A stretch of 64,000 bases of DNA from positions 28,041 to 92,040 of the forward strand of contig JAHIWS010000020.1 in NCBI GenBank assembly GCA_018815925.1, in the 5' to 3' direction. The position numbers and the translations under genes were made by a program. The notes beneath the pieces are model-generated. The model was given only the letters and a program-made list of their open reading frames with translations. It had not been told where the DNA came from and searched no databases. Each line of letters starts with the position of its first letter. Positions within the stretch are counted from its first letter, which is position 1. Source of the stretch: Nanobdellota archaeon (GTDB taxonomy: Archaea; Nanobdellota; Nanobdellia; Pacearchaeales; GW2011-AR1). Shown one piece after another: positions 1 through 64,000 of the stretch.

Positions 1-311
1 GAAATTGTTTGATTAAGCAAAGAGATCCCCTTTGCTTGGATATTCTGATCTTGTGATAAAATCAATCTATGGGCGGCCCTCATGCTCACTTCAAAAGAGA
101 GTATAAATTTTTTGGATAACTTCTCAATTTCAGGGAAGGCTATCTGTCTTATCACAATTTCAATGTCTTTGTAAATTTGTCTTTCAGTAACCTTAAATTT
201 TTCAGAAAGGCTTTTAACAACTTGCACAGGTATTCCAAAACCTCCGGCTGCATTAAGATAATTCAAAATATCATTTCTCCTTTCTATGTAGTTTCCTTTT
301 TTCTCTGCCAT
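1..311 (-). CDS. Partial helix-turn-helix protein, runs off the left edge
   Basis: An open frame starts at the ATG at 311 on the minus strand and stays open for at least 103 codons to the window edge. Residues 10-60 look like a helix-turn-helix: they include RRNDILNYLNAAGGFG and, as a recognition helix, KFKVTERQIYKDIEIV. The layout recalls small DNA-binding proteins of viruses and plasmids, such as terminase small subunits or plasmid regulators, but no specific family is recognised. The 3' part is missing. It lies downstream of the primase-helicase gene on the same strand, behind a TTGAAC-rich intergenic region that may control it. Confidence 0.6.
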   Translation of the reverse strand, partial: MAEKKGNYIERRNDILNYLNAAGGFGIPVQVVKSLSEKFKVTERQIYKDIEIVIRQIAFPEIEKLSKKFILSFEVSMRAAHRLILSQDQNIQAKGISLLNQTI

Positions 312-370
312 TTTTTGAATCAAATCGAAACAGGTTCTCTCTTAAAGGTCATTTCATATCCAAAACCAAT

Positions 371-472
371 AGTTCAAAGTTCATATCTATAGAAATATGA
401 ACTTTTGAACAATCTCTTGGTTTTTTGCTAAAAGTTCAAATAATCCAATTGAACTTTCTGAACTATTGAACA
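371..472. promoter_or_regulatory. TTGAAC/GTTCAA repeat cluster with a long hairpin
   Basis: This intergenic stretch holds about six copies of GTTCAA, TTGAAC or close variants. Positions 371-411 form an inverted repeat, GTTCAAAGTTCATAT followed after eight bases by ATATGAACTTTTGAAC, perfect apart from one extra T. It lies between the end of the primase-helicase gene (474) and the start of the HTH gene (311), so it may be an operator array for that gene, an iteron-like replication site of the element, or in part a terminator. The repeats are seen directly; the role is inferred. Confidence 0.55.
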
Positions 473-473
473 A

Positions 474-2243
474 TCATAAAACCTTATATTGTCCATGAGA
501 TACTTTCTCGATTATTCCTGACACCTCCATTGTTTTGAGTGCATTATTGAAATTAGTTTTACCAATTCCTTTGTTAGCAGCTTTTTCTAATCCTTCATTT
601 GTTTGAAATTCTTTTATTCCTTTTTCCTTAAACCATTTCTTTAAAACTTCAATACATTTGTCCTCTTTGTTCTTTTTGACGAATTCGCCAGAGTAAACCA
701 TTTTAATCTCATCTTCAAGAAATGTAACCAAAAGTTTCATCGGTGGCAACTCTGATTCATTTCTATTCTTTAATTGTTTCAAAACCAAATTTCCTCCCTT
801 CCTTTCTGCTTTAAGAATTGCATCTGCATAATTTGCCAAGTCGCTTGATCCCCTTAACTCATCCATCTCATCTCCAGCAGATCCACCCTTACGATTATGA
901 TGTAACAAAAGAATTGAGCAATTGTACTTTTCGACTAAAGGCCTTAAAGTATCGACAAACAATTCAGATACACTTCCTGCATCATTCTCATCAAAAGAGA
1001 TGGCCCTTCTATAAGTATCAATCACTAATAACTTAGGTTTATGTTCTTCCAATATTTTCTCAATTGCTTCAATGTCTCTTTTTTTATCAATCTTAATTGA
1101 AGAAAAACAAATAAATCCAATATCATATTCTCCCGTCAACCCTAATCCCTTTTTAACCATCGAAGTTCTTTTTTTCATTATCGCATATCCATTCTCTTTA
1201 TCGAGATAAATTACTTTTCCTTTTTTGGATTTGAACTTATTTAAAAAATCATTACCTGACGCAACAGCATAACATATCAAGATAGCCAAAAAAGTTTTCA
1301 AGACTCCTGCCTTTCCGACTAACAAACACACAGATCTATTTGCGATAATCTTTTCAATTATCCACTCTAATCCTTCGGTTTCGTAATCTTTTAAATTGCC
1401 TTCCCAGATAATATTCAGATCAACTTTCTGTTCTTTAATTTCTCGTGGTTTTAATCCATATTTTTCTTCTGCAATTTTTAAAACATTAACAAAATCTACT
1501 TTTCTTAAAGAACCACTTTTTGCATCAGAACAATCCATAAGACCTTCCTTTACTGCGATTGCAGCTGCAGGACCCCCACCAGAATTGCATCTAAAACAGT
1601 GCCACGTATTCTTAAAAGGATTTATCCAAAAGTTAGATTTTGTCTCAGAACCATGAATAGGATGGGAACCATAATATTCACTTCCCTGTTTTTTCAATCC
1701 AGCAGTTCCCCAAATATCTACAACAGATAAGTTATCTATATCCGAATCTTGAATTATTTTTGATACAGGAATTTCTTTCTTATCTTGGAAAGGTTTAACA
1801 AATTCAATAAGCTGATCATAATTAAGATTTGTTATTGGGATGTCATTCATGGCTTCATAAATTTTTCCAGAAGGATGAACTGATCCTGGCCCTATAACCT
1901 GAGTTCCCTGGCTCTGAACCTCTCCAATATGTTCTCCCTCTAATTTTAAAATAATTTTTTTCTTTAACCCTTCAACAAAAAAATAATTATGCATTCCATT
2001 TCCTGTTTTAACCTTAAATGTCTGAGGTAACTTTCCATCTATCAACATCTGCAATTTTGTGCTATCAGCATCTATCACTGCAAGATTATCATATCCACAT
2101 AAAACCCCATAATTCTCATCAGGAAGAAAATTCTTAATTTCACTGTAAGAATATGGTTTGTTAACCCAATCTGATTCAAAAGGCTTTTTCGTTCCCTTTT
2201 TTATCCTACAGAATTTTAAGTTTTGTAATGTTTCTGGTATCAT
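474..2243 (-). CDS. Primase-polymerase / zinc finger / helicase fusion (element replication protein)
   Basis: This 589-residue protein has a bifunctional primase-polymerase (AEP/Prim-Pol) domain at about residues 1-150: an acidic pair in AVIDADS, then TGNGMHNYFF and GPGSVHPSGKIYE. Residues 190-235 resemble the CHC2 zinc finger of DnaG primases, with likely ligands H194, H197, C216 and C219. A RecA-like ATPase follows, with Walker A GKAGVLKT (310-317) and Walker B KLLVIDTYRR near 410. The C-terminal 60 residues look like a winged helix. Such proteins initiate replication of plasmids and viruses. The start overlaps the upstream zinc-ribbon gene by ATGA. The domain mix is unusual; the function as element replicase is well supported. 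Confidence 0.85.
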   Translation of the reverse strand: MIPETLQNLKFCRIKKGTKKPFESDWVNKPYSYSEIKNFLPDENYGVLCGYDNLAVIDADSTKLQMLIDGKLPQTFKVKTGNGMHNYFFVEGLKKKIILKLEGEHIGEVQSQGTQVIGPGSVHPSGKIYEAMNDIPITNLNYDQLIEFVKPFQDKKEIPVSKIIQDSDIDNLSVVDIWGTAGLKKQGSEYYGSHPIHGSETKSNFWINPFKNTWHCFRCNSGGGPAAAIAVKEGLMDCSDAKSGSLRKVDFVNVLKIAEEKYGLKPREIKEQKVDLNIIWEGNLKDYETEGLEWIIEKIIANRSVCLLVGKAGVLKTFLAILICYAVASGNDFLNKFKSKKGKVIYLDKENGYAIMKKRTSMVKKGLGLTGEYDIGFICFSSIKIDKKRDIEAIEKILEEHKPKLLVIDTYRRAISFDENDAGSVSELFVDTLRPLVEKYNCSILLLHHNRKGGSAGDEMDELRGSSDLANYADAILKAERKGGNLVLKQLKNRNESELPPMKLLVTFLEDEIKMVYSGEFVKKNKEDKCIEVLKKWFKEKGIKEFQTNEGLEKAANKGIGKTNFNNALKTMEVSGIIEKVSHGQYKVL

Positions 2244-2554
2244 AGTATTTGCTGTCCATATTTAATTTTGTTAATTGGTTCCTGCTTACTAAGCCAGCAG
2301 AAAAAGCATTCCTTCATGTAATAATTTTCTCGAATGAAAATCCTTCCACATTTACATTTGTATATTTTCTCTTCGTCAACTTCCATTCCAGTATTACACT
2401 CAAATCCGAGATTAACAGCACATTCGAAGCAGAGCCAGAGAATATCCCATCTACCACTGCTGTTCTGGTCAACATAATACATTTCTTTTATTCTCCCACA
2501 TAGTTTACATCTCCTTCCTTTTTTCATTTTAAAAATAAAAAGGGGATTTTTCAT
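2240..2554 (-). CDS. Small multi-zinc-ribbon protein
   Basis: This 104-residue protein carries several CxxC pairs: CKLCGR near residue 15, CFEC near 45, CKCG near 70 and CFFC near 85, suggesting two treble-clef or ribbon zinc sites. I chose ATG at 2554 over the in-frame TTG two codons upstream. It overlaps the primase-helicase start by ATGA, so the two are probably translationally coupled. The function is unknown; a DNA-binding or replication accessory role in the element is inferred from position only. Confidence 0.6.
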   Translation of the reverse strand: MKNPLFIFKMKKGRRCKLCGRIKEMYYVDQNSSGRWDILWLCFECAVNLGFECNTGMEVDEEKIYKCKCGRIFIRENYYMKECFFCWLSKQEPINKIKYGQQIL

Positions 2555-2564
2555 CCCCAAAAAA

Positions 2565-2885
2565 TTAAAGTGGCTTTAAGACAATCATTTCCTTTCCAAA
2601 TTTCGGACTTTTGTCTTTAGTGATTTTCACTTTCTGACCAATCCAATTGACGTCATCTTCGCCGTACTTTCCAATCAAATTTGAAATTGAAAAGTTGTTC
2701 AAGAAAACATCAAACTTCAATTGTCCGCTGTCTACTGTTGCCACTAATCTGTCGCCATGCTTGGTTTCCAGGTCCTTAATTTTCTGGATGGAAACATCCA
2801 TTTCCTTAACATATTCCAGATCTTCATCGGACGTCGGTTTGACCTTGATGGTCGGCAGAATTTCTTTAGCTTTTCTAAGCACCAT
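2565..2885 (-). CDS. Probable phage/plasmid-type ssDNA-binding protein
   Basis: This 106-residue protein has a C-terminal segment, FSISNLIGKYGEDDVNWIGQKVKI, typical of small phage and plasmid proteins with an OB-like fold in which a tryptophan-glycine pair follows an acidic turn. An N-terminal helical part (residues 20-45) precedes beta-rich sequence. The start at 2885 is fixed by a strong Shine-Dalgarno, GGAGGTTA, six bases before ATG. It lies between Sm-like and zinc-ribbon genes in the element's replication operon, which fits a ssDNA-binding job. That assignment is an inference from the motif and the context. Confidence 0.5.
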   Translation of the reverse strand: MVLRKAKEILPTIKVKPTSDEDLEYVKEMDVSIQKIKDLETKHGDRLVATVDSGQLKFDVFLNNFSISNLIGKYGEDDVNWIGQKVKITKDKSPKFGKEMIVLKPL

Positions 2886-2925
2886 TGTTTAACCTCCTGC
2901 AATTTAATTATCTCTTCGAAGAGCA

Positions 2926-3111
2926 TCATTTTTCCGCCTCCTCTAAAGTCGAAATTTCAGAAATAGAAAGGAGGACAATTTTCCCAGTTTTATCTCTAAT
3001 TTTTATAAAAGAATTGTCTGCAGCTAACAAATGCCCACGGTAATAAAAGCTACTCCTTAAAATTATTTTGACATATTTCCCAATCAAATTATTACAATCA
3101 ATCGAATCCAT
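2926..3111 (-). CDS. Sm/Hfq-like small protein
   Basis: The 61 residues fit a minimal Sm fold: NLIGKYVKIILRSSFYYRGHLLAADNSF has the Sm1-type strand-strand pattern with G at the second turn, then IKIRDKTGKIVLLSISEIS the closing strands. Sm-like proteins bind RNA as rings; some archaeal plasmids and viruses carry single-domain versions. A Shine-Dalgarno GAGGTAA lies five bases before the start. It is packed between RHH and ssDNA-binding-like genes of the element. The fold call rests on pattern only and could instead be another small beta-barrel. Confidence 0.5.
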   Translation of the reverse strand: MDSIDCNNLIGKYVKIILRSSFYYRGHLLAADNSFIKIRDKTGKIVLLSISEISTLEEAEK

Positions 3112-3113
3112 TT

Positions 3114-3296
3114 TTACCTCTTTTTTTTAATCTCCTCGAGAATTTGATTTAATTTTACTTCGACACTTTTTGATTGAAACATTCTTGATCGACAAAAAGA
3201 GGTTACAGTAGGGAACCCTTCCATCTTCGCAAGTTTCTCCAATCTCTCTTTCTCTTCCTTCGTCGCCTTTATCATAACGAAATGATTTTTAGCCAT
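3114..3296 (-). CDS. Ribbon-helix-helix-like protein
   Basis: The 60 residues begin with a strand, NHFVMIKATKEEKERLEKLA, followed by MEGFPTVTSFCRSRMF, matching the strand-helix-helix arrangement of RHH/MetJ-type DNA-binding proteins (copy-number or mobilisation regulators). A Shine-Dalgarno GAGGTGA precedes the ATG and overlaps the end of the upstream winged-helix gene, so the two are coupled. A role as element regulator is inferred. Confidence 0.5.
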   Translation of the reverse strand: MAKNHFVMIKATKEEKERLEKLAKMEGFPTVTSFCRSRMFQSKSVEVKLNQILEEIKKKR

Positions 3297-3498
3297 TTTT
3301 CACCTCTTCAAATTTAATAAGTGTATTTTTTCCAGTGCTAAGAATTATAATTTGCCCATTCATTTTCAAAATTTCAAGAATTTCTTTAACAGTTCTGTAT
3401 CTCAACATAGCCTCTGAACAGATTTGGGAAGGAGAAACAGCTACATCTTTCTCCCTTAGATAATTTAACACCTTTTGAATAGATTTTGTATTTGCCAT
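3289..3498 (-). CDS. Small winged-helix regulator
   Basis: The 69-residue protein is one winged-helix domain: helices SIQKVLNYLREKD, SPSQICSEAM and YRTVKEILEILKMNG, followed by a beta wing, QIIILSTGKNTLIKF. It is the first gene of the leftward element operon. A palindrome at 3504-3520 sits just before its start and a similar dyad at 3554-3566, so it may repress its own promoter and the divergent gene at 3623. No family name can be given. Confidence 0.55.
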   Translation of the reverse strand: MANTKSIQKVLNYLREKDVAVSPSQICSEAMLRYRTVKEILEILKMNGQIIILSTGKNTLIKFEEVKNG

Positions 3499-3503
3499 CT
3501 TGT

Positions 3504-3566
3504 TTGATATTTAATATCAATCAATAGTTCTTTTTTTATAAATCTTTTGGTTGGATATTAAGTATC
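3504..3566. promoter_or_regulatory. Two copies of a dyad operator between divergent genes
   Basis: The 17-bp sequence TTGATATTTAATATCAA (3504-3520) is a perfect palindrome apart from its central base. A related dyad, GATATTAAGTATC, lies at 3554-3566. They fall between the leftward winged-helix gene (start 3498) and the rightward gene at 3623, the usual site for an autoregulatory operator. A TATA-like ATTTATAAAA at about 3590-3600 serves the rightward gene. Confidence 0.55.
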
Positions 3567-3622
3567 ATACTAATACTACACAATGACAACATTTATAAAA
3601 TCAGTTTGACATAAAATACAAT

Positions 3623-4540
3623 ATGGATATAAAAAAGAGCAGCAGCGGAAGAGACAAGATAAAAGTTATTGAAAGTGTCCCATATAGCCAATTAATATTT
3701 TTGATCTCCTCTGGAAAAACCTATGCATTAGAGATAGCTAAAGCCAGAGGGAAAAAAGATAGCTCCCCAACAGCAAAACAATTGGACCAGTTAAAAAAAA
3801 GGGGGTTTCTAACTTCAAAAAAAGGGGGGTTACTTAATAAGAATATTTATTCAATTAATTGGAAAAAAATTAATAAAGAATTTGTCAATTATGTTTTTAA
3901 CATTTTCGAGAAAGATGTTAAAGATTATAAAAAAATAAGTAAAAAAGAGCAGGATGAACCAAAGGAAAATCACTACAACGAACTTCTAAAAAAAATAAAA
4001 ACCAAAAACTTTGATAAGGATATCAAAAACCACGAGTACCTCATCACGTTATTAAAACTTACCTTCCCTCTTGTTGAGAATAGAGAAAAAACCATTAGAG
4101 AGATATTTGAAGATTTAAGAATAAATTTTCCTCAACCACCAGGCACTTTTGTTGATCACCCTTCAAAATTTCATGATGAAAAAAAGAGAAGAGAATCAGG
4201 AGAATACTACACAGATCTTATTGAAGGGAGAAAAAGAGATGAAAAATACGCCCAACTAGAAGAGTTCATTAAAATAACAAGAGGTGTTTCAGATACAGTT
4301 GGAATGCGTGGTATTGAACGTCTATGGAAATATCTGCAAATCAAATATACTGCTTCACACCCAAATAATGAAATAAGAAAAGAATTATTGCAAACAGTTC
4401 CAAAAGAGGTGATGGAAATTATAAAAGAAAATTGTTTCAAAGGAACAAAACCCACCGAAAATAAAGAAGAAGATTCTGAAAATGCAAATCAAAATGTTGT
4501 CTTATCGACGGAAAAAGGAGAAATTGAAAATGAAAAGTAA
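3623..4540 (+). CDS. Element protein of unknown function with N-terminal winged-helix-like region
   Basis: This 305-residue, charged, helix-rich protein has an N-terminal region (about 15-80) that reads as a winged helix: YSQLIFLISSGKTYALEIAK, SPTAKQLDQLKKRG, then a wing around FLTSKKGGLLNKNIYSI. The middle and the acidic C-terminus match nothing I recognise. It is transcribed divergently from the element's replication operon, with TATA-like sequence about 27 bp before ATG, so its transcript is probably leaderless. A regulator or partition role is possible but unproven. Confidence 0.5.
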   Translation: MDIKKSSSGRDKIKVIESVPYSQLIFLISSGKTYALEIAKARGKKDSSPTAKQLDQLKKRGFLTSKKGGLLNKNIYSINWKKINKEFVNYVFNIFEKDVKDYKKISKKEQDEPKENHYNELLKKIKTKNFDKDIKNHEYLITLLKLTFPLVENREKTIREIFEDLRINFPQPPGTFVDHPSKFHDEKKRRESGEYYTDLIEGRKRDEKYAQLEEFIKITRGVSDTVGMRGIERLWKYLQIKYTASHPNNEIRKELLQTVPKEVMEIIKENCFKGTKPTENKEEDSENANQNVVLSTEKGEIENEK

Positions 4541-4587
4541 ATGTTCCTTTTATACCACACCTATCCTAAAACAGATACCGGCCCAAT

Positions 4588-4660
4588 ATGTTCTTACAGC
4601 CCCTGATACCCTCGAATTTAAAGGTTTTAGCTCTATGTGCATTCTTGGTACTTTACAGGC
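4588..4660 (+). pseudogene. Probable frameshifted 5' end of the TctA-like gene
   Basis: The downstream gene begins abruptly at the conserved block FTGLIPGIHINLVG. The residues that usually precede this block (an LGT-type turn after a hydrophobic helix) are readable in other frames: ILGT at 4641-4652, and a hydrophobic run LKVLALCAFL from an ATG at 4588. One missing T near 4652-4654 would join ILGT to FTGLIPG. This is either a sequence error, a real lesion or a programmed shift. Confidence 0.5.
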
Positions 4661-5788
4661 TTAATTCCAGGAATCCACATAAATCTTGTAGGGGTTTCTA
4701 TTGTTTCTTTATCAGCATCTTTACTAGCATCTATAAACCCTCTTTATCTTTTGATTTTTATTGTTGCAACGGCAATCACCCACACTTTTCTTGATTTTAT
4801 TCCTAGTGTTTTTTTAGGATGCCCAGACACAGACACAGAACTTTCAATTTTACCGGGCCATGAACTTTTAAAAAAAGGCCAAGGATATTCTGCAATAATG
4901 CTAACTGCCTATGGGAGTCTAGCAGCAATATTTTTATTACTTATTATTACTTGGCCTTCAATAATAATTATTTCAAAAATACAAAACATTCTTCCAATAA
5001 TAATTCCAGGATTATTAGTATTAGCTACTCTTTTTTTAATTTCAACAGAAAAAAATAAATCAAAGGCGATATTTGCCTTTCTCTTAACAGGAATCTTAGG
5101 ATTAATTATTTTAAATTTAGAAAAAGTTGACCAACCTCTTCTTCCTTTATTAACAGGATTATTTGGAGGGGCAACAATTTTATTATCTATAAAAAACAAA
5201 ACCCAAATTCCCAAACAAACTCTTAAACTAACAAAAACTAAAATTTCCAAACCCATCTTAGGAGCTTTAATAGCATCCCCAATATGCTCTTTTCTTCCAG
5301 GTTTAGGATCAGGACAAGCAGCAATCATAGGAAATTCAATTGCCCAAACAAATAAAAAAGGTTTTCTAATTTTATTAGGTGCAACAAATACTTTAGTAAT
5401 GGGTTTTTCTTTTATCTCATTGTATGCAATATTAAAAACAAGAACAGGAGCAGCATCAGCAATTAAAGAAATTTTGGGAACCTTGGAAACAAATTATTTA
5501 ATTTTAATCCTGTTAGTAATTTTAATTTCAGGAGTAATTTCTTTTTATTTAACAAAAAACTTAGCAAAATTCTTTTCACACAAAATAACAAAAATAAATT
5601 ACACAAAAATTTCCCTAGCGACCCTATTAATATTAACACTAATTGTTGTCTTAGTTTCAGGTTTTTGGGGCTTGCTGATTTTAATAATCTCAACTCTAAC
5701 AGGAATCTATTGCATCAAACTAAAAGTAAAAAGAACTCTTATGATGGGTTGTCTAATGTTACAGACGATTTTATGGTATTTGTTTTAA
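4637..5788 (+). CDS. TctA-like integral membrane protein (archaeal COG1784 type)
   Basis: The annotated frame (GTG at 4637, 383 residues) encodes about ten hydrophobic segments and the family signature FTGLIPGIHINLVG at its extreme N-terminus; a second internal copy of the theme, PICSFLPGLGSGQAAIIGN, lies near residue 215, as expected for the two inverted halves of TctA-like permeases. These proteins relate to the large membrane subunit of tripartite tricarboxylate transporters, but the archaeal branch has no established substrate. The GTG start removes the first half-helix, so the true start is probably upstream in another frame. The stop overlaps the convergent purF-like gene by four bases. 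Confidence 0.75.
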   Translation: MHSWYFTGLIPGIHINLVGVSIVSLSASLLASINPLYLLIFIVATAITHTFLDFIPSVFLGCPDTDTELSILPGHELLKKGQGYSAIMLTAYGSLAAIFLLLIITWPSIIIISKIQNILPIIIPGLLVLATLFLISTEKNKSKAIFAFLLTGILGLIILNLEKVDQPLLPLLTGLFGGATILLSIKNKTQIPKQTLKLTKTKISKPILGALIASPICSFLPGLGSGQAAIIGNSIAQTNKKGFLILLGATNTLVMGFSFISLYAILKTRTGAASAIKEILGTLETNYLILILLVILISGVISFYLTKNLAKFFSHKITKINYTKISLATLLILTLIVVLVSGFWGLLILIISTLTGIYCIKLKVKRTLMMGCLMLQTILWYLF

Positions 5789-7197
5789 GCTTCAACCTCT
5801 CTCCAACAGCCAGGACACAAATTCTCTGCAGGCAAACCAACTGCCTCAACCATATCATTAAAATATTGAAATTTCAGACTAGTCAAACCTAAATCCATCC
5901 TAATAACTTCCACCATCCGGCCATATTTTTCAGAGTTCTCATCTGTATAAGATGTAATATCAAAAACATCTCTACCTTCAACTTTTTTCATTGCTCTTCT
6001 AGTAGCTAAATCCATTATTGATTTTGATCTTGAAAAATTTAAAAAATTACAAGCATGTGTCAAAGGTGGACAAGAAATCCTGGCATGAACCTCTGTTGCA
6101 CCATGTTTAAACAATTCTCGAACCTTTTCTTTTAATTGTGTTCCTCTAACAATAGAATCTTCTGTAATTATAATTTTTTTATTTTTAATAATTCTCCTAT
6201 TTCCAATTAATTTATACTCTGCAACTAAATCCCTTATTTTTTGATCTTGAGGCATAAAACTCCTCCCCCATGTCGGAGTATACTTTACAAAACCCCTCTC
6301 ATAAGGCAAACCACTCTTATTACTATATCCTATCCCGCTCCCAACACCAGAATCAGGGATTCCAAAAACAAAATCAACATCAAACCCTCCCTCATCTAAA
6401 TCTCTTTGAGCAAGAAATTCTCCAAATTGATACCTAATTTGTTCAGCATTAACCCCTTCATAACAAGAAGTAGGAAAACCATAATAAATTGGTAAAAAAG
6501 TACATAATTGTAATTTATTTCTAGGTTCTTTCAACTGCCTATACACTTCATTTGTCAAAAGCCCAATTTCTCCAGGCCCTAAATCTTTTTCAAATTCAAA
6601 ACCAAGATTTTCAAAAGCAGTAGTTTCAGAAGTAGCAGCCATACTGCCAAGCTTTCTTCCAACAACAATAGGAGTCCTACCAGATTTATCTCTAGCAAGA
6701 TAAATTCCCTCTTTAGTAAGTAACATTAATGAAGAACTTCCCTTAATCTCATTTTGCATAATCTCAATACCCTCAACAAAACTTTTTCCTTGAGAAATTA
6801 GATTAGCAATTAACTCAACTTGATTAAATTCTTCCTCAGTATTTTCAATAAAATTTTTTCCTTTTTCAAGCTCTCTTAAAGCAAGTTTCTCTAAATTTGC
6901 AATTTTTCCAACATGTGCTAACGCATAATTCCCTAAATGTGATTTAATTTTAAATGGTTGCACTTCATAATCACTAACAACCCCAATTCCACTCCTGGCC
7001 TTAACATTTTCTTTAAAATTAAAAAGCTGGGGTCTAAAAGGATAAAGCCCAATACTTTTTATCTTATAGTGAATATCTTTCCTATCATAAACAGCCATCC
7101 CTCCAATTTTAGTTCCCAAATGAAACTGGTAATCTGTTCCATAAAACAAATCATCTACACAATTTCGATCTGAAACAATTCCAAATATCCCTGACAT
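5785..7197 (-). CDS. purF: PurF-like amidophosphoribosyltransferase with a degenerate glutaminase site
   Basis: The 470 residues cover an N-terminal Ntn-type glutaminase domain and a C-terminal phosphoribosyltransferase domain. The PRPP loop ITEDSIVRGTQ (344-354) is intact, and C232, C383, C461 and C464 match the iron-sulfur ligands of Bacillus-type PurF. PurF normally makes phosphoribosylamine from PRPP and glutamine using Cys as first mature residue. Here the protein begins MSGIFGIVSD, with Ser in place of that Cys, and the usual HVRYSTxG substrate motif is replaced by HVGKIANLE (95-103). It may therefore use ammonia or another amine. No other purine genes are nearby. Confidence 0.8.
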   Translation of the reverse strand: MSGIFGIVSDRNCVDDLFYGTDYQFHLGTKIGGMAVYDRKDIHYKIKSIGLYPFRPQLFNFKENVKARSGIGVVSDYEVQPFKIKSHLGNYALAHVGKIANLEKLALRELEKGKNFIENTEEEFNQVELIANLISQGKSFVEGIEIMQNEIKGSSSLMLLTKEGIYLARDKSGRTPIVVGRKLGSMAATSETTAFENLGFEFEKDLGPGEIGLLTNEVYRQLKEPRNKLQLCTFLPIYYGFPTSCYEGVNAEQIRYQFGEFLAQRDLDEGGFDVDFVFGIPDSGVGSGIGYSNKSGLPYERGFVKYTPTWGRSFMPQDQKIRDLVAEYKLIGNRRIIKNKKIIITEDSIVRGTQLKEKVRELFKHGATEVHARISCPPLTHACNFLNFSRSKSIMDLATRRAMKKVEGRDVFDITSYTDENSEKYGRMVEVIRMDLGLTSLKFQYFNDMVEAVGLPAENLCPGCWREVEA

Positions 7198-7249
7198 AAA
7201 AACAAAAATTCAACCCCTCTTTTAAATTAAATTGTGGTAAAATAGGTAA

Positions 7250-10200
7250 TTAAACCCATTCTCCTAAACCTGTTTGTTTTTCAGCTTCCTTACCAAAAAT
7301 ACTATCAATATATCCTTTAACAAGTTCAAGGTTTTGTTTTACATAGGGTGAAAGATTATACTGCTTGGCTAAATTAAGCGCAGGTTCTAAATACTTTTTA
7401 ATTCCACCTTCATGAACTGTAAAAATTATTTTACCTCCACACTTAGGACAAATCCCTGTTAAAGGAGGCCTCCTTAAAATCTCATTGCAAGCAACACACC
7501 TAAATTCTTGGGTAGAAAACTTTCTTAAATTCCCCCTAAGATCTTTCATAAAATGTCTTTCAATTACTAACCTTGCTGTATCTGAAGTGTCGACAGCCCT
7601 TATTTTCTCAACTAACTCCATTTGATGTTTAAGTTTTTCTTGCATTGTTCCAAGACTTTTATAAGAAGAACATCTTATTCCTTTATTAAAATCAAAGGTA
7701 TCATGTGTATAACCCATTCCAATAAAAGGATTTTCTCCTTTGTCCAATAAACTTTTAACATTTTTTATTTTTACTTCAGACGAGTGTTTTTTTTGTTCAG
7801 CAGCCCGATAAAGTTCTAAAGGATAGCTCTTTACAAATTCAAAATCTAAAATCTGATCATCTACTTCCCCTGCATCAATTTTTGCATTTAAAACTAATGG
7901 AGCATCTTGGGTTCCTCCTCTGTGGCTTGGCAAAAACTGTCTTGAAAAATTTAACAAAACATCGCCCAACAACATCACAGCCATTTCATCACCATCACAA
8001 TCTCTTCTAATAGCCGCGTGCATATAAGGAGAAGCTAAAAGCCCAAGAGTTTTTGAAAAACCAATAAATCTACAAATTACTCCTGCACAATTATGGGGTG
8101 CCATACACACACCCATTTTACCTATTAAGTCATCCCTATTTTTTACATTATAAAAAGGTTTTAATTTGTAAAACCTAACAAGTTCCTCATCAACAAAATT
8201 AGCAACCCTAATAAAAACATCATCAGCTTTTTCATCAGGTGTATCAGGAGAACTTGGAAGAAGAATATCATGAGGCATTAATTCTATTATTTGTTCTTCA
8301 TTTACAATATCTTTTCCATCTATATCCTTAACATACCCCAGGTCCCTTAATTTTTCAACATCCACACCTATTTCCCTTGGTTTAAATGCAACCAAAGGAA
8401 GTTCAGTAGCATCAAACCTAATTGTCCCATCTTTATTTACTTGCAGCTCATTTCTTGCTCTTAAAATGCCTTTAGAAAGATTTTCCATCATATGTCCCTC
8501 TGAACTCGTACCTCTAACCCCTTTAATTAACAAAGGTATTTCTGTTTTTGAAAGCCCAAGATTTCCAACTGCTTCATTAAAAAAATGATTTATGTCCAAA
8601 GAAAAAGTACAATAAGTTTGTTTATATTCATGTTCTTCACAAGCAACAAAACTTTTTTCCTTGCACCTAGGACAATAATACATTTTTCGAGTTTTACACC
8701 CGCAAATTTCACAAACAGAATAAATTGTTTCTTTTTTACACTTATCACAATTGTAAATTGGAAATGCACTTCTAACACTCCCTTGCTCACAAGCAGCCTG
8801 AATACTCCTTAATCTTCCTCCTTCTTTTCCAACAGGAAATAAAACATTTGGGCTTCCAACAAGTTTCCTAAGTTTTGCTTTTTCAGGGCGCCCCATTCGT
8901 GCCCCAATAAATTCTCCTGATTTATCTCTAATTTCAAACTCAGAAACAGAATTAACAATCTCCAAAATATTTTTACCAGATTTGAATTTATTTTCATCCA
9001 TAAAATCCCTTAATAAATTTTTTTTATTGCAAACAAGTTCAAAATCAAGACCAAGATTAGCCAATAAAGCTTTACTATGTTCTTTATTTAAAACAACATT
9101 TTCAATTGTAACCACATGTTCTATACCTAATAATTCCAAAGCTCGCTTTCCTTGCTTAAAATTTTCTTGATCTATTTTTGCATATGGAAAAATTATTTTT
9201 CCATCAATCTTTGAAACTTTTAACCATTCAATAAGATTAAAAAATTCTAAAGGAGAAATTTCCTTCCAATAAAAAATATAATTTGGGTGCAAAGAAATCT
9301 CAAATTCCCTGCTTATTTTAACAGCCGTATCAAAATCTATATTAAAAAAATTTAAATTTCTTGAAAATTCTTTATCTTTCTCTTGTAATTCCAACCCCCA
9401 CCACTCTTCAACATATCCTGGTTTAATCAAATCAGCATTTCTGTTTGCAACATCACTAAAAGGAAAAAGAATGTCCCCTAGATAAATAATCTCCTCTACA
9501 TCAGGGTAAAATAATTTTGCTTCTTCAATTGATTTTAATTTTTTTACACTTCCATTAAATAATTTAACTATAGGCCCATCTATCTGATCACAAACCGTGA
9601 TTGCTGCCCCTTTAGTTGGTTTTTCAATCTTTAATTGACTTCCAATAGCCAAAAAACTATCTGTTATTGCCATTGTAGCAGGGTGTACAGAAGCTGCACT
9701 AAATCCAGACACCCTTCCCCTTCCATACCTAAATCTAAACGCTCCTGATCTTGAAGGATGCCCAAAAACAGGTCTTCCAGCAACAAGATCTTTAATATAA
9801 GTTGGGGAATCAAGTGCCTTTCCCACATCCCTTTTTTCATGAATTTTAATATACTCTTCAAGAAAATCAAAACCAGTGGATTTAAATCCTCTTTTTTTTA
9901 AACTTGTCAAAAGCCTAAAACCTTTTGCAGCTTTTTGAGCCAAACCTTCTCCAAGAATTAAACAAAATCCACTCCTCAAATAATTAGTTTCAACTCTTTC
10001 TAAATTTTTATAATTAGATACTTCAAGTTTTTCAGAAGGATCTCCTGAAACTTGGATAGGAAGATTCTTTGCTAAAAAAAGTGTTTCTTCTTCTGTAGGC
10101 ATATATTGGAGATTAGTGATTCTATCATGAAAATCAGAGAGTTCTGTAAATACTCTTTTTATTTCTTCCTCTGAAGGATCATGTTTTTCATACCCAAACA

Positions 10201-10711
10201 TTTCTCTAAGATAATCTATTAAAATCAAAACCATACAACTTGCAGTAGTTCCTGCACTTCGTATTGGTCCTGAAAAACCTGCAACAAAATAATCCTTGCC
10301 TTGTCTTGTTTTTCTAAGTTTTAACCCAGTATAACCTTCAATTGGGCTTGAAACAACACCTAAAGTAAGGTATGCAAAACCAACCCTAACACCTGCATCA
10401 ATTGCCTCAAGCAAATCTTTAAATTTACAAAATTTTTGTTTTGCAACCTCTTCTGCAATTTTAAATGCAACAGCCACATCTAATTTCCCATATTCTTTTT
10501 CAAGACCTAAAATCCTTTTTGCAATACTAGATTCTTCCATCTGAGGATAAATAGTAGATATTAACCCTACAACCTTTTCTGCCATACTCATAGCAAGAGG
10601 AATCTCAACCTTATCTACAGGATCTAATCCTTTAGCCCTAGCTTCCTCTGCAACTTCATAAACTCCTTTGACCCCCTCTTCAATCATCTTAAAATATTTT
10701 TGAGTGTTCAT
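7250..10711 (-). CDS. polC: DNA polymerase D large subunit (DP2)
   Basis: This is the 1153-residue catalytic subunit of the archaeal replicative polymerase PolD. Hallmarks are the N-terminal GLKLRKTRQGKDYFVAGFSG region, the active-site block RRDCDGDE (about 903-908), and RGGTQDAPLVL just after it. Two zinc-ribbon groups are visible: CDKCKKETIYSVCEICGC near 650-680 and CVACNEIL/CPKCGGK near the C-terminus. No intein interrupts the gene, although this site is a common insertion point. The Asn often found before CDGDE is Asp here. It ends an operon with the HAD protein, DP1 and Orc1/Cdc6. Confidence 0.97.
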   Translation of the reverse strand: MNTQKYFKMIEEGVKGVYEVAEEARAKGLDPVDKVEIPLAMSMAEKVVGLISTIYPQMEESSIAKRILGLEKEYGKLDVAVAFKIAEEVAKQKFCKFKDLLEAIDAGVRVGFAYLTLGVVSSPIEGYTGLKLRKTRQGKDYFVAGFSGPIRSAGTTASCMVLILIDYLREMFGYEKHDPSEEEIKRVFTELSDFHDRITNLQYMPTEEETLFLAKNLPIQVSGDPSEKLEVSNYKNLERVETNYLRSGFCLILGEGLAQKAAKGFRLLTSLKKRGFKSTGFDFLEEYIKIHEKRDVGKALDSPTYIKDLVAGRPVFGHPSRSGAFRFRYGRGRVSGFSAASVHPATMAITDSFLAIGSQLKIEKPTKGAAITVCDQIDGPIVKLFNGSVKKLKSIEEAKLFYPDVEEIIYLGDILFPFSDVANRNADLIKPGYVEEWWGLELQEKDKEFSRNLNFFNIDFDTAVKISREFEISLHPNYIFYWKEISPLEFFNLIEWLKVSKIDGKIIFPYAKIDQENFKQGKRALELLGIEHVVTIENVVLNKEHSKALLANLGLDFELVCNKKNLLRDFMDENKFKSGKNILEIVNSVSEFEIRDKSGEFIGARMGRPEKAKLRKLVGSPNVLFPVGKEGGRLRSIQAACEQGSVRSAFPIYNCDKCKKETIYSVCEICGCKTRKMYYCPRCKEKSFVACEEHEYKQTYCTFSLDINHFFNEAVGNLGLSKTEIPLLIKGVRGTSSEGHMMENLSKGILRARNELQVNKDGTIRFDATELPLVAFKPREIGVDVEKLRDLGYVKDIDGKDIVNEEQIIELMPHDILLPSSPDTPDEKADDVFIRVANFVDEELVRFYKLKPFYNVKNRDDLIGKMGVCMAPHNCAGVICRFIGFSKTLGLLASPYMHAAIRRDCDGDEMAVMLLGDVLLNFSRQFLPSHRGGTQDAPLVLNAKIDAGEVDDQILDFEFVKSYPLELYRAAEQKKHSSEVKIKNVKSLLDKGENPFIGMGYTHDTFDFNKGIRCSSYKSLGTMQEKLKHQMELVEKIRAVDTSDTARLVIERHFMKDLRGNLRKFSTQEFRCVACNEILRRPPLTGICPKCGGKIIFTVHEGGIKKYLEPALNLAKQYNLSPYVKQNLELVKGYIDSIFGKEAEKQTGLGEWV

Positions 10712-11289
10712 TTTAATTTCTCCAAGATTTCATACCAATCCTCAACTCTCTCGACATTATCAGGCAAACCATCTCCCTGATTCCAAGGTTTATCTAATAA
10801 AAAAACACCTATTCCTTTTTCAGCACAATCTAAACCATAAATTTCATTGTCATCTACTAAAAAATCTACTTTTTTCTCTAAACATATTTCAGCCTTGCTT
10901 CCATTTTCAGTAGGGTGGATACCCCCTGAATAAAAAATAGGGGTGTTAAAATTATTAAGATTCCTTTTGAAAAAACTTTCTGTTTCTCTTGAAACCTCCT
11001 TAGATCTTGAAGTAACAAAACAAGAAATATGTTTTTTATTTAAATCCTCAAAAACGTTTTTAAAATCAGAATAAAGGACCCTATCTTCAAAAAAACTAGT
11101 TTTCCTAAAATCTACAAGCAAATCTCTAAAAGAATCTTTATCTAACCCCAAACACTTCCAAATTTCAGAAGAATTTATATCTTCAAAAGAATAATTGGTA
11201 TTAAATCCCCTATTATAATATATAAGAAAAGGTTTCACAAAATCCACCACAGTATCATCCACATCAATTGCTATCTTCATCTTCCTCAA
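10708..11289 (-). CDS. HAD-family 5'(3')-nucleotidase-like protein
   Basis: The 193 residues have the HAD phosphatase motifs: motif I IAIDVDDTVVD near residue 6, motif II CFVTSRS near 90, a conserved lysine in GSKAEIC, and motif III FLVDDNEIYG near 140. It resembles NT5C-type deoxyribonucleotidases and the COG5663 group, which dephosphorylate nucleotides. It overlaps both DP1 upstream (26 bp) and DP2 downstream (ATGA), so it is co-translated with the PolD subunits. A role in nucleotide-pool control beside the polymerase is an inference. Confidence 0.75.
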   Translation of the reverse strand: MRKMKIAIDVDDTVVDFVKPFLIYYNRGFNTNYSFEDINSSEIWKCLGLDKDSFRDLLVDFRKTSFFEDRVLYSDFKNVFEDLNKKHISCFVTSRSKEVSRETESFFKRNLNNFNTPIFYSGGIHPTENGSKAEICLEKKVDFLVDDNEIYGLDCAEKGIGVFLLDKPWNQGDGLPDNVERVEDWYEILEKLK

Positions 11290-12850
11290 AATCCAAAATT
11301 TTAATTGCGCGAGTTTTTAAATTTAAAAGAGGAACCTTGCAATGATCAGGTTCATTTCCAAATTTTTCCTGATAGGGTGTCTTTCCCTCCCAACATGAAG
11401 CAGAAATCATCAAAATATTATTATAATAAGAAATCCCACTTTTATGCATATGTCCTGCAAAAAAAATATCAGGAACATCTCTAATAAGGTGTGCATCTTT
11501 TTCAAAAGGATAATACTGAACAGACTTGTGTGTAGGGGCAAGATGCCTATTTTTTAAAAGATATTTCATTATTTTTTCAGGACTATTTGCTGCTTTTTGT
11601 AACATGAGTTTTGGAATATTATTAACATAAAATGGAAAAGAAAATCCGTGATAACATAAAACATTGAAACCAGGAAAATTAATTTTTGCCCCTATATTAA
11701 CTGTTGATGGATTTTGAATAAGAATGACATTTTCCAATTCAGATATTGCCCAAGCATATCTTTTGTCTAAAATAGGTTGGGGTTCCATTAACCTAACACA
11801 ATCATGATTCCCAGGACAAATAATTATCTTAATATCTTTTCTTATTTTTCCAAGAAGTTCTGCCAACTCGGAAAATTGTTCTTCCAAATTTTTAATTTTA
11901 AGGTCTCTTTCTTGATTAGGATAATTACCTATGCCTGTAACAAGATCACCCCCAACAAACAAATATTTTATTTTTTCTACTTCAGATGTATTAGGAAGCT
12001 TTCCACTTAAATAAGTAATAAATTTCAAAAAACTTTTTTCTAAAAACTTTTTACTCCCAAAATGCAAATCTCCAATAAATAAAGCATATTCTTCTACAGG
12101 AGAGTTTTTTCTTTCTAAAAGCATAGATTCAGGAAAAATAATATCATTTACAAAAAAAATCTCCCTATTACCAACACCCTTAAAACCCAAAACAGAATCA
12201 AGAGCTATATCTTCTGCCTTTTGATACAAATCTTTTTTAGATGCATTAATTAAAACTTTTATTTTTCCAGTTAAATCTTCTACTTCTAACAAAATATTTT
12301 TATTTTTTGTTGTTCTCTTACTAGAAACAAGCCCTATAATAGAAACACCCTGCCTATTTCCTGAAATTTTATTTATGGATACAAGGTTTCCTAGCTCAGA
12401 ATGTTCTTCTAAAATTTCCCTCATATCTTTAAATCTTGTCTTAAAATATTTAACAAAATCTTTTACTTCAAGTTTTTTATTCTTTTGAATTTCAACAGGA
12501 AAAACCTTTACACCCTCTATAGCAGGTTGATTGCAAACTTCTTCCTCGATAGGTTCTACACAAACAGATGTTTCTTTTGAAATCTCAATACTCAACCCAA
12601 GTTTTATTTTAAGTTTTTCTAGTTTTTTTTGTTTTTCTTTTGGAAGAGTCAAAAAAACCTTGCTTACGCCCTCCATATTATTCTCAAAAATGTTTTTGGT
12701 TATTATCTTCTGTTGAGTATAGCTTCCCAATCTATCAATGATGAGTTTTATAGATTCTACATCCTCTACACCACTAAACAAACCTAAAACATCCTTATCC
12801 AATAAAAATCCTTTTTTTAGACAAAATCTTAAAATTTCTTTATTATCCAT
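11264..12850 (-). CDS. polB: DNA polymerase D small subunit (DP1)
   Basis: The 528-residue protein is the proofreading subunit of PolD. An N-terminal helical region and a variable linker (1-125) precede an OB fold (about 155-240) and a metallophosphoesterase domain carrying GDLHFGS (260-266), GGDLVTG (300-306), PGNHD (346-350) and AGHMH (465-469), the metal ligands of the Mre11-like 3'-5' exonuclease. All expected ligands are present. It lies directly downstream of orc1/cdc6 and overlaps the HAD gene. Confidence 0.96.
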   Translation of the reverse strand: MDNKEILRFCLKKGFLLDKDVLGLFSGVEDVESIKLIIDRLGSYTQQKIITKNIFENNMEGVSKVFLTLPKEKQKKLEKLKIKLGLSIEISKETSVCVEPIEEEVCNQPAIEGVKVFPVEIQKNKKLEVKDFVKYFKTRFKDMREILEEHSELGNLVSINKISGNRQGVSIIGLVSSKRTTKNKNILLEVEDLTGKIKVLINASKKDLYQKAEDIALDSVLGFKGVGNREIFFVNDIIFPESMLLERKNSPVEEYALFIGDLHFGSKKFLEKSFLKFITYLSGKLPNTSEVEKIKYLFVGGDLVTGIGNYPNQERDLKIKNLEEQFSELAELLGKIRKDIKIIICPGNHDCVRLMEPQPILDKRYAWAISELENVILIQNPSTVNIGAKINFPGFNVLCYHGFSFPFYVNNIPKLMLQKAANSPEKIMKYLLKNRHLAPTHKSVQYYPFEKDAHLIRDVPDIFFAGHMHKSGISYYNNILMISASCWEGKTPYQEKFGNEPDHCKVPLLNLKTRAIKILDFEEDEDSN

Positions 12851-12852
12851 TT

Positions 12853-14067
12853 TTAATTATAATTTAAAGAATGTTCAATTATCTCTTTTGCTTTTTCAAT
12901 TATATTCCTACCAATTGCTAATTTTATTTCCCTCATTCTCCCTCCTCTCCCTTTAGAAATAACCTTGACATTAATAATTCCCAACATATCAAACTCCTGA
13001 ATAATATCACTAACCCTTCTCTGGGTTAAAACTTCTAACTTATTCCTTATGCAAATGTCTTGATAAAGATTATAAACATCACCTGTAAAAATAGGGTTTT
13101 CTTTTTGTTTGTCTGATAATTTAATTATGGCACCTAAGACAACTTGAAACTGTTTAGGTTCAGAATCTATAACTTCTAAAATCTTATCCTTTTCTATCTT
13201 ATCATTAGCTTCATCTATATGTTTTAATAGAATTTTTTCTGAGTTATCTCGCTCTGCTAATTCTCCTGCAACTCTTAGTAAATCTAAAGCCCTCCTTGCA
13301 TCTCCATGTTCTCTAGCAGCATATGCAGCACACTTAGCTATCACACCTTCTTTAACTACCTCTGGTTTAAAAGTCAATTCTGATCTTTTTTTTAAAATTT
13401 CTTGGAGCTGCATAGCATTATAAGGGGAAAAAACTATTTCTTCCTCAGATAAAGAACTTCTAACCCTAGGATCAATCTCCTCTAAAAAAGTAAGATCATT
13501 ACTAATTCCTACAATACAAATCTGGGTTTTAGATAGTTCAGAATTTAACCTAGTTAAATTATACAAAAAATCATTAGAAATTTTTTTGACTGTTTGATCA
13601 ATCTCATCAAGGATAAGAACCAGCAATTGTTTTTCCGAATCAATAAGTTCTATGAATTTACTATAAACAGCCTGTGTCGGAAGACCTGTAGAAGGAACCT
13701 CTCCACCTAATTTTTTAATAAGTTCTGCTAAAATCCTATATTCTGTGTCAGAAATTTTTTTTAATTTGCAATTTAAATATTCTATTCTAAGTTTAAAATC
13801 AGCATCTTTTTTTACCCTTTTCAAAAGTTCATCTTTGACATATTGTATTGAAAGGGTTTTTCCTGTACCTGTTTTCCCAAATAAAAATAAATTACTAGTT
13901 TTTTCACCTCTCAAAGCAGGAGCCAATATAGAAGCAACTTGTTTTATTTGTTCTCCTCTATGTAATATCTCTTCAGGCCTATGATTTGACTGTAAAATTG
14001 ATTTATTTTTAAAAATCTTATTCTTATCAAAAGACTCAAAAATACCTTCTAATTCCTCTTTCATCAT
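12853..14067 (-). CDS. cdc6: Orc1/Cdc6 replication initiator
   Basis: This 404-residue AAA+ protein has Walker A GKTGTGKT (64-71), Walker B LILDEID (151-157), sensor-1-like IVGISNDL, sensor-2 region HGDARRALDLLR and a C-terminal winged helix that in archaeal Orc1 binds ORB sites. The start is either of two tandem ATGs (14067 or 14064); a TATA-like ATATAAATC about 30 bp upstream argues for a leaderless message. It heads the operon that continues into DP1 and DP2, and faces the probable origin at 14068-14580. Confidence 0.97.
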   Translation of the reverse strand: MMKEELEGIFESFDKNKIFKNKSILQSNHRPEEILHRGEQIKQVASILAPALRGEKTSNLFLFGKTGTGKTLSIQYVKDELLKRVKKDADFKLRIEYLNCKLKKISDTEYRILAELIKKLGGEVPSTGLPTQAVYSKFIELIDSEKQLLVLILDEIDQTVKKISNDFLYNLTRLNSELSKTQICIVGISNDLTFLEEIDPRVRSSLSEEEIVFSPYNAMQLQEILKKRSELTFKPEVVKEGVIAKCAAYAAREHGDARRALDLLRVAGELAERDNSEKILLKHIDEANDKIEKDKILEVIDSEPKQFQVVLGAIIKLSDKQKENPIFTGDVYNLYQDICIRNKLEVLTQRRVSDIIQEFDMLGIINVKVISKGRGGRMREIKLAIGRNIIEKAKEIIEHSLNYN

Positions 14068-14148
14068 TTTAAAACAATACCCCTTTATTAATAAGATTTA
14101 TATTCTTTAATCCTCATTAAAAAATTTACCTATTATAAAAGTTCTTTA

Positions 14149-14173
14149 CACCCACTTAGATTTCCAATGGAAA
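14149..14173 (-). promoter_or_regulatory. ORB-like element 1
   Basis: On the minus strand the dyad TTTCCATTGGAAA (14161-14173) is followed by a spacer and the G-string GTGGGTG, matching the archaeal ORB layout (TTCCAnTGGAAA then GGGG-type string). It is the best of the three sites. Confidence 0.7.
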
Positions 14174-14250
14174 ATTAAATCTTAGTGAAACTCTCAACGA
14201 GAAAAACTCATAACTCTTTATAAAGGATTATAACCACTCAAAAAGAAAAA

Positions 14251-14271
14251 CACCTAAATTTCTAATGGAAA
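14251..14271 (-). promoter_or_regulatory. ORB-like element 2
   Basis: On the minus strand TTTCCATTAGAAA is followed by TTTAGGTG, a weaker ORB match with one change in the dyad and a shorter G-string. It has the same orientation as element 1, about 100 bp away. Confidence 0.5.
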
Positions 14272-14327
14272 TTAGGAAATTTTCTAGAAAATTAATTTTA
14301 TAACACATTCTACACTTTCTTCTTTTT

Positions 14328-14398
<71 letters not shown>

Positions 14399-14465
14399 TA
14401 TACTTTATAATATAAATAATTATAAATAAATAAAAAACATACAAAATTTCAAAATTCTTTTTAAA

Positions 14466-14492
14466 GGTTTCCAAACGAAACAAAGGAGGGAG
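14466..14492 (+). promoter_or_regulatory. ORB-like element 3
   Basis: On the plus strand GGTTTCCAAACGAAAC is followed by AAAGGAGGGAG, i.e. a TTTCC...GAAAC half-dyad plus a long G-rich string. It faces the opposite way to elements 1 and 2, so the three sites flank the AT-rich and ACT-repeat segment. Confidence 0.6.
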
Positions 14493-14580
14493 TATTGATA
14501 AAAAAGAGAGATAATAGACTCTTGTAAATACTATATACCTTTACAGAAAAATTTATAAATTGTTTCTCTCTTGCTTTGTT

Positions 14581-14841
14581 ATGCAAACTGAAAAAAATCC
14601 CTTTAGTGCTATATTGGGAAAAATGATAGTGACAAAAGAAGGAAAAAGATTAGGTTTTGTTAAAGATATAACTTTTGAAACACGATCAGGAGAATTAATT
14701 AATCTTGTAGTAAAAGATCCAACCCCTTATACTAAAAATCTTAATCTTGAAAAAACATCTTCTAATGATCTTTTAATTCCTTATAGTGCAATAATAGCCA
14801 TAGGTGATTTTGTTATTGTTTCTGAAGAGGATTTAATTTAA
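14581..14841 (+). CDS. PRC-barrel domain protein
   Basis: The 86 residues form a PRC-barrel: FSAILGKMIVTKEGKRLGFVKDITFETRSGELINLVVKD is the usual strand pattern with G-x-x-V-x-D turns, and the end, PYSAIIAIGDFVIV, is typical too. Archaeal single-domain PRC-barrel proteins are abundant and some take part in cell division (CdpB-type), though members differ. I chose ATG 14581 over the upstream TTG because a TATA-like ATTTATAAAT at 14551-14560 sits about 25 bp before it. It is the first gene to the right of the probable origin. Confidence 0.8.
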   Translation: MQTEKNPFSAILGKMIVTKEGKRLGFVKDITFETRSGELINLVVKDPTPYTKNLNLEKTSSNDLLIPYSAIIAIGDFVIVSEEDLI

Positions 14842-14882
14842 TTTACACAAATATTTAAAAACACACTTTTTATTTAAATAAA

Positions 14883-15314
14883 ATGAAACTTTTAGGATTT
14901 AATTTTACTAAAATAAGCATAGAGAAAAAAGATACAAGAGTAGATAAATTAAAAATAAACACTAAAATAGATCTTAAAGAGATTAAAGAAGTAGAACAAG
15001 GTTTATTTAAAACAAAAGAAAAACTAATTGCAATTAATTTTAATTATTCTATAGAATATGAACCTGAATTTGCAAAGATATATTTTGAAGGGGGTTTTGT
15101 AATTTCTCTAGAATCAAAAGATGCTAAAGAACTTTTAAAACAATGGGAAGAAAAAAAGACACCTGATGATATTAGGATTAAAATTTTTAATATTATCCTA
15201 AGGAAAACAAATGTAAAAGCACTACAATTAGAGGAAGAAATAGGGTTACCTTTTCATGTTTCTATGCCTATCATAAGAAAACAAGACCCAACAAACCAAA
15301 ATACAGAAACATAG
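14883..15314 (+). CDS. Conserved beta-rich protein, possibly SecB-like fold
   Basis: This 143-residue protein has alternating beta strands (INFNYSIEYEPEFAKIYFEG, FVISLE) followed by a long helix (KELLKQWEEKK) and a closing segment, IGLPFHVSMPII. The order of a four-stranded sheet and a terminal helix recalls SecB-like archaeal proteins, but the match is weak and no diagnostic motif is present. It sits between PRC-barrel and winged-helix genes, all rightward, with short gaps. Function unknown. Confidence 0.5.
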   Translation: MKLLGFNFTKISIEKKDTRVDKLKINTKIDLKEIKEVEQGLFKTKEKLIAINFNYSIEYEPEFAKIYFEGGFVISLESKDAKELLKQWEEKKTPDDIRIKIFNIILRKTNVKALQLEEEIGLPFHVSMPIIRKQDPTNQNTET

Positions 15315-15348
15315 GAAGAATTTTAAGTTATATTTCTTTTTATTTCTT

Positions 15349-15624
15349 ATGAAAATATCTAATATAAAAAGAGAAAAAATTTCAGAGCAAATTTTAGCAT
15401 ACCTTTACTCAATAAGCCCAAAACCAGCATTTACATCTCATATTGCGAGGGAAATTGCTAGGGATGAAGAATTCATTAAAGACCTCCTTTTTGAGCTTAA
15501 GAAGAAAAATCTAATCTTAGACATAAAAAAAAATGCCTTTGGATTACCCTATAAACGAAGATTAAGATGGAAATTGAGTAATTCAGCTTACAATTTCTAC
15601 AGACAACACCAACATCCTAATTAG
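15349..15624 (+). CDS. Winged-helix DNA-binding protein
   Basis: The 91 residues are one winged-helix domain: KISEQILAYLYSISPKPAFTSHIAREIA is helix 1-2, DEEFIKDLLFELKKKNLI the recognition helix and strand, and RRLRWKLSNSAYNFYRQH a basic C-terminal helix. Small proteins of this type are common transcription factors in archaea. A target cannot be deduced from the sequence. Confidence 0.65.
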   Translation: MKISNIKREKISEQILAYLYSISPKPAFTSHIAREIARDEEFIKDLLFELKKKNLILDIKKNAFGLPYKRRLRWKLSNSAYNFYRQHQHPN

Positions 15625-15679
15625 TTTTTATATTTTTGACAATACTAAAATATTTATACTTCTTGTTTTACTATTATTT

Positions 15680-16348
15680 ATGGATCAAATAAAAGAAGCT
15701 TTCCAAAAAGTAAAACAAGATGTTGATTTATTAAAAAAAGATTTAGATTTCTTAAAGGAAAATATTGTTGAAACAAGACAAAAAATAATTGATTTATGCA
15801 ATATAGTCTTAAAATTATCTAAAAAAGAGGCTCCGACACATAAACAAGATATTCCAACAGTTTCGACACATCCTTCGACACATTCAACAAGGTTTAAGCC
15901 ATTAAAAACCCAAAATATGCTTATTTCCACTGGAAATCAAGGGGTTTCGACAGACAGACAGACAGACAGACAGACACACCAACAGACACAAAAAACACCT
16001 CAAAACACCCCCAATTCTATTGAAAATGCAGTTGAAATGTTAGAATCCTTAGATAATCTTAAAAGGGAAATTAGGCTGAAATTTAAAAGACTTACAGATC
16101 AAGAGTGGGTAGTTTTTTCAACAATATATCAATTTGACGAAGAGCAAATAAGTGCAGATCATAAAGCTCTTTCTAAGAAGTTAGGTTTATCTGAAAGTTC
16201 TATTAGGGATTATGTTGGGAGATTAATTAAAAAAGGAATTCCCGTCGAGAAAAAGAGAATAAATAATAAACAAATATCCTTATCTATTTCTCCCAATCTC
16301 AAGAAAATAGCATCTCTTCCTACAATTTTACAATTAAGAGAGCTTTAG
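15680..16348 (+). CDS. Coiled-coil / repeat-linker / HTH protein A
   Basis: This 222-residue protein has three parts: an N-terminal coiled coil (about 1-52, heptads in IKEAFQKVKQDVDLLKKDL), a low-complexity T/Q/S-rich linker (53-112), and a C-terminal winged helix (about 115-222) with DHKALSKKLGLSESSIRDYVGRLI-type recognition sequence. The linker is encoded by TCGACACA-like repeats and by (GACA)7, a tetranucleotide tract able to shift the frame and remove the HTH. TATA-like TATTTATACT lies about 25 bp before ATG. It is convergent with a similar protein (16530-17138) and close to the probable origin. Role unknown. Confidence 0.7.
   Translation: MDQIKEAFQKVKQDVDLLKKDLDFLKENIVETRQKIIDLCNIVLKLSKKEAPTHKQDIPTVSTHPSTHSTRFKPLKTQNMLISTGNQGVSTDRQTDRQTHQQTQKTPQNTPNSIENAVEMLESLDNLKREIRLKFKRLTDQEWVVFSTIYQFDEEQISADHKALSKKLGLSESSIRDYVGRLIKKGIPVEKKRINNKQISLSISPNLKKIASLPTILQLREL
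15949..15976 (+). repeat. (GACA)7 tetranucleotide tract inside a coding region
   Basis: There are seven perfect tandem GACA units inside the linker of coiled-coil/HTH protein A, encoding repeated DRQT-type residues. Gain or loss of one unit shifts the reading frame upstream of the HTH domain. In bacteria such tracts are classic phase-variation switches; here that role is inferred. Confidence 0.95.
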
Positions 16349-16500
16349 CTAGTTTTTATGTTAGCCGAATAACTTCCATTTTTTTCAAACTAGTATTAAT
16401 TTTAAGTCTCTTTTTCTAATTTTTTACTTTTTTAAATCTTAAAACCCTCTAAATTTCCTTTTTTATTTTTATTACTTTAAACAATTATTTGTTTTTAATT

Positions 16501-16580
16501 CTCACTTTTGATTTTTTAAATTTCTTTTTTTAATTTTTCTTATGCTTTTTTGGTCTTTTTACACTCACTTTTGATTTTTT
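16501..16580. repeat. 17-bp direct repeat at the end of a gene
   Basis: CTCACTTTTGATTTTTT occurs at 16501-16517 and again at 16564-16580. The second copy lies inside the 3' end of the leftward HTH gene and the first just beyond its stop (16530), suggesting a small local duplication that moved the stop codon or extended the tail. Confidence 0.8.
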
Positions 16581-17138
16581 CATTAATTTTTCTTTTATTT
16601 CATCAGGGATAAATACCCTTTTCTTACCATTATACTCTATTCTTTCTTCAATTATATCCCCTTTTTGTTTTATTCGATTTATCTGTCCTCTTATTGTTGA
16701 TTTAGATTTTCCTAACATTGCTGCCAAATCATCATAACTTAAGTTCATGTCACTATTTAAAAGTACCCACAAAATAGCCCTCTCAGTTACTGAAAATTGG
16801 TCTAATTTTGGTGTTTGAACAGCTGTTTGCACACCTGTTTGAACAGCATAAACACCTGTTTGTTTATCAAACACCTGTTTAGGTGTTTTAAACACCTGTT
16901 TAGGTTTTAACTCATTCATGATCGATAAAATATTTTTCAATCCTTCAAGCTCTTTTTTTATCGAAGACAAATCTTCTTTTAACCCTTCAATATTATTTTG
17001 TTGTAAATTTTTTTCAGATTCAAGGTGTTTTATCCATCCACTAACAGCACTAATATCTTTTTTAACAGCCTCAAAACCTTTTTTTGTGTCTTCTTCAACA
17101 CGTTCTACCTCTTTTTTTCTAGAAAACCACCTAAACAT
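16530..17138 (-). CDS. Coiled-coil / repeat-linker / HTH protein B
   Basis: The layout is like the convergent protein A: an N-terminal coiled coil (about 10-75, EDTKKGFEAVKKDIS and IEGLKEDLSSIKKELE), a linker of repeated KQVF, KQTGVY and VQTGVQTAVQT units, and a C-terminal winged helix (YDDLAAMLGKSKSTIRGQIN as HTH) with a basic tail. I chose ATG 17138 because a TATA-like TTATATAATT lies about 25 bp upstream; the longer frame to 17189 would start before that box. The linker DNA consists of AAACACCTGTTT dyads, also present upstream of the promoter. Possible self-binding regulator; 202 residues. Confidence 0.7.
   Translation of the reverse strand: MFRWFSRKKEVERVEEDTKKGFEAVKKDISAVSGWIKHLESEKNLQQNNIEGLKEDLSSIKKELEGLKNILSIMNELKPKQVFKTPKQVFDKQTGVYAVQTGVQTAVQTPKLDQFSVTERAILWVLLNSDMNLSYDDLAAMLGKSKSTIRGQINRIKQKGDIIEERIEYNGKKRVFIPDEIKEKLMKKSKVSVKRPKKHKKN
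16820..16910. repeat. AAACACCTGTTT dyad repeats inside the HTH gene
   Basis: This segment has five close copies of the dyad AAACA-NN-TGTTT, one of them AACAGCTGTT with perfect symmetry. The copies are in frame and encode the protein's variable linker. The same 19-bp block, CATAAACACCTGTTTGTTT, is found here (16847-16865) and upstream of the gene (17335-17353). Confidence 0.9.
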
Positions 17139-17296
17139 AGTATTTCTAAATACCTTAATTATATAAATCTTTCTATTTTTCGACGACAATTTCCAAAGAT
17201 GTTAGTAAATAACATAAATAAAAAAGAGCAAAAAAGGTGCCAAAAATTAACTTTTTTCTATGCAAAAACAGTTGTTTATTTAAAAAAACACCCTTA

Positions 17297-17396
17297 GCAG
17301 CCTGTTTAAAACACCCTCAAACAACCCCAAACAACATAAACACCTGTTTGTTTTTTTAACTTTTCCATCGGTAAAGCACCATAAACAGCCTGTTTA
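17297..17396. repeat. AAACA...TGTTT dyads upstream of HTH protein B
   Basis: The segment contains GCCTGTTTAAAACA, AAACACCTGTTTG and AAACAGCCTGTTTAAAC, relatives of the dyads inside the coding region of the gene starting at 17138. Its position upstream of that gene's promoter suggests operator sites or spread of the same repeat. Confidence 0.75.
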
Positions 17397-17413
17397 AACA
17401 AACTCAATACATA

Positions 17414-17435
17414 CTTAGGTAACCTTAGTGCACAA
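17414..17435. repeat. 22-bp repeat, copy 1 (ACCTTAGTGCAC core)
   Basis: CTTAGGTAACCTTAG, an imperfect dyad, is followed by TGCACAA. A second copy with one mismatch lies at 17906-17927, and the core ACCTWAGTGCAC recurs at 18456-18467 before the YkgJ-like gene. Candidate recombinase crossover sites or operators. Confidence 0.8.
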
Positions 17436-17436
17436 T

Positions 17437-17758
17437 ATGCCTAGGCTAAGAAGATTAATACAAAATTTTTTTTGGAAAGATAGTAAATTATCCCAAATAT
17501 CTTTAAAAAGATTATTATAATTCTTTCTTTATACCAAATAAACAAGGGCAAATAACCTTTAAAGAAGATCTTCTTTTTGGAGGAATTGAAGGAAAATTTT
17601 ACATTGATTTAAAAACACCTAATTGTATTTATGTTGTTGAAAACATCAAATATTCTATATCAACAGATAATGTTGTAAGTGTTGTAAGAGTTCCTTATAA
17701 TTTTGAGGGAAAGGAACGATCTGAATTAGGGGTAGCAAAATCATTACAAATTGTTTAG
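17437..17758 (+). pseudogene. Frameshifted remnant of an unidentified gene
   Basis: An ATG at 17437 opens a 27-codon frame (MPRLRRLIQNFF onward) ending at 17520. A start-less 83-codon frame at 17507-17758 continues in another phase with well-formed sequence such as DLLFGGIEGKFYID and NVVSVVRVPYNFEGK. One base change would join them. A further piece, LEDPRAPKDWKPKPT, follows in yet another frame. The ancestral protein is not recognised; with the recombinase nearby it was probably part of a mobile element. Confidence 0.6.
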
Positions 17759-17780
17759 AAGATCCAAGAGCCCCTAAAGA

Positions 17781-17984
17781 TTGGAAACCAAAACCAACCT
17801 AAGAATAATTCTTCATGAGGAAGGTTATGGACCTTTTAGCAAACCTCCTTGGGTAAAAGGCGGTCCTCCACACCCTACAAAAAATACTAAAATCCTTCTC
17901 TTTCACTTAGCTAACCTTAGTGCACAACTCCCACAGGCCACAAAAATTAAGGTCAAAAATAGGTGGAAAAACAGCAAAATATAA
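17781..17984 (+). pseudogene. Remnant fragment (unidentified)
   Basis: A 67-codon frame begins at an ATG at 17781. Its first half, EEGYGPFSKPPWVKGGPPHP, reads like real protein, but the second half loses this character near the repeat at 17906, suggesting a frameshift or a junction there. It probably continues the same damaged gene as 17437-17758. Confidence 0.45.
17906..17927. repeat. 22-bp repeat, copy 2 (ACCTTAGTGCAC core)
   Basis: It differs from copy 1 (17414-17435) by one base. The two copies bracket the first pseudogene remnants about 490 bp apart in the same orientation. Confidence 0.8.
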
Positions 17985-18021
17985 TGGATCTTTTTAAAAA
18001 TAAATGATTTTATGTTTATTA

Positions 18022-18340
18022 ATGGCAGATGAATTAAAAGATATAGGTGGGAAAACAATTAGTCCTGGAATCTATTATTTTCCTGAAAAAAACAATAACA
18101 TTTCTTTCAAATTATTTTAAATTAGTTTCTGTTCCTTTTTTAGGTAAAGGTTATTAGTGGGAACAACTCTTTGGGGTGTAGGTCTTCCTATTTCTCAAGA
18201 TCATCCTCCAGACCATAAAAGAGCAAGGAAAAGAGACTTACTACAGGAGAAATACCTGCATTAAAAATAAGAACTCAAACAGAAAGATTTGTTTCTCAAG
18301 ATAAAATAGAAGATTTCTTTAACTTACAAGCAGCCTAATT
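18022..18340 (+). pseudogene. Frameshifted remnants (unidentified)
   Basis: Three pieces in different frames look coding: MADELKDIGGKTISPGIYYF from 18022, GTTLWGVGLPISQDHPPDHK near 18160-18220, and TGEIPALKIRTQTERFVSQD ending at a stop near 18339. They read in order as one broken protein. No family is recognised. Confidence 0.5.
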
Positions 18341-18445
18341 ACTAAAAACCAATTTTCCTCTATAAAACTTCTTACAACCTATATTAACAGAACTTTTTAC
18401 CCTACAATATATGAACTAAGGGGGTCCTAAATGCCCGTGAACCAT

Positions 18446-18477
18446 AACTTTATATACCTAAGTGCACGTTATTTACT
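18446..18477 (+). promoter_or_regulatory. Promoter with overlapping GTGCAC operator-like site
   Basis: A TATA-like CTTTATATA (about 18448-18456) lies about 25 bp before the ATG at 18478. The third copy of ACCTWAGTGCAC (18456-18467) abuts it, between the TATA box and the start, where a bound protein would block transcription. Confidence 0.6.
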
Positions 18478-18690
18478 ATGAAAAAGAGGGAAAAAGAGAT
18501 TAAATGCAAACATTGTGGAGAATGTTGTAAAAGATTAAATTTTACAGACAAATTAATTATATCTCTTAATACATTTTCTTTTATGTTTTCTAAAAAGTGT
18601 AAATTCCTTAATCAAGATAATCTTTGTAAAATATATAATAACCGCCCTAAGATATGTAGAGATTGGATTTGTGGGGTTTTCAAAAAATGA
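18478..18690 (+). CDS. YkgJ-type cysteine-cluster protein
   Basis: The 70 residues carry the CxxCGxCC cluster typical of YkgJ/UPF0153 zinc- or iron-binding proteins (KCKHCGECCKR, residues 10-20), then CKFLNQDNLCKIYNNRPKICRDW, the conserved second half. Functions in this family are poorly known. It overlaps the serine recombinase by ATGA, implying coupled translation, an unusual pairing. The promoter sits against a GTGCAC site. Confidence 0.8.
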   Translation: MKKREKEIKCKHCGECCKRLNFTDKLIISLNTFSFMFSKKCKFLNQDNLCKIYNNRPKICRDWICGVFKK

Positions 18691-19460
18691 TTACCACTAA
18701 ACCCTTAGCAGCAATATATGTAAGAGTTAGCACAGAAGAACAAGCAAGGCAAGGGGTGTCTTTAGCTGCACAAGAAGAGGCCTTACAGAATTATGCAAAT
18801 GCATTGGGTTATGATGTTTTGAAAATTTACAAAGATGAAGGAAAATCTGCAAAAGATATAAAGGGAAGACCAGAAATGGTGCAACTACTCATAGATGCAG
18901 AAGCACGTAAATTTCAGGCAATTTTTATCTATAAACTTGATAGGTTTTCAAGAAGCTTGAGAGATCTTATAGAAACAATTGCAAAATTAAAAGAATGGAA
19001 CATAGATTTTGTTTCTCTTCAAGATAAGATTGAGACTACAAGTGCATCAGGAAAATTAATGTTCCATATAATATCTGCTTTTGCTGAGTTTGAAAGAAAT
19101 GTTACCGGAGAAAGAACAAAATTTTCTATGGATAAAGTAGCAAGAGATGGAAATCCTATTACTAGAGCCCCTTGGGGATATAAATTAGAAAATAAAAAAC
19201 TAATTCCAACAGAGCATTCATATCAAGTCCAGGAGGTTTTTCAAGATTTTTTAAACCAAGACGTGAGCCTCACTAAATTAGCAAAGAAATATAGTTTCTC
19301 TGTCAATGGCTTAAAGAAAATTCTAACAAATCAAACTTATTTAGGAAAAATTAAGTTTGATAAGCAAACCCACCAAGGAACACACCAAGCATTAATATCT
19401 TCGACGCTCTTCAACCACGTTCAGAATAAATTAGAAAAGTTAGGGATAAAGAAGATTTAG
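18687..19460 (+). CDS. Serine recombinase (resolvase/invertase type, compact)
   Basis: The N-terminal resolvase domain has the catalytic serine in YVRVSTEEQ (S15), the GRPEMVQLL motif, YKLDRFSRS and the arginine-rich EFERNVTGERTKF. A recombinase domain follows (about 150-257: APWGYKLENK, then VNGLKKILTNQTYLGKI). At 257 residues it lacks the zinc ribbon and coiled coil of large serine integrases, so it is a compact or truncated form. I chose ATG 18687, which overlaps the upstream stop, over the frame opening at 18663. It is intact amid decayed DNA and may act on the ACCTWAGTGCAC repeats. Confidence 0.85.
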   Translation: MITTKPLAAIYVRVSTEEQARQGVSLAAQEEALQNYANALGYDVLKIYKDEGKSAKDIKGRPEMVQLLIDAEARKFQAIFIYKLDRFSRSLRDLIETIAKLKEWNIDFVSLQDKIETTSASGKLMFHIISAFAEFERNVTGERTKFSMDKVARDGNPITRAPWGYKLENKKLIPTEHSYQVQEVFQDFLNQDVSLTKLAKKYSFSVNGLKKILTNQTYLGKIKFDKQTHQGTHQALISSTLFNHVQNKLEKLGIKKI

Positions 19461-19852
19461 AATTCAGATAAGTAATCTCTATCACTAAGTAGGCTTTTCA
19501 TAGTATTATTTTTAATATCTTTAGGAAGAATAAGTTCTTTATTAATAAATTTAAGTATCCTATTATAATTTAATCTTAATTTCATTCCTGGTTCAATATG
19601 ATTTGGGTTATTTCCAACAATTTTTTGGTTATAAGGATCATTATAAATATCCTTAGCATTAGCTTCTGGACCATAGTATCTTTGTGCAATTCCTGTCAAA
19701 CCTCTCTTAGAATCCTTTTCTCGTACAGTATAAAAAGCATCCCTTATAGGCGTTCCTGATGATCCTAGTCCAGCCCAAAGTGCAGATTCTACAACCTTAG
19801 GAAATAAACATAATCCCGCAATTGTTAAAAACTCTCTTCTACCAACTTCCAT
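19457..19852 (-). CDS. Exported LysM-domain protein with Tat-like signal
   Basis: The 131 residues begin with a twin-arginine-like signal, GRREFLTIAGLCLFP, followed by a hydrophobic stretch. Residues 41-95 fit a LysM domain: FYTVREKDSKRGLTGIAQRYYG, an insertion, then NPNHIEPGMKLRL. LysM domains bind N-acetylglucosamine-type glycans. An archaeal member may bind surface glycans of its own cell or a host. The C-terminal 30 residues are charged. It is convergent with the recombinase (4-bp overlap). Confidence 0.65.
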   Translation of the reverse strand: MEVGRREFLTIAGLCLFPKVVESALWAGLGSSGTPIRDAFYTVREKDSKRGLTGIAQRYYGPEANAKDIYNDPYNQKIVGNNPNHIEPGMKLRLNYNRILKFINKELILPKDIKNNTMKSLLSDRDYLSEF

Positions 19853-19989
19853 ACAAAATTTACTCTTTTAATATATTTAAAGATTATTGTGTTCCGCACA
19901 CCCTAAATTTTTTTAAATGAATTTTTATTTTATGATTTTTAAAAAAGAGTATCCAAAGACTTTTTAAAATATAAACAACCACACAATAT

Positions 19990-20110
19990 ATATTTTGATG
20001 CTGGAAATCCTGATTTAGATTATTATTTAACTCATAAAGAACACAGAAGACAAAAATATGTCTTTAAACACTATAGCTCTAAACAACCTAGAAGATTAAA
20101 AGAATTATCT
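19990..20110 (+). pseudogene. Short remnant of a hypothetical (viral-like) protein
   Basis: A start-less frame reads IYFDAGNPDLDYYLTHKEHR then RQKYVFKHYSSKQPRRLKEL, a tidy basic protein-like sequence. The DLDYYLTHKEHRR pattern is reminiscent of small hypothetical proteins of viruses and plasmids. The frame runs into the 3' end of the opposite-strand rps9 gene. No start codon is visible. Confidence 0.45.
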
Positions 20111-20506
20111 ATAAGAAGTTTGCCTCATTGCCCTGGCCCTGGAATCTCCCGGTTTATAGGCTTCTTTTCTTCTTACATCTGCAACCAGTAAATTCCTATC
20201 ATAACTTAAAAAAGCTTCAGAAAGCTCTTTTGAATTCGTAAATTTAATAATAGCCCTTGATAATGCAACCCTTGCAGCTTCTATTTGTGATTTTTCCCCG
20301 CCACTTTTAACATTTATTTCAATATCAAAATTTAATTTTCCTAAAATTTTTTCAGCAATTCTTAAGGGTTCTTCTATTTTGAATTTATCAAATTTTTGAA
20401 GAGATGTAAATGGTTTTTTATTGATTGTGACTTTTCCAGAACCTTCTCTAATAAGGGCTTTTGCAATAGCCCTTTTTCTTTTTCCAGATGTAATTATTTT
20501 TTTCAT
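20105..20506 (-). CDS. rps9: Ribosomal protein uS9
   Basis: The 133-residue protein is a small-subunit ribosomal protein whose basic C-terminus reaches the P site. Signatures are TSGKRKRAIAKALI at the start, GGEKSQIEAARVALSRAI in the middle and the terminal DSRARAMRQTSYR, matching the family's KKARxxxQxSKR tail. It ends the eL18-uL13-uS9 operon, a standard archaeal order. Confidence 0.97.
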   Translation of the reverse strand: MKKIITSGKRKRAIAKALIREGSGKVTINKKPFTSLQKFDKFKIEEPLRIAEKILGKLNFDIEINVKSGGEKSQIEAARVALSRAIIKFTNSKELSEAFLSYDRNLLVADVRRKEAYKPGDSRARAMRQTSYR

Positions 20507-20561
20507 TTAAAATTGTATTTATGTTTATTTTGAATGAATGGAAATTTTATATTTACTTTTA

Positions 20562-20954
20562 TCATTTTTTTAGTTCATTAATTTTTAAAAATTTGGTTTT
20601 CTTTTCTTTTCCACCTATTATTTTTTTTGATTCTTCAAATTCCTTTGGAGTTTTAGAATAACATTTTATTCTTTTAAGAGCCTGTTTTCCTCTTCCTTTT
20701 CTATGATTAGGAATCATCCCCCTTATTGTTCTTTTAACAATTAAATAAGGAACTCTTGAAATTTTTGGGCCTTTTTGCCCACTTCCAACTCTTTGCCTTT
20801 TTGCTTCAAATTTTTCTTTAATATCTTTTTTATTGCCTGTGATGACTATTTGGTTACAGTTTAAGAGAACAATTTCTTCTCCTTTAAGTGCTTCTTTAGC
20901 AATATAACTAGCTAATCTTCCAAGAATTGCGTTTTTACCGTTGATTATTTTCAT
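20562..20954 (-). CDS. rpl13: Ribosomal protein uL13
   Basis: The 130 residues match archaeal uL13: INGKNAILGRLASYIAKEAL at the N-terminus, IVLLNCNQIVITGNK, and RTIRGMIPNHRKGRGKQALKR in the centre. It is a large-subunit protein needed for assembly. The start overlaps the eL18 stop by four bases. It is followed by uS9 after 55 bp. Confidence 0.97.
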   Translation of the reverse strand: MKIINGKNAILGRLASYIAKEALKGEEIVLLNCNQIVITGNKKDIKEKFEAKRQRVGSGQKGPKISRVPYLIVKRTIRGMIPNHRKGRGKQALKRIKCYSKTPKEFEESKKIIGGKEKKTKFLKINELKK

Positions 20955-21304
20955 CTTAAAACTACCAATCCTTTCCTTTCAGGATTTTTTTTAATTTCTT
21001 CTGAGATAGTTAAATATTCACAACCAGCCTGTTTTAGTTTTTCTTTCGCCTTTTCTGAAAAAGAAAAAGCAACCACTTTTATTTTCTTTCCTATTTCTCC
21101 TTGAGAAAGAATTTTTCCAGGAACAACAACATTTTCTTTTAATTTATCTACATTAAAATTTTTTTGTTTTTTTCTAGGGCCTGATAATATTTCAGCAACT
21201 TCTTTCCACCTTTTGTTTTTTTTAGCAAGTCTAATAGTTTCAACTAATTCTATATTATGCTTTTTTTTTGTTTGTTTTTCAATTTTAGTATTTGATTTAC
21301 TCAT
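20951..21304 (-). CDS. rpl18e: Ribosomal protein eL18
   Basis: The 117 residues match eL18 (L18e), an archaeal/eukaryotic large-subunit protein: IRLAKKNKRWKEVAEILSGP, then VVVPGKILSQGEIGKKIKVVAFSFSE and a C-terminal EIKKNPERKGLVVLR. It is the first gene of the operon and, unlike most genes here, is preceded by a structured leader of about 60 nt. Confidence 0.95.
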   Translation of the reverse strand: MSKSNTKIEKQTKKKHNIELVETIRLAKKNKRWKEVAEILSGPRKKQKNFNVDKLKENVVVPGKILSQGEIGKKIKVVAFSFSEKAKEKLKQAGCEYLTISEEIKKNPERKGLVVLR

Positions 21305-21372
21305 TTTTTGATTTTGCAGAAGTAGTTACCCTACTCTGCTAACGCTTGGTTTGACTCGCAGGTTTTGTAAAA
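21305..21372 (-). promoter_or_regulatory. Structured leader of the eL18 operon
   Basis: TATA-like sequence on the minus strand lies at about 21390-21408, leaving about 60-70 nt before the ATG at 21304. This leader is GC-rich for the region and contains a hairpin at 21316-21339 (GCAGA-GTAG paired with CTAC-TCTGC, one bulge, five-base loop). It could be an autoregulatory r-protein site or another structured RNA. The hairpin is seen; the function is not known. Confidence 0.5.
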
Positions 21373-21489
21373 ATGTTAGTTTTGAGATGTTTATAAAGGT
21401 TTTTATATGCTTAATTAATTCTTAGTTTATTAACCTTAAGCCTAATTTAAAGGAAAGTTTGATAAAGAAAAATTTGGTTATCTTTATAA

Positions 21490-21573
21490 GCGGAGTTGCT
21501 GGAGTGGTCAAACAGGATGGACTCAAAATCCATTAGCTTAGTGCTTACACAGGTTCGAATCCTGTACTCCGCA
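21490..21573 (+). tRNA. tRNA-Leu (CAA)
   Basis: The 84-nt class II tRNA has acceptor GCGGAGT/ACTCCGC, a D arm CTG...CAG, anticodon stem ATGGA/TCCAT with loop CTCAAAA (anticodon CAA, reading UUG), a long variable arm, and T arm ACAGG-TTCGAAT-CCTGT. The discriminator is A; CCA is not encoded and no intron is present. Confidence 0.96.
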
Positions 21574-21588
21574 TAAAAACCTTTACAA

Positions 21589-22314
21589 TCATTCTTTACT
21601 AATTTTTTTTCCAACTTCGGCTAAGCCTTTTTTTAAGATTTCAATAGATTTTTTAAAAATATCTTCACAAGGAAGATGACCAAAACTTTCAAGAGTTATT
21701 AAAAGTTCATTTGTTGGATTTATATTTATTAATTCTTTTCCTTGTTTTTTGAAGTATTCAAGACAAATACCACATTCATCACATTTTTCAGAATTTTGAA
21801 TTTTTATTTTTCCATTTTCAGAGGAAAAAACTTTGAGAGGACAAATATCAACAATTTCTGTTGGACAATTTCTGTCAACTTTAATATCAAAAATATTCCT
21901 ATAAAACATTAAACCTGGGGTGAATTTAGAGTGTTCTTTTCCTTTTCCGGTTTGTGTAGTTGCAACAAATTCTAATTCCTGACCCCTTTTTAAATCACTA
22001 ATAGGAATTTTATTATGTGCTGGTTGTATAATTCCTTTTAATTCCTCGGAGTAAACAGGTCCTTCTTTTTTTGAACTCAATTTAAGCTTAATTTCTTTTG
22101 ATTTTGGGCTTATTTTACTGCTTTCTAAAGGGATTAAACCTAACCTATGGGCAATTGTTTCATCATAAAGAGGAGAATCATTTTTTGAAATTTCCACACT
22201 CTCTATTGCAAGGGTTGGAATTTGGTTTATGTATCTTCTTATAGCATTTGCTAAACTTTCATTTATTTCTGCATTAAAAATAATCTGGTTTTCTTGTTTT
22301 TTTTGAAGTTTCAT
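21589..22314 (-). CDS. rpoD: RNA polymerase subunit Rpo3 (subunit D)
   Basis: This 241-residue homologue of eukaryotic Rpb3 and bacterial alpha N-terminal domain nucleates polymerase assembly. It shows the dimerisation core (NESLANAIRRYINQIPTLAIESVEI, HRLGLIPLE) and a ferredoxin-like insertion with cysteines in VDICPLKVF and CDECGICLEY, which in some archaea binds an iron-sulfur cluster. It follows uS11 in the S13-S4-S11-rpoD operon. Confidence 0.96.
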   Translation of the reverse strand: MKLQKKQENQIIFNAEINESLANAIRRYINQIPTLAIESVEISKNDSPLYDETIAHRLGLIPLESSKISPKSKEIKLKLSSKKEGPVYSEELKGIIQPAHNKIPISDLKRGQELEFVATTQTGKGKEHSKFTPGLMFYRNIFDIKVDRNCPTEIVDICPLKVFSSENGKIKIQNSEKCDECGICLEYFKKQGKELININPTNELLITLESFGHLPCEDIFKKSIEILKKGLAEVGKKISKE

Positions 22315-22350
22315 AGTATTTTTTAATATACTTTGTTTTTAAATTTATCT

Positions 22351-22773
22351 TTAAGGTCTTCGACCCCTTCGACCCCCTTTCTTTTTTGGGCCTCCTCTTG
22401 GAACCCTTGTTGTATCAAGGATATTTAAAATTTTAAATCCTGATCTCGATAAACTTTTTATTATAGCATTTGCTCCAGGACCAGGAGCAGGATTTCTGGT
22501 TTTTGCTCTTATTCTAACATATAGGAATTTAATACCTAAATCTTGAATGTTTTCTGCAATTCTTTTGGCTATAAACATGGCTATGGTTGGATTTGCTTTT
22601 AATCTTCCATGTTTTGTAACCATACCTCCTGTAACTTTTGAAATTGTTTTACCAGACATATCTGTTACATGTACTATTGTATTGTTAAAAGAGGTATAAA
22701 TATTTACAACTGCTTCTACTTCTTTTTTGGGTTTTTTAGGTGTTTTTTTGATTTCTGTTTTTTCTTCAGGCAT
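22351..22773 (-). CDS. rps11: Ribosomal protein uS11
   Basis: The 140-residue small-subunit platform protein has VVNIYTSFNNTIVHVTDMSG, GGMVTKHGRLKANPTIAM and the C-terminal RVPRGGPKKKGGRRGRRP. A short lysine-rich N-terminal extension is present. It lies in the canonical archaeal order between uS4 and rpoD. Confidence 0.97.
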   Translation of the reverse strand: MPEEKTEIKKTPKKPKKEVEAVVNIYTSFNNTIVHVTDMSGKTISKVTGGMVTKHGRLKANPTIAMFIAKRIAENIQDLGIKFLYVRIRAKTRNPAPGPGANAIIKSLSRSGFKILNILDTTRVPRGGPKKKGGRRGRRP

Positions 22774-22775
22774 TT

Positions 22776-23243
22776 TTATTTATTTTTTTCTGTTTTAATT
22801 TTCTTTTTTAAACTAATTTTATCTTCTAATTCTAAAGGAACAATATATGAAGGAATATTAATAATCCTTTTATTAACTAACACTTTTTTATGAACTATTA
22901 ACTGCCGTGCACTTTTTGGCGTTGTAGCGAGTTTTTTAGTTAAAACTAATGTTTGAAGCCTTCTTTTTAAATAATCTTTTTTATCTAGAGAAAGAATATC
23001 TCCTATAGATTCAATTTTAAAACCAATTTTTTTTAACCCATTAAAAAGAACTTTTTGTTCATTTGAATCTGCAGAAATTAGTTTTTTAGCTTTTTCTCTT
23101 ATTTTTTTTATCTGAGCTTCTGCTTTCCAAATCTCTTTTTTGTTTTTTAACCCAAAATCTTTTTTTATCTGAGCTTCTTCGGCAATTCTAGTTTTATCAA
23201 AAGGTCTTTTTGGTTTTGAATATTTTTTGTGTTTACGTTTCAT
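22776..23243 (-). CDS. rps4: Ribosomal protein uS4
   Basis: The 155-residue primary 16S-binding protein has an S4 RNA-binding domain, visible as RRLQTLVLTKKLATTPKSARQLIVHKKVLVN. The N-terminal KRKHKKYSKPKRPFDKTRIAEE is typical of archaeal uS4. The start overlaps the uS13 stop by four bases (translational coupling). Confidence 0.97.
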   Translation of the reverse strand: MKRKHKKYSKPKRPFDKTRIAEEAQIKKDFGLKNKKEIWKAEAQIKKIREKAKKLISADSNEQKVLFNGLKKIGFKIESIGDILSLDKKDYLKRRLQTLVLTKKLATTPKSARQLIVHKKVLVNKRIINIPSYIVPLELEDKISLKKKIKTEKNK

Positions 23244-23818
23244 TTTTTCTTAACTTTCTTTTTAATTCCTGTTGCTTTTTTTCTGTTTTTTCTAAAATTA
23301 CTTCTTGTTCTTTGTCCTCTTGTTGGAAGTCCAGCCATGTGTCTATAACCCCTATAGCTTTTTATTTTCTTAAGCCTCTTAATATCAAAATCTGTTCTTA
23401 ATTCTAAATCGCTCCCCACCAAGTGTTTATTTTCACCATCTTCAAAATCTTTTTGCCTATTTACTAAATATTTTGGGATTCCAGGGTTTTTTAAAAATTC
23501 AACAATTTTTTTAATCTCTTCGTCTTTTAATGAACCAATTTTTCTATTTTTATTTATTTTAAGGATTTTACAAATAGCATTAGATAAAGCCCATGAGATT
23601 CCTTTTATCTTTGCTAGGCCAGGATATATCTTCATCTTCCCTTCTATATCTTTTGAAAGAATTCTAACTACTCTGTCTTCATACATTTGTTCTAATTTTT
23701 GTTCTTTAATACCTGAAATACTTTTATCTTCAAGTGCTTGTTTTTTAGTTTGGCTGCTTGCAGACGGGATAGCTAGAGGTTTTGTCTCTTGTCTTTTTTC
23801 TAATTTTTGTTCTTTCAT
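23240..23818 (-). CDS. rps13: Ribosomal protein uS13 with N-terminal extension
   Basis: This head protein of the small subunit has helix-two-turns-helix region LAKIKGISWALSNAICKIL and the C-terminal GYRHMAGLPTRGQRTRSNFRK. At 192 residues it is longer than typical archaeal uS13 because of a 45-residue charged N-terminal extension in which KEQKLE occurs twice (residues 2-7 and about 38-43). It is the second gene after the DUF655 gene in the operon. Confidence 0.96.
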   Translation of the reverse strand: MKEQKLEKRQETKPLAIPSASSQTKKQALEDKSISGIKEQKLEQMYEDRVVRILSKDIEGKMKIYPGLAKIKGISWALSNAICKILKINKNRKIGSLKDEEIKKIVEFLKNPGIPKYLVNRQKDFEDGENKHLVGSDLELRTDFDIKRLKKIKSYRGYRHMAGLPTRGQRTRSNFRKNRKKATGIKKKVKKK

Positions 23819-23820
23819 TT

Positions 23821-24357
23821 TTAATTTACAAATAAATTATATCTTTCGAGAGATGTTAACTCCTTTAAAATTCTTTTTTCAATTGCTTTTTGAGGATCAG
23901 GAAGGTTTTGAATTCTTTTTTTCATATCCTCAAAAGATTCAAAAGCTTTTTCTTTTCTTTTAGTGATGATTTCTTTCATGTGTTTTTTGCCTAAACCAGG
24001 AAGCATTTCTATTTGATGTATCCTTTTGTTAATTGCATCTGCTTTATTAAAAAATTCAACAAATTCTTTTTCTTTTTCTTTTACTACTTTCCCAATATGC
24101 TCTTCTAATTGTTGTTTTGCAGTTTCAGTTATTTTTTCTTTAGGAAGTCTTCCAAGAATATAATATATTTTATCTCTTTTTCCTTCCCCAATATAAACTT
24201 TTTCTCCTATTTCTAAACTAATTCCTCTTCTAGGGACTAATTCTAAAAGAGTAAATTGGGTTTCCCCTATAGCTTGTGCTATAGGCATCATTTTCCTATC
24301 CAAAGGATATCCATTTGGTAAAAATTCTAAGATTATTGCGTGGTCTTCCTTTGTCAT
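23821..24357 (-). CDS. DUF655 family protein (OB fold plus helix-hairpin-helix)
   Basis: The 178 residues match the archaeal DUF655 family: an OB-like N-terminal half (HAIILEFLPNGYPLDRKM, VYIGEGKRDKIYYILGRL) and a C-terminal helix-hairpin-helix, IEMLPGLGKKHMKEIITKR. The family is almost always found next to rpoF and eL21, as here. It is expected to bind RNA or DNA; its molecular role is not established. Confidence 0.85.
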   Translation of the reverse strand: MTKEDHAIILEFLPNGYPLDRKMMPIAQAIGETQFTLLELVPRRGISLEIGEKVYIGEGKRDKIYYILGRLPKEKITETAKQQLEEHIGKVVKEKEKEFVEFFNKADAINKRIHQIEMLPGLGKKHMKEIITKRKEKAFESFEDMKKRIQNLPDPQKAIEKRILKELTSLERYNLFVN

Positions 24358-24362
24358 TTTTT

Positions 24363-24668
24363 TTATTCGAATTCTTTAACAATTTTAAGTATTTTTTGGG
24401 CTTCATCCTCATTTAAACCAACATCTGTGAAAATTTTGTTTAATTCTTCCGCTGTCTCAGGCATTATGTCAATTATTTTACTAGTATGATTTTCATTAAT
24501 TTTCATTAAATCTAATGTTTCAATTTTTTTTCTAAATTCTTTAGCTTCTTTTGGTTTTAAATTAGTAAACTTTTTTATAAATGCAAGAACATCTGCTTTG
24601 CTATCTTTTGTTTTGAGAACATCTTCAAGACTTTCAGCCATACTGAGGGTTTTAATTTTTTCTATCAT
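24363..24668 (-). CDS. rpoF: RNA polymerase subunit Rpo4 (subunit F)
   Basis: This 101-residue homologue of Rpb4 forms the polymerase stalk with Rpo7. It is helical, with EFRKKIETLDLMKINENHTSKIIDIMPETAEELNKIF, the HRDC-like core typical of Rpo4. It lies between eL21 and DUF655, the conserved archaeal arrangement. Confidence 0.88.
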   Translation of the reverse strand: MIEKIKTLSMAESLEDVLKTKDSKADVLAFIKKFTNLKPKEAKEFRKKIETLDLMKINENHTSKIIDIMPETAEELNKIFTDVGLNEDEAQKILKIVKEFE

Positions 24669-24678
24669 TTTATGTGTT

Positions 24679-24936
24679 TTAATTTGGTTTTATTTTTTTT
24701 AAATGTATTGGAGGTATTAAAAATGTTTTCTCTTTGTTTTGATCCTTCATTTTTATAATATAAACCCCTCCTTTTTTACCTTCTACTACTCCGGTTCTTC
24801 CTTGAATTTTTAAAGGAAAACTTGATTTTACAGATGATTCTCTTTTTACACTTACTTTTTCTCCTTTTTTTAGTTCCTGAAAGTATCTACTAAGTTTTAG
24901 TTTTCCTTTTGTTTTAATTTTTTTCTTTTGAACCAT
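24679..24936 (-). CDS. rpl21e: Ribosomal protein eL21
   Basis: The 85-residue archaeal/eukaryotic large-subunit protein has an SH3-like barrel: KLSRYFQELKKGEKVSVK followed by FPLKIQGRTGVVEGKKGGVYIIKM and a C-terminal IPPIHLKKIK. It is the first gene of the run eL21-rpoF-DUF655-uS13-uS4-uS11-rpoD. Confidence 0.94.
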   Translation of the reverse strand: MVQKKKIKTKGKLKLSRYFQELKKGEKVSVKRESSVKSSFPLKIQGRTGVVEGKKGGVYIIKMKDQNKEKTFLIPPIHLKKIKPN

Positions 24937-24970
24937 ATTTTACCCAGAAATAGCTTATTTAAAAAGGTAT

Positions 24971-25171
24971 CTAATTAAAATTTTTAGACCTAGAAAAATC
25001 ACCGGAAACGTCTGTAAAAGCCAAATCTCCATTTTTTCTTGCATTTTCCATATTTTGAACTATTGCTTTAAACATTTTTTCACCCCAAACATTTTTTCCA
25101 CATTTTTCACAAAAATCAATAACACTCTCATCAGAAATTTCTGCATGGCAATAAATACATTTTTTACTCAT
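24971..25171 (-). CDS. Small zinc-ribbon protein
   Basis: The 66-residue protein has CIYCHAEISDESVIDFCEKCG, a four-cysteine zinc ribbon. I chose ATG 25171 because GGTGA, an anti-Shine-Dalgarno match, lies immediately upstream; the longer frame begins at GTG 25183. The C-terminal half has no motif. It stands just upstream of the eL21 operon on the same strand (34-bp gap). Function unknown. Confidence 0.65.
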   Translation of the reverse strand: MSKKCIYCHAEISDESVIDFCEKCGKNVWGEKMFKAIVQNMENARKNGDLAFTDVSGDFSRSKNFN

Positions 25172-25261
25172 AGGATTCACCACTTTTTAAGCTGAATTAT
25201 TTGGGAAACAAAATTAGTTTTTAAACTTTTAGGAGAATTTTAAAGTTACTCTTTTAAGTTT

Positions 25262-26425
25262 TTATTTTTTTGGAAAGATTGTAAGAATACTATTTTTATC
25301 ATATAAAATATATTTTGTATCCAGGGTATCATATTTTTCAGGATCTTTTTTGTATTTTCTCTTAGAAATCCAGTTTTCTTTTGTTAAAGTGTCACTAATT
25401 TGTTTACTATTAATATTTATTCCCTTCTCTTCAGAAAAATATTTTTTTGTTTCTTTTCTCATTATTTTTGCAATTTTTTTATTAGAGTAATATTTCGTTT
25501 TTAACCCAATAATTCTCTCATTAAAACTTGTATCCCCCTCATAAGTCATTTCCTTTACAAGGGAATAGTTTGACCTCATATACTCTTTATTTTTTGCTTT
25601 GAAATTTCTTTCTTGATATTCTTTTAATTTTGGCTCAATATCCATGTTGTCTAGAGAAGCAAATTTAGGGTTTGTTATTTCAAAATTACATTTATTTTCA
25701 AGACCAATTTTTTTATTAATGCCCTTTTCTTGAGTATCCCTTTCAAGATTCTTTTTCTTAAAAACATCTTTTTCACCCTCTGCAACATATTTTTTATTTA
25801 TTTCTGATTCTGGTTTTTCAACCTGTATTCTTGTTAAATAAGAGGCTAAGTATTTTTCTGTTCCCATTCCTAATTTATTTAAATTAATTTTAGTTAACCT
25901 AACTCTCTTGTTTAATATTTCTTTAGGTAAAACTATAAATCCTTCAGAATTAGGAAAATAATCTACCCCCTCTACTAAAACCCCATAATCTGGTCCCGGA
26001 GTTCTTATTCCTTTTTTTGTATATCTTAGAAAGGTTTTTCCCAGGATTGTTGTACCTGCTTTTTCCAGAACATCGGCTCTTATTACTGATTTTTTATTTT
26101 TATCTTTTATATTTAGTGTAACTAGTTTTGGAGTTTGTTTTTTTGGTTCAACAAAATTAGCAAATTGTGCTTGGATTATTGGTTTTTCAAATTTGGAAAT
26201 TACTTCTAATTTTGCTTTGGGAAATTTTATATAAGGAGATTCTTTTTTATCTATTGTAAAATATCCTAGGCCTCCAATAGTCAAGATAGGAATAAAAAAA
26301 TATTTTAATAAAATAGATTTTATGCTTTGGTTTCTATAAAACTTTTTTGGAGTCCATACTTGAGCGTCACTAGAACGACTAATTGCTAGGAGTCTTTCCT
26401 TCATGTTCTTCAATCTAAATCCCAT
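25262..26425 (-). CDS. Membrane-anchored protein of unknown function
   Basis: In this 387-residue protein a basic N-terminus is followed by one transmembrane helix (about 38-57, LLKYFFIPILTIGGLGYFTI), and the rest is a lysine-rich extracellular or cytoplasmic domain with no recognised motif. A patch near 140-150 reads KKGIRTPGPDYGVLVEGVDY. A TATA-like TTTATAAATA about 25 bp upstream supports this start and a separate promoter. It follows the ABC exporter genes and may be part of that system. Confidence 0.5.
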   Translation of the reverse strand: MGFRLKNMKERLLAISRSSDAQVWTPKKFYRNQSIKSILLKYFFIPILTIGGLGYFTIDKKESPYIKFPKAKLEVISKFEKPIIQAQFANFVEPKKQTPKLVTLNIKDKNKKSVIRADVLEKAGTTILGKTFLRYTKKGIRTPGPDYGVLVEGVDYFPNSEGFIVLPKEILNKRVRLTKINLNKLGMGTEKYLASYLTRIQVEKPESEINKKYVAEGEKDVFKKKNLERDTQEKGINKKIGLENKCNFEITNPKFASLDNMDIEPKLKEYQERNFKAKNKEYMRSNYSLVKEMTYEGDTSFNERIIGLKTKYYSNKKIAKIMRKETKKYFSEEKGININSKQISDTLTKENWISKRKYKKDPEKYDTLDTKYILYDKNSILTIFPKK

Positions 26426-26464
26426 GTTATTTTAAGGTGTCTAAATTATTTATAAATTATTGTA

Positions 26465-27673
26465 TTACTCATACCTCAACGCATCAACAACATTTGTTTT
26501 ACTTGCTTGCATTGCTGGAAGAATCCCAGATATAGCACCTATTAAAAATCCAAATCCTAAACACCCTAAGATTAAATAGGTGGGAGCAGCTGCTTGTAAA
26601 AGATTTGTATTCAAAGAAGTAATTGCTATGTATTCTATTGTTTTACTTACTCCTAGTCCTAAACTAACTCCTATTATTCCTCCTACAAGCCCTAACATAC
26701 CAGATTCAATTAAGAAGATCATTAAAACATCTTTATTCTGCGCCCCAATAGCTTTCATAACCCCTATCTCTCTTGTTCTTTCAATAACAGAAGTATACAT
26801 TGTGTTTGCAATTCCAATTGCCCCTACAATTAGAGAAATAGCTGCGACTCCTGCTAAAAAAGCAGTAACAATATTAAGTATATTTCCAAAACTTTCTAAT
26901 AATTGATCAGGGGTGAGTATATCAAAATCTTGATTTTTTTCAGTAACATCCCTTAAATTTCTTAATTTTTTTTCAACTCTATCTGCAACTTCTAAAATAT
27001 CTTCTCCTTCATCAATTTGGACAACAATCCAATCAACTCTTTCAGGAATATTAAATAATTCTCTTGCACTTTCTAAACTCATTACAACCATTTGATCATC
27101 GTCAGGGTTTCCAATTTTTTCAAATACCCCCCTAACCTTGAAATCTTGGCCATTAATTATTAATTTGTTTCCAGTTTTTACTGGTTTTCCCCAGAGATTT
27201 CCTTCCTTATGATTAATCCCTAAATTAACCCCTGAATCTCCTTGTTGTAAAAATCTTCCTTCATTAACCTCAAGGTTTCCTGTTTCTGCAAAAAGATTAG
27301 TATGGAGAGCAACCCCCCAAACTAGCATATATCTTTCTGTTCCTGCAAATTCAATTTTGGCATTTCCTGCAATATAGTCAGCAACATCTTTAACCCCTCT
27401 AACACTTTTTATAGTGTTTACATCCTCTTCTCTAAGGATTGTTCCGCCTACACTTCCAGGAGGTCCAAGAAACCCTGTTGAAGGTTGGACAAAAAATTTA
27501 TCAGCTCCAAGAGTTTCAAATTGTTCTTTAACAGCTCCTTGTAAACCTAAAGACAAACTAATAAGCATAAAAATAGTTGCAATTGAAATGAAAATACCTA
27601 ACATGGTCAACCCTGTTCTAAGCTTTCGCTTCTGCAAGTTTCTCAAACCCAGTTTAAAGTAATCTGTTAGCAT
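26465..27673 (-). CDS. MacB-like ABC transporter permease 1
   Basis: The 402 residues have the MacB/FtsX layout: an N-terminal helix (RTGLTMLGIFISIATIFMLISL), a large extracytoplasmic domain (about 45-270), then three C-terminal helices. The coupling region NTMYTSVIERTREIGVMKAIGA is clear. Such permeases work with a LolD/MacB-type ATPase to move or act on envelope substrates mechanically. A 124-bp stretch is nearly identical to permease 2. The start overlaps the small gene upstream. Confidence 0.9.
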   Translation of the reverse strand: MLTDYFKLGLRNLQKRKLRTGLTMLGIFISIATIFMLISLSLGLQGAVKEQFETLGADKFFVQPSTGFLGPPGSVGGTILREEDVNTIKSVRGVKDVADYIAGNAKIEFAGTERYMLVWGVALHTNLFAETGNLEVNEGRFLQQGDSGVNLGINHKEGNLWGKPVKTGNKLIINGQDFKVRGVFEKIGNPDDDQMVVMSLESARELFNIPERVDWIVVQIDEGEDILEVADRVEKKLRNLRDVTEKNQDFDILTPDQLLESFGNILNIVTAFLAGVAAISLIVGAIGIANTMYTSVIERTREIGVMKAIGAQNKDVLMIFLIESGMLGLVGGIIGVSLGLGVSKTIEYIAITSLNTNLLQAAAPTYLILGCLGFGFLIGAISGILPAMQASKTNVVDALRYE

Positions 27674-27969
27674 TTTTCCTTTTCTTGTTTAATTAAATAA
27701 TCAATAATTTTTGAACCAAGGTTTTGATGGGAATGTCTTATTTTTATTATATCTTCTAAAGAAATATTTTTAGGCAGGCTTACATCAACAATTATTTTAC
27801 CAAAATTATTTTTTTCTAAAACATATACTGGTTCATGACCTAATTCAATAGCTTTATTATAATTTATTCTAGGGTTTCTCAAACAATTATCCAATACATC
27901 TTCTGGCCATTTTTGTTCCTTCCAAAATTCTCTTAATTGTTGCTCTTTGTTGAAGTATTTTTTGTTCAT
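27667..27969 (-). CDS. Small protein of unknown function between two permease genes
   Basis: The 100 residues start at ATG 27969, two bases after the stop of permease 2, and overlap the start of permease 1. Charged and apparently soluble: an N-terminal helical part (KEQQLREFWKEQKWPEDVLDN) and a short beta part (HEPVYVLEKNNFGKIIVDV). It has no signal peptide or motif I recognise. Tight packing makes a role linked to the exporter likely. Confidence 0.55.
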   Translation of the reverse strand: MNKKYFNKEQQLREFWKEQKWPEDVLDNCLRNPRINYNKAIELGHEPVYVLEKNNFGKIIVDVSLPKNISLEDIIKIRHSHQNLGSKIIDYLIKQEKEKC

Positions 27970-27971
27970 CC

Positions 27972-29189
27972 TCAACTCCTTAATGCATCAACCACATTTA
28001 ATTTACTTGCTTGCATTGCAGGAAAAATTCCTGAAATTATTCCTACAAAAAATGAAAATCCAACAGCCCCAATCAACAACCCATAATTTGCACTAACCCT
28101 AAATAAATTAATTCCAAGAGCTTGGCTAGCAATTGATGAGGCTCCAAAAGCAATACCTATTCCTATTAAAGACCCTATACTTCCTCCAACAAGCCCCAAC
28201 ATACCAGATTCAATTAAGAAGATCATTAAAACATCTTTATTCTGCGCCCCAATAGCTTTCATAACCCCTATCTCTCTTGTTCTTTCAACAACAGAAGTAT
28301 ACATTGTGTTTGCAATTCCAACACCTCCAACAAAAAGAGAAATCATAGCAATTCCAACAACAATTATGTTGATAATATTAAGAATTGTATTAACAGATTC
28401 TAATGATTGGAGGGGTGTTTCTACTGTAAATGTTTCTTCTCCCAATTTTTCATTTCTGTCATTTCTTAATTTTCTTTCAATTTCTTTAGCAATATCTTCT
28501 ATTTGGTTTTTATCTTGAACTTTAGCAACAATTAAATCATATTCTCCTTTTGTTTCAAAAAGATTTTGCATATCTTTTGTATTCATATAAATAATCCCAT
28601 TAAGTTGAATGCTGCTTGATTTTTCCAAAATCCCAATTATTTCAAAACTAAAATCATTAATTAAAACATTTTTTTCAATTAAAAATGGTTTTTCAAAATC
28701 ATTTGTTTCAAGAAAAAAATTTCCTAGCATAATTTTTCCCCTATCTCCTGGTTCTAATAAACGGCCTTGTTCTGCTTCAACACCTAAAGTTTCATAAAAT
28801 AAATTGGCTAGCTTTTTTTCATCAGGAACATCTGTTCCATATCCAAACCCAGAAATTTTATTATATTCTAATTTCCCAACCCTTATTAATCTTGGAATTA
28901 CAGCTTCTACTCCTTGGATATTTTCAATTATTTTAAGATCATTATCATTAAGTTTTTCAACAACAGTGCTTCCAGGAGGCCCAAACCCTGTCCCCTTATT
29001 TTGTATTGTTAGTCTATCTAAAGAAAGAGTCCCAAACTGGCTTGTAACAGCTTCTTGGAGCCCCTGACCCATAGAAATAAGAGCAACAACAGCAGCAATC
29101 CCAATAAAAATTCCTAAGATTGTCAACCAGCTTCTTAAACCACGTTTTCTTAAGTTCTTAAATGCAAGTGAGAAATAGTTTTGTATCAT
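27972..29189 (-). CDS. MacB-like ABC transporter permease 2
   Basis: This 405-residue paralogue of permease 1 has the same layout: one N-terminal helix (RSWLTILGIFIGIAAVVALISM), a large external domain, three C-terminal helices, and the motif NTMYTSVVERTREIGVMKAIGA. Outside one segment the two permeases differ widely, so they probably form a heterodimer. It overlaps the alpha-CTD-like gene upstream by ATGA. Confidence 0.9.
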   Translation of the reverse strand: MIQNYFSLAFKNLRKRGLRSWLTILGIFIGIAAVVALISMGQGLQEAVTSQFGTLSLDRLTIQNKGTGFGPPGSTVVEKLNDNDLKIIENIQGVEAVIPRLIRVGKLEYNKISGFGYGTDVPDEKKLANLFYETLGVEAEQGRLLEPGDRGKIMLGNFFLETNDFEKPFLIEKNVLINDFSFEIIGILEKSSSIQLNGIIYMNTKDMQNLFETKGEYDLIVAKVQDKNQIEDIAKEIERKLRNDRNEKLGEETFTVETPLQSLESVNTILNIINIIVVGIAMISLFVGGVGIANTMYTSVVERTREIGVMKAIGAQNKDVLMIFLIESGMLGLVGGSIGSLIGIGIAFGASSIASQALGINLFRVSANYGLLIGAVGFSFFVGIISGIFPAMQASKLNVVDALRS

Positions 29190-29980
29190 TTTTTGGTTTC
29201 TTTATATAATTTTTTTAATTCAGGATTGTTTTTGATAAATTCAGAGATGGCTTGCTTATGACACCCTCTTTTTTCAGCTATTTCACTCTGATTTAATCCT
29301 TTTAATAAACCAGAAGCAATTTCATCATAAATATCTATATTTGCACAAGAAGGTCTTCCTCTTTTTATTTTTCCTTTAATTTCTTTTATTTCTTTAGCGA
29401 TTCTTAAGGTTTTTCCATAAGAGATTCCATAAACCTCACTTAGTTTTTTAAGAGAGATACCTTCTTCTGTAAAATTAATAATTTGTGTTCGTAGGTGCTT
29501 TTTTACTAAATAAGTGTTACGGGAAGATTCATAATCTTCTAACATTTCCATAAAAGATTTATTCCTCCTCACTCTTTCATGATATTCTTCAACAGCCCTC
29601 TTAAAAGGATTATATTTTTGGAAATTATTAAAAGAATTAAGACCCTCTAACAAATCTTCTTTTTTAATCATGGTGTGCTTACTAAAGTATTTTTCAGAGT
29701 TAGAATAAATATTTTTTTCTAAAGGAATTCCTCTTGCTGCAATGTGAAGTTTTAATTCATTCAGGGTTTTTTTACCAAGTTCCTTTGTTTTTTTTATTTT
29801 TTTTTCTGATAAACTCAAAATTTCCTCTATTGTAGGATATTCAAAAATTTTTTTGTTTAATAAATTCCAACCAATTACTAAAAGTCTGTTTGCAAGCTTA
29901 ACACTTTTTTCATCTTCCTGAATAGAACCTTGCAAAACAACCTCAAGGTTTTCTGGCCTAGAATAAGTTTTGTTTAACAT
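29186..29980 (-). CDS. RNA polymerase alpha-CTD-like plus HTH regulator
   Basis: In this 264-residue protein residues 26-88 resemble the C-terminal domain of bacterial RNA polymerase alpha: VKLANRLLVIGWNLLNKK, then ELGKKTLNELKLHIAARGIP, which parallels the NLGKKSLTEIKDVLASRG block of the bacterial domain. Two helix-turn-helix segments follow: GISLKKLSEVYGISYGKTLR (about 174-193) and GLNQSEIAEKRGCHKQAISE (about 233-252). Alpha-CTD domains bind DNA and activators. In archaea such a module is unexpected outside polymerase, so this may be a transcription factor of the exporter operon. Confidence 0.7.
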   Translation of the reverse strand: MLNKTYSRPENLEVVLQGSIQEDEKSVKLANRLLVIGWNLLNKKIFEYPTIEEILSLSEKKIKKTKELGKKTLNELKLHIAARGIPLEKNIYSNSEKYFSKHTMIKKEDLLEGLNSFNNFQKYNPFKRAVEEYHERVRRNKSFMEMLEDYESSRNTYLVKKHLRTQIINFTEEGISLKKLSEVYGISYGKTLRIAKEIKEIKGKIKRGRPSCANIDIYDEIASGLLKGLNQSEIAEKRGCHKQAISEFIKNNPELKKLYKETKK

Positions 29981-29985
29981 AGGAG

Positions 29986-30345
29986 TTACCTCCCCGATTC
30001 TCTTTCTACTTTAGCCATCTTTTCTAAATAACTATTATATTTAGGGTTAGAAGGCAAAATAATATTAAAATCCCCTAACCATTCTTTATATGGTATCCTC
30101 TCACTTAAAAATTCAAGAGCACTATCCACTAAATAAGTTTCTTGTATGTCAGGCAAAACATTTCCATCATCCCTATTTATGTAAGAGAATTTAACAAAAA
30201 GATGTTTTTGATTTGTTCTATCTTTTCCAATATAAAGATAATCCTCCACATACACATTTCCCGTAAGATGGTCTTTCTTTCCCACTTTAACTTTTTTCCT
30301 AACATAATTTTTTAATTCATCTAAATTATTAATTTTAGTGACCAT
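29986..30345 (-). CDS. Protein of unknown function in the exporter operon
   Basis: The 119 residues start at ATG 30345 (the frame opens two codons earlier at TTG) and overlap the preceding small gene. Beta-rich centre: VRKKVKVGKKDHLTGNVYVE and YLYIGKDRTNQKHLFVKFSY suggest a small barrel. No family is recognised. It lies five bases upstream of the alpha-CTD-like regulator gene, so it is part of the same transcript. Confidence 0.5.
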   Translation of the reverse strand: MVTKINNLDELKNYVRKKVKVGKKDHLTGNVYVEDYLYIGKDRTNQKHLFVKFSYINRDDGNVLPDIQETYLVDSALEFLSERIPYKEWLGDFNIILPSNPKYNSYLEKMAKVERESGR

Positions 30346-30517
30346 CTTCAAATACTTCTAAATTATAATTTATTTGAGGATTCTTGTCTTTTTGTTTTTT
30401 TATAGAATCCCTTGCTCTTTTTTGATTATTTCTAAAATCTTTCATAGCTTTTTCTTCTCTATCTGCTTCTTCAAAACTAGGGTAAGTTATTCTAAAATTA
30501 TAGATGTTTTCATCCAT
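30335..30517 (-). CDS. Small charged protein of unknown function
   Basis: About 60 residues from ATG 30517, which follows the stop of the secreted protein gene by two bases. Composition is dominated by K, D, E and N (DREEKAMKDFRNNQKRARD). It has no motif or membrane segment. It is supported as a gene by its tight packing and by overlap with the next gene. Confidence 0.45.
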   Translation of the reverse strand: MDENIYNFRITYPSFEEADREEKAMKDFRNNQKRARDSIKKQKDKNPQINYNLEVFEDGH

Positions 30518-30519
30518 TT

Positions 30520-31419
30520 TCACTCACTTCCCCTATTCTTCTTTTTTTTTCTTCTTTTTATTTTCCTATAAATTACCCAAATAATTATTAATAAAATAAT
30601 AATTCCAATATACAAACCTGTGTTACTTTTTTGTATTAATCCTTTTTCAAGGGCTTCTTCACTTGTATAAACTTTAAAAGGCAAATTTATGTTTTCTATT
30701 TGATCATTATTATCAAAGTCCTTGTAGGTTATTTTTGCTTTTAGCACAGGAGTTGTTGTTTTGTAAATAACATTAAATGTAGCAAAATCAGTATCATCTG
30801 CGTCAACACCCCCAATAAATATTTTACTTTTAGATAAAATTTCAAAACCTTGTGGGAAAATTTCAACAGACATAGATTTAATTTCTCCAAGACCCTTGTT
30901 TATTATTTCAAGAGAGAGTTTTCCTTCTTGTTCAAGAATAGGCGTTTCAATACTTGCTCCTTTTGCTTCAGCAGCAAAATCAAGCTCTGTTTTAGCACTA
31001 ACCCTTATTCCAAAACTTCCTGCTTTTTCATAATCATCATCATTATCATCTGCGTCTACATAAGTAATAACATAAGGAATATTATAATCTCCTGGTTCAA
31101 TATCTGTTGAAGCTTTTAGAGTAAAACTTGTTGAATCATCATCATCTTCATCAAGATCATCTAATTCTTTTTCAGAACTTCCTATAACAGTAAATGGAAG
31201 TGAAATTGATGTGCCATCAGGAAGAACATGAACAAGAATAATCTGAACAGAAACCTCTTCAATATCAAAATTTTGATTATTTTCTACATCAATGTTTACA
31301 CTACCTTGTTCTCCTGGATATATTGTAATGTAGTCTGCATCAACAACAAGGGCTGATGCAAAGCTTATGTTAATTAAGAAGATTAATGCTAAAAAAGGGA
31401 TTATTGATTTAGAGTTCAT
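30520..31419 (-). CDS. Secreted membrane-anchored beta-sandwich protein (COG1361-like)
   Basis: The 299 residues have a signal peptide (SIIPFLALIFLINISFASA), tandem NEW3/CARDB-like beta-sandwich domains (ITIYPGEQGSVNIDVENNQN; LEQEGKLSLEIINKGLGEIK), an acidic loop DDLDEDDDDS near 92, and one C-terminal helix (TGLYIGIIILLIIIWVIY) with a basic tail. The arrangement matches archaeal surface proteins that accompany MacB-like exporters and may replace the bacterial adaptor MacA. It belongs to the exporter operon. Confidence 0.7.
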   Translation of the reverse strand: MNSKSIIPFLALIFLINISFASALVVDADYITIYPGEQGSVNIDVENNQNFDIEEVSVQIILVHVLPDGTSISLPFTVIGSSEKELDDLDEDDDDSTSFTLKASTDIEPGDYNIPYVITYVDADDNDDDYEKAGSFGIRVSAKTELDFAAEAKGASIETPILEQEGKLSLEIINKGLGEIKSMSVEIFPQGFEILSKSKIFIGGVDADDTDFATFNVIYKTTTPVLKAKITYKDFDNNDQIENINLPFKVYTSEEALEKGLIQKSNTGLYIGIIILLIIIWVIYRKIKRRKKKKNRGSE

Positions 31420-31633
31420 TTTGTACTCTAATTATACTTGATTTAATTAGGTTGGTGATATCAATAGTGATTTTTTCTAAATCTATTTTCTTTTCAGATT
31501 TAAACATATTAAAATCTACTTTCACATCTCCTTGATTTTCTAAAATAGGAATAATTAATCCATTAGAAGGGATTACGTAAGGTTCACTTTTACCCTTTTC
31601 TTTCACAGCATAAGTTAGATACTTTTCTTCCAT
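31409..31633 (-). CDS. Small protein of unknown function
   Basis: About 74 residues. A TATA-like TTTATAAATA at 31661-31670 points to ATG 31633 as a leaderless start rather than GTG 31648. Beta-rich first half (YLTYAVKEKGKSEPYVIPSN), second half ends in ITIDITNLIKSSIIRVQNEL. It has no motif and overlaps the secreted protein gene by 11 bp. Its promoter suggests that the lower part of the exporter operon can be expressed apart from the ATPase gene. Confidence 0.5.
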   Translation of the reverse strand: MEEKYLTYAVKEKGKSEPYVIPSNGLIIPILENQGDVKVDFNMFKSEKKIDLEKITIDITNLIKSSIIRVQNEL

Positions 31634-31716
31634 TTTCTTAATTTCCACACAGAAATATCCTTTATAAATATTTCGATATTGTTACTACAGAATGATTACA
31701 ACAATTGGGTTTAATT

Positions 31717-32457
31717 TCAATCCTTAAGAATACATTCTGGAAGTTTCACTTTTTTCCATTTTCCATTTGTCTTTTTTTCCAAACTTTCTATTTTTCCATC
31801 TCTTAAAGAATAGAGTGTTTTAGCATATGTTTTTGCAATTTCAGGATCATGGGTAACAATAATGATTGTCCTTCCTTTTTTATTTAAATCTGTTAAAAAA
31901 CCCATTACTCTTTCACCTGTTTTTGTATCAAGATTTCCTGTTGGTTCGTCTGCTAAAAGGATATCTGGTTTATTTGCTAAAGATCTTGCAATAGCAACTC
32001 TTTGTTGTTGTCCTCCAGAAAGTTGATTAGGGTAATGGTTCATTCTATCTTCTAATTCCATTGATTTCAGAAGTTTTTCTGCTCTTTCCTCCCGATATTC
32101 TTTATCTTCATTTTGAAATAACATAGGGAGCATAACATTTTCTTTAGCTGTTAAATTAGGAATAAGATTAAACTGCTGAAATATAAACCCTATTTTTTTA
32201 CCCCTAAGTTGGGCAAGTTCTGATTCTTCTAAATTTTCTATGTTTTTTCCTTTAAGATAAATATCCCCTTTTGTTGTTAAGTCAAGACTTCCTGTTAAAT
32301 TCATAGCAGTACTTTTTCCACTTCCAGAAGGCCCCATTATTGCAACAAAATCCCCTTCTTGTATAGAAATATCAACACAATCAAGAGCTTTAACAAGAGA
32401 TTCCCCCATTTCATAATATTTTGCAGCTTGTTTTAATTTTATTATTAGAGGTTTCAT
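31717..32457 (-). CDS. ABC transporter ATPase (MacB/LolD type)
   Basis: The 246-residue nucleotide-binding subunit has Walker A GPSGSGKST (about 42-50), Q-loop FIFQQFNLIP, signature LSGGQQQRVAIARSLA, Walker B DILLADEPTGNLD and H-loop VTHD. The EPTGNLD wording is typical of the LolD/MacB/FtsE group that pairs with FtsX-like permeases, present downstream in two copies. It overlaps the hotdog-like gene upstream by ATGA. Confidence 0.93.
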   Translation of the reverse strand: MKPLIIKLKQAAKYYEMGESLVKALDCVDISIQEGDFVAIMGPSGSGKSTAMNLTGSLDLTTKGDIYLKGKNIENLEESELAQLRGKKIGFIFQQFNLIPNLTAKENVMLPMLFQNEDKEYREERAEKLLKSMELEDRMNHYPNQLSGGQQQRVAIARSLANKPDILLADEPTGNLDTKTGERVMGFLTDLNKKGRTIIIVTHDPEIAKTYAKTLYSLRDGKIESLEKKTNGKWKKVKLPECILKD

Positions 32458-32969
32458 TTTTTAATTTTGAATCTCGAAGCATAAGAATTTAATTGAGGGT
32501 TTGGATTTTCAGTAATTATAGATGTAAAAAAACCTCTTATGGTATTATTTGCAAAACCAAAATCAAGTTTAAGTATAGGGTTTTTTCCTAGTCTCAATCT
32601 TGAAATATTAAATCTTCCTTGAATAGGTTCTCTTAAATTTAGTTCTTTTCTAAATTTTTCATATATATCAATAATTCTTATTCTTCCTTCTAATAGGGTT
32701 TGCCTAAGAGTTTCAAGGTTTAAATCTCCTAATAAATTTTCATTAACCAAATTTTCCGCTATTGAATATCCTGCTTGCACTATACAAAGGTCTATTCCTC
32801 TTGGAGTAACATAGTGTGGTTGAATATGTCTTCTTGCAACAACAGGTTCATTAGGATTAAAATTAAAAACCCACTCTTTTTTATCATAGTCTATACTAGT
32901 AAGAGTCATAAATTCCGGAAGGTATACTTTTTCTCTAAGAAATTCAATTGTGTTCATTTTATTTTCCAT
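32454..32969 (-). CDS. Possible hotdog-fold (FcoT-like) protein
   Basis: The 171 residues include HIQPHYVTPRGIDLCIVQAG followed by a helix, YSIAENLVNENLL, a pattern that recalls the FcoT-like hotdog thioesterases, and beta strands to the end (LRLGKNPILKLDFGFANNTIRGFFTSII). The match is moderate; no catalytic residue can be assigned. It is the first gene of the exporter operon and leaderless (TATA centre 25 bp before ATG), so an envelope-lipid role is possible. Confidence 0.4.
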   Translation of the reverse strand: MENKMNTIEFLREKVYLPEFMTLTSIDYDKKEWVFNFNPNEPVVARRHIQPHYVTPRGIDLCIVQAGYSIAENLVNENLLGDLNLETLRQTLLEGRIRIIDIYEKFRKELNLREPIQGRFNISRLRLGKNPILKLDFGFANNTIRGFFTSIITENPNPQLNSYASRFKIKK

Positions 32970-32990
32970 ATATTTTTCTCAATCACAAGC

Positions 32991-32998
32991 TTTATAAA
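32991..32998. promoter_or_regulatory. Palindromic TATA box shared by two divergent genes
   Basis: TTTATAAA is self-complementary. Its centre lies 25.5 bp from the ATG of rpoN (33020, plus) and 25.5 bp from the ATG of the exporter operon (32969, minus), exactly where a TATA box for a leaderless transcript should be on both strands. Confidence 0.65.
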
Positions 32999-33019
32999 TC
33001 TTCTTAATGCAATATTAAT

Positions 33020-33217
33020 ATGATAATTCCAGTGAGATGTATGTCGTGCGGAAAACCCATTGGACACTTGTGGGGAGATTTTAAAAAAAGAGTATCAGAA
33101 GGAGAATCTGAAAAAAAAGTATTAGATGAACTGGGGTTAGAGAGATTCTGCTGTAGATCAATGTTCCTAGGACAAGAAGATTTTATAGAATTAATTGGAA
33201 AGTTTAAAAAGAGTTAA
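33020..33217 (+). CDS. rpoN: RNA polymerase subunit Rpo10 (subunit N)
   Basis: This 65-residue homologue of Rpb10 has the zinc-bundle cysteines CMSCG (7-10) and CC (44-45) in ERFCCRSMFLGQ, and IIPVRCMSCGKPIGHLW at the start. It is full length. It is transcribed divergently from the exporter operon using what looks like a shared TATA box, and convergent with the Rpp21 gene. Confidence 0.96.
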   Translation: MIIPVRCMSCGKPIGHLWGDFKKRVSEGESEKKVLDELGLERFCCRSMFLGQEDFIELIGKFKKS

Positions 33218-33478
33218 TCATTTCATTTTCCACCTGCTTTTATATCCACAATTTTCACATTCAACTGATTTTATTTTACTCTTTATTTTTATTTTAGGGT
33301 TTTGATAAGGTGTAAAACATTTTTTACAAAAAAGTTTTCTTTTTTTTCCTAGTTTAATATTGTAAGACATAGCCAACCTCTTAATTTTCTTAATCTCCTT
33401 GGTTTTTTTGTTTTTTAAATGATTGAAAAATTCTTTAATTTGTTGTTCTGCTTTTGTTTTTGATATTTTTTTTTTCAT
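33218..33478 (-). CDS. rnp4: RNase P protein subunit Rpp21 (component 4)
   Basis: The 86-residue protein is basic, with a zinc ribbon made of CKKC and CENCGYKSRW near the C-terminus and a helical N-terminus (AEQQIKEFFNHLKN; AMSYNIKLGKKRK). These match archaeal Rpp21, which with Rpp29 helps RNase P bind pre-tRNA. It directly abuts the rpoN stop on the opposite strand. Confidence 0.85.
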   Translation of the reverse strand: MKKKISKTKAEQQIKEFFNHLKNKKTKEIKKIKRLAMSYNIKLGKKRKLFCKKCFTPYQNPKIKIKSKIKSVECENCGYKSRWKMK

Positions 33479-33528
33479 AAAACAATTAAGAAAGTAATCT
33501 TTAAAAACCCTTAAAACAACATACTTTT

Positions 33529-33642
33529 GAAGACGGCCATAATAGGTTGGAAATACCTGTTACCATTCCGAACACAGAAGTTAAGCTTCCTATGCTGTTT
33601 GTTTTAGTGGCCGATAAGCTGCGAAGCATCAGTGCTGTCTTC
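33529..33642 (+). rRNA. 5S ribosomal RNA
   Basis: About 114 nt. Terminal helix GAAGACGGC pairs with GCTGTCTTC. Conserved loop sequences are present: CATTCCGAACACAGAAG and TTAAGCTTCC. TATA-like CTTTAAAAAC lies about 28 bp upstream. No 16S or 23S gene is adjacent, so the 5S gene stands alone. Its 3' 39 bases overlap the 3' end of the opposite-strand kinase gene. Confidence 0.92.
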
Positions 33643-34605
33643 TTTAATTTTCTTTTTTATTTCATCAGTTGTGGTGGTTGCTGTTCCTTGTTTTTCAACA
33701 ACAACACCAGATGCATAATTTGCTATTTTAATTGCTTCAGACATACTTAAACCAGAAGCTAAACTTAAAGCTAAAGTAGCAGCAAAAGTATCTCCTGCTC
33801 CTGTAACATCTCTTACTTGCCTAGCTTTGGTTTCAATCATTACAGATTTTTCTTTTTCATATTTAAATACACCATCTTTTCCCAGGGTTATTATGGCATA
33901 TTTTGAATTTACTCTTTCACAAAGTTTTCTACCCATTTCTTCAAGAACATCTTTTTTATTTTCATATTTTATCCCAGTCATTTGAAATGCTTCTTTTTTG
34001 TTAGGACGTATTATGGTGCAATCTTTAAAATAATGTAAATTTTGAGGTTTTGAATCAACAAGGATAGGGATTTTTTTAGTGTTAGCAGACTTAATTATTT
34101 GTTGAGATAATTTATCATTAAAAAAACCTTTGTTATAATCAGAGAAAATAATAAAATCACATTTTTCTAAATTCTCTTCTATATTTTTTTGATATCTTAG
34201 GTCAATTTTTTTTCTATTTTTTTCACCATAATTTAATCTTGTTACTTGCTGACCATGTGCCATTATTCTTTGTTTTAGGAGAGTTTTATTTCCATTATAA
34301 ACTGGTTTTAAGATTATTCCTTTTTCTTTACATAATTCTTTTATTTTTTCACCAGAATAATCTTTTCCAAGAACACCATAGAGTTCGCATTTTCCTCCAA
34401 GTGAAACAATATTATTTGCTACATTTGCTGCTCCCCCCAGAGCATATGTTTCTTCATTTTCTTCAACATTTACATTTGGTGCAGCATGTTGCTCAGGATT
34501 TAATTTTTTTATTTCTCCCCAAGAAAATTTATCTAATATAAGATCCCCATACACTAAAATATTTTTGTCTTTGAAATTATCAAGAGCATCCACCAAATTT
34601 TTCAT
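33604..34605 (-). CDS. PfkB-family sugar kinase, RfaE/HldE kinase-like
   Basis: The 333 residues have the ribokinase-fold motifs: an N-terminal DLILDKFSWGEIKKLNPEQ, GGAANVANN near 57-65, and the C-terminal VTGAGDTFAA anion hole with catalytic Asp. The N-terminal pattern is closest to the heptose-7-phosphate kinase domain of HldE/RfaE, which feeds ADP-heptose or related nucleotide sugars. No nucleotidyltransferase domain is attached. The last dozen codons, DASQLIGH and neighbours, are read from the antisense of the 5S rRNA gene. Confidence 0.85.
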   Translation of the reverse strand: MKNLVDALDNFKDKNILVYGDLILDKFSWGEIKKLNPEQHAAPNVNVEENEETYALGGAANVANNIVSLGGKCELYGVLGKDYSGEKIKELCKEKGIILKPVYNGNKTLLKQRIMAHGQQVTRLNYGEKNRKKIDLRYQKNIEENLEKCDFIIFSDYNKGFFNDKLSQQIIKSANTKKIPILVDSKPQNLHYFKDCTIIRPNKKEAFQMTGIKYENKKDVLEEMGRKLCERVNSKYAIITLGKDGVFKYEKEKSVMIETKARQVRDVTGAGDTFAATLALSLASGLSMSEAIKIANYASGVVVEKQGTATTTTDEIKKKIKEDSTDASQLIGH

Positions 34606-34716
34606 ATTTAACTTATTTAAGTTTGTTTTATAAGTGTTATGAAATAAGGATATCTATTTTTAAAGGTATAATGCGGAACTCAAATTAAAATTTGGTTGCT
34701 CATCTTTTTAGAAAGA

Positions 34717-34800
34717 TGCGGAAGAAAGGATTCGAACCTTCGCAGACACTAAGCCACAAGAGCCTTAATCTTGCCCGTTTGACCACTCCGGCACTTCCGC
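34717..34800 (-). tRNA. tRNA-Leu (AAG)
   Basis: The 84-nt class II tRNA has acceptor GCGGAAG/CTTCCGC with discriminator A, anticodon stem CAAGA/TCTTG with loop TTAAGGC, hence T33 and anticodon AAG, long variable arm, and T arm GAAGG-TTCGAAT-CCTTT. A at position 34 is unusual in Archaea, which generally use GAG for these leucine codons. Confidence 0.88.
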
Positions 34801-34838
34801 ATATTCTTTACCTGTATTTCTAATATAAAAAGTTTGCT

Positions 34839-35111
34839 CTACAAAAAACTAAAAATTCCCTTTTGAAGAAGAAGCAAACCAAAAATAATAAAAACTAATT
34901 TTGGAATATTAAAAATCAATAAAAAAAGGAAAAGAATCCCCGATAAAATATCAACCCAACTTCCAAAATCTTTTAGTAAACCTAGACTAGATTTAGAAAT
35001 TAAAATTAATCCAAAAACAAGAAATATTTTATTTGGAAGATTTATTAAAGACCCGCTTATTAAAATTAATCCAGCAATTATATCAAAAATGCCCAAAGCC
35101 TTAACCAACAT
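34839..35111 (-). CDS. Small hydrophobic membrane protein
   Basis: The 90 residues consist almost entirely of three to four hydrophobic helices: ALGIFDIIAGLILISGSLI, KIFLVFGLILISKSSLGLL, WVDILSGILFLFLLIFNI and LVFIIFGLLLLQKGIFSF. The repeated G-L-I-L-I patterns suggest two similar halves. There is no signature of a known transporter. It lies between tRNA-Leu and tRNA-Arg and shares its upstream region with the latter. Confidence 0.6.
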   Translation of the reverse strand: MLVKALGIFDIIAGLILISGSLINLPNKIFLVFGLILISKSSLGLLKDFGSWVDILSGILFLFLLIFNIPKLVFIIFGLLLLQKGIFSFL

Positions 35112-35145
35112 ATTTTTTAAACTAAAAACCTCTTTAAAAATATAT

Positions 35146-35276
35146 GCGCCTGTAACTCAGTCTGGATAGAGTGCTTCCCCCCTAAAGAGATGAATTTGTT
35201 CATTTACTTACACCAAATATTTAGTTGGGGTGTGGGGGAAAGGAAGAAGTCGTAGGTTCAAATCCTACCAGGCGCG
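35146..35276 (+). tRNA. tRNA-Arg (CCT) with an intron
   Basis: Acceptor GCGCCTG/CAGGCGC, D arm ACTC...GAGT, anticodon stem CTTCC/GGAAG and T arm GTAGG-TTCAAAT-CCTAC are all intact. The anticodon loop is interrupted: exon 1 gives CCCCTA and exon 2 resumes with A, so a 56-nt intron (about 35185-35240) sits at the canonical 37/38 position. The mature loop would be CCCCTAA with anticodon CCT. Position 33 would be C instead of the near-universal U. The splice-site fold was not verified. Confidence 0.75.
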
Positions 35277-35329
35277 TTTTTTATTAATATAGAAAACCTT
35301 TAAAACAATCCTTTTATTTTATCTTTTAT

Positions 35330-35401
35330 GCGTGGGTAGGTCAATGGCTAGACTCTCTGCCTTCCAAGCAGATTATCCGGGTTCGAATCCCGGCCTGCGC
35401 A
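35330..35401 (+). tRNA. tRNA-Gly (TCC)
   Basis: The 72-nt tRNA has acceptor GCGTGGG with CCTGCGC (two G-T pairs), D arm GGTC...GACT, anticodon stem TCTGC/GCAGA, loop CTTCCAA (anticodon TCC), and T arm CCGGG-TTCGAAT-CCCGG. Discriminator A; CCA is not encoded. Confidence 0.93.
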
Positions 35402-35406
35402 TACGA

Positions 35407-35425
35407 CGTGAACTTTTTGTTCACG
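35407..35425 (+). terminator. Hairpin after tRNA-Gly
   Basis: CGTGAAC and GTTCACG form a perfect 7-bp stem around a TTTTT loop six bases after the tRNA. It could mark the tRNA transcript end or be a processing signal before secF; no U-run follows the stem. Confidence 0.4.
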
Positions 35426-35465
35426 GAGTCATGGAGCCCTATTTCCGACCTGCATTTTAAATAAA

Positions 35466-36368
35466 ATGGAAGAACAAGGAAAATCAGAAAAAAGAACATT
35501 TGAAAGTTTTCACAATAAGTATTACAAGCTGTTTTTACTAATTCCACTTTGCCTTATTGTTTTCTCTCTCCTTTATATGGGGATGTTTTATTCTAAAAAT
35601 AATGATTTTATTTACAAAGATGTCTCTTTAACAGGAGGAACTTCTGCAACTATTTATGGAAAAATAAATACAGAAAATTTAGAACAAGAATTATCAAATA
35701 AACTAGATGATGTTGGGTTTAGAGAAGTTTATGATGTGGTAACAAGAGAACAAAAAGCAGTAATAATTGAGACAAAATCAGATATTGAAACCACTAAACA
35801 AGTTCTTGAAGAATACCTTGGTTATGAGCTTGATGGAGAAAACAGCAGCTTTGAATTTACAGGTTCTGTTTTAAGTGAGAATTTTTATAACCAACTTTTA
35901 ATAGCAATTTTAATTGCTTTTGTTTTTATGGGGGTGGTTGTTTTTATTATTTTTAGAACTTTTATTCCTTCTGCAGCAGTTATTATTTCAGCTTTTGCAG
36001 ATATTTTGATGACTCTAACACTAGTTAATATGTTGGGGATGAAAATGTCAAGTGCAGGAATTGTGGCTTTTTTAATGTTAATTGGTTATTCAGTTGATAC
36101 AGATATCCTTTTAACAAACCGTATTTTAAAGAGAAGAGAGTGGAGTTTAAACCAAAGGATTTTTGGGGCTTTTAAAACAGGAATAACAATGACTCTAACC
36201 TCTCTTTTAGCAATAGTTTTTGCACTTTTAGTTGTAAAATCTTTTTCAGTAGTTTTAACACAAATTTTTACAATACTTGTTATAGGATTGTGTTTTGATA
36301 TTTTTAATACTTGGGTAACCAATGTATCAATACTTAAAGGGTATATGGAAAAAAAACATGGCACTTAA
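35466..36368 (+). CDS. secF: Protein-export membrane protein SecF
   Basis: The 300 residues have six transmembrane helices with the first periplasmic-type domain between helices 1 and 2 (YKDVSLTGGTSATIYGKI). The D4-type motif region GYSVDTDILLTNRIL in helix 4-5 is present. SecF with SecD uses the proton gradient to aid export through SecYEG. It overlaps secD by 11 bp, the secF-secD order usual in Archaea. Confidence 0.95.
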   Translation: MEEQGKSEKRTFESFHNKYYKLFLLIPLCLIVFSLLYMGMFYSKNNDFIYKDVSLTGGTSATIYGKINTENLEQELSNKLDDVGFREVYDVVTREQKAVIIETKSDIETTKQVLEEYLGYELDGENSSFEFTGSVLSENFYNQLLIAILIAFVFMGVVVFIIFRTFIPSAAVIISAFADILMTLTLVNMLGMKMSSAGIVAFLMLIGYSVDTDILLTNRILKRREWSLNQRIFGAFKTGITMTLTSLLAIVFALLVVKSFSVVLTQIFTILVIGLCFDIFNTWVTNVSILKGYMEKKHGT

Positions 36369-37881
36369 ATTTACTTGGAGAATTTGGATTTTAATCTTTG
36401 TTTTGGTTTTGTCCCTATTGTCTATTTTTGGAATTCCTTCTTTTCAAAAAGGGGTTATAATAAAAAGTGTAGATACAAATTCAACAGCTTTTGAACAGGG
36501 ATTAAGGGCAGGACAAATAATAACTTCAATTGACGGAAAAAAAATAACTAATATAGGGGACTTTTCATCTTCACTTGAAAACAAATATAATTTTAATGAA
36601 AGTGTTAAAATAATAATTCATACAAAAGATTCTGAAATAATTTTATTTTCAAAAATCCCTCCAGAAATAATTGTATCAGAAATACAAAAAACAAATATTA
36701 AAATGGGTTTGGATTTAGCAGGAGGATCAAGAGCACTAGTTCAGGCTCAAGATAAAAAGCTTACTAGTTCAGAAGTTAATGATTTAGTAGATGTTATAAG
36801 TAATCGGTTAAATGTTTATGGGATTGCAGATTTGAATATAAGACCTGTTTCAGATTTGTCTGGAAATAATTTTATGTTAATTGAGATTGCAGGAGCAACT
36901 CCTAAAGATTTAGAAGAATTAATTTCTAAACAAGGAAAATTTGAAGCAAAAATAGGAAATGAAACTGTGTTTATAGGTGGAGAAAAAGATATTACTTCTG
37001 TTTGTAGAAATGATGCAACTTGTGCTGGAATAGTGTCTTGCCAAGTTTCAGGAAATTCAGAGTTTTGCAATTTTAGGTTTACAATTTATTTGAGTGAGGA
37101 AGCTGCAAATAAACACGCAGAAATAACAGGAAATTTAGATGTAAATGCAACTAATCCAGAATATTTGTCTGAAAAACTAGATTTATATCTTGATGATAAG
37201 CTTGTAGATAGTCTTTTTATTAGTAAAGGTCTTAAAGGAAGGGTAACAACTCAAATAGCTATTTCTGGTTCAGGAAGTGGACAAACAAGAGCAGAAGCAT
37301 ATGATGCTGCTGAAGAATCTATGCACAAACTACAGACTGTTTTAATCACAGGAAGTCTCCCCTATAAATTAGAAATTGCTAAATTAGATACAATATCCCC
37401 TATACTTGGAGACCAATTTATAAAAAATATTTTTTTAGCTGGTTTTTTAGCCCTTTTAGCAGTAGTCTTAATCATCTTTTTTAGATACAAAAAAATAAAA
37501 TCTTCACTAGCATTATTACTTACAAGTGTTTCTGAAATTGTTATTATTTTAGGGATTGCTTCTTTAATTGAATGGAATCTTGATTTGCCAAGTATTGCTG
37601 GAATCCTTGCAACAATAGGTACTGGAATTGACCAACAGATTATTATTTTGGATGAAGCAAAACAAACAGCTTTTCTAAGTATAAAACAAAAGTTAAAAAG
37701 AGCATTTGCAATCATCCTTGGGGCTTATTTTACAGCAGTTGTGGCATTACTTCCCTTACTTTGGGCTGGAGCAGGTTTATTAAAAGGTTTTGCAGTAACA
37801 ACAATTATTGGGATAACAACAGGTATTTTAATAACAAGGCCTGCATTTACAGACATGGTGAAAAAAATAGAAGAAGATTAA
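36358..37881 (+). CDS. secD: Protein-export membrane protein SecD with PDZ-like insertion
   Basis: The 507 residues show helix 1 (WRIWILIFVLVLSLLSIFGI), then a PDZ-like module at about 30-105 (VIIKSVDTNSTAFEQGLRAG, ITSIDGKKI), then KMGLDLAGGSRALVQ, the SecD family marker, a large external domain, and five C-terminal helices with GTGIDQQIIILDEAK. I chose ATG 36358, inside the secF end, because it gives the usual short N-terminus. The frame opens earlier at 36322. Confidence 0.95.
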   Translation: MALKFTWRIWILIFVLVLSLLSIFGIPSFQKGVIIKSVDTNSTAFEQGLRAGQIITSIDGKKITNIGDFSSSLENKYNFNESVKIIIHTKDSEIILFSKIPPEIIVSEIQKTNIKMGLDLAGGSRALVQAQDKKLTSSEVNDLVDVISNRLNVYGIADLNIRPVSDLSGNNFMLIEIAGATPKDLEELISKQGKFEAKIGNETVFIGGEKDITSVCRNDATCAGIVSCQVSGNSEFCNFRFTIYLSEEAANKHAEITGNLDVNATNPEYLSEKLDLYLDDKLVDSLFISKGLKGRVTTQIAISGSGSGQTRAEAYDAAEESMHKLQTVLITGSLPYKLEIAKLDTISPILGDQFIKNIFLAGFLALLAVVLIIFFRYKKIKSSLALLLTSVSEIVIILGIASLIEWNLDLPSIAGILATIGTGIDQQIIILDEAKQTAFLSIKQKLKRAFAIILGAYFTAVVALLPLLWAGAGLLKGFAVTTIIGITTGILITRPAFTDMVKKIEED

Positions 37882-37913
37882 AAAGATATTTTTGATACAT
37901 AAATGCTTTTAAA
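37878..37913 (+). promoter_or_regulatory. 36-nt conserved upstream element, copy 1
   Basis: It begins TTAAAAAGATA and contains GATACATAAATGCTTTTAAA, ending 21 bases before the GT4 gene. It matches 41018-41053 at 34 of 36 positions. It contains the presumed TATA-like sequence. Confidence 0.7.
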
Positions 37914-37934
37914 GATTTTTTTAATAAAAAATTT

Positions 37935-39059
37935 ATGAAGATAATTCAGCTTACAGCTTTTTTTTTACCTGTTGAAGGAGGAATGGAGCAACATGTATTA
38001 AATCTTTGTAGAGAATTACAAAAAAATAACCATTCTGTAGAAGTTATTTGTTCAGATTCAATGAGAGAAGGAACAATTTTTATAAAAAAAGAAAAGATCC
38101 AAGGGATTAAAATTACAAGATATAAAACTTTTTGGAATATAACCAAACTATCAAAAATTTTTCCTGGTTTTATTTTTGATTTATTTAAAAAAGATTATGA
38201 TCTCTTACATGTTCATTCTTATAGGCAACCTTATACATTAATGGGTTTAATTGTGGCAAAGTTAATGAAAAAAAAATGCATAATAACTACTCATTGCCCT
38301 TTGCATCAAAAAGGAACCAGATCTAGAGGAACATATTTTTTAGCAGTTTTATATGACCGTATTTTTGGAAAAATTGCATCTAAATTTAACCACATAATAG
38401 GGATTGCAAATGAGGAAATATCTTTTTTCTCAAGGTATGGGATAAATAACAAAAAAATTACTATAATCCCTAATGGGATAACAAAAAAAGAATTTAAAAT
38501 AGGAAATAGGCAAGAATTCAGAAAAAAATATAAAATAAAAAAAAATGATTTTGTTGCATTATTTACTGGAAGAATTCACAAAACAAAAGGCCTCCAGAAT
38601 TTAAAATATGCTGTAGATAATCTCCCAAAAATAAAATTCGTTTTTGCAGGTTTAAATGATGGGTATATGAATTACTTAAAAAAAATGTACTGTAAGAATA
38701 AAAATGTGATTTTTACTGGTAAAATAGACCATCTTAAAATGCCTAATGCATATGCGGCAGCAGATATTTTTATTCTTCCTAGTGATTATGAGCCTTTTGG
38801 TATATCTCTTTTAGAGGCAATGGCTCAAAGATTACCTATAATTTCTACTAATCAAGGAGGGCCGGTCGATTTTATAACAAAGGATTTTGGATTTCTGATA
38901 AATCCAAAAAATCAAAAAGAATGGTTTAATTTAATAAATTATTTACTAAAAAATCCAAAAAAAAGAAAAAAAATGGGAAAATATGCTAAAAAAGAAGCTG
39001 AAAACTACCTCTGGACCAATATAGGAAAAAAAATAATAAAAGTGTATGAAACTTGTTAA
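37935..39059 (+). CDS. GT4-family glycosyltransferase
   Basis: The 374-residue GT-B fold enzyme has an N-terminal GGMEQHVLNLCRELQKNNH acceptor-side motif and a C-terminal donor-side motif EPFGISLLEAMAQRLPII, the E-x7-E of the GT4 family (GPGTF). It uses a nucleotide sugar to extend a glycan on the cytoplasmic face. It is the first gene of the glycan locus, with a promoter element shared with the sugar dehydrogenase gene. The exact sugar is unknown. Confidence 0.9.
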   Translation: MKIIQLTAFFLPVEGGMEQHVLNLCRELQKNNHSVEVICSDSMREGTIFIKKEKIQGIKITRYKTFWNITKLSKIFPGFIFDLFKKDYDLLHVHSYRQPYTLMGLIVAKLMKKKCIITTHCPLHQKGTRSRGTYFLAVLYDRIFGKIASKFNHIIGIANEEISFFSRYGINNKKITIIPNGITKKEFKIGNRQEFRKKYKIKKNDFVALFTGRIHKTKGLQNLKYAVDNLPKIKFVFAGLNDGYMNYLKKMYCKNKNVIFTGKIDHLKMPNAYAAADIFILPSDYEPFGISLLEAMAQRLPIISTNQGGPVDFITKDFGFLINPKNQKEWFNLINYLLKNPKKRKKMGKYAKKEAENYLWTNIGKKIIKVYETC

Positions 39060-40063
39060 ACCTCTTTTTTAAAATGTGTTTTAATTCTTTTTATTAAAAA
39101 AACAAAATTAAGAGGATATAATTTACTTTTTGGCATACCATTTTTTTCTTTACAATTTTTACACAAGTCATTTGATTTAAAATCATTTTTTATGTGTTGT
39201 GTTCTTAGTTTTTTCATTTTTTGATTGTTCCAAATTTCTTTTAAGGATTCTTTATTCAAATCACCTAAAACATACTTAGCATCATAGTCATAACAACAAG
39301 GAACAACTCTACCATCCCAGAGGATAGTCATCCTATGCCAAGCTCTGACACAGGGATAAGGGCTCCTCTTATGAAATGCTTTTGATAATTGTTCTTTGTC
39401 TGCCAACCTCTCTATATCTTTTGAAGAACCCTCCCAAGTAACAAAGTCTTTTATTTCAACCTCATCTACACCTTGTTTATCCCATTTTTTCTTGAACTCT
39501 TTTATTTTATTTTTTGTTATTTTCATATTTATCATAGCTATTACTATAAGAGGTTTTTTTCTTTTTCTTTTGTATTTGATTATCTCGTTTATGTTTGAAA
39601 CCGCTTTTTCATAATTGGCAGTAATTCCCCTAATTCTTTTGTACATTACTGGATCTGTTCCGTCTAAAGAAATATGTAGTTTGTCTAAACCTGCGTCAAT
39701 TATTTTTTTAGCCATCTCTAAATTTATAACAGAAGCATTAACTGAAATAAATGTTTTAATTCTTTTTTCTTTAGCATATTTTATCATTTTATCTAATTTA
39801 GGGTGTAATAGTGACTCTCCAAAATGATGTAGCCCAATACTAGGGGTGTATCCCTTTAATTGGTCAATTATTTTTTTATAAAGATTAATATCCATATGCC
39901 CTAATTTTCTTTTCATATATTTTCTTGGACACATTATACATTTCATAGGGCAATGATTTGTGGGTTCTATATTGTATACTTCAGGATACCCCAAACATTT
40001 TATTTTTCTATGGAAATAAGAATAAAAATTCAAGAATTTATTTACAAATTGTTTAAGATTCAT
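39056..40063 (-). CDS. Radical SAM/SPASM-domain enzyme
   Basis: In this 335-residue protein the radical SAM cluster motif is NHCPMKCIMCPRK (CxxxCxxC near residue 37-45). A SPASM-like C-terminal region has cysteines in RVVPCCYDYDAKYVLGD and CKNCKEK, binding auxiliary clusters. Members modify peptides or carbohydrates by radical chemistry. The substrate here is unknown; location inside the glycan locus suggests a sugar or lipid. Convergent with the GT4 gene by a 4-bp overlap. Confidence 0.85.
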   Translation of the reverse strand: MNLKQFVNKFLNFYSYFHRKIKCLGYPEVYNIEPTNHCPMKCIMCPRKYMKRKLGHMDINLYKKIIDQLKGYTPSIGLHHFGESLLHPKLDKMIKYAKEKRIKTFISVNASVINLEMAKKIIDAGLDKLHISLDGTDPVMYKRIRGITANYEKAVSNINEIIKYKRKRKKPLIVIAMINMKITKNKIKEFKKKWDKQGVDEVEIKDFVTWEGSSKDIERLADKEQLSKAFHKRSPYPCVRAWHRMTILWDGRVVPCCYDYDAKYVLGDLNKESLKEIWNNQKMKKLRTQHIKNDFKSNDLCKNCKEKNGMPKSKLYPLNFVFLIKRIKTHFKKEV

Positions 40064-40101
40064 TCATTTTTTTAAACAACACCCTTTAAAATGATTTCTA
40101 A

Positions 40102-40962
40102 TCAATCCTCCTCTAAAACCACTGGATTTTTTTGAATATATTCTTTATACCATTCAATGGTTTTTCTTAAACCTTCTTCTAAAGGTGTTTTGGGCATATA
40201 CCCTAATTTTTTAATTTCAGAACAATCTAAACTTACTTTTTGAGGTTGAGCTATTTCTGCTGAATAGCTATTTATTTGACTTTTGCTTCCTGTTAATTCT
40301 AAAATGTATTTGGCTTCATCATAAACATTGTACTCTTCTTTTCCACTAATATTATATTCTTTATTCCACTCATTAGAATTTATTGTCAGCATTGTTCCTT
40401 CAATAAAATCATCAATATAAGTAAAATCAAGGGTTTTAGTTAAAGGATTTCCAAAAATCTTTAATTCTTCACCTCTTAGTGCAGCTAGGATATGTAAATG
40501 AACAAGTCTTTTACTTAAATCCCAGAAAGGTCCATAGACTGTTGAAGGACGAATAATAATATATTCAATCCCATAAGAATTGTAAAAACCTTTACAAAGT
40601 TCCTCACCATAAATTTTAGAAGCAGTATAAGAATTTTTTTCAGGACTCAAAATCCTAGATGAGGAAAAAAAAACAAATTTTGGAATTTTATGTTTTCTAC
40701 AAAAATCTAAAGCATAAAAAGTCCCTTGAGCATTATTTAGATTAGCTATTTTTGGATCTGCAACCATCTTATTTATTTTAACATGTGCAGCTGCATGTAT
40801 GAAAAGGTCTATTGAAGTATCTATTTCTAAATTTTTTAACCAAGAAAGATCAGACCCAGACCTATGATCTATGCTTCCAACAATTTTGTGGCCTTCTTTA
40901 ATTAATCTTTTTTCCAAAGCAGAACCTATCAGCCCTTTATTTCCAGTAATAAAAATATTCAT
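40102..40962 (-). CDS. NAD-dependent sugar epimerase/dehydratase
   Basis: The 286-residue extended short-chain dehydrogenase has nucleotide-binding GNKGLIGSALEKRL (GxxGxxG) at the N-terminus, and catalytic Ser and Tyr-x3-Lys in SSSRILSPEKNSYTASKIYGE. Acts on nucleotide sugars (UDP- or GDP-linked). It is the neighbour of the UDP-sugar dehydrogenase gene, transcribed divergently. The specific reaction cannot be read from sequence. Confidence 0.88.
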   Translation of the reverse strand: MNIFITGNKGLIGSALEKRLIKEGHKIVGSIDHRSGSDLSWLKNLEIDTSIDLFIHAAAHVKINKMVADPKIANLNNAQGTFYALDFCRKHKIPKFVFFSSSRILSPEKNSYTASKIYGEELCKGFYNSYGIEYIIIRPSTVYGPFWDLSKRLVHLHILAALRGEELKIFGNPLTKTLDFTYIDDFIEGTMLTINSNEWNKEYNISGKEEYNVYDEAKYILELTGSKSQINSYSAEIAQPQKVSLDCSEIKKLGYMPKTPLEEGLRKTIEWYKEYIQKNPVVLEED

Positions 40963-41017
40963 ATTTTAATGATTTTTTTTCAATTTTTAAAAATATATGT
41001 AGTATAACTAAACTATC

Positions 41018-41053
41018 TTAAAAAGATACTTTTTATACATAAATGCTTTTAAA
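41018..41053 (+). promoter_or_regulatory. 36-nt conserved upstream element, copy 2
   Basis: It matches the element upstream of the GT4 gene (37878-37913) with two mismatches. It lies 49 bp before the ATG of the sugar dehydrogenase gene, versus 21 bp for copy 1, so initiation may be leadered here or the start may differ. Confidence 0.7.
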
Positions 41054-41102
41054 ACTCTTTTGAATTTTATTATTAACTTAAAAAGAGATTTATTAATTAA
41101 AA

Positions 41103-41978
41103 ATGAAAATAGGTTTTATAGGGTTGGGTTTTGTTGGGGGTGCAACAAAACAAGTTTTTGAAAAAAATCACGAAACATTCACCTATGATAAATATAAAGA
41201 ACCTTATAATTCAGAAGAACATTTGAAGTCTGTAGCTGAAAATTCTGAAATTATTTTTTTATCTCTCCCAACACCTATGAAACCAAGCGGAGAAATAGAC
41301 TATTCTGCTATCTATGACTCTTTAGATAATTTAAAAAAAACCTTAGAAGAAATTAAAAGATCTCCTGAAGAAATTATAATTGTCATTAGATCAACATCAG
41401 TTTCAGGTTCTTCTGATAAACTTGCGGAACAGTATCCTTTTAGATTTGCAGTAAATCCAGAGTTTTTAACAGAAAGAAATGCTTTAGAAGATATGAAAAA
41501 AACAGACAAGGTAGTCATTGGAACAAGTTCTTTAGAAGATTATCAAAAGATATATCAAGCTTATCACCCTGTTTTCCCTTATGCTAGATATGTCCATGTT
41601 GATAGAAAGACTGCAGAAATGATAAAATATTCTGCAAATGTTTTTTTAACAGGGCAAGTAACTCTTGCAAATGAAATTTATCAAATTTGCCAAGTTCTTG
41701 GTGTAGATTATAAAACAATAAAAGAGGTTGTGTTGTTTGATAAGAGAATAGGAACCCATATAAACGTTCCAGGTCCTGATGGAGATTTAGGTTTTGGGGG
41801 AAAATGTTTCCCAAAAGACATTAATGCCTTAATTTATTTAGCTAGAGAAAAAATGTATAGGCCTTATTTACTTGAAGAAATGTGGAGGTTAAATGAAAGG
41901 ATAAGAACAAAAAAGGATTGGTTTGATATACCTGGAGCAACCTCTGAAAACCAGAATTTTAAAGAATTTAACAATTAA
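41103..41978 (+). CDS. Short UDP-glucose/GDP-mannose dehydrogenase-like protein
   Basis: The 291 residues have a Rossmann start, IGFIGLGFVGGATKQ; the central helix region with NPEFLTERNAL; and the catalytic cysteine in GFGGKCFPKD (about residue 240). The family (UGD/GMD, about 430 residues) oxidises nucleotide sugars to uronic acids, but here the C-terminal UDP-sugar-binding domain is absent and a short tail follows. Either a shortened enzyme or one with another substrate. It is the first gene after a conserved promoter element. Confidence 0.82.
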   Translation: MKIGFIGLGFVGGATKQVFEKNHETFTYDKYKEPYNSEEHLKSVAENSEIIFLSLPTPMKPSGEIDYSAIYDSLDNLKKTLEEIKRSPEEIIIVIRSTSVSGSSDKLAEQYPFRFAVNPEFLTERNALEDMKKTDKVVIGTSSLEDYQKIYQAYHPVFPYARYVHVDRKTAEMIKYSANVFLTGQVTLANEIYQICQVLGVDYKTIKEVVLFDKRIGTHINVPGPDGDLGFGGKCFPKDINALIYLAREKMYRPYLLEEMWRLNERIRTKKDWFDIPGATSENQNFKEFNN

Positions 41979-42028
41979 TATATTTTTAATATGTCAAATT
42001 TAAAAAGGGTATTTTTCTAATTATTAAA

Positions 42029-42505
42029 ATGCGTCCTTCTGAACATATATTTTTAGGAATAATCTTTTCCTTATTTTTATTTATCTTTTTTCCAAAAATA
42101 GGGTTTATAGGTTTTTTACTTATTTTTCTTTCAACCGTGTTAATTGATATAGACCATTATGTTTATTATGTTTACAAAAAAAGAGATTTAAGTTTAAAAA
42201 AAGCTAGAAAATGGAACCTTGAATTAGGTAAAAAGTGCTTTTATTTAATACAAAATAAAAAACAGAAAAATTTTCATGGGGTTTTCTGTTTTTTTCATGG
42301 AATTGAAATAATTATTATTATGTTTTTTTTATCGATTTTTTCAAGAATATTTTTATTTATTTCCTTGGGTTTAACTTTTCACCTCCTTTTAGATATTTAT
42401 TCCGAATATAGGTGTATTGGAAGAGTTACTAGTAAGTTTTCACTAATAGTTGATATCATAAGAAATAAAAAAACTGAATTTATTGAAGATTATCAAAAAT
42501 GTTAA
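42029..42505 (+). CDS. Membrane protein, YdjM/DUF457-like
   Basis: The 158 residues have three to four hydrophobic helices and a histidine-aspartate pattern, RPSEHIFLGIIFSL, DIDHYVYYVYKKRD, HGIEIIIIMF and HLLLDIYSE, like the LexA-regulated, membrane-bound predicted metal-dependent hydrolase family (YdjM). The conserved HxxxD positions suggest metal binding. It overlaps the PAP2 phosphatase gene by 7 bp. Confidence 0.65.
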   Translation: MRPSEHIFLGIIFSLFLFIFFPKIGFIGFLLIFLSTVLIDIDHYVYYVYKKRDLSLKKARKWNLELGKKCFYLIQNKKQKNFHGVFCFFHGIEIIIIMFFLSIFSRIFLFISLGLTFHLLLDIYSEYRCIGRVTSKFSLIVDIIRNKKTEFIEDYQKC

Positions 42506-42942
42506 TAAAAAAATTTTTTGAAGAGATAACTTTTCTAGGGGGGGTTCTTTTTTATAGTATTTTTTTATTATATTTTTTATTAGAACAAAAATACATTTAT
42601 TTTGGTATACTTTTGACTTCCTTAATTTTAGTATATTTTGTCACATTTCTCATAAGAATCTTTTATTTTAAAACCCGTCCAGAAAAAGTAAAATACAATA
42701 ATTTTTTAGAAAAAATAGATGCTTCAGCATTTCCTAGCATCCATGCGGCAAGAGTGTTTATTTTATTTCTTTTTTTTATTTCTTTTATTAATAATTTTTA
42801 TTTCTTTTTTTTATTTTTACTTTTTGTATTGTTTTTAACTATTTATTCTAGAATTTACCTTAGAAAACATGATATAGTGGATGTTTTTGGGGGGCTTATT
42901 CTAGGTACAATATCTTTTTTTGTATCCTTCTTAATTTGGTAA
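42499..42942 (+). CDS. PAP2-family lipid phosphatase
   Basis: The 147-residue membrane protein has the PAP2 motifs: KTRPEK (short form of KxxxxxxRP), FPSIHAAR (PSxH), and SRIYLRKHDIVDVFGG (SRxxxxxHxxxD). Enzymes of this type remove phosphate from polyprenyl or phospholipid phosphates at the outer face. It is convergent with, and next to, the DPPR-synthase-like gene, echoing the mycobacterial pair in which such a phosphatase handles decaprenyl-phosphoryl-5-phosphoribose. Confidence 0.85.
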   Translation: MLIKKFFEEITFLGGVLFYSIFLLYFLLEQKYIYFGILLTSLILVYFVTFLIRIFYFKTRPEKVKYNNFLEKIDASAFPSIHAARVFILFLFFISFINNFYFFFLFLLFVLFLTIYSRIYLRKHDIVDVFGGLILGTISFFVSFLIW

Positions 42943-43791
42943 ATAATAAAAACTAAAGATAATAATTATTAACCAAAATAACAAAGCCAGGATAATTTTC
43001 TTATCAAAAATAAATTTTTCAGGGTTTCTTATTTTTTCAGGAGAATTATATAGGTTTTGGAAAAACATAATTACTATATACAATGCTATGGGTACACTTA
43101 AAAGAAGTGTTGGTTTAAAATTTAAGACACTATAAATAGAAAAGAAAACAAATACACAAGCAATTGAAATTATTGATAAAATCTCTAAAATTTTTTTATC
43201 AGAACTAGTGAAATTTGGCCTGTATTTTTTAATCCCTTTCATCATAATTTCCAAAGAACGTTTTGAACTAACTAAAAATATAGATAGAAAAAAAGTTATA
43301 AGGATAACCCAAATAGAAACAGGGGATTTTATTATGAATGTTCCAGAGACAGCCCTTATCACAAAATTTAAAGAGATAAAAATAATATCTAAGTAAGGAA
43401 TATTTCTTATATCTAAATTATATATTTGGGAAAGAATAAAAAGTAGAAGGATAGAGTATAAAAAAAGACCTCCTAAAAATGAAGCAATTAGTAATGATAA
43501 TACAAAAAGGACAACAGAGGTTATTATTGCCGGATTTTTTTTTATTTTTCCAGATGCAATAGGGCGAGTGTTTTTTTCAGGATGGTTTTGATCTTTTTTT
43601 ATATCTAAAAGATCATTAATTATATAATAAGAAGAGGAAATAAAACAAAGTGAAATAAAACCAAGGATTGTCAGGAAAAAAAATTCTTTATTAAAAAGAT
43701 TTAATGAAAAAATAAGTGAAATAAAAATTATAAGGTTTTTATACCACTGCTCAACACGCAACAATCTCAAAGAATCCTTAATCTGCAACAT
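42931..43791 (-). CDS. UbiA-family decaprenyl-phosphate phosphoribosyltransferase-like protein
   Basis: The 286-residue protein from ATG 43791 has about nine transmembrane helices. The first prenyl-phosphate motif is YYIINDLLDIKKDQNHPEKN, with the HPxKxxRP tail typical of 5-phosphoribosyl-1-pyrophosphate:decaprenyl-phosphate synthases (UbiA subgroup, as in mycobacterial arabinan synthesis). The N-terminal LRVEQWYKN is also typical of that subgroup. It would transfer ribose-5-phosphate from PRPP to a polyprenyl phosphate, making a lipid-linked pentose donor. Overlaps the PAP2 gene by 12 bp. Confidence 0.85.
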   Translation of the reverse strand: MLQIKDSLRLLRVEQWYKNLIIFISLIFSLNLFNKEFFFLTILGFISLCFISSSYYIINDLLDIKKDQNHPEKNTRPIASGKIKKNPAIITSVVLFVLSLLIASFLGGLFLYSILLLFILSQIYNLDIRNIPYLDIIFISLNFVIRAVSGTFIIKSPVSIWVILITFFLSIFLVSSKRSLEIMMKGIKKYRPNFTSSDKKILEILSIISIACVFVFFSIYSVLNFKPTLLLSVPIALYIVIMFFQNLYNSPEKIRNPEKFIFDKKIILALLFWLIIIIFSFYYLPN

Positions 43792-43812
43792 ATACAAAAA
43801 ATATGAATAATC

Positions 43813-43818
43813 TTTAAA
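43813..43818. promoter_or_regulatory. Second shared palindromic TATA element
   Basis: TTTAAA within CTTTAAATA. The centre is 27.5 bp from the ATG at 43843 (plus) and 24.5 bp from the ATG at 43791 (minus), so one box can serve both divergent leaderless genes. Confidence 0.5.
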
Positions 43819-43842
43819 TACCTTTCTTTGACTTTTCTTCTT

Positions 43843-44889
43843 ATGAAGAAATTAATGGTTACAGGAGGTGCTGGATTTCTTGGGTACCATATTTGTAAAA
43901 AACTCTCTAAGGAATTTGACAAAATTATTATAACAGATATAGATTTTTTCAATAAAAAAGAATATGCTAAAAACATTGAATATTTTAAATTAGATGTAAG
44001 GGATAAGAAAGGGATGGAAAAATTAATAAAATTGCAAAAACCAGATTTTATAATCCATGGGGCTGCTGCTCTTCCTCTTGCCCAAAAAAAAACAATTTTT
44101 CAGGTTAATCTAGAGGGGATAAAAAATATTTTAGATCTTTCACTAAAAAATAAAATTAAAAGGGTTGTTTTTATTTCTTCTACAGCAGTATATGGGATTC
44201 CACAAAAATACCCTATTTGCGAAGAAGATCCTATGGTGGGTGTTGGGCCATATGGGAAAACAAAAATTATTTCAGAAAAATTGTGTGAAAAATATAGGAA
44301 AAAAGGATTATGTATTACAAGTATTAGACCCAAAACATTTATTGGGACAAACAGATTAGGTGTTTTTCAAATTTTATATGATTGGGTTGAGACTGGTGTA
44401 AAAATACCTATCATAGGAAATGGTAAAAATAGATACCAATTACTAGAAGTAGAAGATTTGGTAGATGCAATTTATTTAGCTTTGATAAAACCAAAAGATA
44501 AGGTGAATGATATTTTTAATGTGGGGGGGGAAAAATTTAAAACAGTCTATGAAGATGTTTCTGAATTATGCAAATTTGCAAACTCTGGAGCCAGGGTTAT
44601 GAGAACCCCTGCATTTTTGATAATTTTTGCCTTAAGATTTTTTGAGATGTTAAATTTATCTCCTTTATATAAATGGGTTTACGGAACTGCTCAAAAAGAT
44701 TCTTTTGTTTCTATAGATAAAATCAAGAAACAATTAGGGTGGGAACCCAGATACAGCAATGCCCAAGCACTTATACGTTCTTATAAATGGTATATAGATA
44801 ACAAACCCACACTTGCTAAAGAAGAAGGGATAACCCATAGAGTGCCTTGGGCCCAAGGGGTTTTAGGCTTATTTAAAAAAATCCTTTAG
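43843..44889 (+). CDS. NAD-dependent nucleotide-sugar epimerase
   Basis: The 348-residue extended short-chain dehydrogenase has GGAGFLGYHICKKL (GxxGxxG), HGAAALPLAQKK, catalytic SSTAVYG and YGKTKIISE (Y-x3-K). I chose ATG 43843 over the frame opening at 43828, since the shared TATA box lies about 27 bp before it. It resembles UDP-glucose 4-epimerase-like and DPR-epimerase-like proteins. Given the DPPR-synthase-like gene transcribed divergently, an epimerase acting on a lipid-linked ribose is possible, but not shown. Confidence 0.85.
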   Translation: MKKLMVTGGAGFLGYHICKKLSKEFDKIIITDIDFFNKKEYAKNIEYFKLDVRDKKGMEKLIKLQKPDFIIHGAAALPLAQKKTIFQVNLEGIKNILDLSLKNKIKRVVFISSTAVYGIPQKYPICEEDPMVGVGPYGKTKIISEKLCEKYRKKGLCITSIRPKTFIGTNRLGVFQILYDWVETGVKIPIIGNGKNRYQLLEVEDLVDAIYLALIKPKDKVNDIFNVGGEKFKTVYEDVSELCKFANSGARVMRTPAFLIIFALRFFEMLNLSPLYKWVYGTAQKDSFVSIDKIKKQLGWEPRYSNAQALIRSYKWYIDNKPTLAKEEGITHRVPWAQGVLGLFKKIL

Positions 44890-46131
44890 GATAATGTTTG
44901 TTACTTTTATGCCTGATTCTAAGGCTACATTCATATTTCTTATTTGAGGGTATGTTAGTTGAATTCCTGCAAAATAAACATCCCTTAGGGGGGTTTTGTA
45001 GGGTGGCATATATTTAGGATACTTAATATCATATATTGGTTCTGCATATTTTGTTTTAAACACTTTTGCCCATTTTATTTTGGATAGGGGGTAATATTTT
45101 TTTATTACCTGAAGGTATTCTTTTTTTATTATTTCTTCACTTAAATTCAAGTCCTCTTCACTTCCACCATATCTTAAAATCCAGTTTATTTTATCTTTAT
45201 AATTATCAGAAAGAACAGAATGTTGCATCAAAATATGTATTTTTTCATTAAAAAAATTTGTCCAATAAACTCCCTTTTCTAAAAAATTTTCGCTTCCAAA
45301 ACACACACTTACTGCAGGACAATATTTTATTTTTGATAATTGCTCTTTGAATGGTTTGGGGATTCCAATAGAAATATTTGTAAAAATTTCAAAAGGAATT
45401 GTATTTATTAAAATATCGTAATTTATTTTTTTACCTGAATTAATCAAATACTTTCCATTTAAGTTGATTTTTTGTATTTTTGAATTTATTTTTATTTTTC
45501 CTTTGTTTTTTTTAATTTCTCTTTCTAATCCATCTATAATACACTGGTATCCTTTTTCTGGAAATGAAAAAAAATCTTGAATTTCTTTTTCATATAATCT
45601 ATGTGCAAATTGTTTAGCAGAAATTTTGTTTAAAGATACACCAAATTTGTTTCTTGAATATAAATGGAAAAAAATTTTTTGAGTTACAACTTTTCCAGCG
45701 TATTTATCTAGCCATTTTTGAGCATCAAGATTTTCAGATATTTTTTTTGGATTTAATATAAATAAAGTATATGCTCCGAAAAGACCAAACCTTATTTTTT
45801 CATATAAATTAAGATACTTGAATTTTAACAAACCAAAAAAAGAATTAATTGGGTTGATTTTTTTATTAATTCCTATAGACACCTTAATTCTTTGCCAATT
45901 TAACTTAACTTCTTTTGAAAATCTTTGCAAGTATATCTGAGTAATTTTATTGCTTTTTATTATGTGGTGATAATACTTTGGAATTGTTTCTCCTTTATGA
46001 TTAAAATTAGCAGCTAAGCCTCCTAAATAAGATTCTTTTTCAAAAATTTTAACATTAAAGTATTTAGAAAGAATTTCTCCTGCTGTTAACCCTGCCAAAC
46101 CACCTCCTAAAATAACAATTGTCTTTTTCAT
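44869..46131 (-). CDS. FAD-dependent amine-oxidase-like / flavin sugar enzyme
   Basis: The 420 residues start with a dinucleotide-binding fold, IVILGGGLAGLTAGEIL and IFEKESYLGGLA, followed by PKYYHHIIKSN. The C-terminal VYFAGIQLTYPQIRNMNVAL is the second FAD motif. Such proteins are annotated as protoporphyrinogen-oxidase-like or UDP-galactopyranose-mutase-like in polysaccharide loci. Redox desaturation or isomerisation of a sugar or lipid is likely; the substrate is unknown. Overlaps the epimerase gene convergently (21 bp) and is coupled to the next epimerase gene by ATGA. Confidence 0.75.
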   Translation of the reverse strand: MKKTIVILGGGLAGLTAGEILSKYFNVKIFEKESYLGGLAANFNHKGETIPKYYHHIIKSNKITQIYLQRFSKEVKLNWQRIKVSIGINKKINPINSFFGLLKFKYLNLYEKIRFGLFGAYTLFILNPKKISENLDAQKWLDKYAGKVVTQKIFFHLYSRNKFGVSLNKISAKQFAHRLYEKEIQDFFSFPEKGYQCIIDGLEREIKKNKGKIKINSKIQKINLNGKYLINSGKKINYDILINTIPFEIFTNISIGIPKPFKEQLSKIKYCPAVSVCFGSENFLEKGVYWTNFFNEKIHILMQHSVLSDNYKDKINWILRYGGSEEDLNLSEEIIKKEYLQVIKKYYPLSKIKWAKVFKTKYAEPIYDIKYPKYMPPYKTPLRDVYFAGIQLTYPQIRNMNVALESGIKVTNIILKDFFK

Positions 46132-47063
46132 TTTTGCATAAAATTTGTTAAAATATAGTTTTTAGAATTTATCATTTCTTTTACTCCTTGTTTATAAGAA
46201 GTATATTTTATTCCAAATTCTTTTTCCCAATTATCAACAGCAAATATGTCTCCAGCAGTTAAAGCTTTTAATTGATCTACTACAAAAGCTTTTCTATTTG
46301 TAAAAAAATTATGTATTTTCAATAAAAAAACAAATATTGGTATAGGCACCTTAATAAAAATTTTATTTTGTTTATTTTGTTTATAGATTTCTTTAATTAA
46401 ATCAATAAAATATATTTGTTCTTTTCCTATTATGCTGTAAATTTTATTTTTTGGTTTTTTTTCTATTAATTTTAAAAGTATCTTAATAAAATTTTTAACA
46501 TATAATGGTTGCCTTATATAATCTCCTTTTCCAGGAAAAATAATTATAGGTGACTTTTCAAATTTTTTTACAATAAAATTTAAATGTTTAATATCAAAAC
46601 AACCATACATTAAAGGGGGTCTTAAAATAGTGTGGGGGATTTTACTTTTTTTAACAAGGTATTCTCCTATTTTTTTCGTATTAGTATAATAATCTTTTGC
46701 AATAGACATTACAACAGAAGAACTAATATGGATTAAATTTTTAATTTTATTTTCTTCACAGGTTTTAATTATATTTTCTACACTTTTTATGTTATTTTTA
46801 ATATAGGGGATCTTTTCAGAATCTGAAATTTGTGCTTGTAATTGAATAACACAAAAACCATTCTCAAAATACCTCCCCCAAAATTTATCTAAAACAGATA
46901 AATCAGCACATACTGTTTGAATTTTAGGATTAATTTTCTTTGCTAATCTTAAATTATTTTTATTTTTATCTATTGCAATTACATTGTATTTTTCACAATT
47001 TATTGAATTTAACAGATTTAACCCCACAAGTCCGGCTGCCCCTGTAATTATAATTTTTTTCAT
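46128..47063 (-). CDS. NAD-dependent epimerase/dehydratase
   Basis: The 311 residues have IITGAAGLVGLNLLNS (GxxGxxG), SSSVVMSIAKDYYTNTKKIG (catalytic Ser and Y-x3-K), and RPPLMYGCFD. Like other extended short-chain dehydrogenases it acts on activated sugars. It is the third such gene in the locus. It precedes the flavoprotein gene in a two-gene unit. Confidence 0.85.
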   Translation of the reverse strand: MKKIIITGAAGLVGLNLLNSINCEKYNVIAIDKNKNNLRLAKKINPKIQTVCADLSVLDKFWGRYFENGFCVIQLQAQISDSEKIPYIKNNIKSVENIIKTCEENKIKNLIHISSSVVMSIAKDYYTNTKKIGEYLVKKSKIPHTILRPPLMYGCFDIKHLNFIVKKFEKSPIIIFPGKGDYIRQPLYVKNFIKILLKLIEKKPKNKIYSIIGKEQIYFIDLIKEIYKQNKQNKIFIKVPIPIFVFLLKIHNFFTNRKAFVVDQLKALTAGDIFAVDNWEKEFGIKYTSYKQGVKEMINSKNYILTNFMQK

Positions 47064-47145
47064 AAAATTTAGGATTTTTAAGAATATTTAAAATTATATA
47101 GCCTGGAATAGTCATCTTTTTAAAGATTTTTTTTTTCAATAATCA

Positions 47146-47766
47146 ATGGACCAACACAATTTACTTTTAAAATTCAAATTAGAAAAAGTTGCCTCCTTGA
47201 TTAAACCAAATTCAGTAGTTTTAGACATAGGATGTTATGATGGGAGGTTAAAAAAATTTATTCCTTCTTGTGATTATTATGGTATTGATGTTAATAAAGA
47301 ATGCATAGATAAATTAAAAAAACAAAGAATAAAAGCAAAACAAGTTGATTTAAACAAAGAAGAAATTCCCTTTAAACCAAAAAAATTTGACTATATTTTT
47401 TTATTAGATATTTTAGAGCATTTAGTGGACCCAAAAAAACTTCTATTAAAATTAAAAGAAAGATTAAAACCTCATAGCAAATTAATAATTACCTTACCTA
47501 ATGATTACCATATTTTAAATAAAATAAGATTTTTATTTAATAAGTCACTTACAGAAAATCCATTTAATCCCTTTGGTCACCTTCATTTTTTTCCTATTTC
47601 TTTTGCAGATAGTTTTTTAAAAGAACAAGGATATGAAATTTTGAAAAAAGAATTTTTAGCTCCTGTAAAACCTTTGATTCTCCCAAAGGGCTTAAAAAAC
47701 ATATTATCTAACTTATTTCCACAAACATTTTCTAGAAACATACTTTATGCTGTTAAACTTAGCTAG
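47146..47766 (+). CDS. Class I SAM-dependent methyltransferase
   Basis: The 206 residues have motif I VVLDIGCYDGRLKKF, acidic loop DVNKE, post-motif FDYIFLLDILEHLVDP and KLIITLPN. These fix the family; the substrate is probably a sugar or lipid in this locus. TATA-like TTTTTAAAG is about 28 bp before ATG. Confidence 0.85.
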   Translation: MDQHNLLLKFKLEKVASLIKPNSVVLDIGCYDGRLKKFIPSCDYYGIDVNKECIDKLKKQRIKAKQVDLNKEEIPFKPKKFDYIFLLDILEHLVDPKKLLLKLKERLKPHSKLIITLPNDYHILNKIRFLFNKSLTENPFNPFGHLHFFPISFADSFLKEQGYEILKKEFLAPVKPLILPKGLKNILSNLFPQTFSRNILYAVKLS

Positions 47767-47773
47767 AAATTTC

Positions 47774-49111
47774 TTAAGCTTTATTGTATACACAAAGTTC
47801 TTTATAACATCTATTTAATTTAAAATTATTTGGTTTTTTTGCATCTTTTCTAAGTACAAGAACGTAGTTTTCATAGGTTATATCTTCTGTTCTTTTAAAA
47901 TTAGCAACTATTTCTAAATCACTTTTTAGTTTTAGTTTAGGCTCCACACCTAATTTATAACTTCTAATAATTGTTTTATTCTCAATACTTGCTTCATAAT
48001 CCTCCCACCAAACAAACCTTGGATTATCTTTCCACCAAAAAGCAGCAAGAACAGTGGCTTCTGAAGGTCCTGCTATAACATAATCTACCTCAAAATCTTG
48101 ATTTATTTGTTTTAGGTCTCTTTGTATCAAAATTTCACCATTAATCCCAAAAAAACTAAAAATAAGAACTATTATGAATATGGTTGAAATTATATTATTT
48201 ATTTTAATTTCTTTATCATTTAAACTTTTACTTAACAAAATCAAAATTATAGGAGAGAGAATTAAAAAATACTTTAATTGTTGCACCCTTAATAAAAATA
48301 TCAAACCAGATATACTAAGAAAAATTAGGTGTTTTTTATATTTATTAAAATTAATTTTACAAATTTTAAACAAAAATGGAGAAATTAAAACAACAATACT
48401 CAAAATCCAGAAATTTGATAAAAAATTTATTCCTTTTGTTAAAGGGTTTAGTCCTAAAAAAACCATAAAGTTATTTCCAAAATACCTAATTAAAGAATAA
48501 AAAGGCATTTTAAAGAGGTAGTACTCTTGTATACCTCTTGGGAGAAAACCTATAAAAATAGCAACTACATATTTCACAACATTTACAAAGGAATTTTTCC
48601 AAAAATAAACTAATATAAAAATTGTTCCAATTAATATCATGGGTGTATAAAAGGCACAAGCTATTCCCAAAAATAAACCGGAATAAAGTAACCTATGTTT
48701 TGAGTCTTTTTTATAAAAAAAGATAAAAGATAACAAAAAAACAAATGTTGCTGGTAAAACAGGAGTTGTTTGAATAGAAACGTACCATGTTAAAGGAGAA
48801 AAAGCAAAGAGTATAAAAGCGGTTTTATTCTTTAACCAAAATAGCAAAACAACACCAATTAAAAAAACCCACAAAATATTAACTATTTTTAACATTATAA
48901 AACTAGGCCAAACTTTCAAGAATAAAGAAATAAGTGCAGGATAAATTAAAGCATGACCAGAAAAAAGGTTAATATTTTTAATCCCTGCAAAATTTTTTGC
49001 AATATTGATATACTCGTAGGAATCATGAAAACCTATTTTTGTAGAAAAAACAGCAAATAGGACTAATAAACAACCAAAAAAAATTAAGTGTTGGTGTTCT
49101 TTTTTTACCAT
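47774..49111 (-). CDS. Polytopic membrane glycosyltransferase (GT-C, PMT/ArnT-like)
   Basis: The 445 residues have about ten hydrophobic helices and an early DSYEYINIAKNF acidic loop (GT-C catalytic type, residues about 29-40), followed by a soluble C-terminal domain. GT-C enzymes use lipid-linked sugars on the outer face, which fits the polyprenyl-phosphate pentose chemistry inferred from the DPPR-like gene. The family member is not certain. Confidence 0.75.
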   Translation of the reverse strand: MVKKEHQHLIFFGCLLVLFAVFSTKIGFHDSYEYINIAKNFAGIKNINLFSGHALIYPALISLFLKVWPSFIMLKIVNILWVFLIGVVLLFWLKNKTAFILFAFSPLTWYVSIQTTPVLPATFVFLLSFIFFYKKDSKHRLLYSGLFLGIACAFYTPMILIGTIFILVYFWKNSFVNVVKYVVAIFIGFLPRGIQEYYLFKMPFYSLIRYFGNNFMVFLGLNPLTKGINFLSNFWILSIVVLISPFLFKICKINFNKYKKHLIFLSISGLIFLLRVQQLKYFLILSPIILILLSKSLNDKEIKINNIISTIFIIVLIFSFFGINGEILIQRDLKQINQDFEVDYVIAGPSEATVLAAFWWKDNPRFVWWEDYEASIENKTIIRSYKLGVEPKLKLKSDLEIVANFKRTEDITYENYVLVLRKDAKKPNNFKLNRCYKELCVYNKA

Positions 49112-49217
49112 CTTTCTTATGGTTTTTTCTGTTTTAAATAAATTTCTACACTCTTTTTAAGCTAAATAATTAAAAAACCTCAGCAACCTTTATAAGCTTC
49201 TTTTAATAGGGAAAAAG

Positions 49218-49631
49218 ATGAGGTCTTTTAAGAGAATTTTTAATAGGGAGATTTATAAACAATTTTTCAGATTTTGTTTCATAGGGTTGACAATTACTGT
49301 CTTTTCTTATATACTTTTTTTAATTTTGTATTATTTTTTGTCAATTAATTATATTTTTTCAGCAGGAGCAGGATTTATTGGAGGGGTTTTATTGGGCTTT
49401 GTTTTTAATAAAATCTATACTTTTAAGTCTAAAAGAAAATCTTTTTCAACAATTTTACAATATTTTTTAGTTTATGGGTTTTCTCTCTTTTTTACGATGT
49501 GGTTAATTAAATTTTTAGTAGAAAAGATGTATTTTAATCCAATAGTAGCAAACTTAATCCTTCAACCATTTATTGTATTAATTAATTTTTTTGGAACAAA
49601 AATACTCGTATTTAAAAATAAAAAATGGTAG
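49218..49631 (+). CDS. GtrA-like membrane protein
   Basis: The 137 residues have four transmembrane helices, an N-terminal FFRFCFIGLTITVFSYILF and GFIGGVLLGFVFNKIYTFKS, the GtrA signature (FxxNKxxTF). GtrA-like proteins are thought to help move polyprenyl-phosphate-sugars across membranes. Its end overlaps the flippase gene by 7 bp. TATA-like CTTTATAAGC lies about 27 bp before ATG. Confidence 0.9.
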   Translation: MRSFKRIFNREIYKQFFRFCFIGLTITVFSYILFLILYYFLSINYIFSAGAGFIGGVLLGFVFNKIYTFKSKRKSFSTILQYFLVYGFSLFFTMWLIKFLVEKMYFNPIVANLILQPFIVLINFFGTKILVFKNKKW

Positions 49632-51160
49632 AAAAAACAAAAGATTATAAGTTAGAAAAAAACTTAAAATTAATAGCTAAAACTTCTATGGTTGTTTTTA
49701 TTGGTATTTTTTTATCAAAACTTTTAATGTATATTTATAAAATTATCATTGCGAGATATTTTGGACCAGAAATTTATGGTGTTTTTTCTTTGTCAATAAT
49801 GGTTCTTGGATGGATCCTATCTTTTGCTGCTTTGGGTCTTTCAGAGGGGTTTTTGAGATTTGTTCCGCTTTATAGAGGAGAAAAAGGAGCAAACAAAATA
49901 AAATCTCTTTTTAGATTTTCAATGATTTTATTAATTTCAACAAGTATTTTTTCAGGACTAATTTTATTCTTTTTAGCTGACTTTATAGCAATAAATTTTT
50001 TCCATAATGCATTACTGGGAAGATTTTTAAAATATTTTAGTTTCTTAATTCCTGCATATCTTCTTTCAACCTTTTTTGTATCAACATTAAGATCATTTGA
50101 AAAAATTTCTTTATTTTCTTTCTTAACAAATATATTTCAAAATGTTATTAAAGTAGGTTCCTTGGGTTTATTTATTTTTTTAGGATTTAAGGTTAATTCA
50201 GTTATTTTTTCATATCTTGTAGGAATTTTTTCTTTGCTTATTGTATCCTATTTTGTTTGTAAGAAAAAAACACCTGAAATTTTTGGAAAATCTTTTTTAG
50301 ATAAAAAAGCCAAATCAAATATCATTTCAGATTTTTTTTCATATTCTTGGCCACTAATGTTTTTCTCTTTTAGTGTTAGTATTTTTCCTTGGATAGATTC
50401 TTTTGCAATAGGGTTTTTTAAAAATGTTTATGATGTAGGAATATATAATGCAGCAGTTCCTATTGCTTTTCTTCTTTATTTTGCTCCAGAAATATTTGTT
50501 CAATTATTTTTTCCATTAATCACTAAAGAATTTTCGAGAAAGAACTTAGATTTAATTAGAGAATTAAGCAAACAAGTAGGGAAATGGATATTTGCATTAA
50601 ATTTACCTTTTTTATTGATTTTAATAGCTTTTCCAGGGGCAATAATAAATCTTTTGTTTGGACCACAATATATAGAGGTTGAACAAGCTTTGAGGATTTT
50701 ATCTTTTGGTGTTTTCTTAGCATCCATATTTAGGATTTCTGATGTTTTAATAGCGATGAAAGGAAAATCAAAAATAATTTTGATAAATATTGTTGTAGCT
50801 TCTACAATAAATCTATTTCTGAATTTTTTGTTAGTCCCAAAATATGGGCTCATCGGAGCTGCCTTATCTACAACTATTTCTTATGTTATATTAAGCATGA
50901 TGCAAATGTTTGAAGCTAAACATTATCTTTCTATAGTTCCTTTAAAAAGAGAGATTATAAAAATATTATTAGTTTCAATGATTCCCTTAACTTTACTTTT
51001 AATTATAAAACAGTTTTTACCCTCCACTATTATGGGGATTATATTACAAGGAATCTTTTTTGTCTTAGTATATATTTTATTGATTTTGTCAACTAAATGT
51101 TTAGATAAAAATGATTGGATGATCTTGAAAACAATCAAAAATAAATTGTTTTTTAAATAA
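49625..51160 (+). CDS. Polysaccharide flippase (Wzx/MATE-like)
   Basis: In this 511-residue protein a dozen or more hydrophobic helices follow the N-terminal KTSMVVFIGIFLSKLLMYIYKIIIARYFGP, the start typical of Wzx/RfbX-type oligosaccharide flippases, which move lipid-linked glycans across the membrane. It is co-transcribed with GtrA and precedes radical-SAM and methyltransferase genes. It is the probable export step of the locus. Confidence 0.9.
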   Translation: MVEKTKDYKLEKNLKLIAKTSMVVFIGIFLSKLLMYIYKIIIARYFGPEIYGVFSLSIMVLGWILSFAALGLSEGFLRFVPLYRGEKGANKIKSLFRFSMILLISTSIFSGLILFFLADFIAINFFHNALLGRFLKYFSFLIPAYLLSTFFVSTLRSFEKISLFSFLTNIFQNVIKVGSLGLFIFLGFKVNSVIFSYLVGIFSLLIVSYFVCKKKTPEIFGKSFLDKKAKSNIISDFFSYSWPLMFFSFSVSIFPWIDSFAIGFFKNVYDVGIYNAAVPIAFLLYFAPEIFVQLFFPLITKEFSRKNLDLIRELSKQVGKWIFALNLPFLLILIAFPGAIINLLFGPQYIEVEQALRILSFGVFLASIFRISDVLIAMKGKSKIILINIVVASTINLFLNFLLVPKYGLIGAALSTTISYVILSMMQMFEAKHYLSIVPLKREIIKILLVSMIPLTLLLIIKQFLPSTIMGIILQGIFFVLVYILLILSTKCLDKNDWMILKTIKNKLFFK

Positions 51161-51195
51161 GCAAATTTTAAAAACAGACCCTTTCTATATTTAAA

Positions 51196-52074
51196 ATGAT
51201 TAATAAAACAAAGTATTTTTTATTTAGTTTTGTTCCAAAAAGGTTTAGGAAAATTTTAAAAAATTTTTATTATGATTTTATAGCTTACCCTTTGCATGCC
51301 TTAAAAAACAGATATTTTTATGGGGTACCAGATTTTTTTGACGGCATTGCATTAGAAACAACCACTTATTGTAATTTAAGGTGTGAATTTTGTCCAAATA
51401 GTAAATATCCTAGGGGATTAAAGAAAAACACCAAACTAATGGATCTTCATTTAATAAAAAAAATAATAAATGAATTATCTGAAATAAGGTTTAGAGGAAG
51501 AGTTTTTCTTCATTTTTATGGGGAACCCCTTACTGATGAAAGATTACCCGAAATTCTTTCCTATATTAAGAAGAAACTTCCTAAAAATCCTGTCCAAATC
51601 AATACAAATGGATTTTTACTAACACTAGATAAGTACAAGCAATTAATTAAATTAGGAGTAGATAAATTTATGGTAAGCCAATACGGAAAAACAATGCCGG
51701 TTCCAATAAAAAAAATTTTAGATTATTTAAAAAACAAACCAAAAAACCAAAACAAAATTCATTATAGAGTATTTAATGAAAATTCTTCAGGAATTTCTAC
51801 TAGGGGGGGAGAAATAGCCTTGGAGCATGCAATTGATTTTGAGAGGCCTATTTGCACTTATCCAGGGGTTGCCTTATCAATTAATTATGCTGGAGATGTA
51901 ATGGTTTGTTGTAATGATTATCATCATACAATGGATGTAGGAAATTTGAAAAAAGAATCATTAATGGAAATATGGAAAAAACCAAAGTATGTTAAATTTA
52001 GAAAAGATCTCAGAAATAAGAAATTTCTTTTGCCTATTTGCAAATTATGTGTAGGGAAAAATGAAAAAACTTAA
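51196..52074 (+). CDS. Radical SAM/SPASM enzyme
   Basis: The 292 residues have the cluster motif TTYCNLRCEFCPNSK (CxxxCxxC near 63-70), HFYGEPLTDE, and C-terminal auxiliary cysteines in GDVMVCCND and CKLCVGKN, as in SPASM proteins. It overlaps the following methyltransferase by 14 bp, implying coupled synthesis. The substrate is not predictable. Confidence 0.85.
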   Translation: MINKTKYFLFSFVPKRFRKILKNFYYDFIAYPLHALKNRYFYGVPDFFDGIALETTTYCNLRCEFCPNSKYPRGLKKNTKLMDLHLIKKIINELSEIRFRGRVFLHFYGEPLTDERLPEILSYIKKKLPKNPVQINTNGFLLTLDKYKQLIKLGVDKFMVSQYGKTMPVPIKKILDYLKNKPKNQNKIHYRVFNENSSGISTRGGEIALEHAIDFERPICTYPGVALSINYAGDVMVCCNDYHHTMDVGNLKKESLMEIWKKPKYVKFRKDLRNKKFLLPICKLCVGKNEKT

Positions 52075-52540
52075 TTTAGGTTGTGGAGAAGACCTCAAAA
52101 AGGGATGGGATAATGTAGATATAAGGAAATTACCTGGAATTACAAATGTTTTTGATCTTGATAAATATCCTTATCCTTTCAAGAATAATACCTATAATGA
52201 AGTTTTGATGAAAATGATTTTAGAACATTTAAAAGAACCAATAAAAACCTTAAAAGAGGTAATAAGAATTTCTAAACCTAATGCAAAACTAACCATTATT
52301 GTACCTCATGCATTTTCTTATGCTAGCAAAACAGATATACAACATAAAACAAATTTTACTGAAAATTCTTTTACAGAAGAGTTATTAAAACAATATGCGT
52401 TGACTAACCTAAGATTAATTGGAAAATCATTTATTTTTAAAAACAACTGGAAAAGGTTCATTCCTTTTAAAAATTATCTAAAGATTTTTTTTAATGGGGT
52501 TTATGAAGATATTTGTTTTGAATTTATAATAAAAAAATGA
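52061..52540 (+). CDS. SAM-dependent methyltransferase
   Basis: The 159 residues have KLNLGCGEDLKKGWDNVDIR, the compact motif I of small methyltransferases, followed by NEVLMKMILEHLKEPIKTLK and KLTIIVPHAF. Short but complete for this subgroup. It overlaps both the radical-SAM gene upstream and the GT4 gene downstream, so the three are co-translated. Confidence 0.88.
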   Translation: MKKLNLGCGEDLKKGWDNVDIRKLPGITNVFDLDKYPYPFKNNTYNEVLMKMILEHLKEPIKTLKEVIRISKPNAKLTIIVPHAFSYASKTDIQHKTNFTENSFTEELLKQYALTNLRLIGKSFIFKNNWKRFIPFKNYLKIFFNGVYEDICFEFIIKK

Positions 52541-53616
52541 AAATTGCCATCTTTATCCCATATATAGGGGGCCTAGGAGGTCACCAAAGAGTAATTGTGA
52601 AGTTAGCTACTTATCTTGAATCCAAAAAACACAAGGTAGAATTATTTACCCAAAGACATAATAAAGAAAATTCAATCCCTGGATTTAAAAACCTTAAAAT
52701 AAATATTCTAAAGCCCTCACAAAAAATTTTTGCCCCTTTTGTTTTTTTGTTCAAAAAAATTAAAAATTTTGATGTGGTGGTAGTAGGGGCTTTTCCAGCG
52801 ACTCTTTCCACAATTAGAAATAAACCCTCTTTTTATATTTGTTATACTCCTAAAAGAGATTTTTATGACTTAAAAAAATTTGCACTAAAAAATTCCTCTT
52901 TTTTTGGAAAATTAAAAATCTTTTTGAAAAATCTTTTTTTTAAAAAAATTGATTTTATTGCAGCTCAAAAAGCAACAGTGATATCTCCAATTAGCAAAAC
53001 AATTCAAAAAAGAACACAAAAGTATTATAAAAGAAAGACAACAGGAATAATATACCCTGGAATTGATTTTAATAGTTATAAAACAGGAAAATATGGGGAT
53101 TATCTTCTTTGTGTTTCAAGGTTTCTCCCTGCTAAAAGAGTTGATTTAGTAATTAAAGCAATGGATTTTGTCAAAAATAAAAAAATAAAATTATATATTG
53201 TTGGAGAAGGGCCAGAAGAAAAAAAACTAAAAAAATTGTCTAAGAAATATAAGGATGTTAGATTAATTGGAGAGGTTAGTGATAAGGAATTAATAAGGTT
53301 GTATTCAAAATGTCTTGCAGGAATTTATATGCCTTTTAATGAGGATTGGGGGCTTGTTCCTTTGGAATTTGGTGCCTCTGGAAAACCAACTATAGGGGCA
53401 AATGAAGGAGGATTAAGGGAGACAATCGTCGACAAAAAAACAGGATTTTTAATTAGTAATCCAACTCCAGAAAAGATATCCAATAAAATAAACTATTTTG
53501 TACAGGATAAAAAAAGAGCAAGGAAAATGGGGGAAGAAGCCAGAAAAAGAGCAAAAAACTTTGATTGGAAAAACCTTTTACCTGAATGGGAAAAATTGAT
53601 TTTAAAAGTACACTAA
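52537..53616 (+). CDS. GT4-family glycosyltransferase
   Basis: The 359-residue GT-B enzyme has an N-terminal GGLGGHQRVIVKLATYLES motif, the donor-binding RFLPAKRVDLVIKAM, and EDWGLVPLEFGASGKPTIG, the E-x7-E signature. Cytoplasmic, nucleotide-sugar dependent. It overlaps the methyltransferase by ATGA. Confidence 0.92.
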   Translation: MKIAIFIPYIGGLGGHQRVIVKLATYLESKKHKVELFTQRHNKENSIPGFKNLKINILKPSQKIFAPFVFLFKKIKNFDVVVVGAFPATLSTIRNKPSFYICYTPKRDFYDLKKFALKNSSFFGKLKIFLKNLFFKKIDFIAAQKATVISPISKTIQKRTQKYYKRKTTGIIYPGIDFNSYKTGKYGDYLLCVSRFLPAKRVDLVIKAMDFVKNKKIKLYIVGEGPEEKKLKKLSKKYKDVRLIGEVSDKELIRLYSKCLAGIYMPFNEDWGLVPLEFGASGKPTIGANEGGLRETIVDKKTGFLISNPTPEKISNKINYFVQDKKRARKMGEEARKRAKNFDWKNLLPEWEKLILKVH

Positions 53617-53677
53617 CTTATTTAAATTAAAAGATTATCTAAATTTATAAAAACAATAAAAAACTCCTTGATAAAAA

Positions 53678-54670
53678 ATGTCATTAATAAAAAAAATTCA
53701 AAATGAAACAACTAAGAATTTTATCTTCTTTTTTTATAGAAATGTTTTAATAGTAATCTTTTTAATTAAGTATCTCAACCCATTTGGAAAAAAATCTACA
53801 ATTAAAGATGTCCATATTGAACTCTCAAATATTTGTAATTTAAAATGTAAATGGTGTGCATCTTCAATAAATGAAATGAGAAAAGGACAATTTTTTAAAA
53901 AAGAACTTATGAAAAAGTTTTTAGATAATATAACTTTAGATAAAAGGTTTGATAAACTTAGAACAATTAGATTGTGGGGAATAGGGGAATCTTTACTTAA
54001 CCCGGAATTTTTAGAAGTATTAACAATGATAAAAAATTATAAAAATAAAGCACACAAAAAACATTCTAATTTTCCAGAGATAATGTTAACTACAAATGCA
54101 ACTCTTTTAAACCAAAACCTATCAAAAAAAATAGTTCAAATTGGTGCCCTAGATGAAATAAGATTTAGTCTAGATGGAGGGACAAAAGAAAAATTTGAAA
54201 AAATAAGGGTGGGGGCAAAATGGAGTAAGGTTTATAAAAATGTTAAAAATTTTATCAAAATAAATAGGGGCAAAATAAGAGTAAAAATAGATTGTGTTAT
54301 GGAAACAGAGATAGGAAAAAAAGATTATTTTTCTAAAGAGTGGGAAGAGTTATTCAAATTAGTAGATTATCATGCTATAAGGTATCCTAGTGAATTTGAT
54401 GGGAATGCTAATATTAAAATAACTACTAGAAAAGAAAAATCCCAAAAAAGTTGGATATGTTTTGCATTAATGCATTCTTTATTTATTCTAGCTAATGGAA
54501 ATGTGAGTGTTTGTTGTTTAGATTGGAGTGGAAGAGGTGTTGTGGGGGATTTTAATAATGAAGATTTGTATACTATTTATACTTCTAAAAAAAGAAAAAA
54601 TATGATAAATAATATTTTACTAAAAAAGAAACATAAAGTACCTTTATGTAGGAATTGTAGGTTTGTATAA
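53678..54670 (+). CDS. Radical SAM enzyme
   Basis: The 330 residues have ELSNICNLKCKWCASSINEM (CxxxCxxC near 54-61), preceded by a hydrophobic N-terminal stretch (15-35), and C-terminal cysteines VSVCCLDWSG and CRNCRF for auxiliary clusters (SPASM-type). It overlaps the FkbM gene by 8 bp. A TATA-like TTTATAAAAA lies about 30 bp before the start. Confidence 0.85.
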   Translation: MSLIKKIQNETTKNFIFFFYRNVLIVIFLIKYLNPFGKKSTIKDVHIELSNICNLKCKWCASSINEMRKGQFFKKELMKKFLDNITLDKRFDKLRTIRLWGIGESLLNPEFLEVLTMIKNYKNKAHKKHSNFPEIMLTTNATLLNQNLSKKIVQIGALDEIRFSLDGGTKEKFEKIRVGAKWSKVYKNVKNFIKINRGKIRVKIDCVMETEIGKKDYFSKEWEELFKLVDYHAIRYPSEFDGNANIKITTRKEKSQKSWICFALMHSLFILANGNVSVCCLDWSGRGVVGDFNNEDLYTIYTSKKRKNMINNILLKKKHKVPLCRNCRFV

Positions 54671-55526
54671 AATGAAAAAAGAAAACAGAAAAAAAGTATA
54701 TAACACAACAGAAAGTATAAAAAAAGTATTAAGATATGTGGTGCCAAGAAATTTAAGAAAAAAGTTAAAGAATTTATATTTTCCTGATAAAATAGCTTGG
54801 TCTATTAAAAGGAAAAATATAAAAAAATTTTATGCACATTTTATCAATAAAAACGATTTGGTATTTGATATAGGGGCAAATAAAGGACAATTTACAGAAA
54901 TTTTTGCAGAGTTAGCTAAAAAAGTAATTGTTCTAGAGCCAAATAAAGATTTGGTTAAGGTATTATTGAATAAATTTAAAAAAAATGATAAAATTATTGT
55001 AGTTCCAAAAGGAGTTTCAGATAAAGGAGAGATAAAGGATTTTTATGTTAATTTAGATCAAGATTGCTGCTCGACTTTTTCAAAAGAGTTTAAAGAATCT
55101 AGAATAAGTAAACATACTCCTAATTGGGAAAAGAGAGATAAAATAGAAATGACCACTTTGGATAAATTAATAGAAAAATATGGGAAACCCAAATTTATTA
55201 AGATAGATGTTGAAGGTTATGAGAAAGAAGTTCTAGGGGGGCTTAACATCCCCGTAAAGTTCCTTTCATTTGAATTCTCTAGATTATTTAAGGAATTAAA
55301 AGATACAGAAGACTGCATAAAAAAAATAAAAAAACTCAGCAAAAATTCAAAGTTCAATTTTTCTTTTTCTCATGATTATGAATTTGTTTCAGAATGGGGT
55401 AATCCAGAAAAAATTATTAAGCAAATAAAAAATACTGTTAAAAATTTAGAAGACATAAAAGACCAAGATGAATTGTTAAAACTGTGGGGCAAGATTGGTG
55501 GAGATATTTATGTTAAAATGTTTTAG
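54663..55526 (+). CDS. FkbM-family methyltransferase
   Basis: The 287 residues have the FkbM arrangement: LVFDIGANKGQFTEIFAELA (motif I), VIVLEPNKDLVKVLLNKF, and EMTTLDKLIEKYGKPKFIKI then DVEGYEKEVLGG, the acidic-glycine pair typical of the family. These O-methylate sugars and polyketides. I keep ATG 54663, which overlaps the previous gene; an alternative ATG lies three codons later. Confidence 0.9.
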   Translation: MYKMKKENRKKVYNTTESIKKVLRYVVPRNLRKKLKNLYFPDKIAWSIKRKNIKKFYAHFINKNDLVFDIGANKGQFTEIFAELAKKVIVLEPNKDLVKVLLNKFKKNDKIIVVPKGVSDKGEIKDFYVNLDQDCCSTFSKEFKESRISKHTPNWEKRDKIEMTTLDKLIEKYGKPKFIKIDVEGYEKEVLGGLNIPVKFLSFEFSRLFKELKDTEDCIKKIKKLSKNSKFNFSFSHDYEFVSEWGNPEKIIKQIKNTVKNLEDIKDQDELLKLWGKIGGDIYVKMF

Positions 55527-55574
55527 TCTATTTACCTTAATAAAATTTATAAAACACTTTATTTTAGACTTTTT

Positions 55575-56954
55575 ATGAAAATTATGCTTTGTTTGGCTCC
55601 ATGGGATTTATGGGAACAAGAAGAGGATACAATGTATCCCTTAGGATTGGCATATTTAGGAGCAATACTTGAGAAACACGGACATACAACAGAGTTGCTT
55701 AATTTAACTAATTCTAATTGGGATAAAATTAAGTTTAGTGCCGAAAAAAAAATAAAAGAATTTAATCCAGATGTTTTTGGAATTAGTATTTTATCAAATA
55801 GTAGAGTATCTACTAAAAAGGTTTTAACATTAGTTAGAAAAATAAGTCCTAAAATCATCATCATTGCAGGAGGAGTTCATACTACTTTTTTATATGAACA
55901 AATATTAAATTATTATCCTGTAGACTATGCGGTATTGGGAGAGGCCGATTACACTATTTTAGATTTAATAGAAGCAATAGAGAAAAAGAAACCACTATCT
56001 TTTTTTAGAAAGATTAAGGGAATAGCCTTTAAAAATAAAAATGAAATTATCACCAATTGTTCCCAAGAGAGAATTAAGAATCTTGACTTGTTGCCTTTTC
56101 CAAAACATGAATATTTTCAAAATATTATTAAAAAAAATAAAATTGCTTATATTATGAGTTCTCGTGGGTGTCCTTTTAATTGTACTTTTTGTCCAAGCTC
56201 CGCTTATTGGGGGAGGAGAATGGTTCAAAGAAGTGCAGAAAATGTTTTTGAAGAAATGCTGTATCTCAAGAAAAAATTTCCAGAGATTGAAATAATACGT
56301 TTTTTAGATGATGAGTTTGTAGTTAATAATCAAAGAGTAATTGAAATTTGTAAATTGATTATAAAAAATAATTTTAAAATAGCTTGGGGGTGTCTTGGAA
56401 GAGCATCTTCAATGAATGAAGAACTGTTAAAATGGATGAAAAAAGCAGGTTGTTTTGAAATTACTTTTGGGGTAGAAAGTGGATCTCAAAGGATTTTAGA
56501 CAGGATAGGAAAAAAAGTTAGAATTAAACAGATAATTGATACTTTTAAACTATGTAAACAATACAAAATTAATACAAGATGTTTAACAATGGTTGGAAAT
56601 ATTGGAGAAAATTCTGAAAGTGTAAAAGAAACAATTAAATTAGCTAAAATTCTAAAAATTAGAACAGAGCCTGCTATTTTGATTGTTTTTCCTGGAACAG
56701 AAGTTTATAAGGTTGCAAAACAAAAAGGTTTTCTTGATGATACATACTGGTTGGGCCAAGGTTTACCTCCTTTATTCAATGTTGAACATCCTAAATATAA
56801 ACTTTGGTGGTGGTCTTTTAAAACCGGATTAATAACAAATTTTTATGCAGATGATGGAGATCTAAATGGCTTTTTGAAGATGAAATTTCTTAATAAAATA
56901 AATTCCCATAATTTTTTAAGAATTTTTAAAAGATATGTTTCTGATAAATTTTAA
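55575..56954 (+). CDS. Cobalamin-binding-type radical SAM enzyme 1
   Basis: In this 459-residue protein the N-terminal B12-binding-type domain (about 1-140: YPLGLAYLGAILEKHGH, IIIIAGGVHTTFLYE) is followed by the radical SAM core with C199, C203 and C206 in SRGCPFNCTFCPSS. Class B enzymes of this kind methylate unactivated carbon or phosphorus, or modify lipids. Downstream text FGVESGSQRILDRIGK is a typical core helix. Convergent with a second enzyme of the type (4-bp overlap). Confidence 0.88.
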   Translation: MKIMLCLAPWDLWEQEEDTMYPLGLAYLGAILEKHGHTTELLNLTNSNWDKIKFSAEKKIKEFNPDVFGISILSNSRVSTKKVLTLVRKISPKIIIIAGGVHTTFLYEQILNYYPVDYAVLGEADYTILDLIEAIEKKKPLSFFRKIKGIAFKNKNEIITNCSQERIKNLDLLPFPKHEYFQNIIKKNKIAYIMSSRGCPFNCTFCPSSAYWGRRMVQRSAENVFEEMLYLKKKFPEIEIIRFLDDEFVVNNQRVIEICKLIIKNNFKIAWGCLGRASSMNEELLKWMKKAGCFEITFGVESGSQRILDRIGKKVRIKQIIDTFKLCKQYKINTRCLTMVGNIGENSESVKETIKLAKILKIRTEPAILIVFPGTEVYKVAKQKGFLDDTYWLGQGLPPLFNVEHPKYKLWWWSFKTGLITNFYADDGDLNGFLKMKFLNKINSHNFLRIFKRYVSDKF

Positions 56955-58330
56955 CTCCAGGATTGAGATCCAGAATATTTTCTAGTTATTTTTTTAAATT
57001 TTTTTAAAACGTGTTCGACATTTCCTCTTTTTACCCAATATATAGCTTTTTTTATACGTGTTTGATAATATCTATAATTCCAAAATTTTTCAGCTGTTTT
57101 TTCTAAAAGATTGTTTGGAATTTCGCTAAAATTATGTTTGATTGTTTTAAGGTCACCAGTCCAATCCGCCCATTCTTTCAATGTTTGAGGTTTTGTGATT
57201 TTACCTTCTTTAACTAAATCATCAAATATTTTACTTCCAGGAAGAGGATTAAATATTTTAACATCTGCAATATCTGGTTTAAATTTTTTTATAAAATTTT
57301 CAGTCATTTTCATTTCTTTAGTAGTTTCAGTAGGAATCCCTACCATAAAACTAGCATCATTAAAAATTCCAAATTTATTTATTAATTTTAAAGCTTCACC
57401 TTGTTTTTTAACAGTAATTTTTTTATTTAGGAAATCTAAAACTCTTTGACTTCCAGATTCAGAACCTAATTGTATTGTATTACATCCTGCTTTTTTCAAA
57501 GCCCCCAAAACTTCTGGATTAACAAAATCTGCTCTACCAAAAACAAAAAAACTTATTTTGTTTTTATAATTTTTTTCTAAAAAATTACATAATTCAATAC
57601 ACCTTTTTTTAAAAGTCATAAAATTTTCATCAGAAATAGTAAATTCAGTTACACCCCCCTTGTCAATAACTTCTTTAAACATTTTTTTTGTTTTTTCTAT
57701 ATCATAAAACCTAACACATGGATGCCCCTTTTCACCCCACATTTGAACATTATAGCAAAAATTACATGTTCCAGGGCACCCCCTGCTTGTACTAAGAAAA
57801 ATTTGAGAATATTTTTTAATATCAATTAAATCAAAACTAGGAAATTCAAGGTTTTTTATATTTAAAAATTTTCTTAAGGGGTTTTTATTGATATTTCTTA
57901 ATTTCTTAATTTTTTTAGGGTCTTTATCAAATACATCACAAAACTCTAAAAAAGCATCATCAGCTTCCCCCCTAATGATGTAATCTACAAAGGATTCTCT
58001 TAAAACAGAATCTGGTTCTATAGTAGGATGCACCCCTCCAACAATAATAATTAGGTTTGGGAATTTTTTTTTAATTAATGGTCCTAAATAAATTATATCT
58101 AAAAGCATAGAAGAAGTCATTGCAGTAAATCCAATTATGTCTGGGTTAAATTTCTTAATAAAATCAAAAAACAAGGAGTCATCTAAATTAACATTCCTAT
58201 CATATATTTTCACAGGATGTTTATTCTTTAAAGGGGCTGCAACCCACATTAAACTATAAGGAGCAGAATATTTTTCTTTTGACTTCTTTTTTAAATCCCT
58301 ATGGGGCTGAACTAAAAGCACTCTTGTCAT
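56951..58330 (-). CDS. Cobalamin-binding-type radical SAM enzyme 2
   Basis: About 459 residues from ATG 58330 (MTRVLLVQPHRD). The frame opens at 58354, but the TATA-like TATAAATA near 58362-58369 is only 10 bp upstream of that, so the later ATG is favoured. B12-binding-type domain at 1-140 (YSAPYSLMWVAAPLKNKH, IIVGGVHPTIEPDSVLRE), then SRGCPGTCNFCYN as the cluster motif and LGSESGSQRVLDFLNK. A relative of enzyme 1; the two are convergent, and may act on related substrates. Confidence 0.85.
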   Translation of the reverse strand: MTRVLLVQPHRDLKKKSKEKYSAPYSLMWVAAPLKNKHPVKIYDRNVNLDDSLFFDFIKKFNPDIIGFTAMTSSMLLDIIYLGPLIKKKFPNLIIIVGGVHPTIEPDSVLRESFVDYIIRGEADDAFLEFCDVFDKDPKKIKKLRNINKNPLRKFLNIKNLEFPSFDLIDIKKYSQIFLSTSRGCPGTCNFCYNVQMWGEKGHPCVRFYDIEKTKKMFKEVIDKGGVTEFTISDENFMTFKKRCIELCNFLEKNYKNKISFFVFGRADFVNPEVLGALKKAGCNTIQLGSESGSQRVLDFLNKKITVKKQGEALKLINKFGIFNDASFMVGIPTETTKEMKMTENFIKKFKPDIADVKIFNPLPGSKIFDDLVKEGKITKPQTLKEWADWTGDLKTIKHNFSEIPNNLLEKTAEKFWNYRYYQTRIKKAIYWVKRGNVEHVLKKFKKITRKYSGSQSWS

Positions 58331-58359
58331 TTTTAGTGTGTTTTCAAACATCATTAAAC

Positions 58360-58369
58360 TTATAAATAT
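58360..58369. promoter_or_regulatory. TATA-like element between divergent genes
   Basis: CTTATAAATA lies about 24 bp before the plus-strand ATG (58388) and about 34 bp before the minus-strand ATG (58330). It may serve both, less symmetrically than the boxes at 32991 and 43813. Confidence 0.4.
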
Positions 58370-58387
58370 TATTATTAGGTTTTATTC

Positions 58388-60046
58388 ATGACAAAAAACA
58401 AGATTTTGTCTAACTTAAAAAATAAAAAACTTTTGCTTGTTGCATGGGGGGCAAGTATTAGTACACATTATCAATGTAGGGATTGGATACCTCCTTTTAA
58501 AAAAATATTCAAAGAAATAGTTATTTTTAGCCAGAGAGATTCTATTTTTCATCATGGAAAAAAAGAGATGAATAAAAACTTTTTAAATCTTTTAGCAAGA
58601 GAAAAACCAGATTATTTATTACTGGCACTAAACTATGATGAATTTTATACAGAAACTCTTTTAAAAATTAGAAAAATTTCCCCTCAAACAATAATTATTA
58701 ATTTTTTTGGAGATGATATGTGGAGATATGATGATTGGGGAAGACATTATTCTCTTTTTTCAGATTATATTTTCACTACTGAAAAAAAACACCCCTTTTT
58801 TATAAAAGACGGAATTGAAAAAGAAAAAATTTTTTTTGTTCACGGAGTTAATACGGAATTTTATAAACCATCTAAAACAAGTGTAAAATATGATGTAAGT
58901 TTTATAGGAGGTCCTATTAGGGATAGACCTGATTATATAGCCTTTCTTAAAAAACAAGGAATCAATCTTACTCTTTTTGGTTTTCAATGGGATAAATTTG
59001 AAGATTTAAAAGAAATTTATAAGGGAGTTCTTAGTCCAGGTGATTATGTAAAATTAGGGGGCCAAACAAAAATTAATCTAAGTTTTTCTAAAACAGCTTT
59101 AAAACAAAAAGGAGAAAAAGATACCCAATTTAAAGGACGTATTTTGGAGATTCCAGCAACAAACTCTTTTATTTTAATAGAAAAATTTTATGGTTTTGAA
59201 AAATTTTCAAAGAATTTTCAAAGGCTTTTATTTAGTGGCAAAGAAGATCTTCTTAAGAAAATAAAATATTATCTTGAAAATGAAAAAAAGAGAAAAGAAG
59301 CATCAAAAAAACTCTATAATGAAATAAAAAAAGATTACACCTGGTATGCTCTTTTTTTGAAAGCCTTTATAAATATAGAAAAAAAACCAATTTTTAGAAA
59401 ACAAAATTTTAATTTACACAAAAAAATAATATCTCTTTCTAGACAAGACTTATTTTTAGAACAAAGCTTGTTGAGGGATAAAATTAAAGATGCTGATTAT
59501 GTTAAATTTAAAACCAAAAAATCTTCTGAAAATAAATTTAGAGATTTTTTCCAATCACATTCTTTAGAAAAATCTAATAAACAAATTAGCTGTTGTGATT
59601 ATAATGTTTATTCCCCTTTAATAGGAAATTTCTTGATGTTCCAATCAAAAAAAGCTTTTAACTTTCTTACAAAAGAAAAATTTGATAATCTTATTATACC
59701 GGACCAGTTAATGTTAACCAAAGAATTTTTTTTAAAAAATATTAAAAAATTTCAAGCATATTTCAAAGGCAGAAAAGTGGATATTCTTGATGAAAATAAC
59801 AATATTTTTGTTTCAATCCCTTTAATTAATATTTTTAAAATCAAATTAAAAAAATATGAAATATCAGAAAAATTTTTTAGGCTTAAATTTTTGGACAAAC
59901 TTTATCCCATTTATTATCAAAAAAAATTTTCTATTTATCCTTTTAAATTATTTTTAGCAGGAGTCTTTGGAAAAAAATTTATTTTTGGTTTCTTTAAAGA
60001 AATAATTTTTAATAAATCTAATAAATATAAATTAAAATATATGTAA
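58388..60046 (+). CDS. CgeB-like glycosyltransferase with C-terminal extension
   Basis: In this 552-residue protein residues 1-330 resemble the CgeB-type GT-B fold: NFFGDDMWRYDDWGRHYSLF, VHGVNTEFYKP, YDVSFIGGPIRDRPDYIAFL and the donor-side QFKGRILEIPATNSFILIE. The C-terminal 220 residues are lysine- and aromatic-rich with no recognised domain, and look like a second, unrelated module. Glycosyltransferase function is likely for the first half; the acceptor is unknown. Confidence 0.75.
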   Translation: MTKNKILSNLKNKKLLLVAWGASISTHYQCRDWIPPFKKIFKEIVIFSQRDSIFHHGKKEMNKNFLNLLAREKPDYLLLALNYDEFYTETLLKIRKISPQTIIINFFGDDMWRYDDWGRHYSLFSDYIFTTEKKHPFFIKDGIEKEKIFFVHGVNTEFYKPSKTSVKYDVSFIGGPIRDRPDYIAFLKKQGINLTLFGFQWDKFEDLKEIYKGVLSPGDYVKLGGQTKINLSFSKTALKQKGEKDTQFKGRILEIPATNSFILIEKFYGFEKFSKNFQRLLFSGKEDLLKKIKYYLENEKKRKEASKKLYNEIKKDYTWYALFLKAFINIEKKPIFRKQNFNLHKKIISLSRQDLFLEQSLLRDKIKDADYVKFKTKKSSENKFRDFFQSHSLEKSNKQISCCDYNVYSPLIGNFLMFQSKKAFNFLTKEKFDNLIIPDQLMLTKEFFLKNIKKFQAYFKGRKVDILDENNNIFVSIPLINIFKIKLKKYEISEKFFRLKFLDKLYPIYYQKKFSIYPFKLFLAGVFGKKFIFGFFKEIIFNKSNKYKLKYM

Positions 60047-60051
60047 TTTTG

Positions 60052-60993
60052 TTATATTTTTTCTATTTCTTCAACTACAGAATTAACATCGATCCTACAC
60101 CTCTTTTGGATATTCTCTCTTCCGTAAATATAGAAGTAATCTTTTAATCCAATTCTTTTTAATTTTGTATTAAGGTTCCCATCCATAATAATTTCTGCAA
60201 TAATGCTTCCAAAACCACCATCTAAAAGATGTTCTTCTATAGAAACAATTGCCTTATATTTTGCCAAGGTATTTTTTAAGTCAGTGGAAATTGGTTTTAG
60301 CCTATAAATATCAATCACTCCAATGTTTCTCCCTTTTTCTAAAAATTTTTTCCTTATTTCTAATGCATTGTGAACCATATTTCCTGTAGCAATTATTGCA
60401 ATTTCTCCTCCTTTTTCTAATTCTTTGAATCCAGATGTAAAATCATCATATTGATAGTACTTTGATAAGTCTGGAACTAATTTTCTATCAAGTCTCGTGT
60501 AGGTTGGATTTGGAGATTTGTAGACAATTTCTGAAACATTTTTAGCCATATCACTATATGATGGAGAGTATATTTCTAAATTGGGGATAGCCCTCATAAT
60601 AGTGATATCTTCTGTTAAGTGGTGTGTAGGCCCAGAATCATCATATCCTACTCCTGCTCCAACCCCTAAAATATTAATTGGAATTTTCATAAGTCCTGCA
60701 TTTAATTTTATGAACTCATGGCATCTTGATGTTGTAAAAGGAGCAATAGCAAAAGTATAAACTTTTTTACCTTCTAATGCAAGACCTGTAGCAACAGCAA
60801 TCATGTTTTGTTCAGCAATACCTACATTTACAAAGTTTTGTGGAAGTTCTAATCTAAACAGATCTAATGCAGGAGCGCCCATGTCTGCATTTACCATCAC
60901 AACATTTCTATCTTTTTTGGCAAGCTCATGCATTTTACCTATAAATTCATCTCTCATATGTTTTTGATTATCCATTTTAAAAAAAACACTCAC
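60052..60993 (-). CDS. Transketolase, C-terminal subunit
   Basis: This 313-residue protein carries the Pyr domain (GKMHELAKKDRNVVMVNADM; FVNVGIAEQNMIAVATGLAL, with the catalytic Glu in AEQ) and the C-terminal transketolase domain (IGVIDIYRLKPI). Split transketolases are common in Archaea. The preceding gene encodes the N-terminal TPP domain and overlaps by 17 bp. Pentose-phosphate interconversion is expected, feeding ribose-5-phosphate and PRPP. Confidence 0.93.
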   Translation of the reverse strand: MSVFFKMDNQKHMRDEFIGKMHELAKKDRNVVMVNADMGAPALDLFRLELPQNFVNVGIAEQNMIAVATGLALEGKKVYTFAIAPFTTSRCHEFIKLNAGLMKIPINILGVGAGVGYDDSGPTHHLTEDITIMRAIPNLEIYSPSYSDMAKNVSEIVYKSPNPTYTRLDRKLVPDLSKYYQYDDFTSGFKELEKGGEIAIIATGNMVHNALEIRKKFLEKGRNIGVIDIYRLKPISTDLKNTLAKYKAIVSIEEHLLDGGFGSIIAEIIMDGNLNTKLKRIGLKDYFYIYGRENIQKRCRIDVNSVVEEIEKI

Positions 60994-61813
60994 TTAATTC
61001 TTGTTTTGCTTTTTCAGCTGCTTCTCCTCTTGGAGCTGCACCATGCATCAAAGGAAAATGCTCCATAGAACAAATACCTTTTCCTTTAATAGTGTCTGCA
61101 ATTATCACAAGAGGCTTCGTAAATCTAAAAGATCTAAAGTCATAAAGAGCGTTTAATAATTCCTTAACAGAATTTCCATTTACCCTTTTAACTTCCCATC
61201 CAAAAGACCTCCATTTATCTTCTAAAGGTTCTAAACTAAGGGCCCGTTCAGTATATTCAATAACCCCTAACCAATTTCTATCAATAATTGCTATTAAATT
61301 ATTTAGTCTATTATGTCCTGCAAACATTGCAGCTTCCCAATTAGAACCCTCATAAAGTTCTGCATCTCCTAATAAAACAAAAACAAAATGGTCTTTTCTA
61401 TCCATTTTAGCTGCAAGTGCCATTCCTGCACCAACACCCAACCCATGACCTAAAGACCCTGTAGTAATTTCTACTCCAGGCACATCACATTGTAAATGAA
61501 CTCCAAATTTTGCGTTTTCTTTACAAAAATCATTAAGCCATTCTTTAGGAAAAAAACCTTTATCAGCAAGAGTAACATATAAAATAGGGCTTCCTTGACC
61601 TTTACTTAAAATAAATCTGTCTCTTCCATCCCATTTAGGATTTCCTGGCTTTTGTCTTAGAATATTTCCATAATATAAAACAGCAAGTATTTCAGCACAA
61701 GACATAGAAGAAGTAACATGACCTGTACAAGCTCCAATACATAGGTTAAGAGTAGATTGTTTTAATTCATGTGCCTTTTTTTCTAATTCTTTTATGATAT
61801 TTTCTTGCATCAT
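60977..61813 (-). CDS. Transketolase, N-terminal subunit
   Basis: The 278-residue TPP-binding subunit has TGSLGHGLGVGAGMAL, GDAELYEGSNWEAAMFAG (TPP motif with GDA instead of the usual GDG) and HFPLMHGAAP at the C-terminus. It forms the active enzyme with the overlapping gene. Two ATGs (61813, 61810) are possible starts. Confidence 0.93.
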   Translation of the reverse strand: MMQENIIKELEKKAHELKQSTLNLCIGACTGHVTSSMSCAEILAVLYYGNILRQKPGNPKWDGRDRFILSKGQGSPILYVTLADKGFFPKEWLNDFCKENAKFGVHLQCDVPGVEITTGSLGHGLGVGAGMALAAKMDRKDHFVFVLLGDAELYEGSNWEAAMFAGHNRLNNLIAIIDRNWLGVIEYTERALSLEPLEDKWRSFGWEVKRVNGNSVKELLNALYDFRSFRFTKPLVIIADTIKGKGICSMEHFPLMHGAAPRGEAAEKAKQELSECFF

Positions 61814-61912
61814 AATCTAACCAAATATCTACTTTTAATATTTTCTATTGTAAACTATATATTTTAAGTAAACCATAATAAACTTTAAGAACAGGAATTT
61901 ACTTTTGTGACT

Positions 61913-63406
61913 ATGGAAAATTATGGTCTTGATCTCTTTTTAATTAATGTTGGAGGAACAAAGAAAAGAGTTTACCAAGAATTAAGTAAAGATTATTCTG
62001 CTATAGAACCTCCTTTTTGGGCAGCATTAACTGCAGGCTTTATTAGAAAAAAAGGTTTTTCTGTGGACATACTTGATGCTAATGCAGAAAACCTTACCTA
62101 TGAAGAAACAGCAAAATTAATTGAAGAAAAAAATCCAAGGTTTGTTAATATTGTAGTTTATGGGCAACACCCTTCAGCATCCACTCAGTTAATGACTGGT
62201 GTTGGTACTCTTTGTAATTTAATTAAATCAGAAAACAAGGAAAGAAAAATTATTTTAACAGGTCTGCATCCTTCGGCGGTACCTAAAAGAACCATTGAAG
62301 AAGAAAATTGTGATTTTGTGTGCGAAGGTGAAGGTTTTTATACAATTTTAGAACTTTTAAAGAACAAGAGTTTAAATGAAATCCCTGGATTATGGTGGAA
62401 AGAAGAAGAAAAAATAAAGAACAATCTTAGGTCTCCAAATGTATTAAATCTAACAGAAGAATTGGATGAGGTTGCTTGGGATTTATTACTTTTAAAAAAA
62501 GGAAAATATAAGGCACATAATTGGCAGTGTTTAGATAATTTAGGACTAAGGCCTTATTATGCATCTCTTTCTACAAGTATGGGTTGTCCTTTTAATTGCA
62601 ATTTTTGTTCAATTAAAGCTACTTTTGGAGGAGAAAGAAGAATAAGATACTGGGATCCTAATTGGGTTTTAAATCAAATTGATATTCTTGTAAAAGAATA
62701 CAATGTAAAGGTTATAAAAATAATTGATGAGATGTTTATTTTTAATTCTGAACATTATTTGAAAATAGCAGATGGATTAATAGAAAGAAATTATGATTTG
62801 AATATCTGGGCCTATGCAAGAGTAGATATAACTAAAAATGTTAATATAGATACTTTAAGAAAACTCAGAAAAGCAGGATTTAAATGGCTTTGTTTAGGTT
62901 TTGAGGCAGGAAGTGAAGAAGTTTTACAAGATGTTAAAAAAGGAACTTTTACTAAACAAGACATGTTGGATGTGAGTAAAAAAGTTAGAGATGCCGGAAT
63001 AAATATTTTAGCTAATTTTTTATTTGGATTGCCTGAAGATAATTTTGATACAATGCAAGAGACCTTGGATCTTGCTATTAAAATGAATTGTGAATTTGCA
63101 AATTTCTACTGCACAACTGCCTGGCCAGGTTCTGAACTTTATAGAGAGGTTCTTGAAAAAAATACAAAACTTCCAAAAAAATGGGAAGATTATGCCCAAC
63201 ACGCTTATGCATTCATACCTTTACCAACAAATAATTTGTCTCCAAAAGAAATTTTAGAGTTTAGAGATTATGCTTTTGATACTTATTTTAAAAACCCAAG
63301 ATATCTTAAAATGATTGAAGAAAAATTTGGAAAACAAGCACGAGAACATATAGAAGAAATGACAAATTTTAAATTAAAAAGAAAGTTGTATGGAGATATT
63401 AAATAA
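61913..63406 (+). CDS. Cobalamin-binding-type radical SAM enzyme 3
   Basis: 497 residues from ATG 61913, preferred over GTG two codons earlier. N-terminal B12-binding-type domain (about 30-150: PPFWAALTAGFIRKKGFS, IILTGLHPSAVPKRT), then the cluster cysteines C225, C229 and C232 in STSMGCPFNCNFCSIK and core sequence LGFEAGSEEVLQDVKKG. It is the third enzyme of this class in the locus. The C-terminus has an additional 120-residue region. Substrate unknown. Confidence 0.88.
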   Translation: MENYGLDLFLINVGGTKKRVYQELSKDYSAIEPPFWAALTAGFIRKKGFSVDILDANAENLTYEETAKLIEEKNPRFVNIVVYGQHPSASTQLMTGVGTLCNLIKSENKERKIILTGLHPSAVPKRTIEEENCDFVCEGEGFYTILELLKNKSLNEIPGLWWKEEEKIKNNLRSPNVLNLTEELDEVAWDLLLLKKGKYKAHNWQCLDNLGLRPYYASLSTSMGCPFNCNFCSIKATFGGERRIRYWDPNWVLNQIDILVKEYNVKVIKIIDEMFIFNSEHYLKIADGLIERNYDLNIWAYARVDITKNVNIDTLRKLRKAGFKWLCLGFEAGSEEVLQDVKKGTFTKQDMLDVSKKVRDAGINILANFLFGLPEDNFDTMQETLDLAIKMNCEFANFYCTTAWPGSELYREVLEKNTKLPKKWEDYAQHAYAFIPLPTNNLSPKEILEFRDYAFDTYFKNPRYLKMIEEKFGKQAREHIEEMTNFKLKRKLYGDIK

Positions 63407-63820
63407 TTATTTTTCTTTTCCAAAATACTCTTTTAAAATTTCTAATCCATGTTTTGTTAAAGGAATTGTTTCTATCTCCTTTTTATTAAAAAAAGCAAAT
63501 CCTGCTCCTTCACTTAGTTTTATTTCAGAAGTTTTTTCATTAAATCTACAAATGTAAATTTGATCCTGTCCCTTTTTGACTATGTTATCATATTTTATTT
63601 CAAAATTATAGTTTTTATAAAATTTAATAATTTCTATATTGATTCCTAATTTTCTTTTTAATATTTCTTTAAGTGTTTGTTGAGGTTCTTTATTTTCTTT
63701 TAAGGCCCCTCCAAAAAAACACCATTTTCCTGGAATCCAAGGATGCCCTAAATCTTTTTTTTGAAGAAGGAATTCATTATTTGAATTTAAAATTATTGCA
63801 GCCAAAACAATATTTTCCAT
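63407..63820 (-). CDS. NUDIX hydrolase
   Basis: The 137-residue Nudix fold: WCFFGGALKENKEPQQTLKE then ILKRKLGI, a variant of the Nudix box (G-x5-E-x7-R-E-x2-E-E) in which several of the acidic metal ligands are replaced by lysine or threonine. Metal-dependent hydrolysis of a nucleoside-diphosphate derivative is expected but catalytic strength is uncertain. It abuts the radical-SAM gene convergently. Confidence 0.75.
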   Translation of the reverse strand: MENIVLAAIILNSNNEFLLQKKDLGHPWIPGKWCFFGGALKENKEPQQTLKEILKRKLGINIEIIKFYKNYNFEIKYDNIVKKGQDQIYICRFNEKTSEIKLSEGAGFAFFNKKEIETIPLTKHGLEILKEYFGKEK

Positions 63821-63859
63821 ACATTTTTTTATTGTTTTTTATTTAAATAATTTTATATA

Positions 63860-64000
63860 GGCATTGTTGAAAAAGTCCCAGGATAAATTTAATTACCCTG
63901 GGATATTCTAATCATTGAGGTGATTAGAATGAAAAAAGAAGTGAAACTGGCTAGAAAAATCAATCGGTTTTTGAAACAATTAAATTATAGGGAATATTTA
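63860..64000 (+). mobile_element. Left end of an insertion sequence
   Basis: GGCATTGTTGAAAAAGT at 63860 looks like the terminal inverted repeat of an IS; it resembles IS5/IS903-type ends (GGCTTTGTTGAAT). A hairpin, CCCAGG with CCTGGG around 63877-63902, follows, then a strong Shine-Dalgarno and an open frame that runs off the edge. Only the left end is in the window, so family and target duplication cannot be checked. Confidence 0.65.
63929..64000 (+). CDS. Partial transposase, runs off the right edge
   Basis: 24 codons are visible, starting MKKEVKLARKINRFLKQLNY, basic and helical as is usual for transposase N-termini. GAGGTGATT lies six bases before the ATG, a near-perfect Shine-Dalgarno, unlike the leaderless host genes around it. 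The family cannot be decided from so short a piece. Confidence 0.6.
   Translation, partial: MKKEVKLARKINRFLKQLNYREYL

Follow-up and report, generated by a model that had tools for sequence, protein, structure and literature searches.

What do six radical-SAM enzymes do within one surface-glycan locus of an archaeon with a small genome? The initial annotation of the 64,000-nucleotide stretch of archaeal DNA analysed here (the window) had placed three SPASM-type and three cobalamin-binding-type enzymes in such a locus, among glycosyltransferases and methyltransferases. All six reading frames were present at the reported positions in the ORF listing of the window; the start of the sixth, GTG at 61907 or ATG at 61913, differed trivially from the earlier call. 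By Pfam profile search, all six matched Radical_SAM PF04055 at 48.7-93 bits (gathering score 29.5), three matched SPASM PF13186 at 44.5-72.8 bits (gathering score 21.5), and the other three matched the B12-binding domain PF02310 at 58.5-77.5 bits (gathering score 32.1). The CxxxCxxC motif was intact in each protein, and these scores and motifs confirm both the number and the types of enzymes. Cysteines were counted according to the published definition of the SPASM domain (PMC6231123); each of the three domains has four ordered Cys positions, the one-cluster 'Twitch' layout, as opposed to the seven-Cys SPASM domain.

The genome (0.93 Mb in 29 contigs, 88% complete) contains 14 PF04055 matches, six of them in this cluster, where uniform placement would give approximately 0.37 radical-SAM genes in 24 kb (P ~2e-6, calculated post hoc). 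A tree assigned the six to different families, which rules out tandem expansion of a single enzyme, and none of the radical-SAM proteins reached an equivalog cut-off of NCBIfam. Pfam annotation of the neighbours identified glycosyltransferases, SAM methyltransferases, epimerases, a Wzx-type flippase and GtrA, in agreement with the earlier description. The left border of the locus is secF-secD (35466..37881, plus strand; Pfam SecD_SecF_C), as in relatives. Next in the window are GT4a, a family 4 glycosyltransferase (37935..39059, plus strand; Pfam Glycos_transf_1, 138 bits), and, beyond the first SPASM gene, an NAD-dependent epimerase/4,6-dehydratase-like gene (40102..40962, minus strand; Pfam, with 106.6 bits, under the cut-off, for the NCBIfam dTDP-glucose 4,6-dehydratase model) and a member of the UDP-glucose/GDP-mannose dehydrogenase family (41103..41978, plus strand; Pfam). 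An epimerase (plus strand), a PRK07233-like FAD oxidoreductase and a second epimerase (both minus strand) occupy 43828..47063, a block whose order is kept in the relative G013, and a GtrA-like protein and the flippase are encoded at 49218..51160 (plus strand; Pfam PF04138 and PF01943).

In relatives, a glycan island was located directly downstream of secF-secD; its place in the chromosome is fixed, and its gene content varies greatly. Among 16 relatives, matches to SPASM- or B12-type radical-SAM proteins no more than 60 kb from secD numbered 46 downstream and 3 upstream; counted per genome, 14 were biased downstream versus 1 (sign test, P=0.001). Contiguous islands that could be read from secD through to conserved right-border genes were present in G013, G021, G029 and, at order level, G036, with 5, 4, 4 and 9 radical-SAM genes, respectively; in the first three, the right-border block could be traced onward as far as secY and the spc ribosomal operon. 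Looking for the same cluster in relatives had been proposed as a check, and the linkage to glycan genes was kept across the family and the order. Strict retention of the six genes as a set was ruled out: close relatives of the 61907 gene were found in only two other archaeal genomes, and those of the 51196 gene likewise in two.

The window ends at the end of its contig, C13. At the start of another contig of the same genome, C10, lie orthologues of genes from the right half of the relatives' islands, and in G236 the orthologue of the C10 gene at position 873 adjoins that of the sixth radical-SAM gene; an NTP_transferase gene is also on C10. From these orthologies, C10 probably continues C13 and holds the rest of the island. 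Of the 14 radical-SAM genes in the genome, 10 lie at the end of C13 or the start of C10, and so do the genes for all six B12-binding proteins. We think it reasonably probable that the locus is the secDF-proximal part of a position-fixed surface-glycan biosynthesis island in a family of small-genome archaea, in which the radical-SAM enzymes tailor sugars and one of them, B12rSAM3, forms an acquired bacterial cassette with a split transketolase, TktN/TktC.

Sequence similarity is a poor guide to function in the SPASM/Twitch subfamily (PMC6231123). Near full-length homology to BtrN was found for SPASM2 (51196..52074, plus strand), of which residues 47-286 of 292 aligned with BtrN 4M7T by phmmer (E=1.4e-28). 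Its cysteines are at 59/63/66 (CxxxCxxC) and at 220, 238/239, 282 and 285 (Twitch), and Arg203 of an RGG motif aligns with an Arg in BtrN. The gene overlaps a class I methyltransferase gene at 52061, which itself overlaps the glycosyltransferase gene GT4b at 52537 (together 52061..53616, plus strand; ORF listing and Pfam), and orthologues with 56-58% identity were present in 2 of 137 other family genomes. SPASM2 would oxidise a sugar hydroxyl to a ketone, or epimerise it, with the auxiliary cluster taking the second electron. Neither of the other two displayed near full-length homology to BtrN. For SPASM1 (39056..40063, minus strand; Pfam), with Twitch cysteines at 238, 256/257, 301 and 304, the nearest PDB sequence was BtrN 4M7S (E=4.5e-17), matched over two separate stretches. 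For SPASM3 (53678..54670, plus strand; Pfam), with Twitch cysteines at 261, 279/280, 324 and 327, it was 5WGG, matched in the N-terminal part only; this gene overlaps that of an FkbM-type methyltransferase (54663..55526, plus strand; Pfam PF05050) by 8 bp.

B12rSAM1 (55575..56954, plus strand), B12rSAM2 (56951..58354, minus strand) and B12rSAM3 (61907..63406, plus strand) all have PF02310 followed by PF04055, the architecture of the cobalamin-dependent radical-SAM superfamily. B12rSAM1 had a 642-bit match in the secD-downstream island of G236, beside a CgeB-like glycosyltransferase; a gene of the latter type is at 58388..60046 in the window (plus strand; Pfam PF13524). B12rSAM2 matched 9CCB and AprD4 6FD2 in the PDB, and AprD4, solved with paromamine, was among the top PDB sequences for both B12rSAM2 and B12rSAM3. 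The AlphaFold model of B12rSAM3 (mean pLDDT 62, used for fold class only) gave fold matches to AprD4, OxsB, TsrM and CysS. Scores ruled out assignment of the three proteins to HpnJ, BchE, HpnR, AprD4 or PhpK, and also to TIGR04295 (38.1-69.3 bits against a cut-off of 400), a model that likewise has a B12-binding domain followed by radical SAM and whose short name, B12_rSAM_oligo, suggests oligosaccharide loci. As no FecCD/BtuC-type permease for B12 uptake was found in the genome (88% complete assembly), cobalamin use by these enzymes remains putative.

By sequence comparison, the nearest relatives with a solved structure or a known function are sugar or aminocyclitol enzymes for two SPASM proteins (BtrN) and for two B12-type proteins (AprD4 among the first matches). 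We infer that the island's radical-SAM enzymes tailor sugars, whether free, nucleotide-bound or in the growing glycan, and not peptides. The B12-type enzymes may perform C-methylation, dehydration, or ring or chain rearrangement on sugars. For the six enzymes as a whole, C-methylation is one option only, because a dehydrogenase, a diol dehydratase and enzymes that rearrange rings are among the relatives found. The initial annotation's suggestion of radical C-methylation or rearrangement of sugars or lipids is partly supported, through the conserved glycan linkage and the sugar or aminocyclitol relatives, but C-methylation is not favoured over dehydrogenation or rearrangement.

B12rSAM3 (Pfam and tree) falls in a 10-row clade with bacterial copies (SH-aLRT 100), and close relatives in other archaea were found in two genomes only, G020 and G236. 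Divergently arranged beside it are the two halves of a split transketolase, TktN (60977..61813, minus strand; Pfam and motif alignment) and TktC (60052..60993, minus strand; Pfam Transket_pyr and Transketolase_C). Bacterial hosts of the cassette include Azospirillum, an Olavius symbiont, Bdellovibrio and Verrucomicrobia. A split transketolase or an E1 alpha/beta pair accompanies B12rSAM3 in the window and in eight bacterial loci: a split transketolase in L029, L030, L043, L060, L074, L079 and the soil bacterium Azospirillum argentinense, the last (strain Az39, orthologue ABAZ39_RS32355) with the same divergent arrangement, and an E1 pair instead in Solidesulfovibrio magneticus. For six of the transketolase-linked loci the pairing is partly by construction because they were found with a TktN query; among four unbiased plasmid matches, a TPP enzyme was nearby in two and absent from two. 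The pairing is not obligate, since the G020 and G236 copies have no adjacent transketolase. A NUDIX gene, present in the window at 63407..63820 (minus strand; Pfam), adjoins or lies near the orthologue in Solidesulfovibrio and two Azospirillum. Other bacterial partners are a sugar kinase, a nucleotidyltransferase, a GDP-fucose-synthase-like protein, an epimerase, an SDR and DegT enzymes with His at the PLP-Lys position. The His-type DegT, kinase and nucleotidyltransferase lie near B12rSAM3 in the bacterial cassettes, whereas the archaeal window stops at the contig end; the 88% assembly yielded no His-type DegT, and one weak DegT match on another contig.

TktN grouped with the Bdellovibrio and Olavius-symbiont copies, away from archaeal ones, and has TGHVTS and SKGQ in place of the canonical SGHPGG and SKGH. 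The H-to-Q change does not mark every radical-SAM-linked TktN, as the Rhodospirillales and A. argentinense copies keep SKGH; a more widely shared difference is the loss of PGG after GH. Judged by these groupings, B12rSAM3 and TktN are of bacterial origin, probably a horizontally acquired cassette. TktN/TktC may extend a keto or aldose acceptor by a two-carbon ketol unit, giving a C2-branched or longer sugar that B12rSAM3 would then modify; both the acceptor and the order of steps are presumptive. We tentatively propose, as a possibility short of even odds, that B12rSAM3 and the split transketolase form a cassette, undescribed so far and shared between domains, for making a nucleotide sugar with a two-carbon branch or extension and then remodelling it by B12/radical chemistry; its carrier would be a position-fixed glycan island of DPANN-type archaea in which the cell's B12-type radical-SAM enzymes are concentrated. 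If true, no ketone-branching split transketolase would have been known before outside Streptomyces, or from any archaeon.

Several other explanations were weighed. TktN/TktC could be an ordinary transketolase, unrelated to B12rSAM3, with pentose or heptose phosphates as its output in a genome whose pentose pathway is reduced: the GDxE cofactor motif is present, small archaeal genomes need pentoses, and a PfkB-family kinase is encoded at 33604 (Pfam). We regard this as rather unlikely given the grouping of TktN with radical-SAM-linked bacterial copies, its altered substrate-pocket motifs, and the arrangement shared with A. argentinense. A recombination hot spot that gathers unrelated foreign genes, leaving the radical-SAM enzymes without common purpose, would accommodate the variable gene content, the bacterial origin of B12rSAM3 and TktN, and the rarity of 51196 and 61907 orthologues. 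Random uptake would not, however, confine all B12-binding proteins of the genome to the island, and some of its radical-SAM genes are orthologues kept across the family and beyond (the L015_17620 and L015_2978 clades); we consider this quite improbable.

Lipids, or a lipid carrier, might be the substrate of the B12-type enzymes, as for HpnJ or the GDGT-ring and calditol synthases, with the glycan genes attaching a head group. The locus contains GtrA and, at 42499..43797, a PAP2 phosphatase (plus strand) and a UbiA prenyltransferase (minus strand; both Pfam, in the same order in G013), the latter resembling decaprenyl-phosphate phosphoribosyltransferase (NF008977, 161.7 bits against a cut-off of 234). 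Archaeal radical-SAM lipid enzymes do exist (PMC8941075, PMC9433317), among them tetraether and calditol synthases. HpnJ and BchE were the best NCBIfam models for B12rSAM1-3, but at 115-170 bits against cut-offs of 481-578, and therefore indicate superfamily-level likeness only; the bacterial proteins that are truly closest to B12rSAM3 are encoded among nucleotide-sugar genes. This explanation appears unlikely to us. Least probable of these is that the SPASM enzymes mature peptides of RiPP or quinohaem type in an incidental glycan setting, even though many weakly matched SPASM models are peptide maturases and the best solved sequence for SPASM3 is the partially matched 5WGG. Intergenic gaps in the cluster are 140 bp at most, which leaves no room for a precursor-peptide gene and argues against a RiPP cluster; moreover, SPASM2 is BtrN-like with one auxiliary cluster, SPASM-type genes recur in relatives' islands, and SPASM2 and SPASM3 overlap methyltransferase genes. 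Unrelated peptide-acting families with no conserved glycan linkage had been named as grounds for refutation; the families do differ, but the linkage is conserved and a peptide role is argued against.

Sugar tailoring in a fixed island, our preferred reading, yields two testable statements: that in these archaea B12-type radical chemistry serves the cell-surface glycan almost exclusively and is encoded at a single chromosomal address, and that a bacterial cassette of split transketolase and B12-type radical-SAM enzyme crossed into them. A direct search for the sugar product is impossible in the uncultured archaeon itself; it can be made in A. argentinense and S. magneticus, because both carry the cassette and, being named strains, should be growable. 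Such chemistry had been called undescribed for this kind of organism; our literature search on radical SAM in DPANN glycan loci found nothing relevant, which agrees for this group, although radical-SAM lipid enzymes are known in archaea.

Among known systems, BtrN, a Twitch-type radical-SAM 2-deoxy-scyllo-inosamine dehydrogenase (4M7T), has the cluster cysteines and the aligned RGG arginine in common with SPASM2, but belongs to an aminoglycoside cluster, whereas SPASM2 is in an archaeal glycan island and has approximately 46 extra N-terminal residues. AprD4, OxsB, HpnJ and BchE have the same domain order and fold as B12rSAM1-3, and we found no report of such enzymes from glycan loci linked to secDF in this archaeal group. 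Two-carbon branching is described for YerE, for E1 alpha/beta pairs and, as a proposal, for split-gene transketolases (PMC12247030, PMC4425429, PMC4753412). The yersiniose pathway combines a C3-dehydratase DegT with the TPP-dependent YerE, and the bacterial cassettes likewise combine a His-type DegT with a TPP enzyme; that pathway has CDP-type genes and YerE, while the cassettes have GDP-type genes without YerE and our genome yielded no His-type DegT. In antibiotic pathways, E1 alpha/beta pairs (avilamycin, paulomycin) and, as proposed, split-gene transketolases (miharamycin, amipurimycin) form two-carbon branches on keto sugars, and, as here, the split TPP enzyme lies inside a sugar cassette with deoxysugar genes. 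The ketone-branching split transketolases reviewed so far are from Streptomyces only, whereas the split transketolases reported here are archaeal, alphaproteobacterial, and from Bdellovibrio and Verrucomicrobia, and their linkage to a B12-type radical-SAM enzyme sets them apart.

The initial annotation had placed six radical-SAM enzymes within a surface-glycan locus. All six open reading frames were real and correctly placed, and the glycan setting was confirmed by the surrounding genes: GT4 and CgeB-like glycosyltransferases, FkbM and other methyltransferases, epimerases, a UDP-sugar dehydrogenase, UbiA, PAP2, GtrA and a Wzx-type flippase. The P value for this radical-SAM density within 24 kb (about 2e-6) is post hoc. 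Three of the six proteins carried a SPASM domain (PF13186), with auxiliary-domain cysteines at 238-256/257-301-304 in SPASM1 (39056), 220-238/239-282-285 in SPASM2 (51196) and 261-279/280-324-327 in SPASM3 (53678); by cysteine count, all are of the one-cluster Twitch form. In the other three (B12rSAM1, 55575; B12rSAM2, 56951; B12rSAM3, 61907), a B12-binding domain preceded the radical-SAM barrel. The 0.93 Mb assembly encoded archaeal PolD DP2 and Cdc6/Orc, and its size and gene repertoire suggest a DPANN-type archaeon.

UbiA, PAP2, two epimerases, an FAD enzyme and GtrA (42499-47063 and 49218) kept their order in the relative G013, and this UbiA resembled decaprenyl-phosphate phosphoribosyltransferase, which suggests a polyprenyl-phosphate-pentose pathway in an archaeon. 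In most of the relatives read (e.g. L133, L138, L143, L147), a homologue of a 158-aa membrane protein with no Pfam match (42029-42505) adjoined secD. Upstream of secF, a PfkB-family kinase (33604-34605; homologue near secF in G021) had a start that, judged by eye, looked like the RfaE/ADP-heptose kinase domain.

The stronger results are the fixed chromosomal position of the island and, at the end where it is cut, a sugar cassette that crosses domains. About 50 relatives were searched with secD, SPASM and the 61907 protein as queries. Within 60 kb of secD, SPASM or B12-type radical-SAM genes lay downstream in 46 cases versus 3 upstream, or in 14 genomes versus 1. G013, G021, G029 and the order-level relative G036 each had one island, bounded by secF-secD on the left and a conserved gene block on the right, with 5, 4, 4 and 9 radical-SAM genes, respectively; counts in other genomes are lower bounds owing to contig breaks. 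The block comprised homologues of genes 17620 and 19120 of C10, another contig of the window's genome, then two or three of L146_GPT, L146_UppF and L146_2069. In G013, G021 and G029, tracing beyond the block reached secY and the spc ribosomal operon; the G036 stretch read stops inside the block.

The window end (64000) is the end of its contig, C13, and thus an assembly break. The C10 start (L015; G000:C10:1-20000) held, in order, orthologues of the right half of the G013, G021 and G029 islands, with island-type genes followed by SecY and spc genes, and in G236 the orthologue of the C10:873 radical-SAM gene overlapped that of B12rSAM3. Because of this synteny and overlap, the two contig ends are most probably parts of a single island spanning some 46 kb or more, a join that rests on synteny, not on sequence. 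Together they held 10 of the genome's 14 radical-SAM genes (four on C10) and all six of its putative B12-binding-domain proteins, despite which no FecCD/BtuC-type permease was found in this genome. Two B12-type radical-SAM families on C10 (L015:2978-4516 and L015:17620-19083) adjoined glycosyltransferase and polysaccharide-deacetylase genes and were conserved across the archaeal family with short branches, one reaching class level.

B12rSAM3 and its counterparts in Azospirillum, Solidesulfovibrio, Bdellovibrio, Verrucomicrobia, an Olavius symbiont and Rhodospirillales formed one clade with full support. Close relatives were found in only two other archaeal genomes, G020 (60%) and G236 (58%), the latter from a search of 279 genomes at E <= 1e-60. 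Bacterial neighbors included split transketolases, whose place in S. magneticus was taken by a pyruvate-dehydrogenase-type E1 alpha/beta pair. The other neighbors were an HddA-like kinase, an HddC-like nucleotidyltransferase, a GDP-L-fucose-synthase-like SDR, an epimerase, DegT and, in Solidesulfovibrio and two Azospirillum, NUDIX; the full set was never complete in any single locus. G020 had B12rSAM3, Fcl-like, epimerase and kinase-like genes in a single block, and the window had NUDIX, B12rSAM3 and the divergent split transketolase pair tktN-tktC, a divergent layout also present on an A. argentinense plasmid. The transketolase linkage is partly by construction, as six such loci came from a TktN query; of four unbiased plasmid matches, two were close to a TPP enzyme gene, and the other two had kinase, NUDIX or Fcl-like genes only. 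Window TktN and the copies from Bdellovibrio and the Olavius symbiont formed a group (support 99) apart from archaeal transketolases, and its pocket motifs differed from the canonical ones. The cassette DegT proteins had His at the PLP-lysine position of aminotransferases, a replacement characteristic of C3-dehydratases (ColD, RfbH and E1, for example). In G007, a relative of the archaeon, the secDF island (L127:5525-12126, G007:C23) included genes for a His-type DegT, an Fcl-like SDR and an E1 alpha/beta-like pair beside B12-type radical-SAM genes, which would make it the second archaeal TPP sugar cassette.

Among TPP enzymes, YerE is an established catalyst of two-carbon branching on keto sugars, and one E1 alpha/beta pair has been studied in vitro (PMC12247030; PMC4425429, PMC4753412); branching split-gene transketolases have been proposed, all from Streptomyces (PMC12247030). 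The presence of E1 alpha/beta in the transketolase's place fits a two-carbon transfer step. This exchange and the known branching reactions led us to propose that a nucleotide sugar, either C2-branched or chain-extended, is made by the cassette and would then be remodelled by B12rSAM3. As no His-type DegT was found in the window's genome as assembled, the sugar formed there does not have to be 3-deoxy.

The best reading of what the island enzymes may do is the one suggested by the initial annotation, radical chemistry on sugars of the surface; the evidence does not favor the C-methylation named there over dehydrogenation or rearrangement. The B12-type enzymes cannot be assumed to be methylases, since the family includes the non-methylating OxsB, HpnJ, BchE, PbsB and ladderane synthase (PMC13142503). 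These window enzymes had low-identity matches to AprD4, OxsB, CysS, TokK and 9CCB, were placed apart from each other in a tree of 62 sequences, and, for B12rSAM3, had a low-confidence predicted fold matching OxsB, TsrM, AprD4 and CysS. Streptomyces phage SF3 (NC_028952.1:26253-27506) also carried a gene for a B12-binding radical-SAM protein that is 22% identical to 61907. None of the six window radical-SAM proteins reached an NCBIfam equivalog cut-off. SPASM3 matched 5WGG only at the N-terminus, and SPASM1 matched the aminocyclitol-oxidising radical-SAM dehydrogenase BtrN in two stretches only. SPASM2 aligned with BtrN over almost its whole length (E=1.4e-28) and may oxidise a sugar alcohol; the two share the cluster cysteines and an arginine, part of an RGG motif in SPASM2, which we take to be important for catalysis in BtrN.
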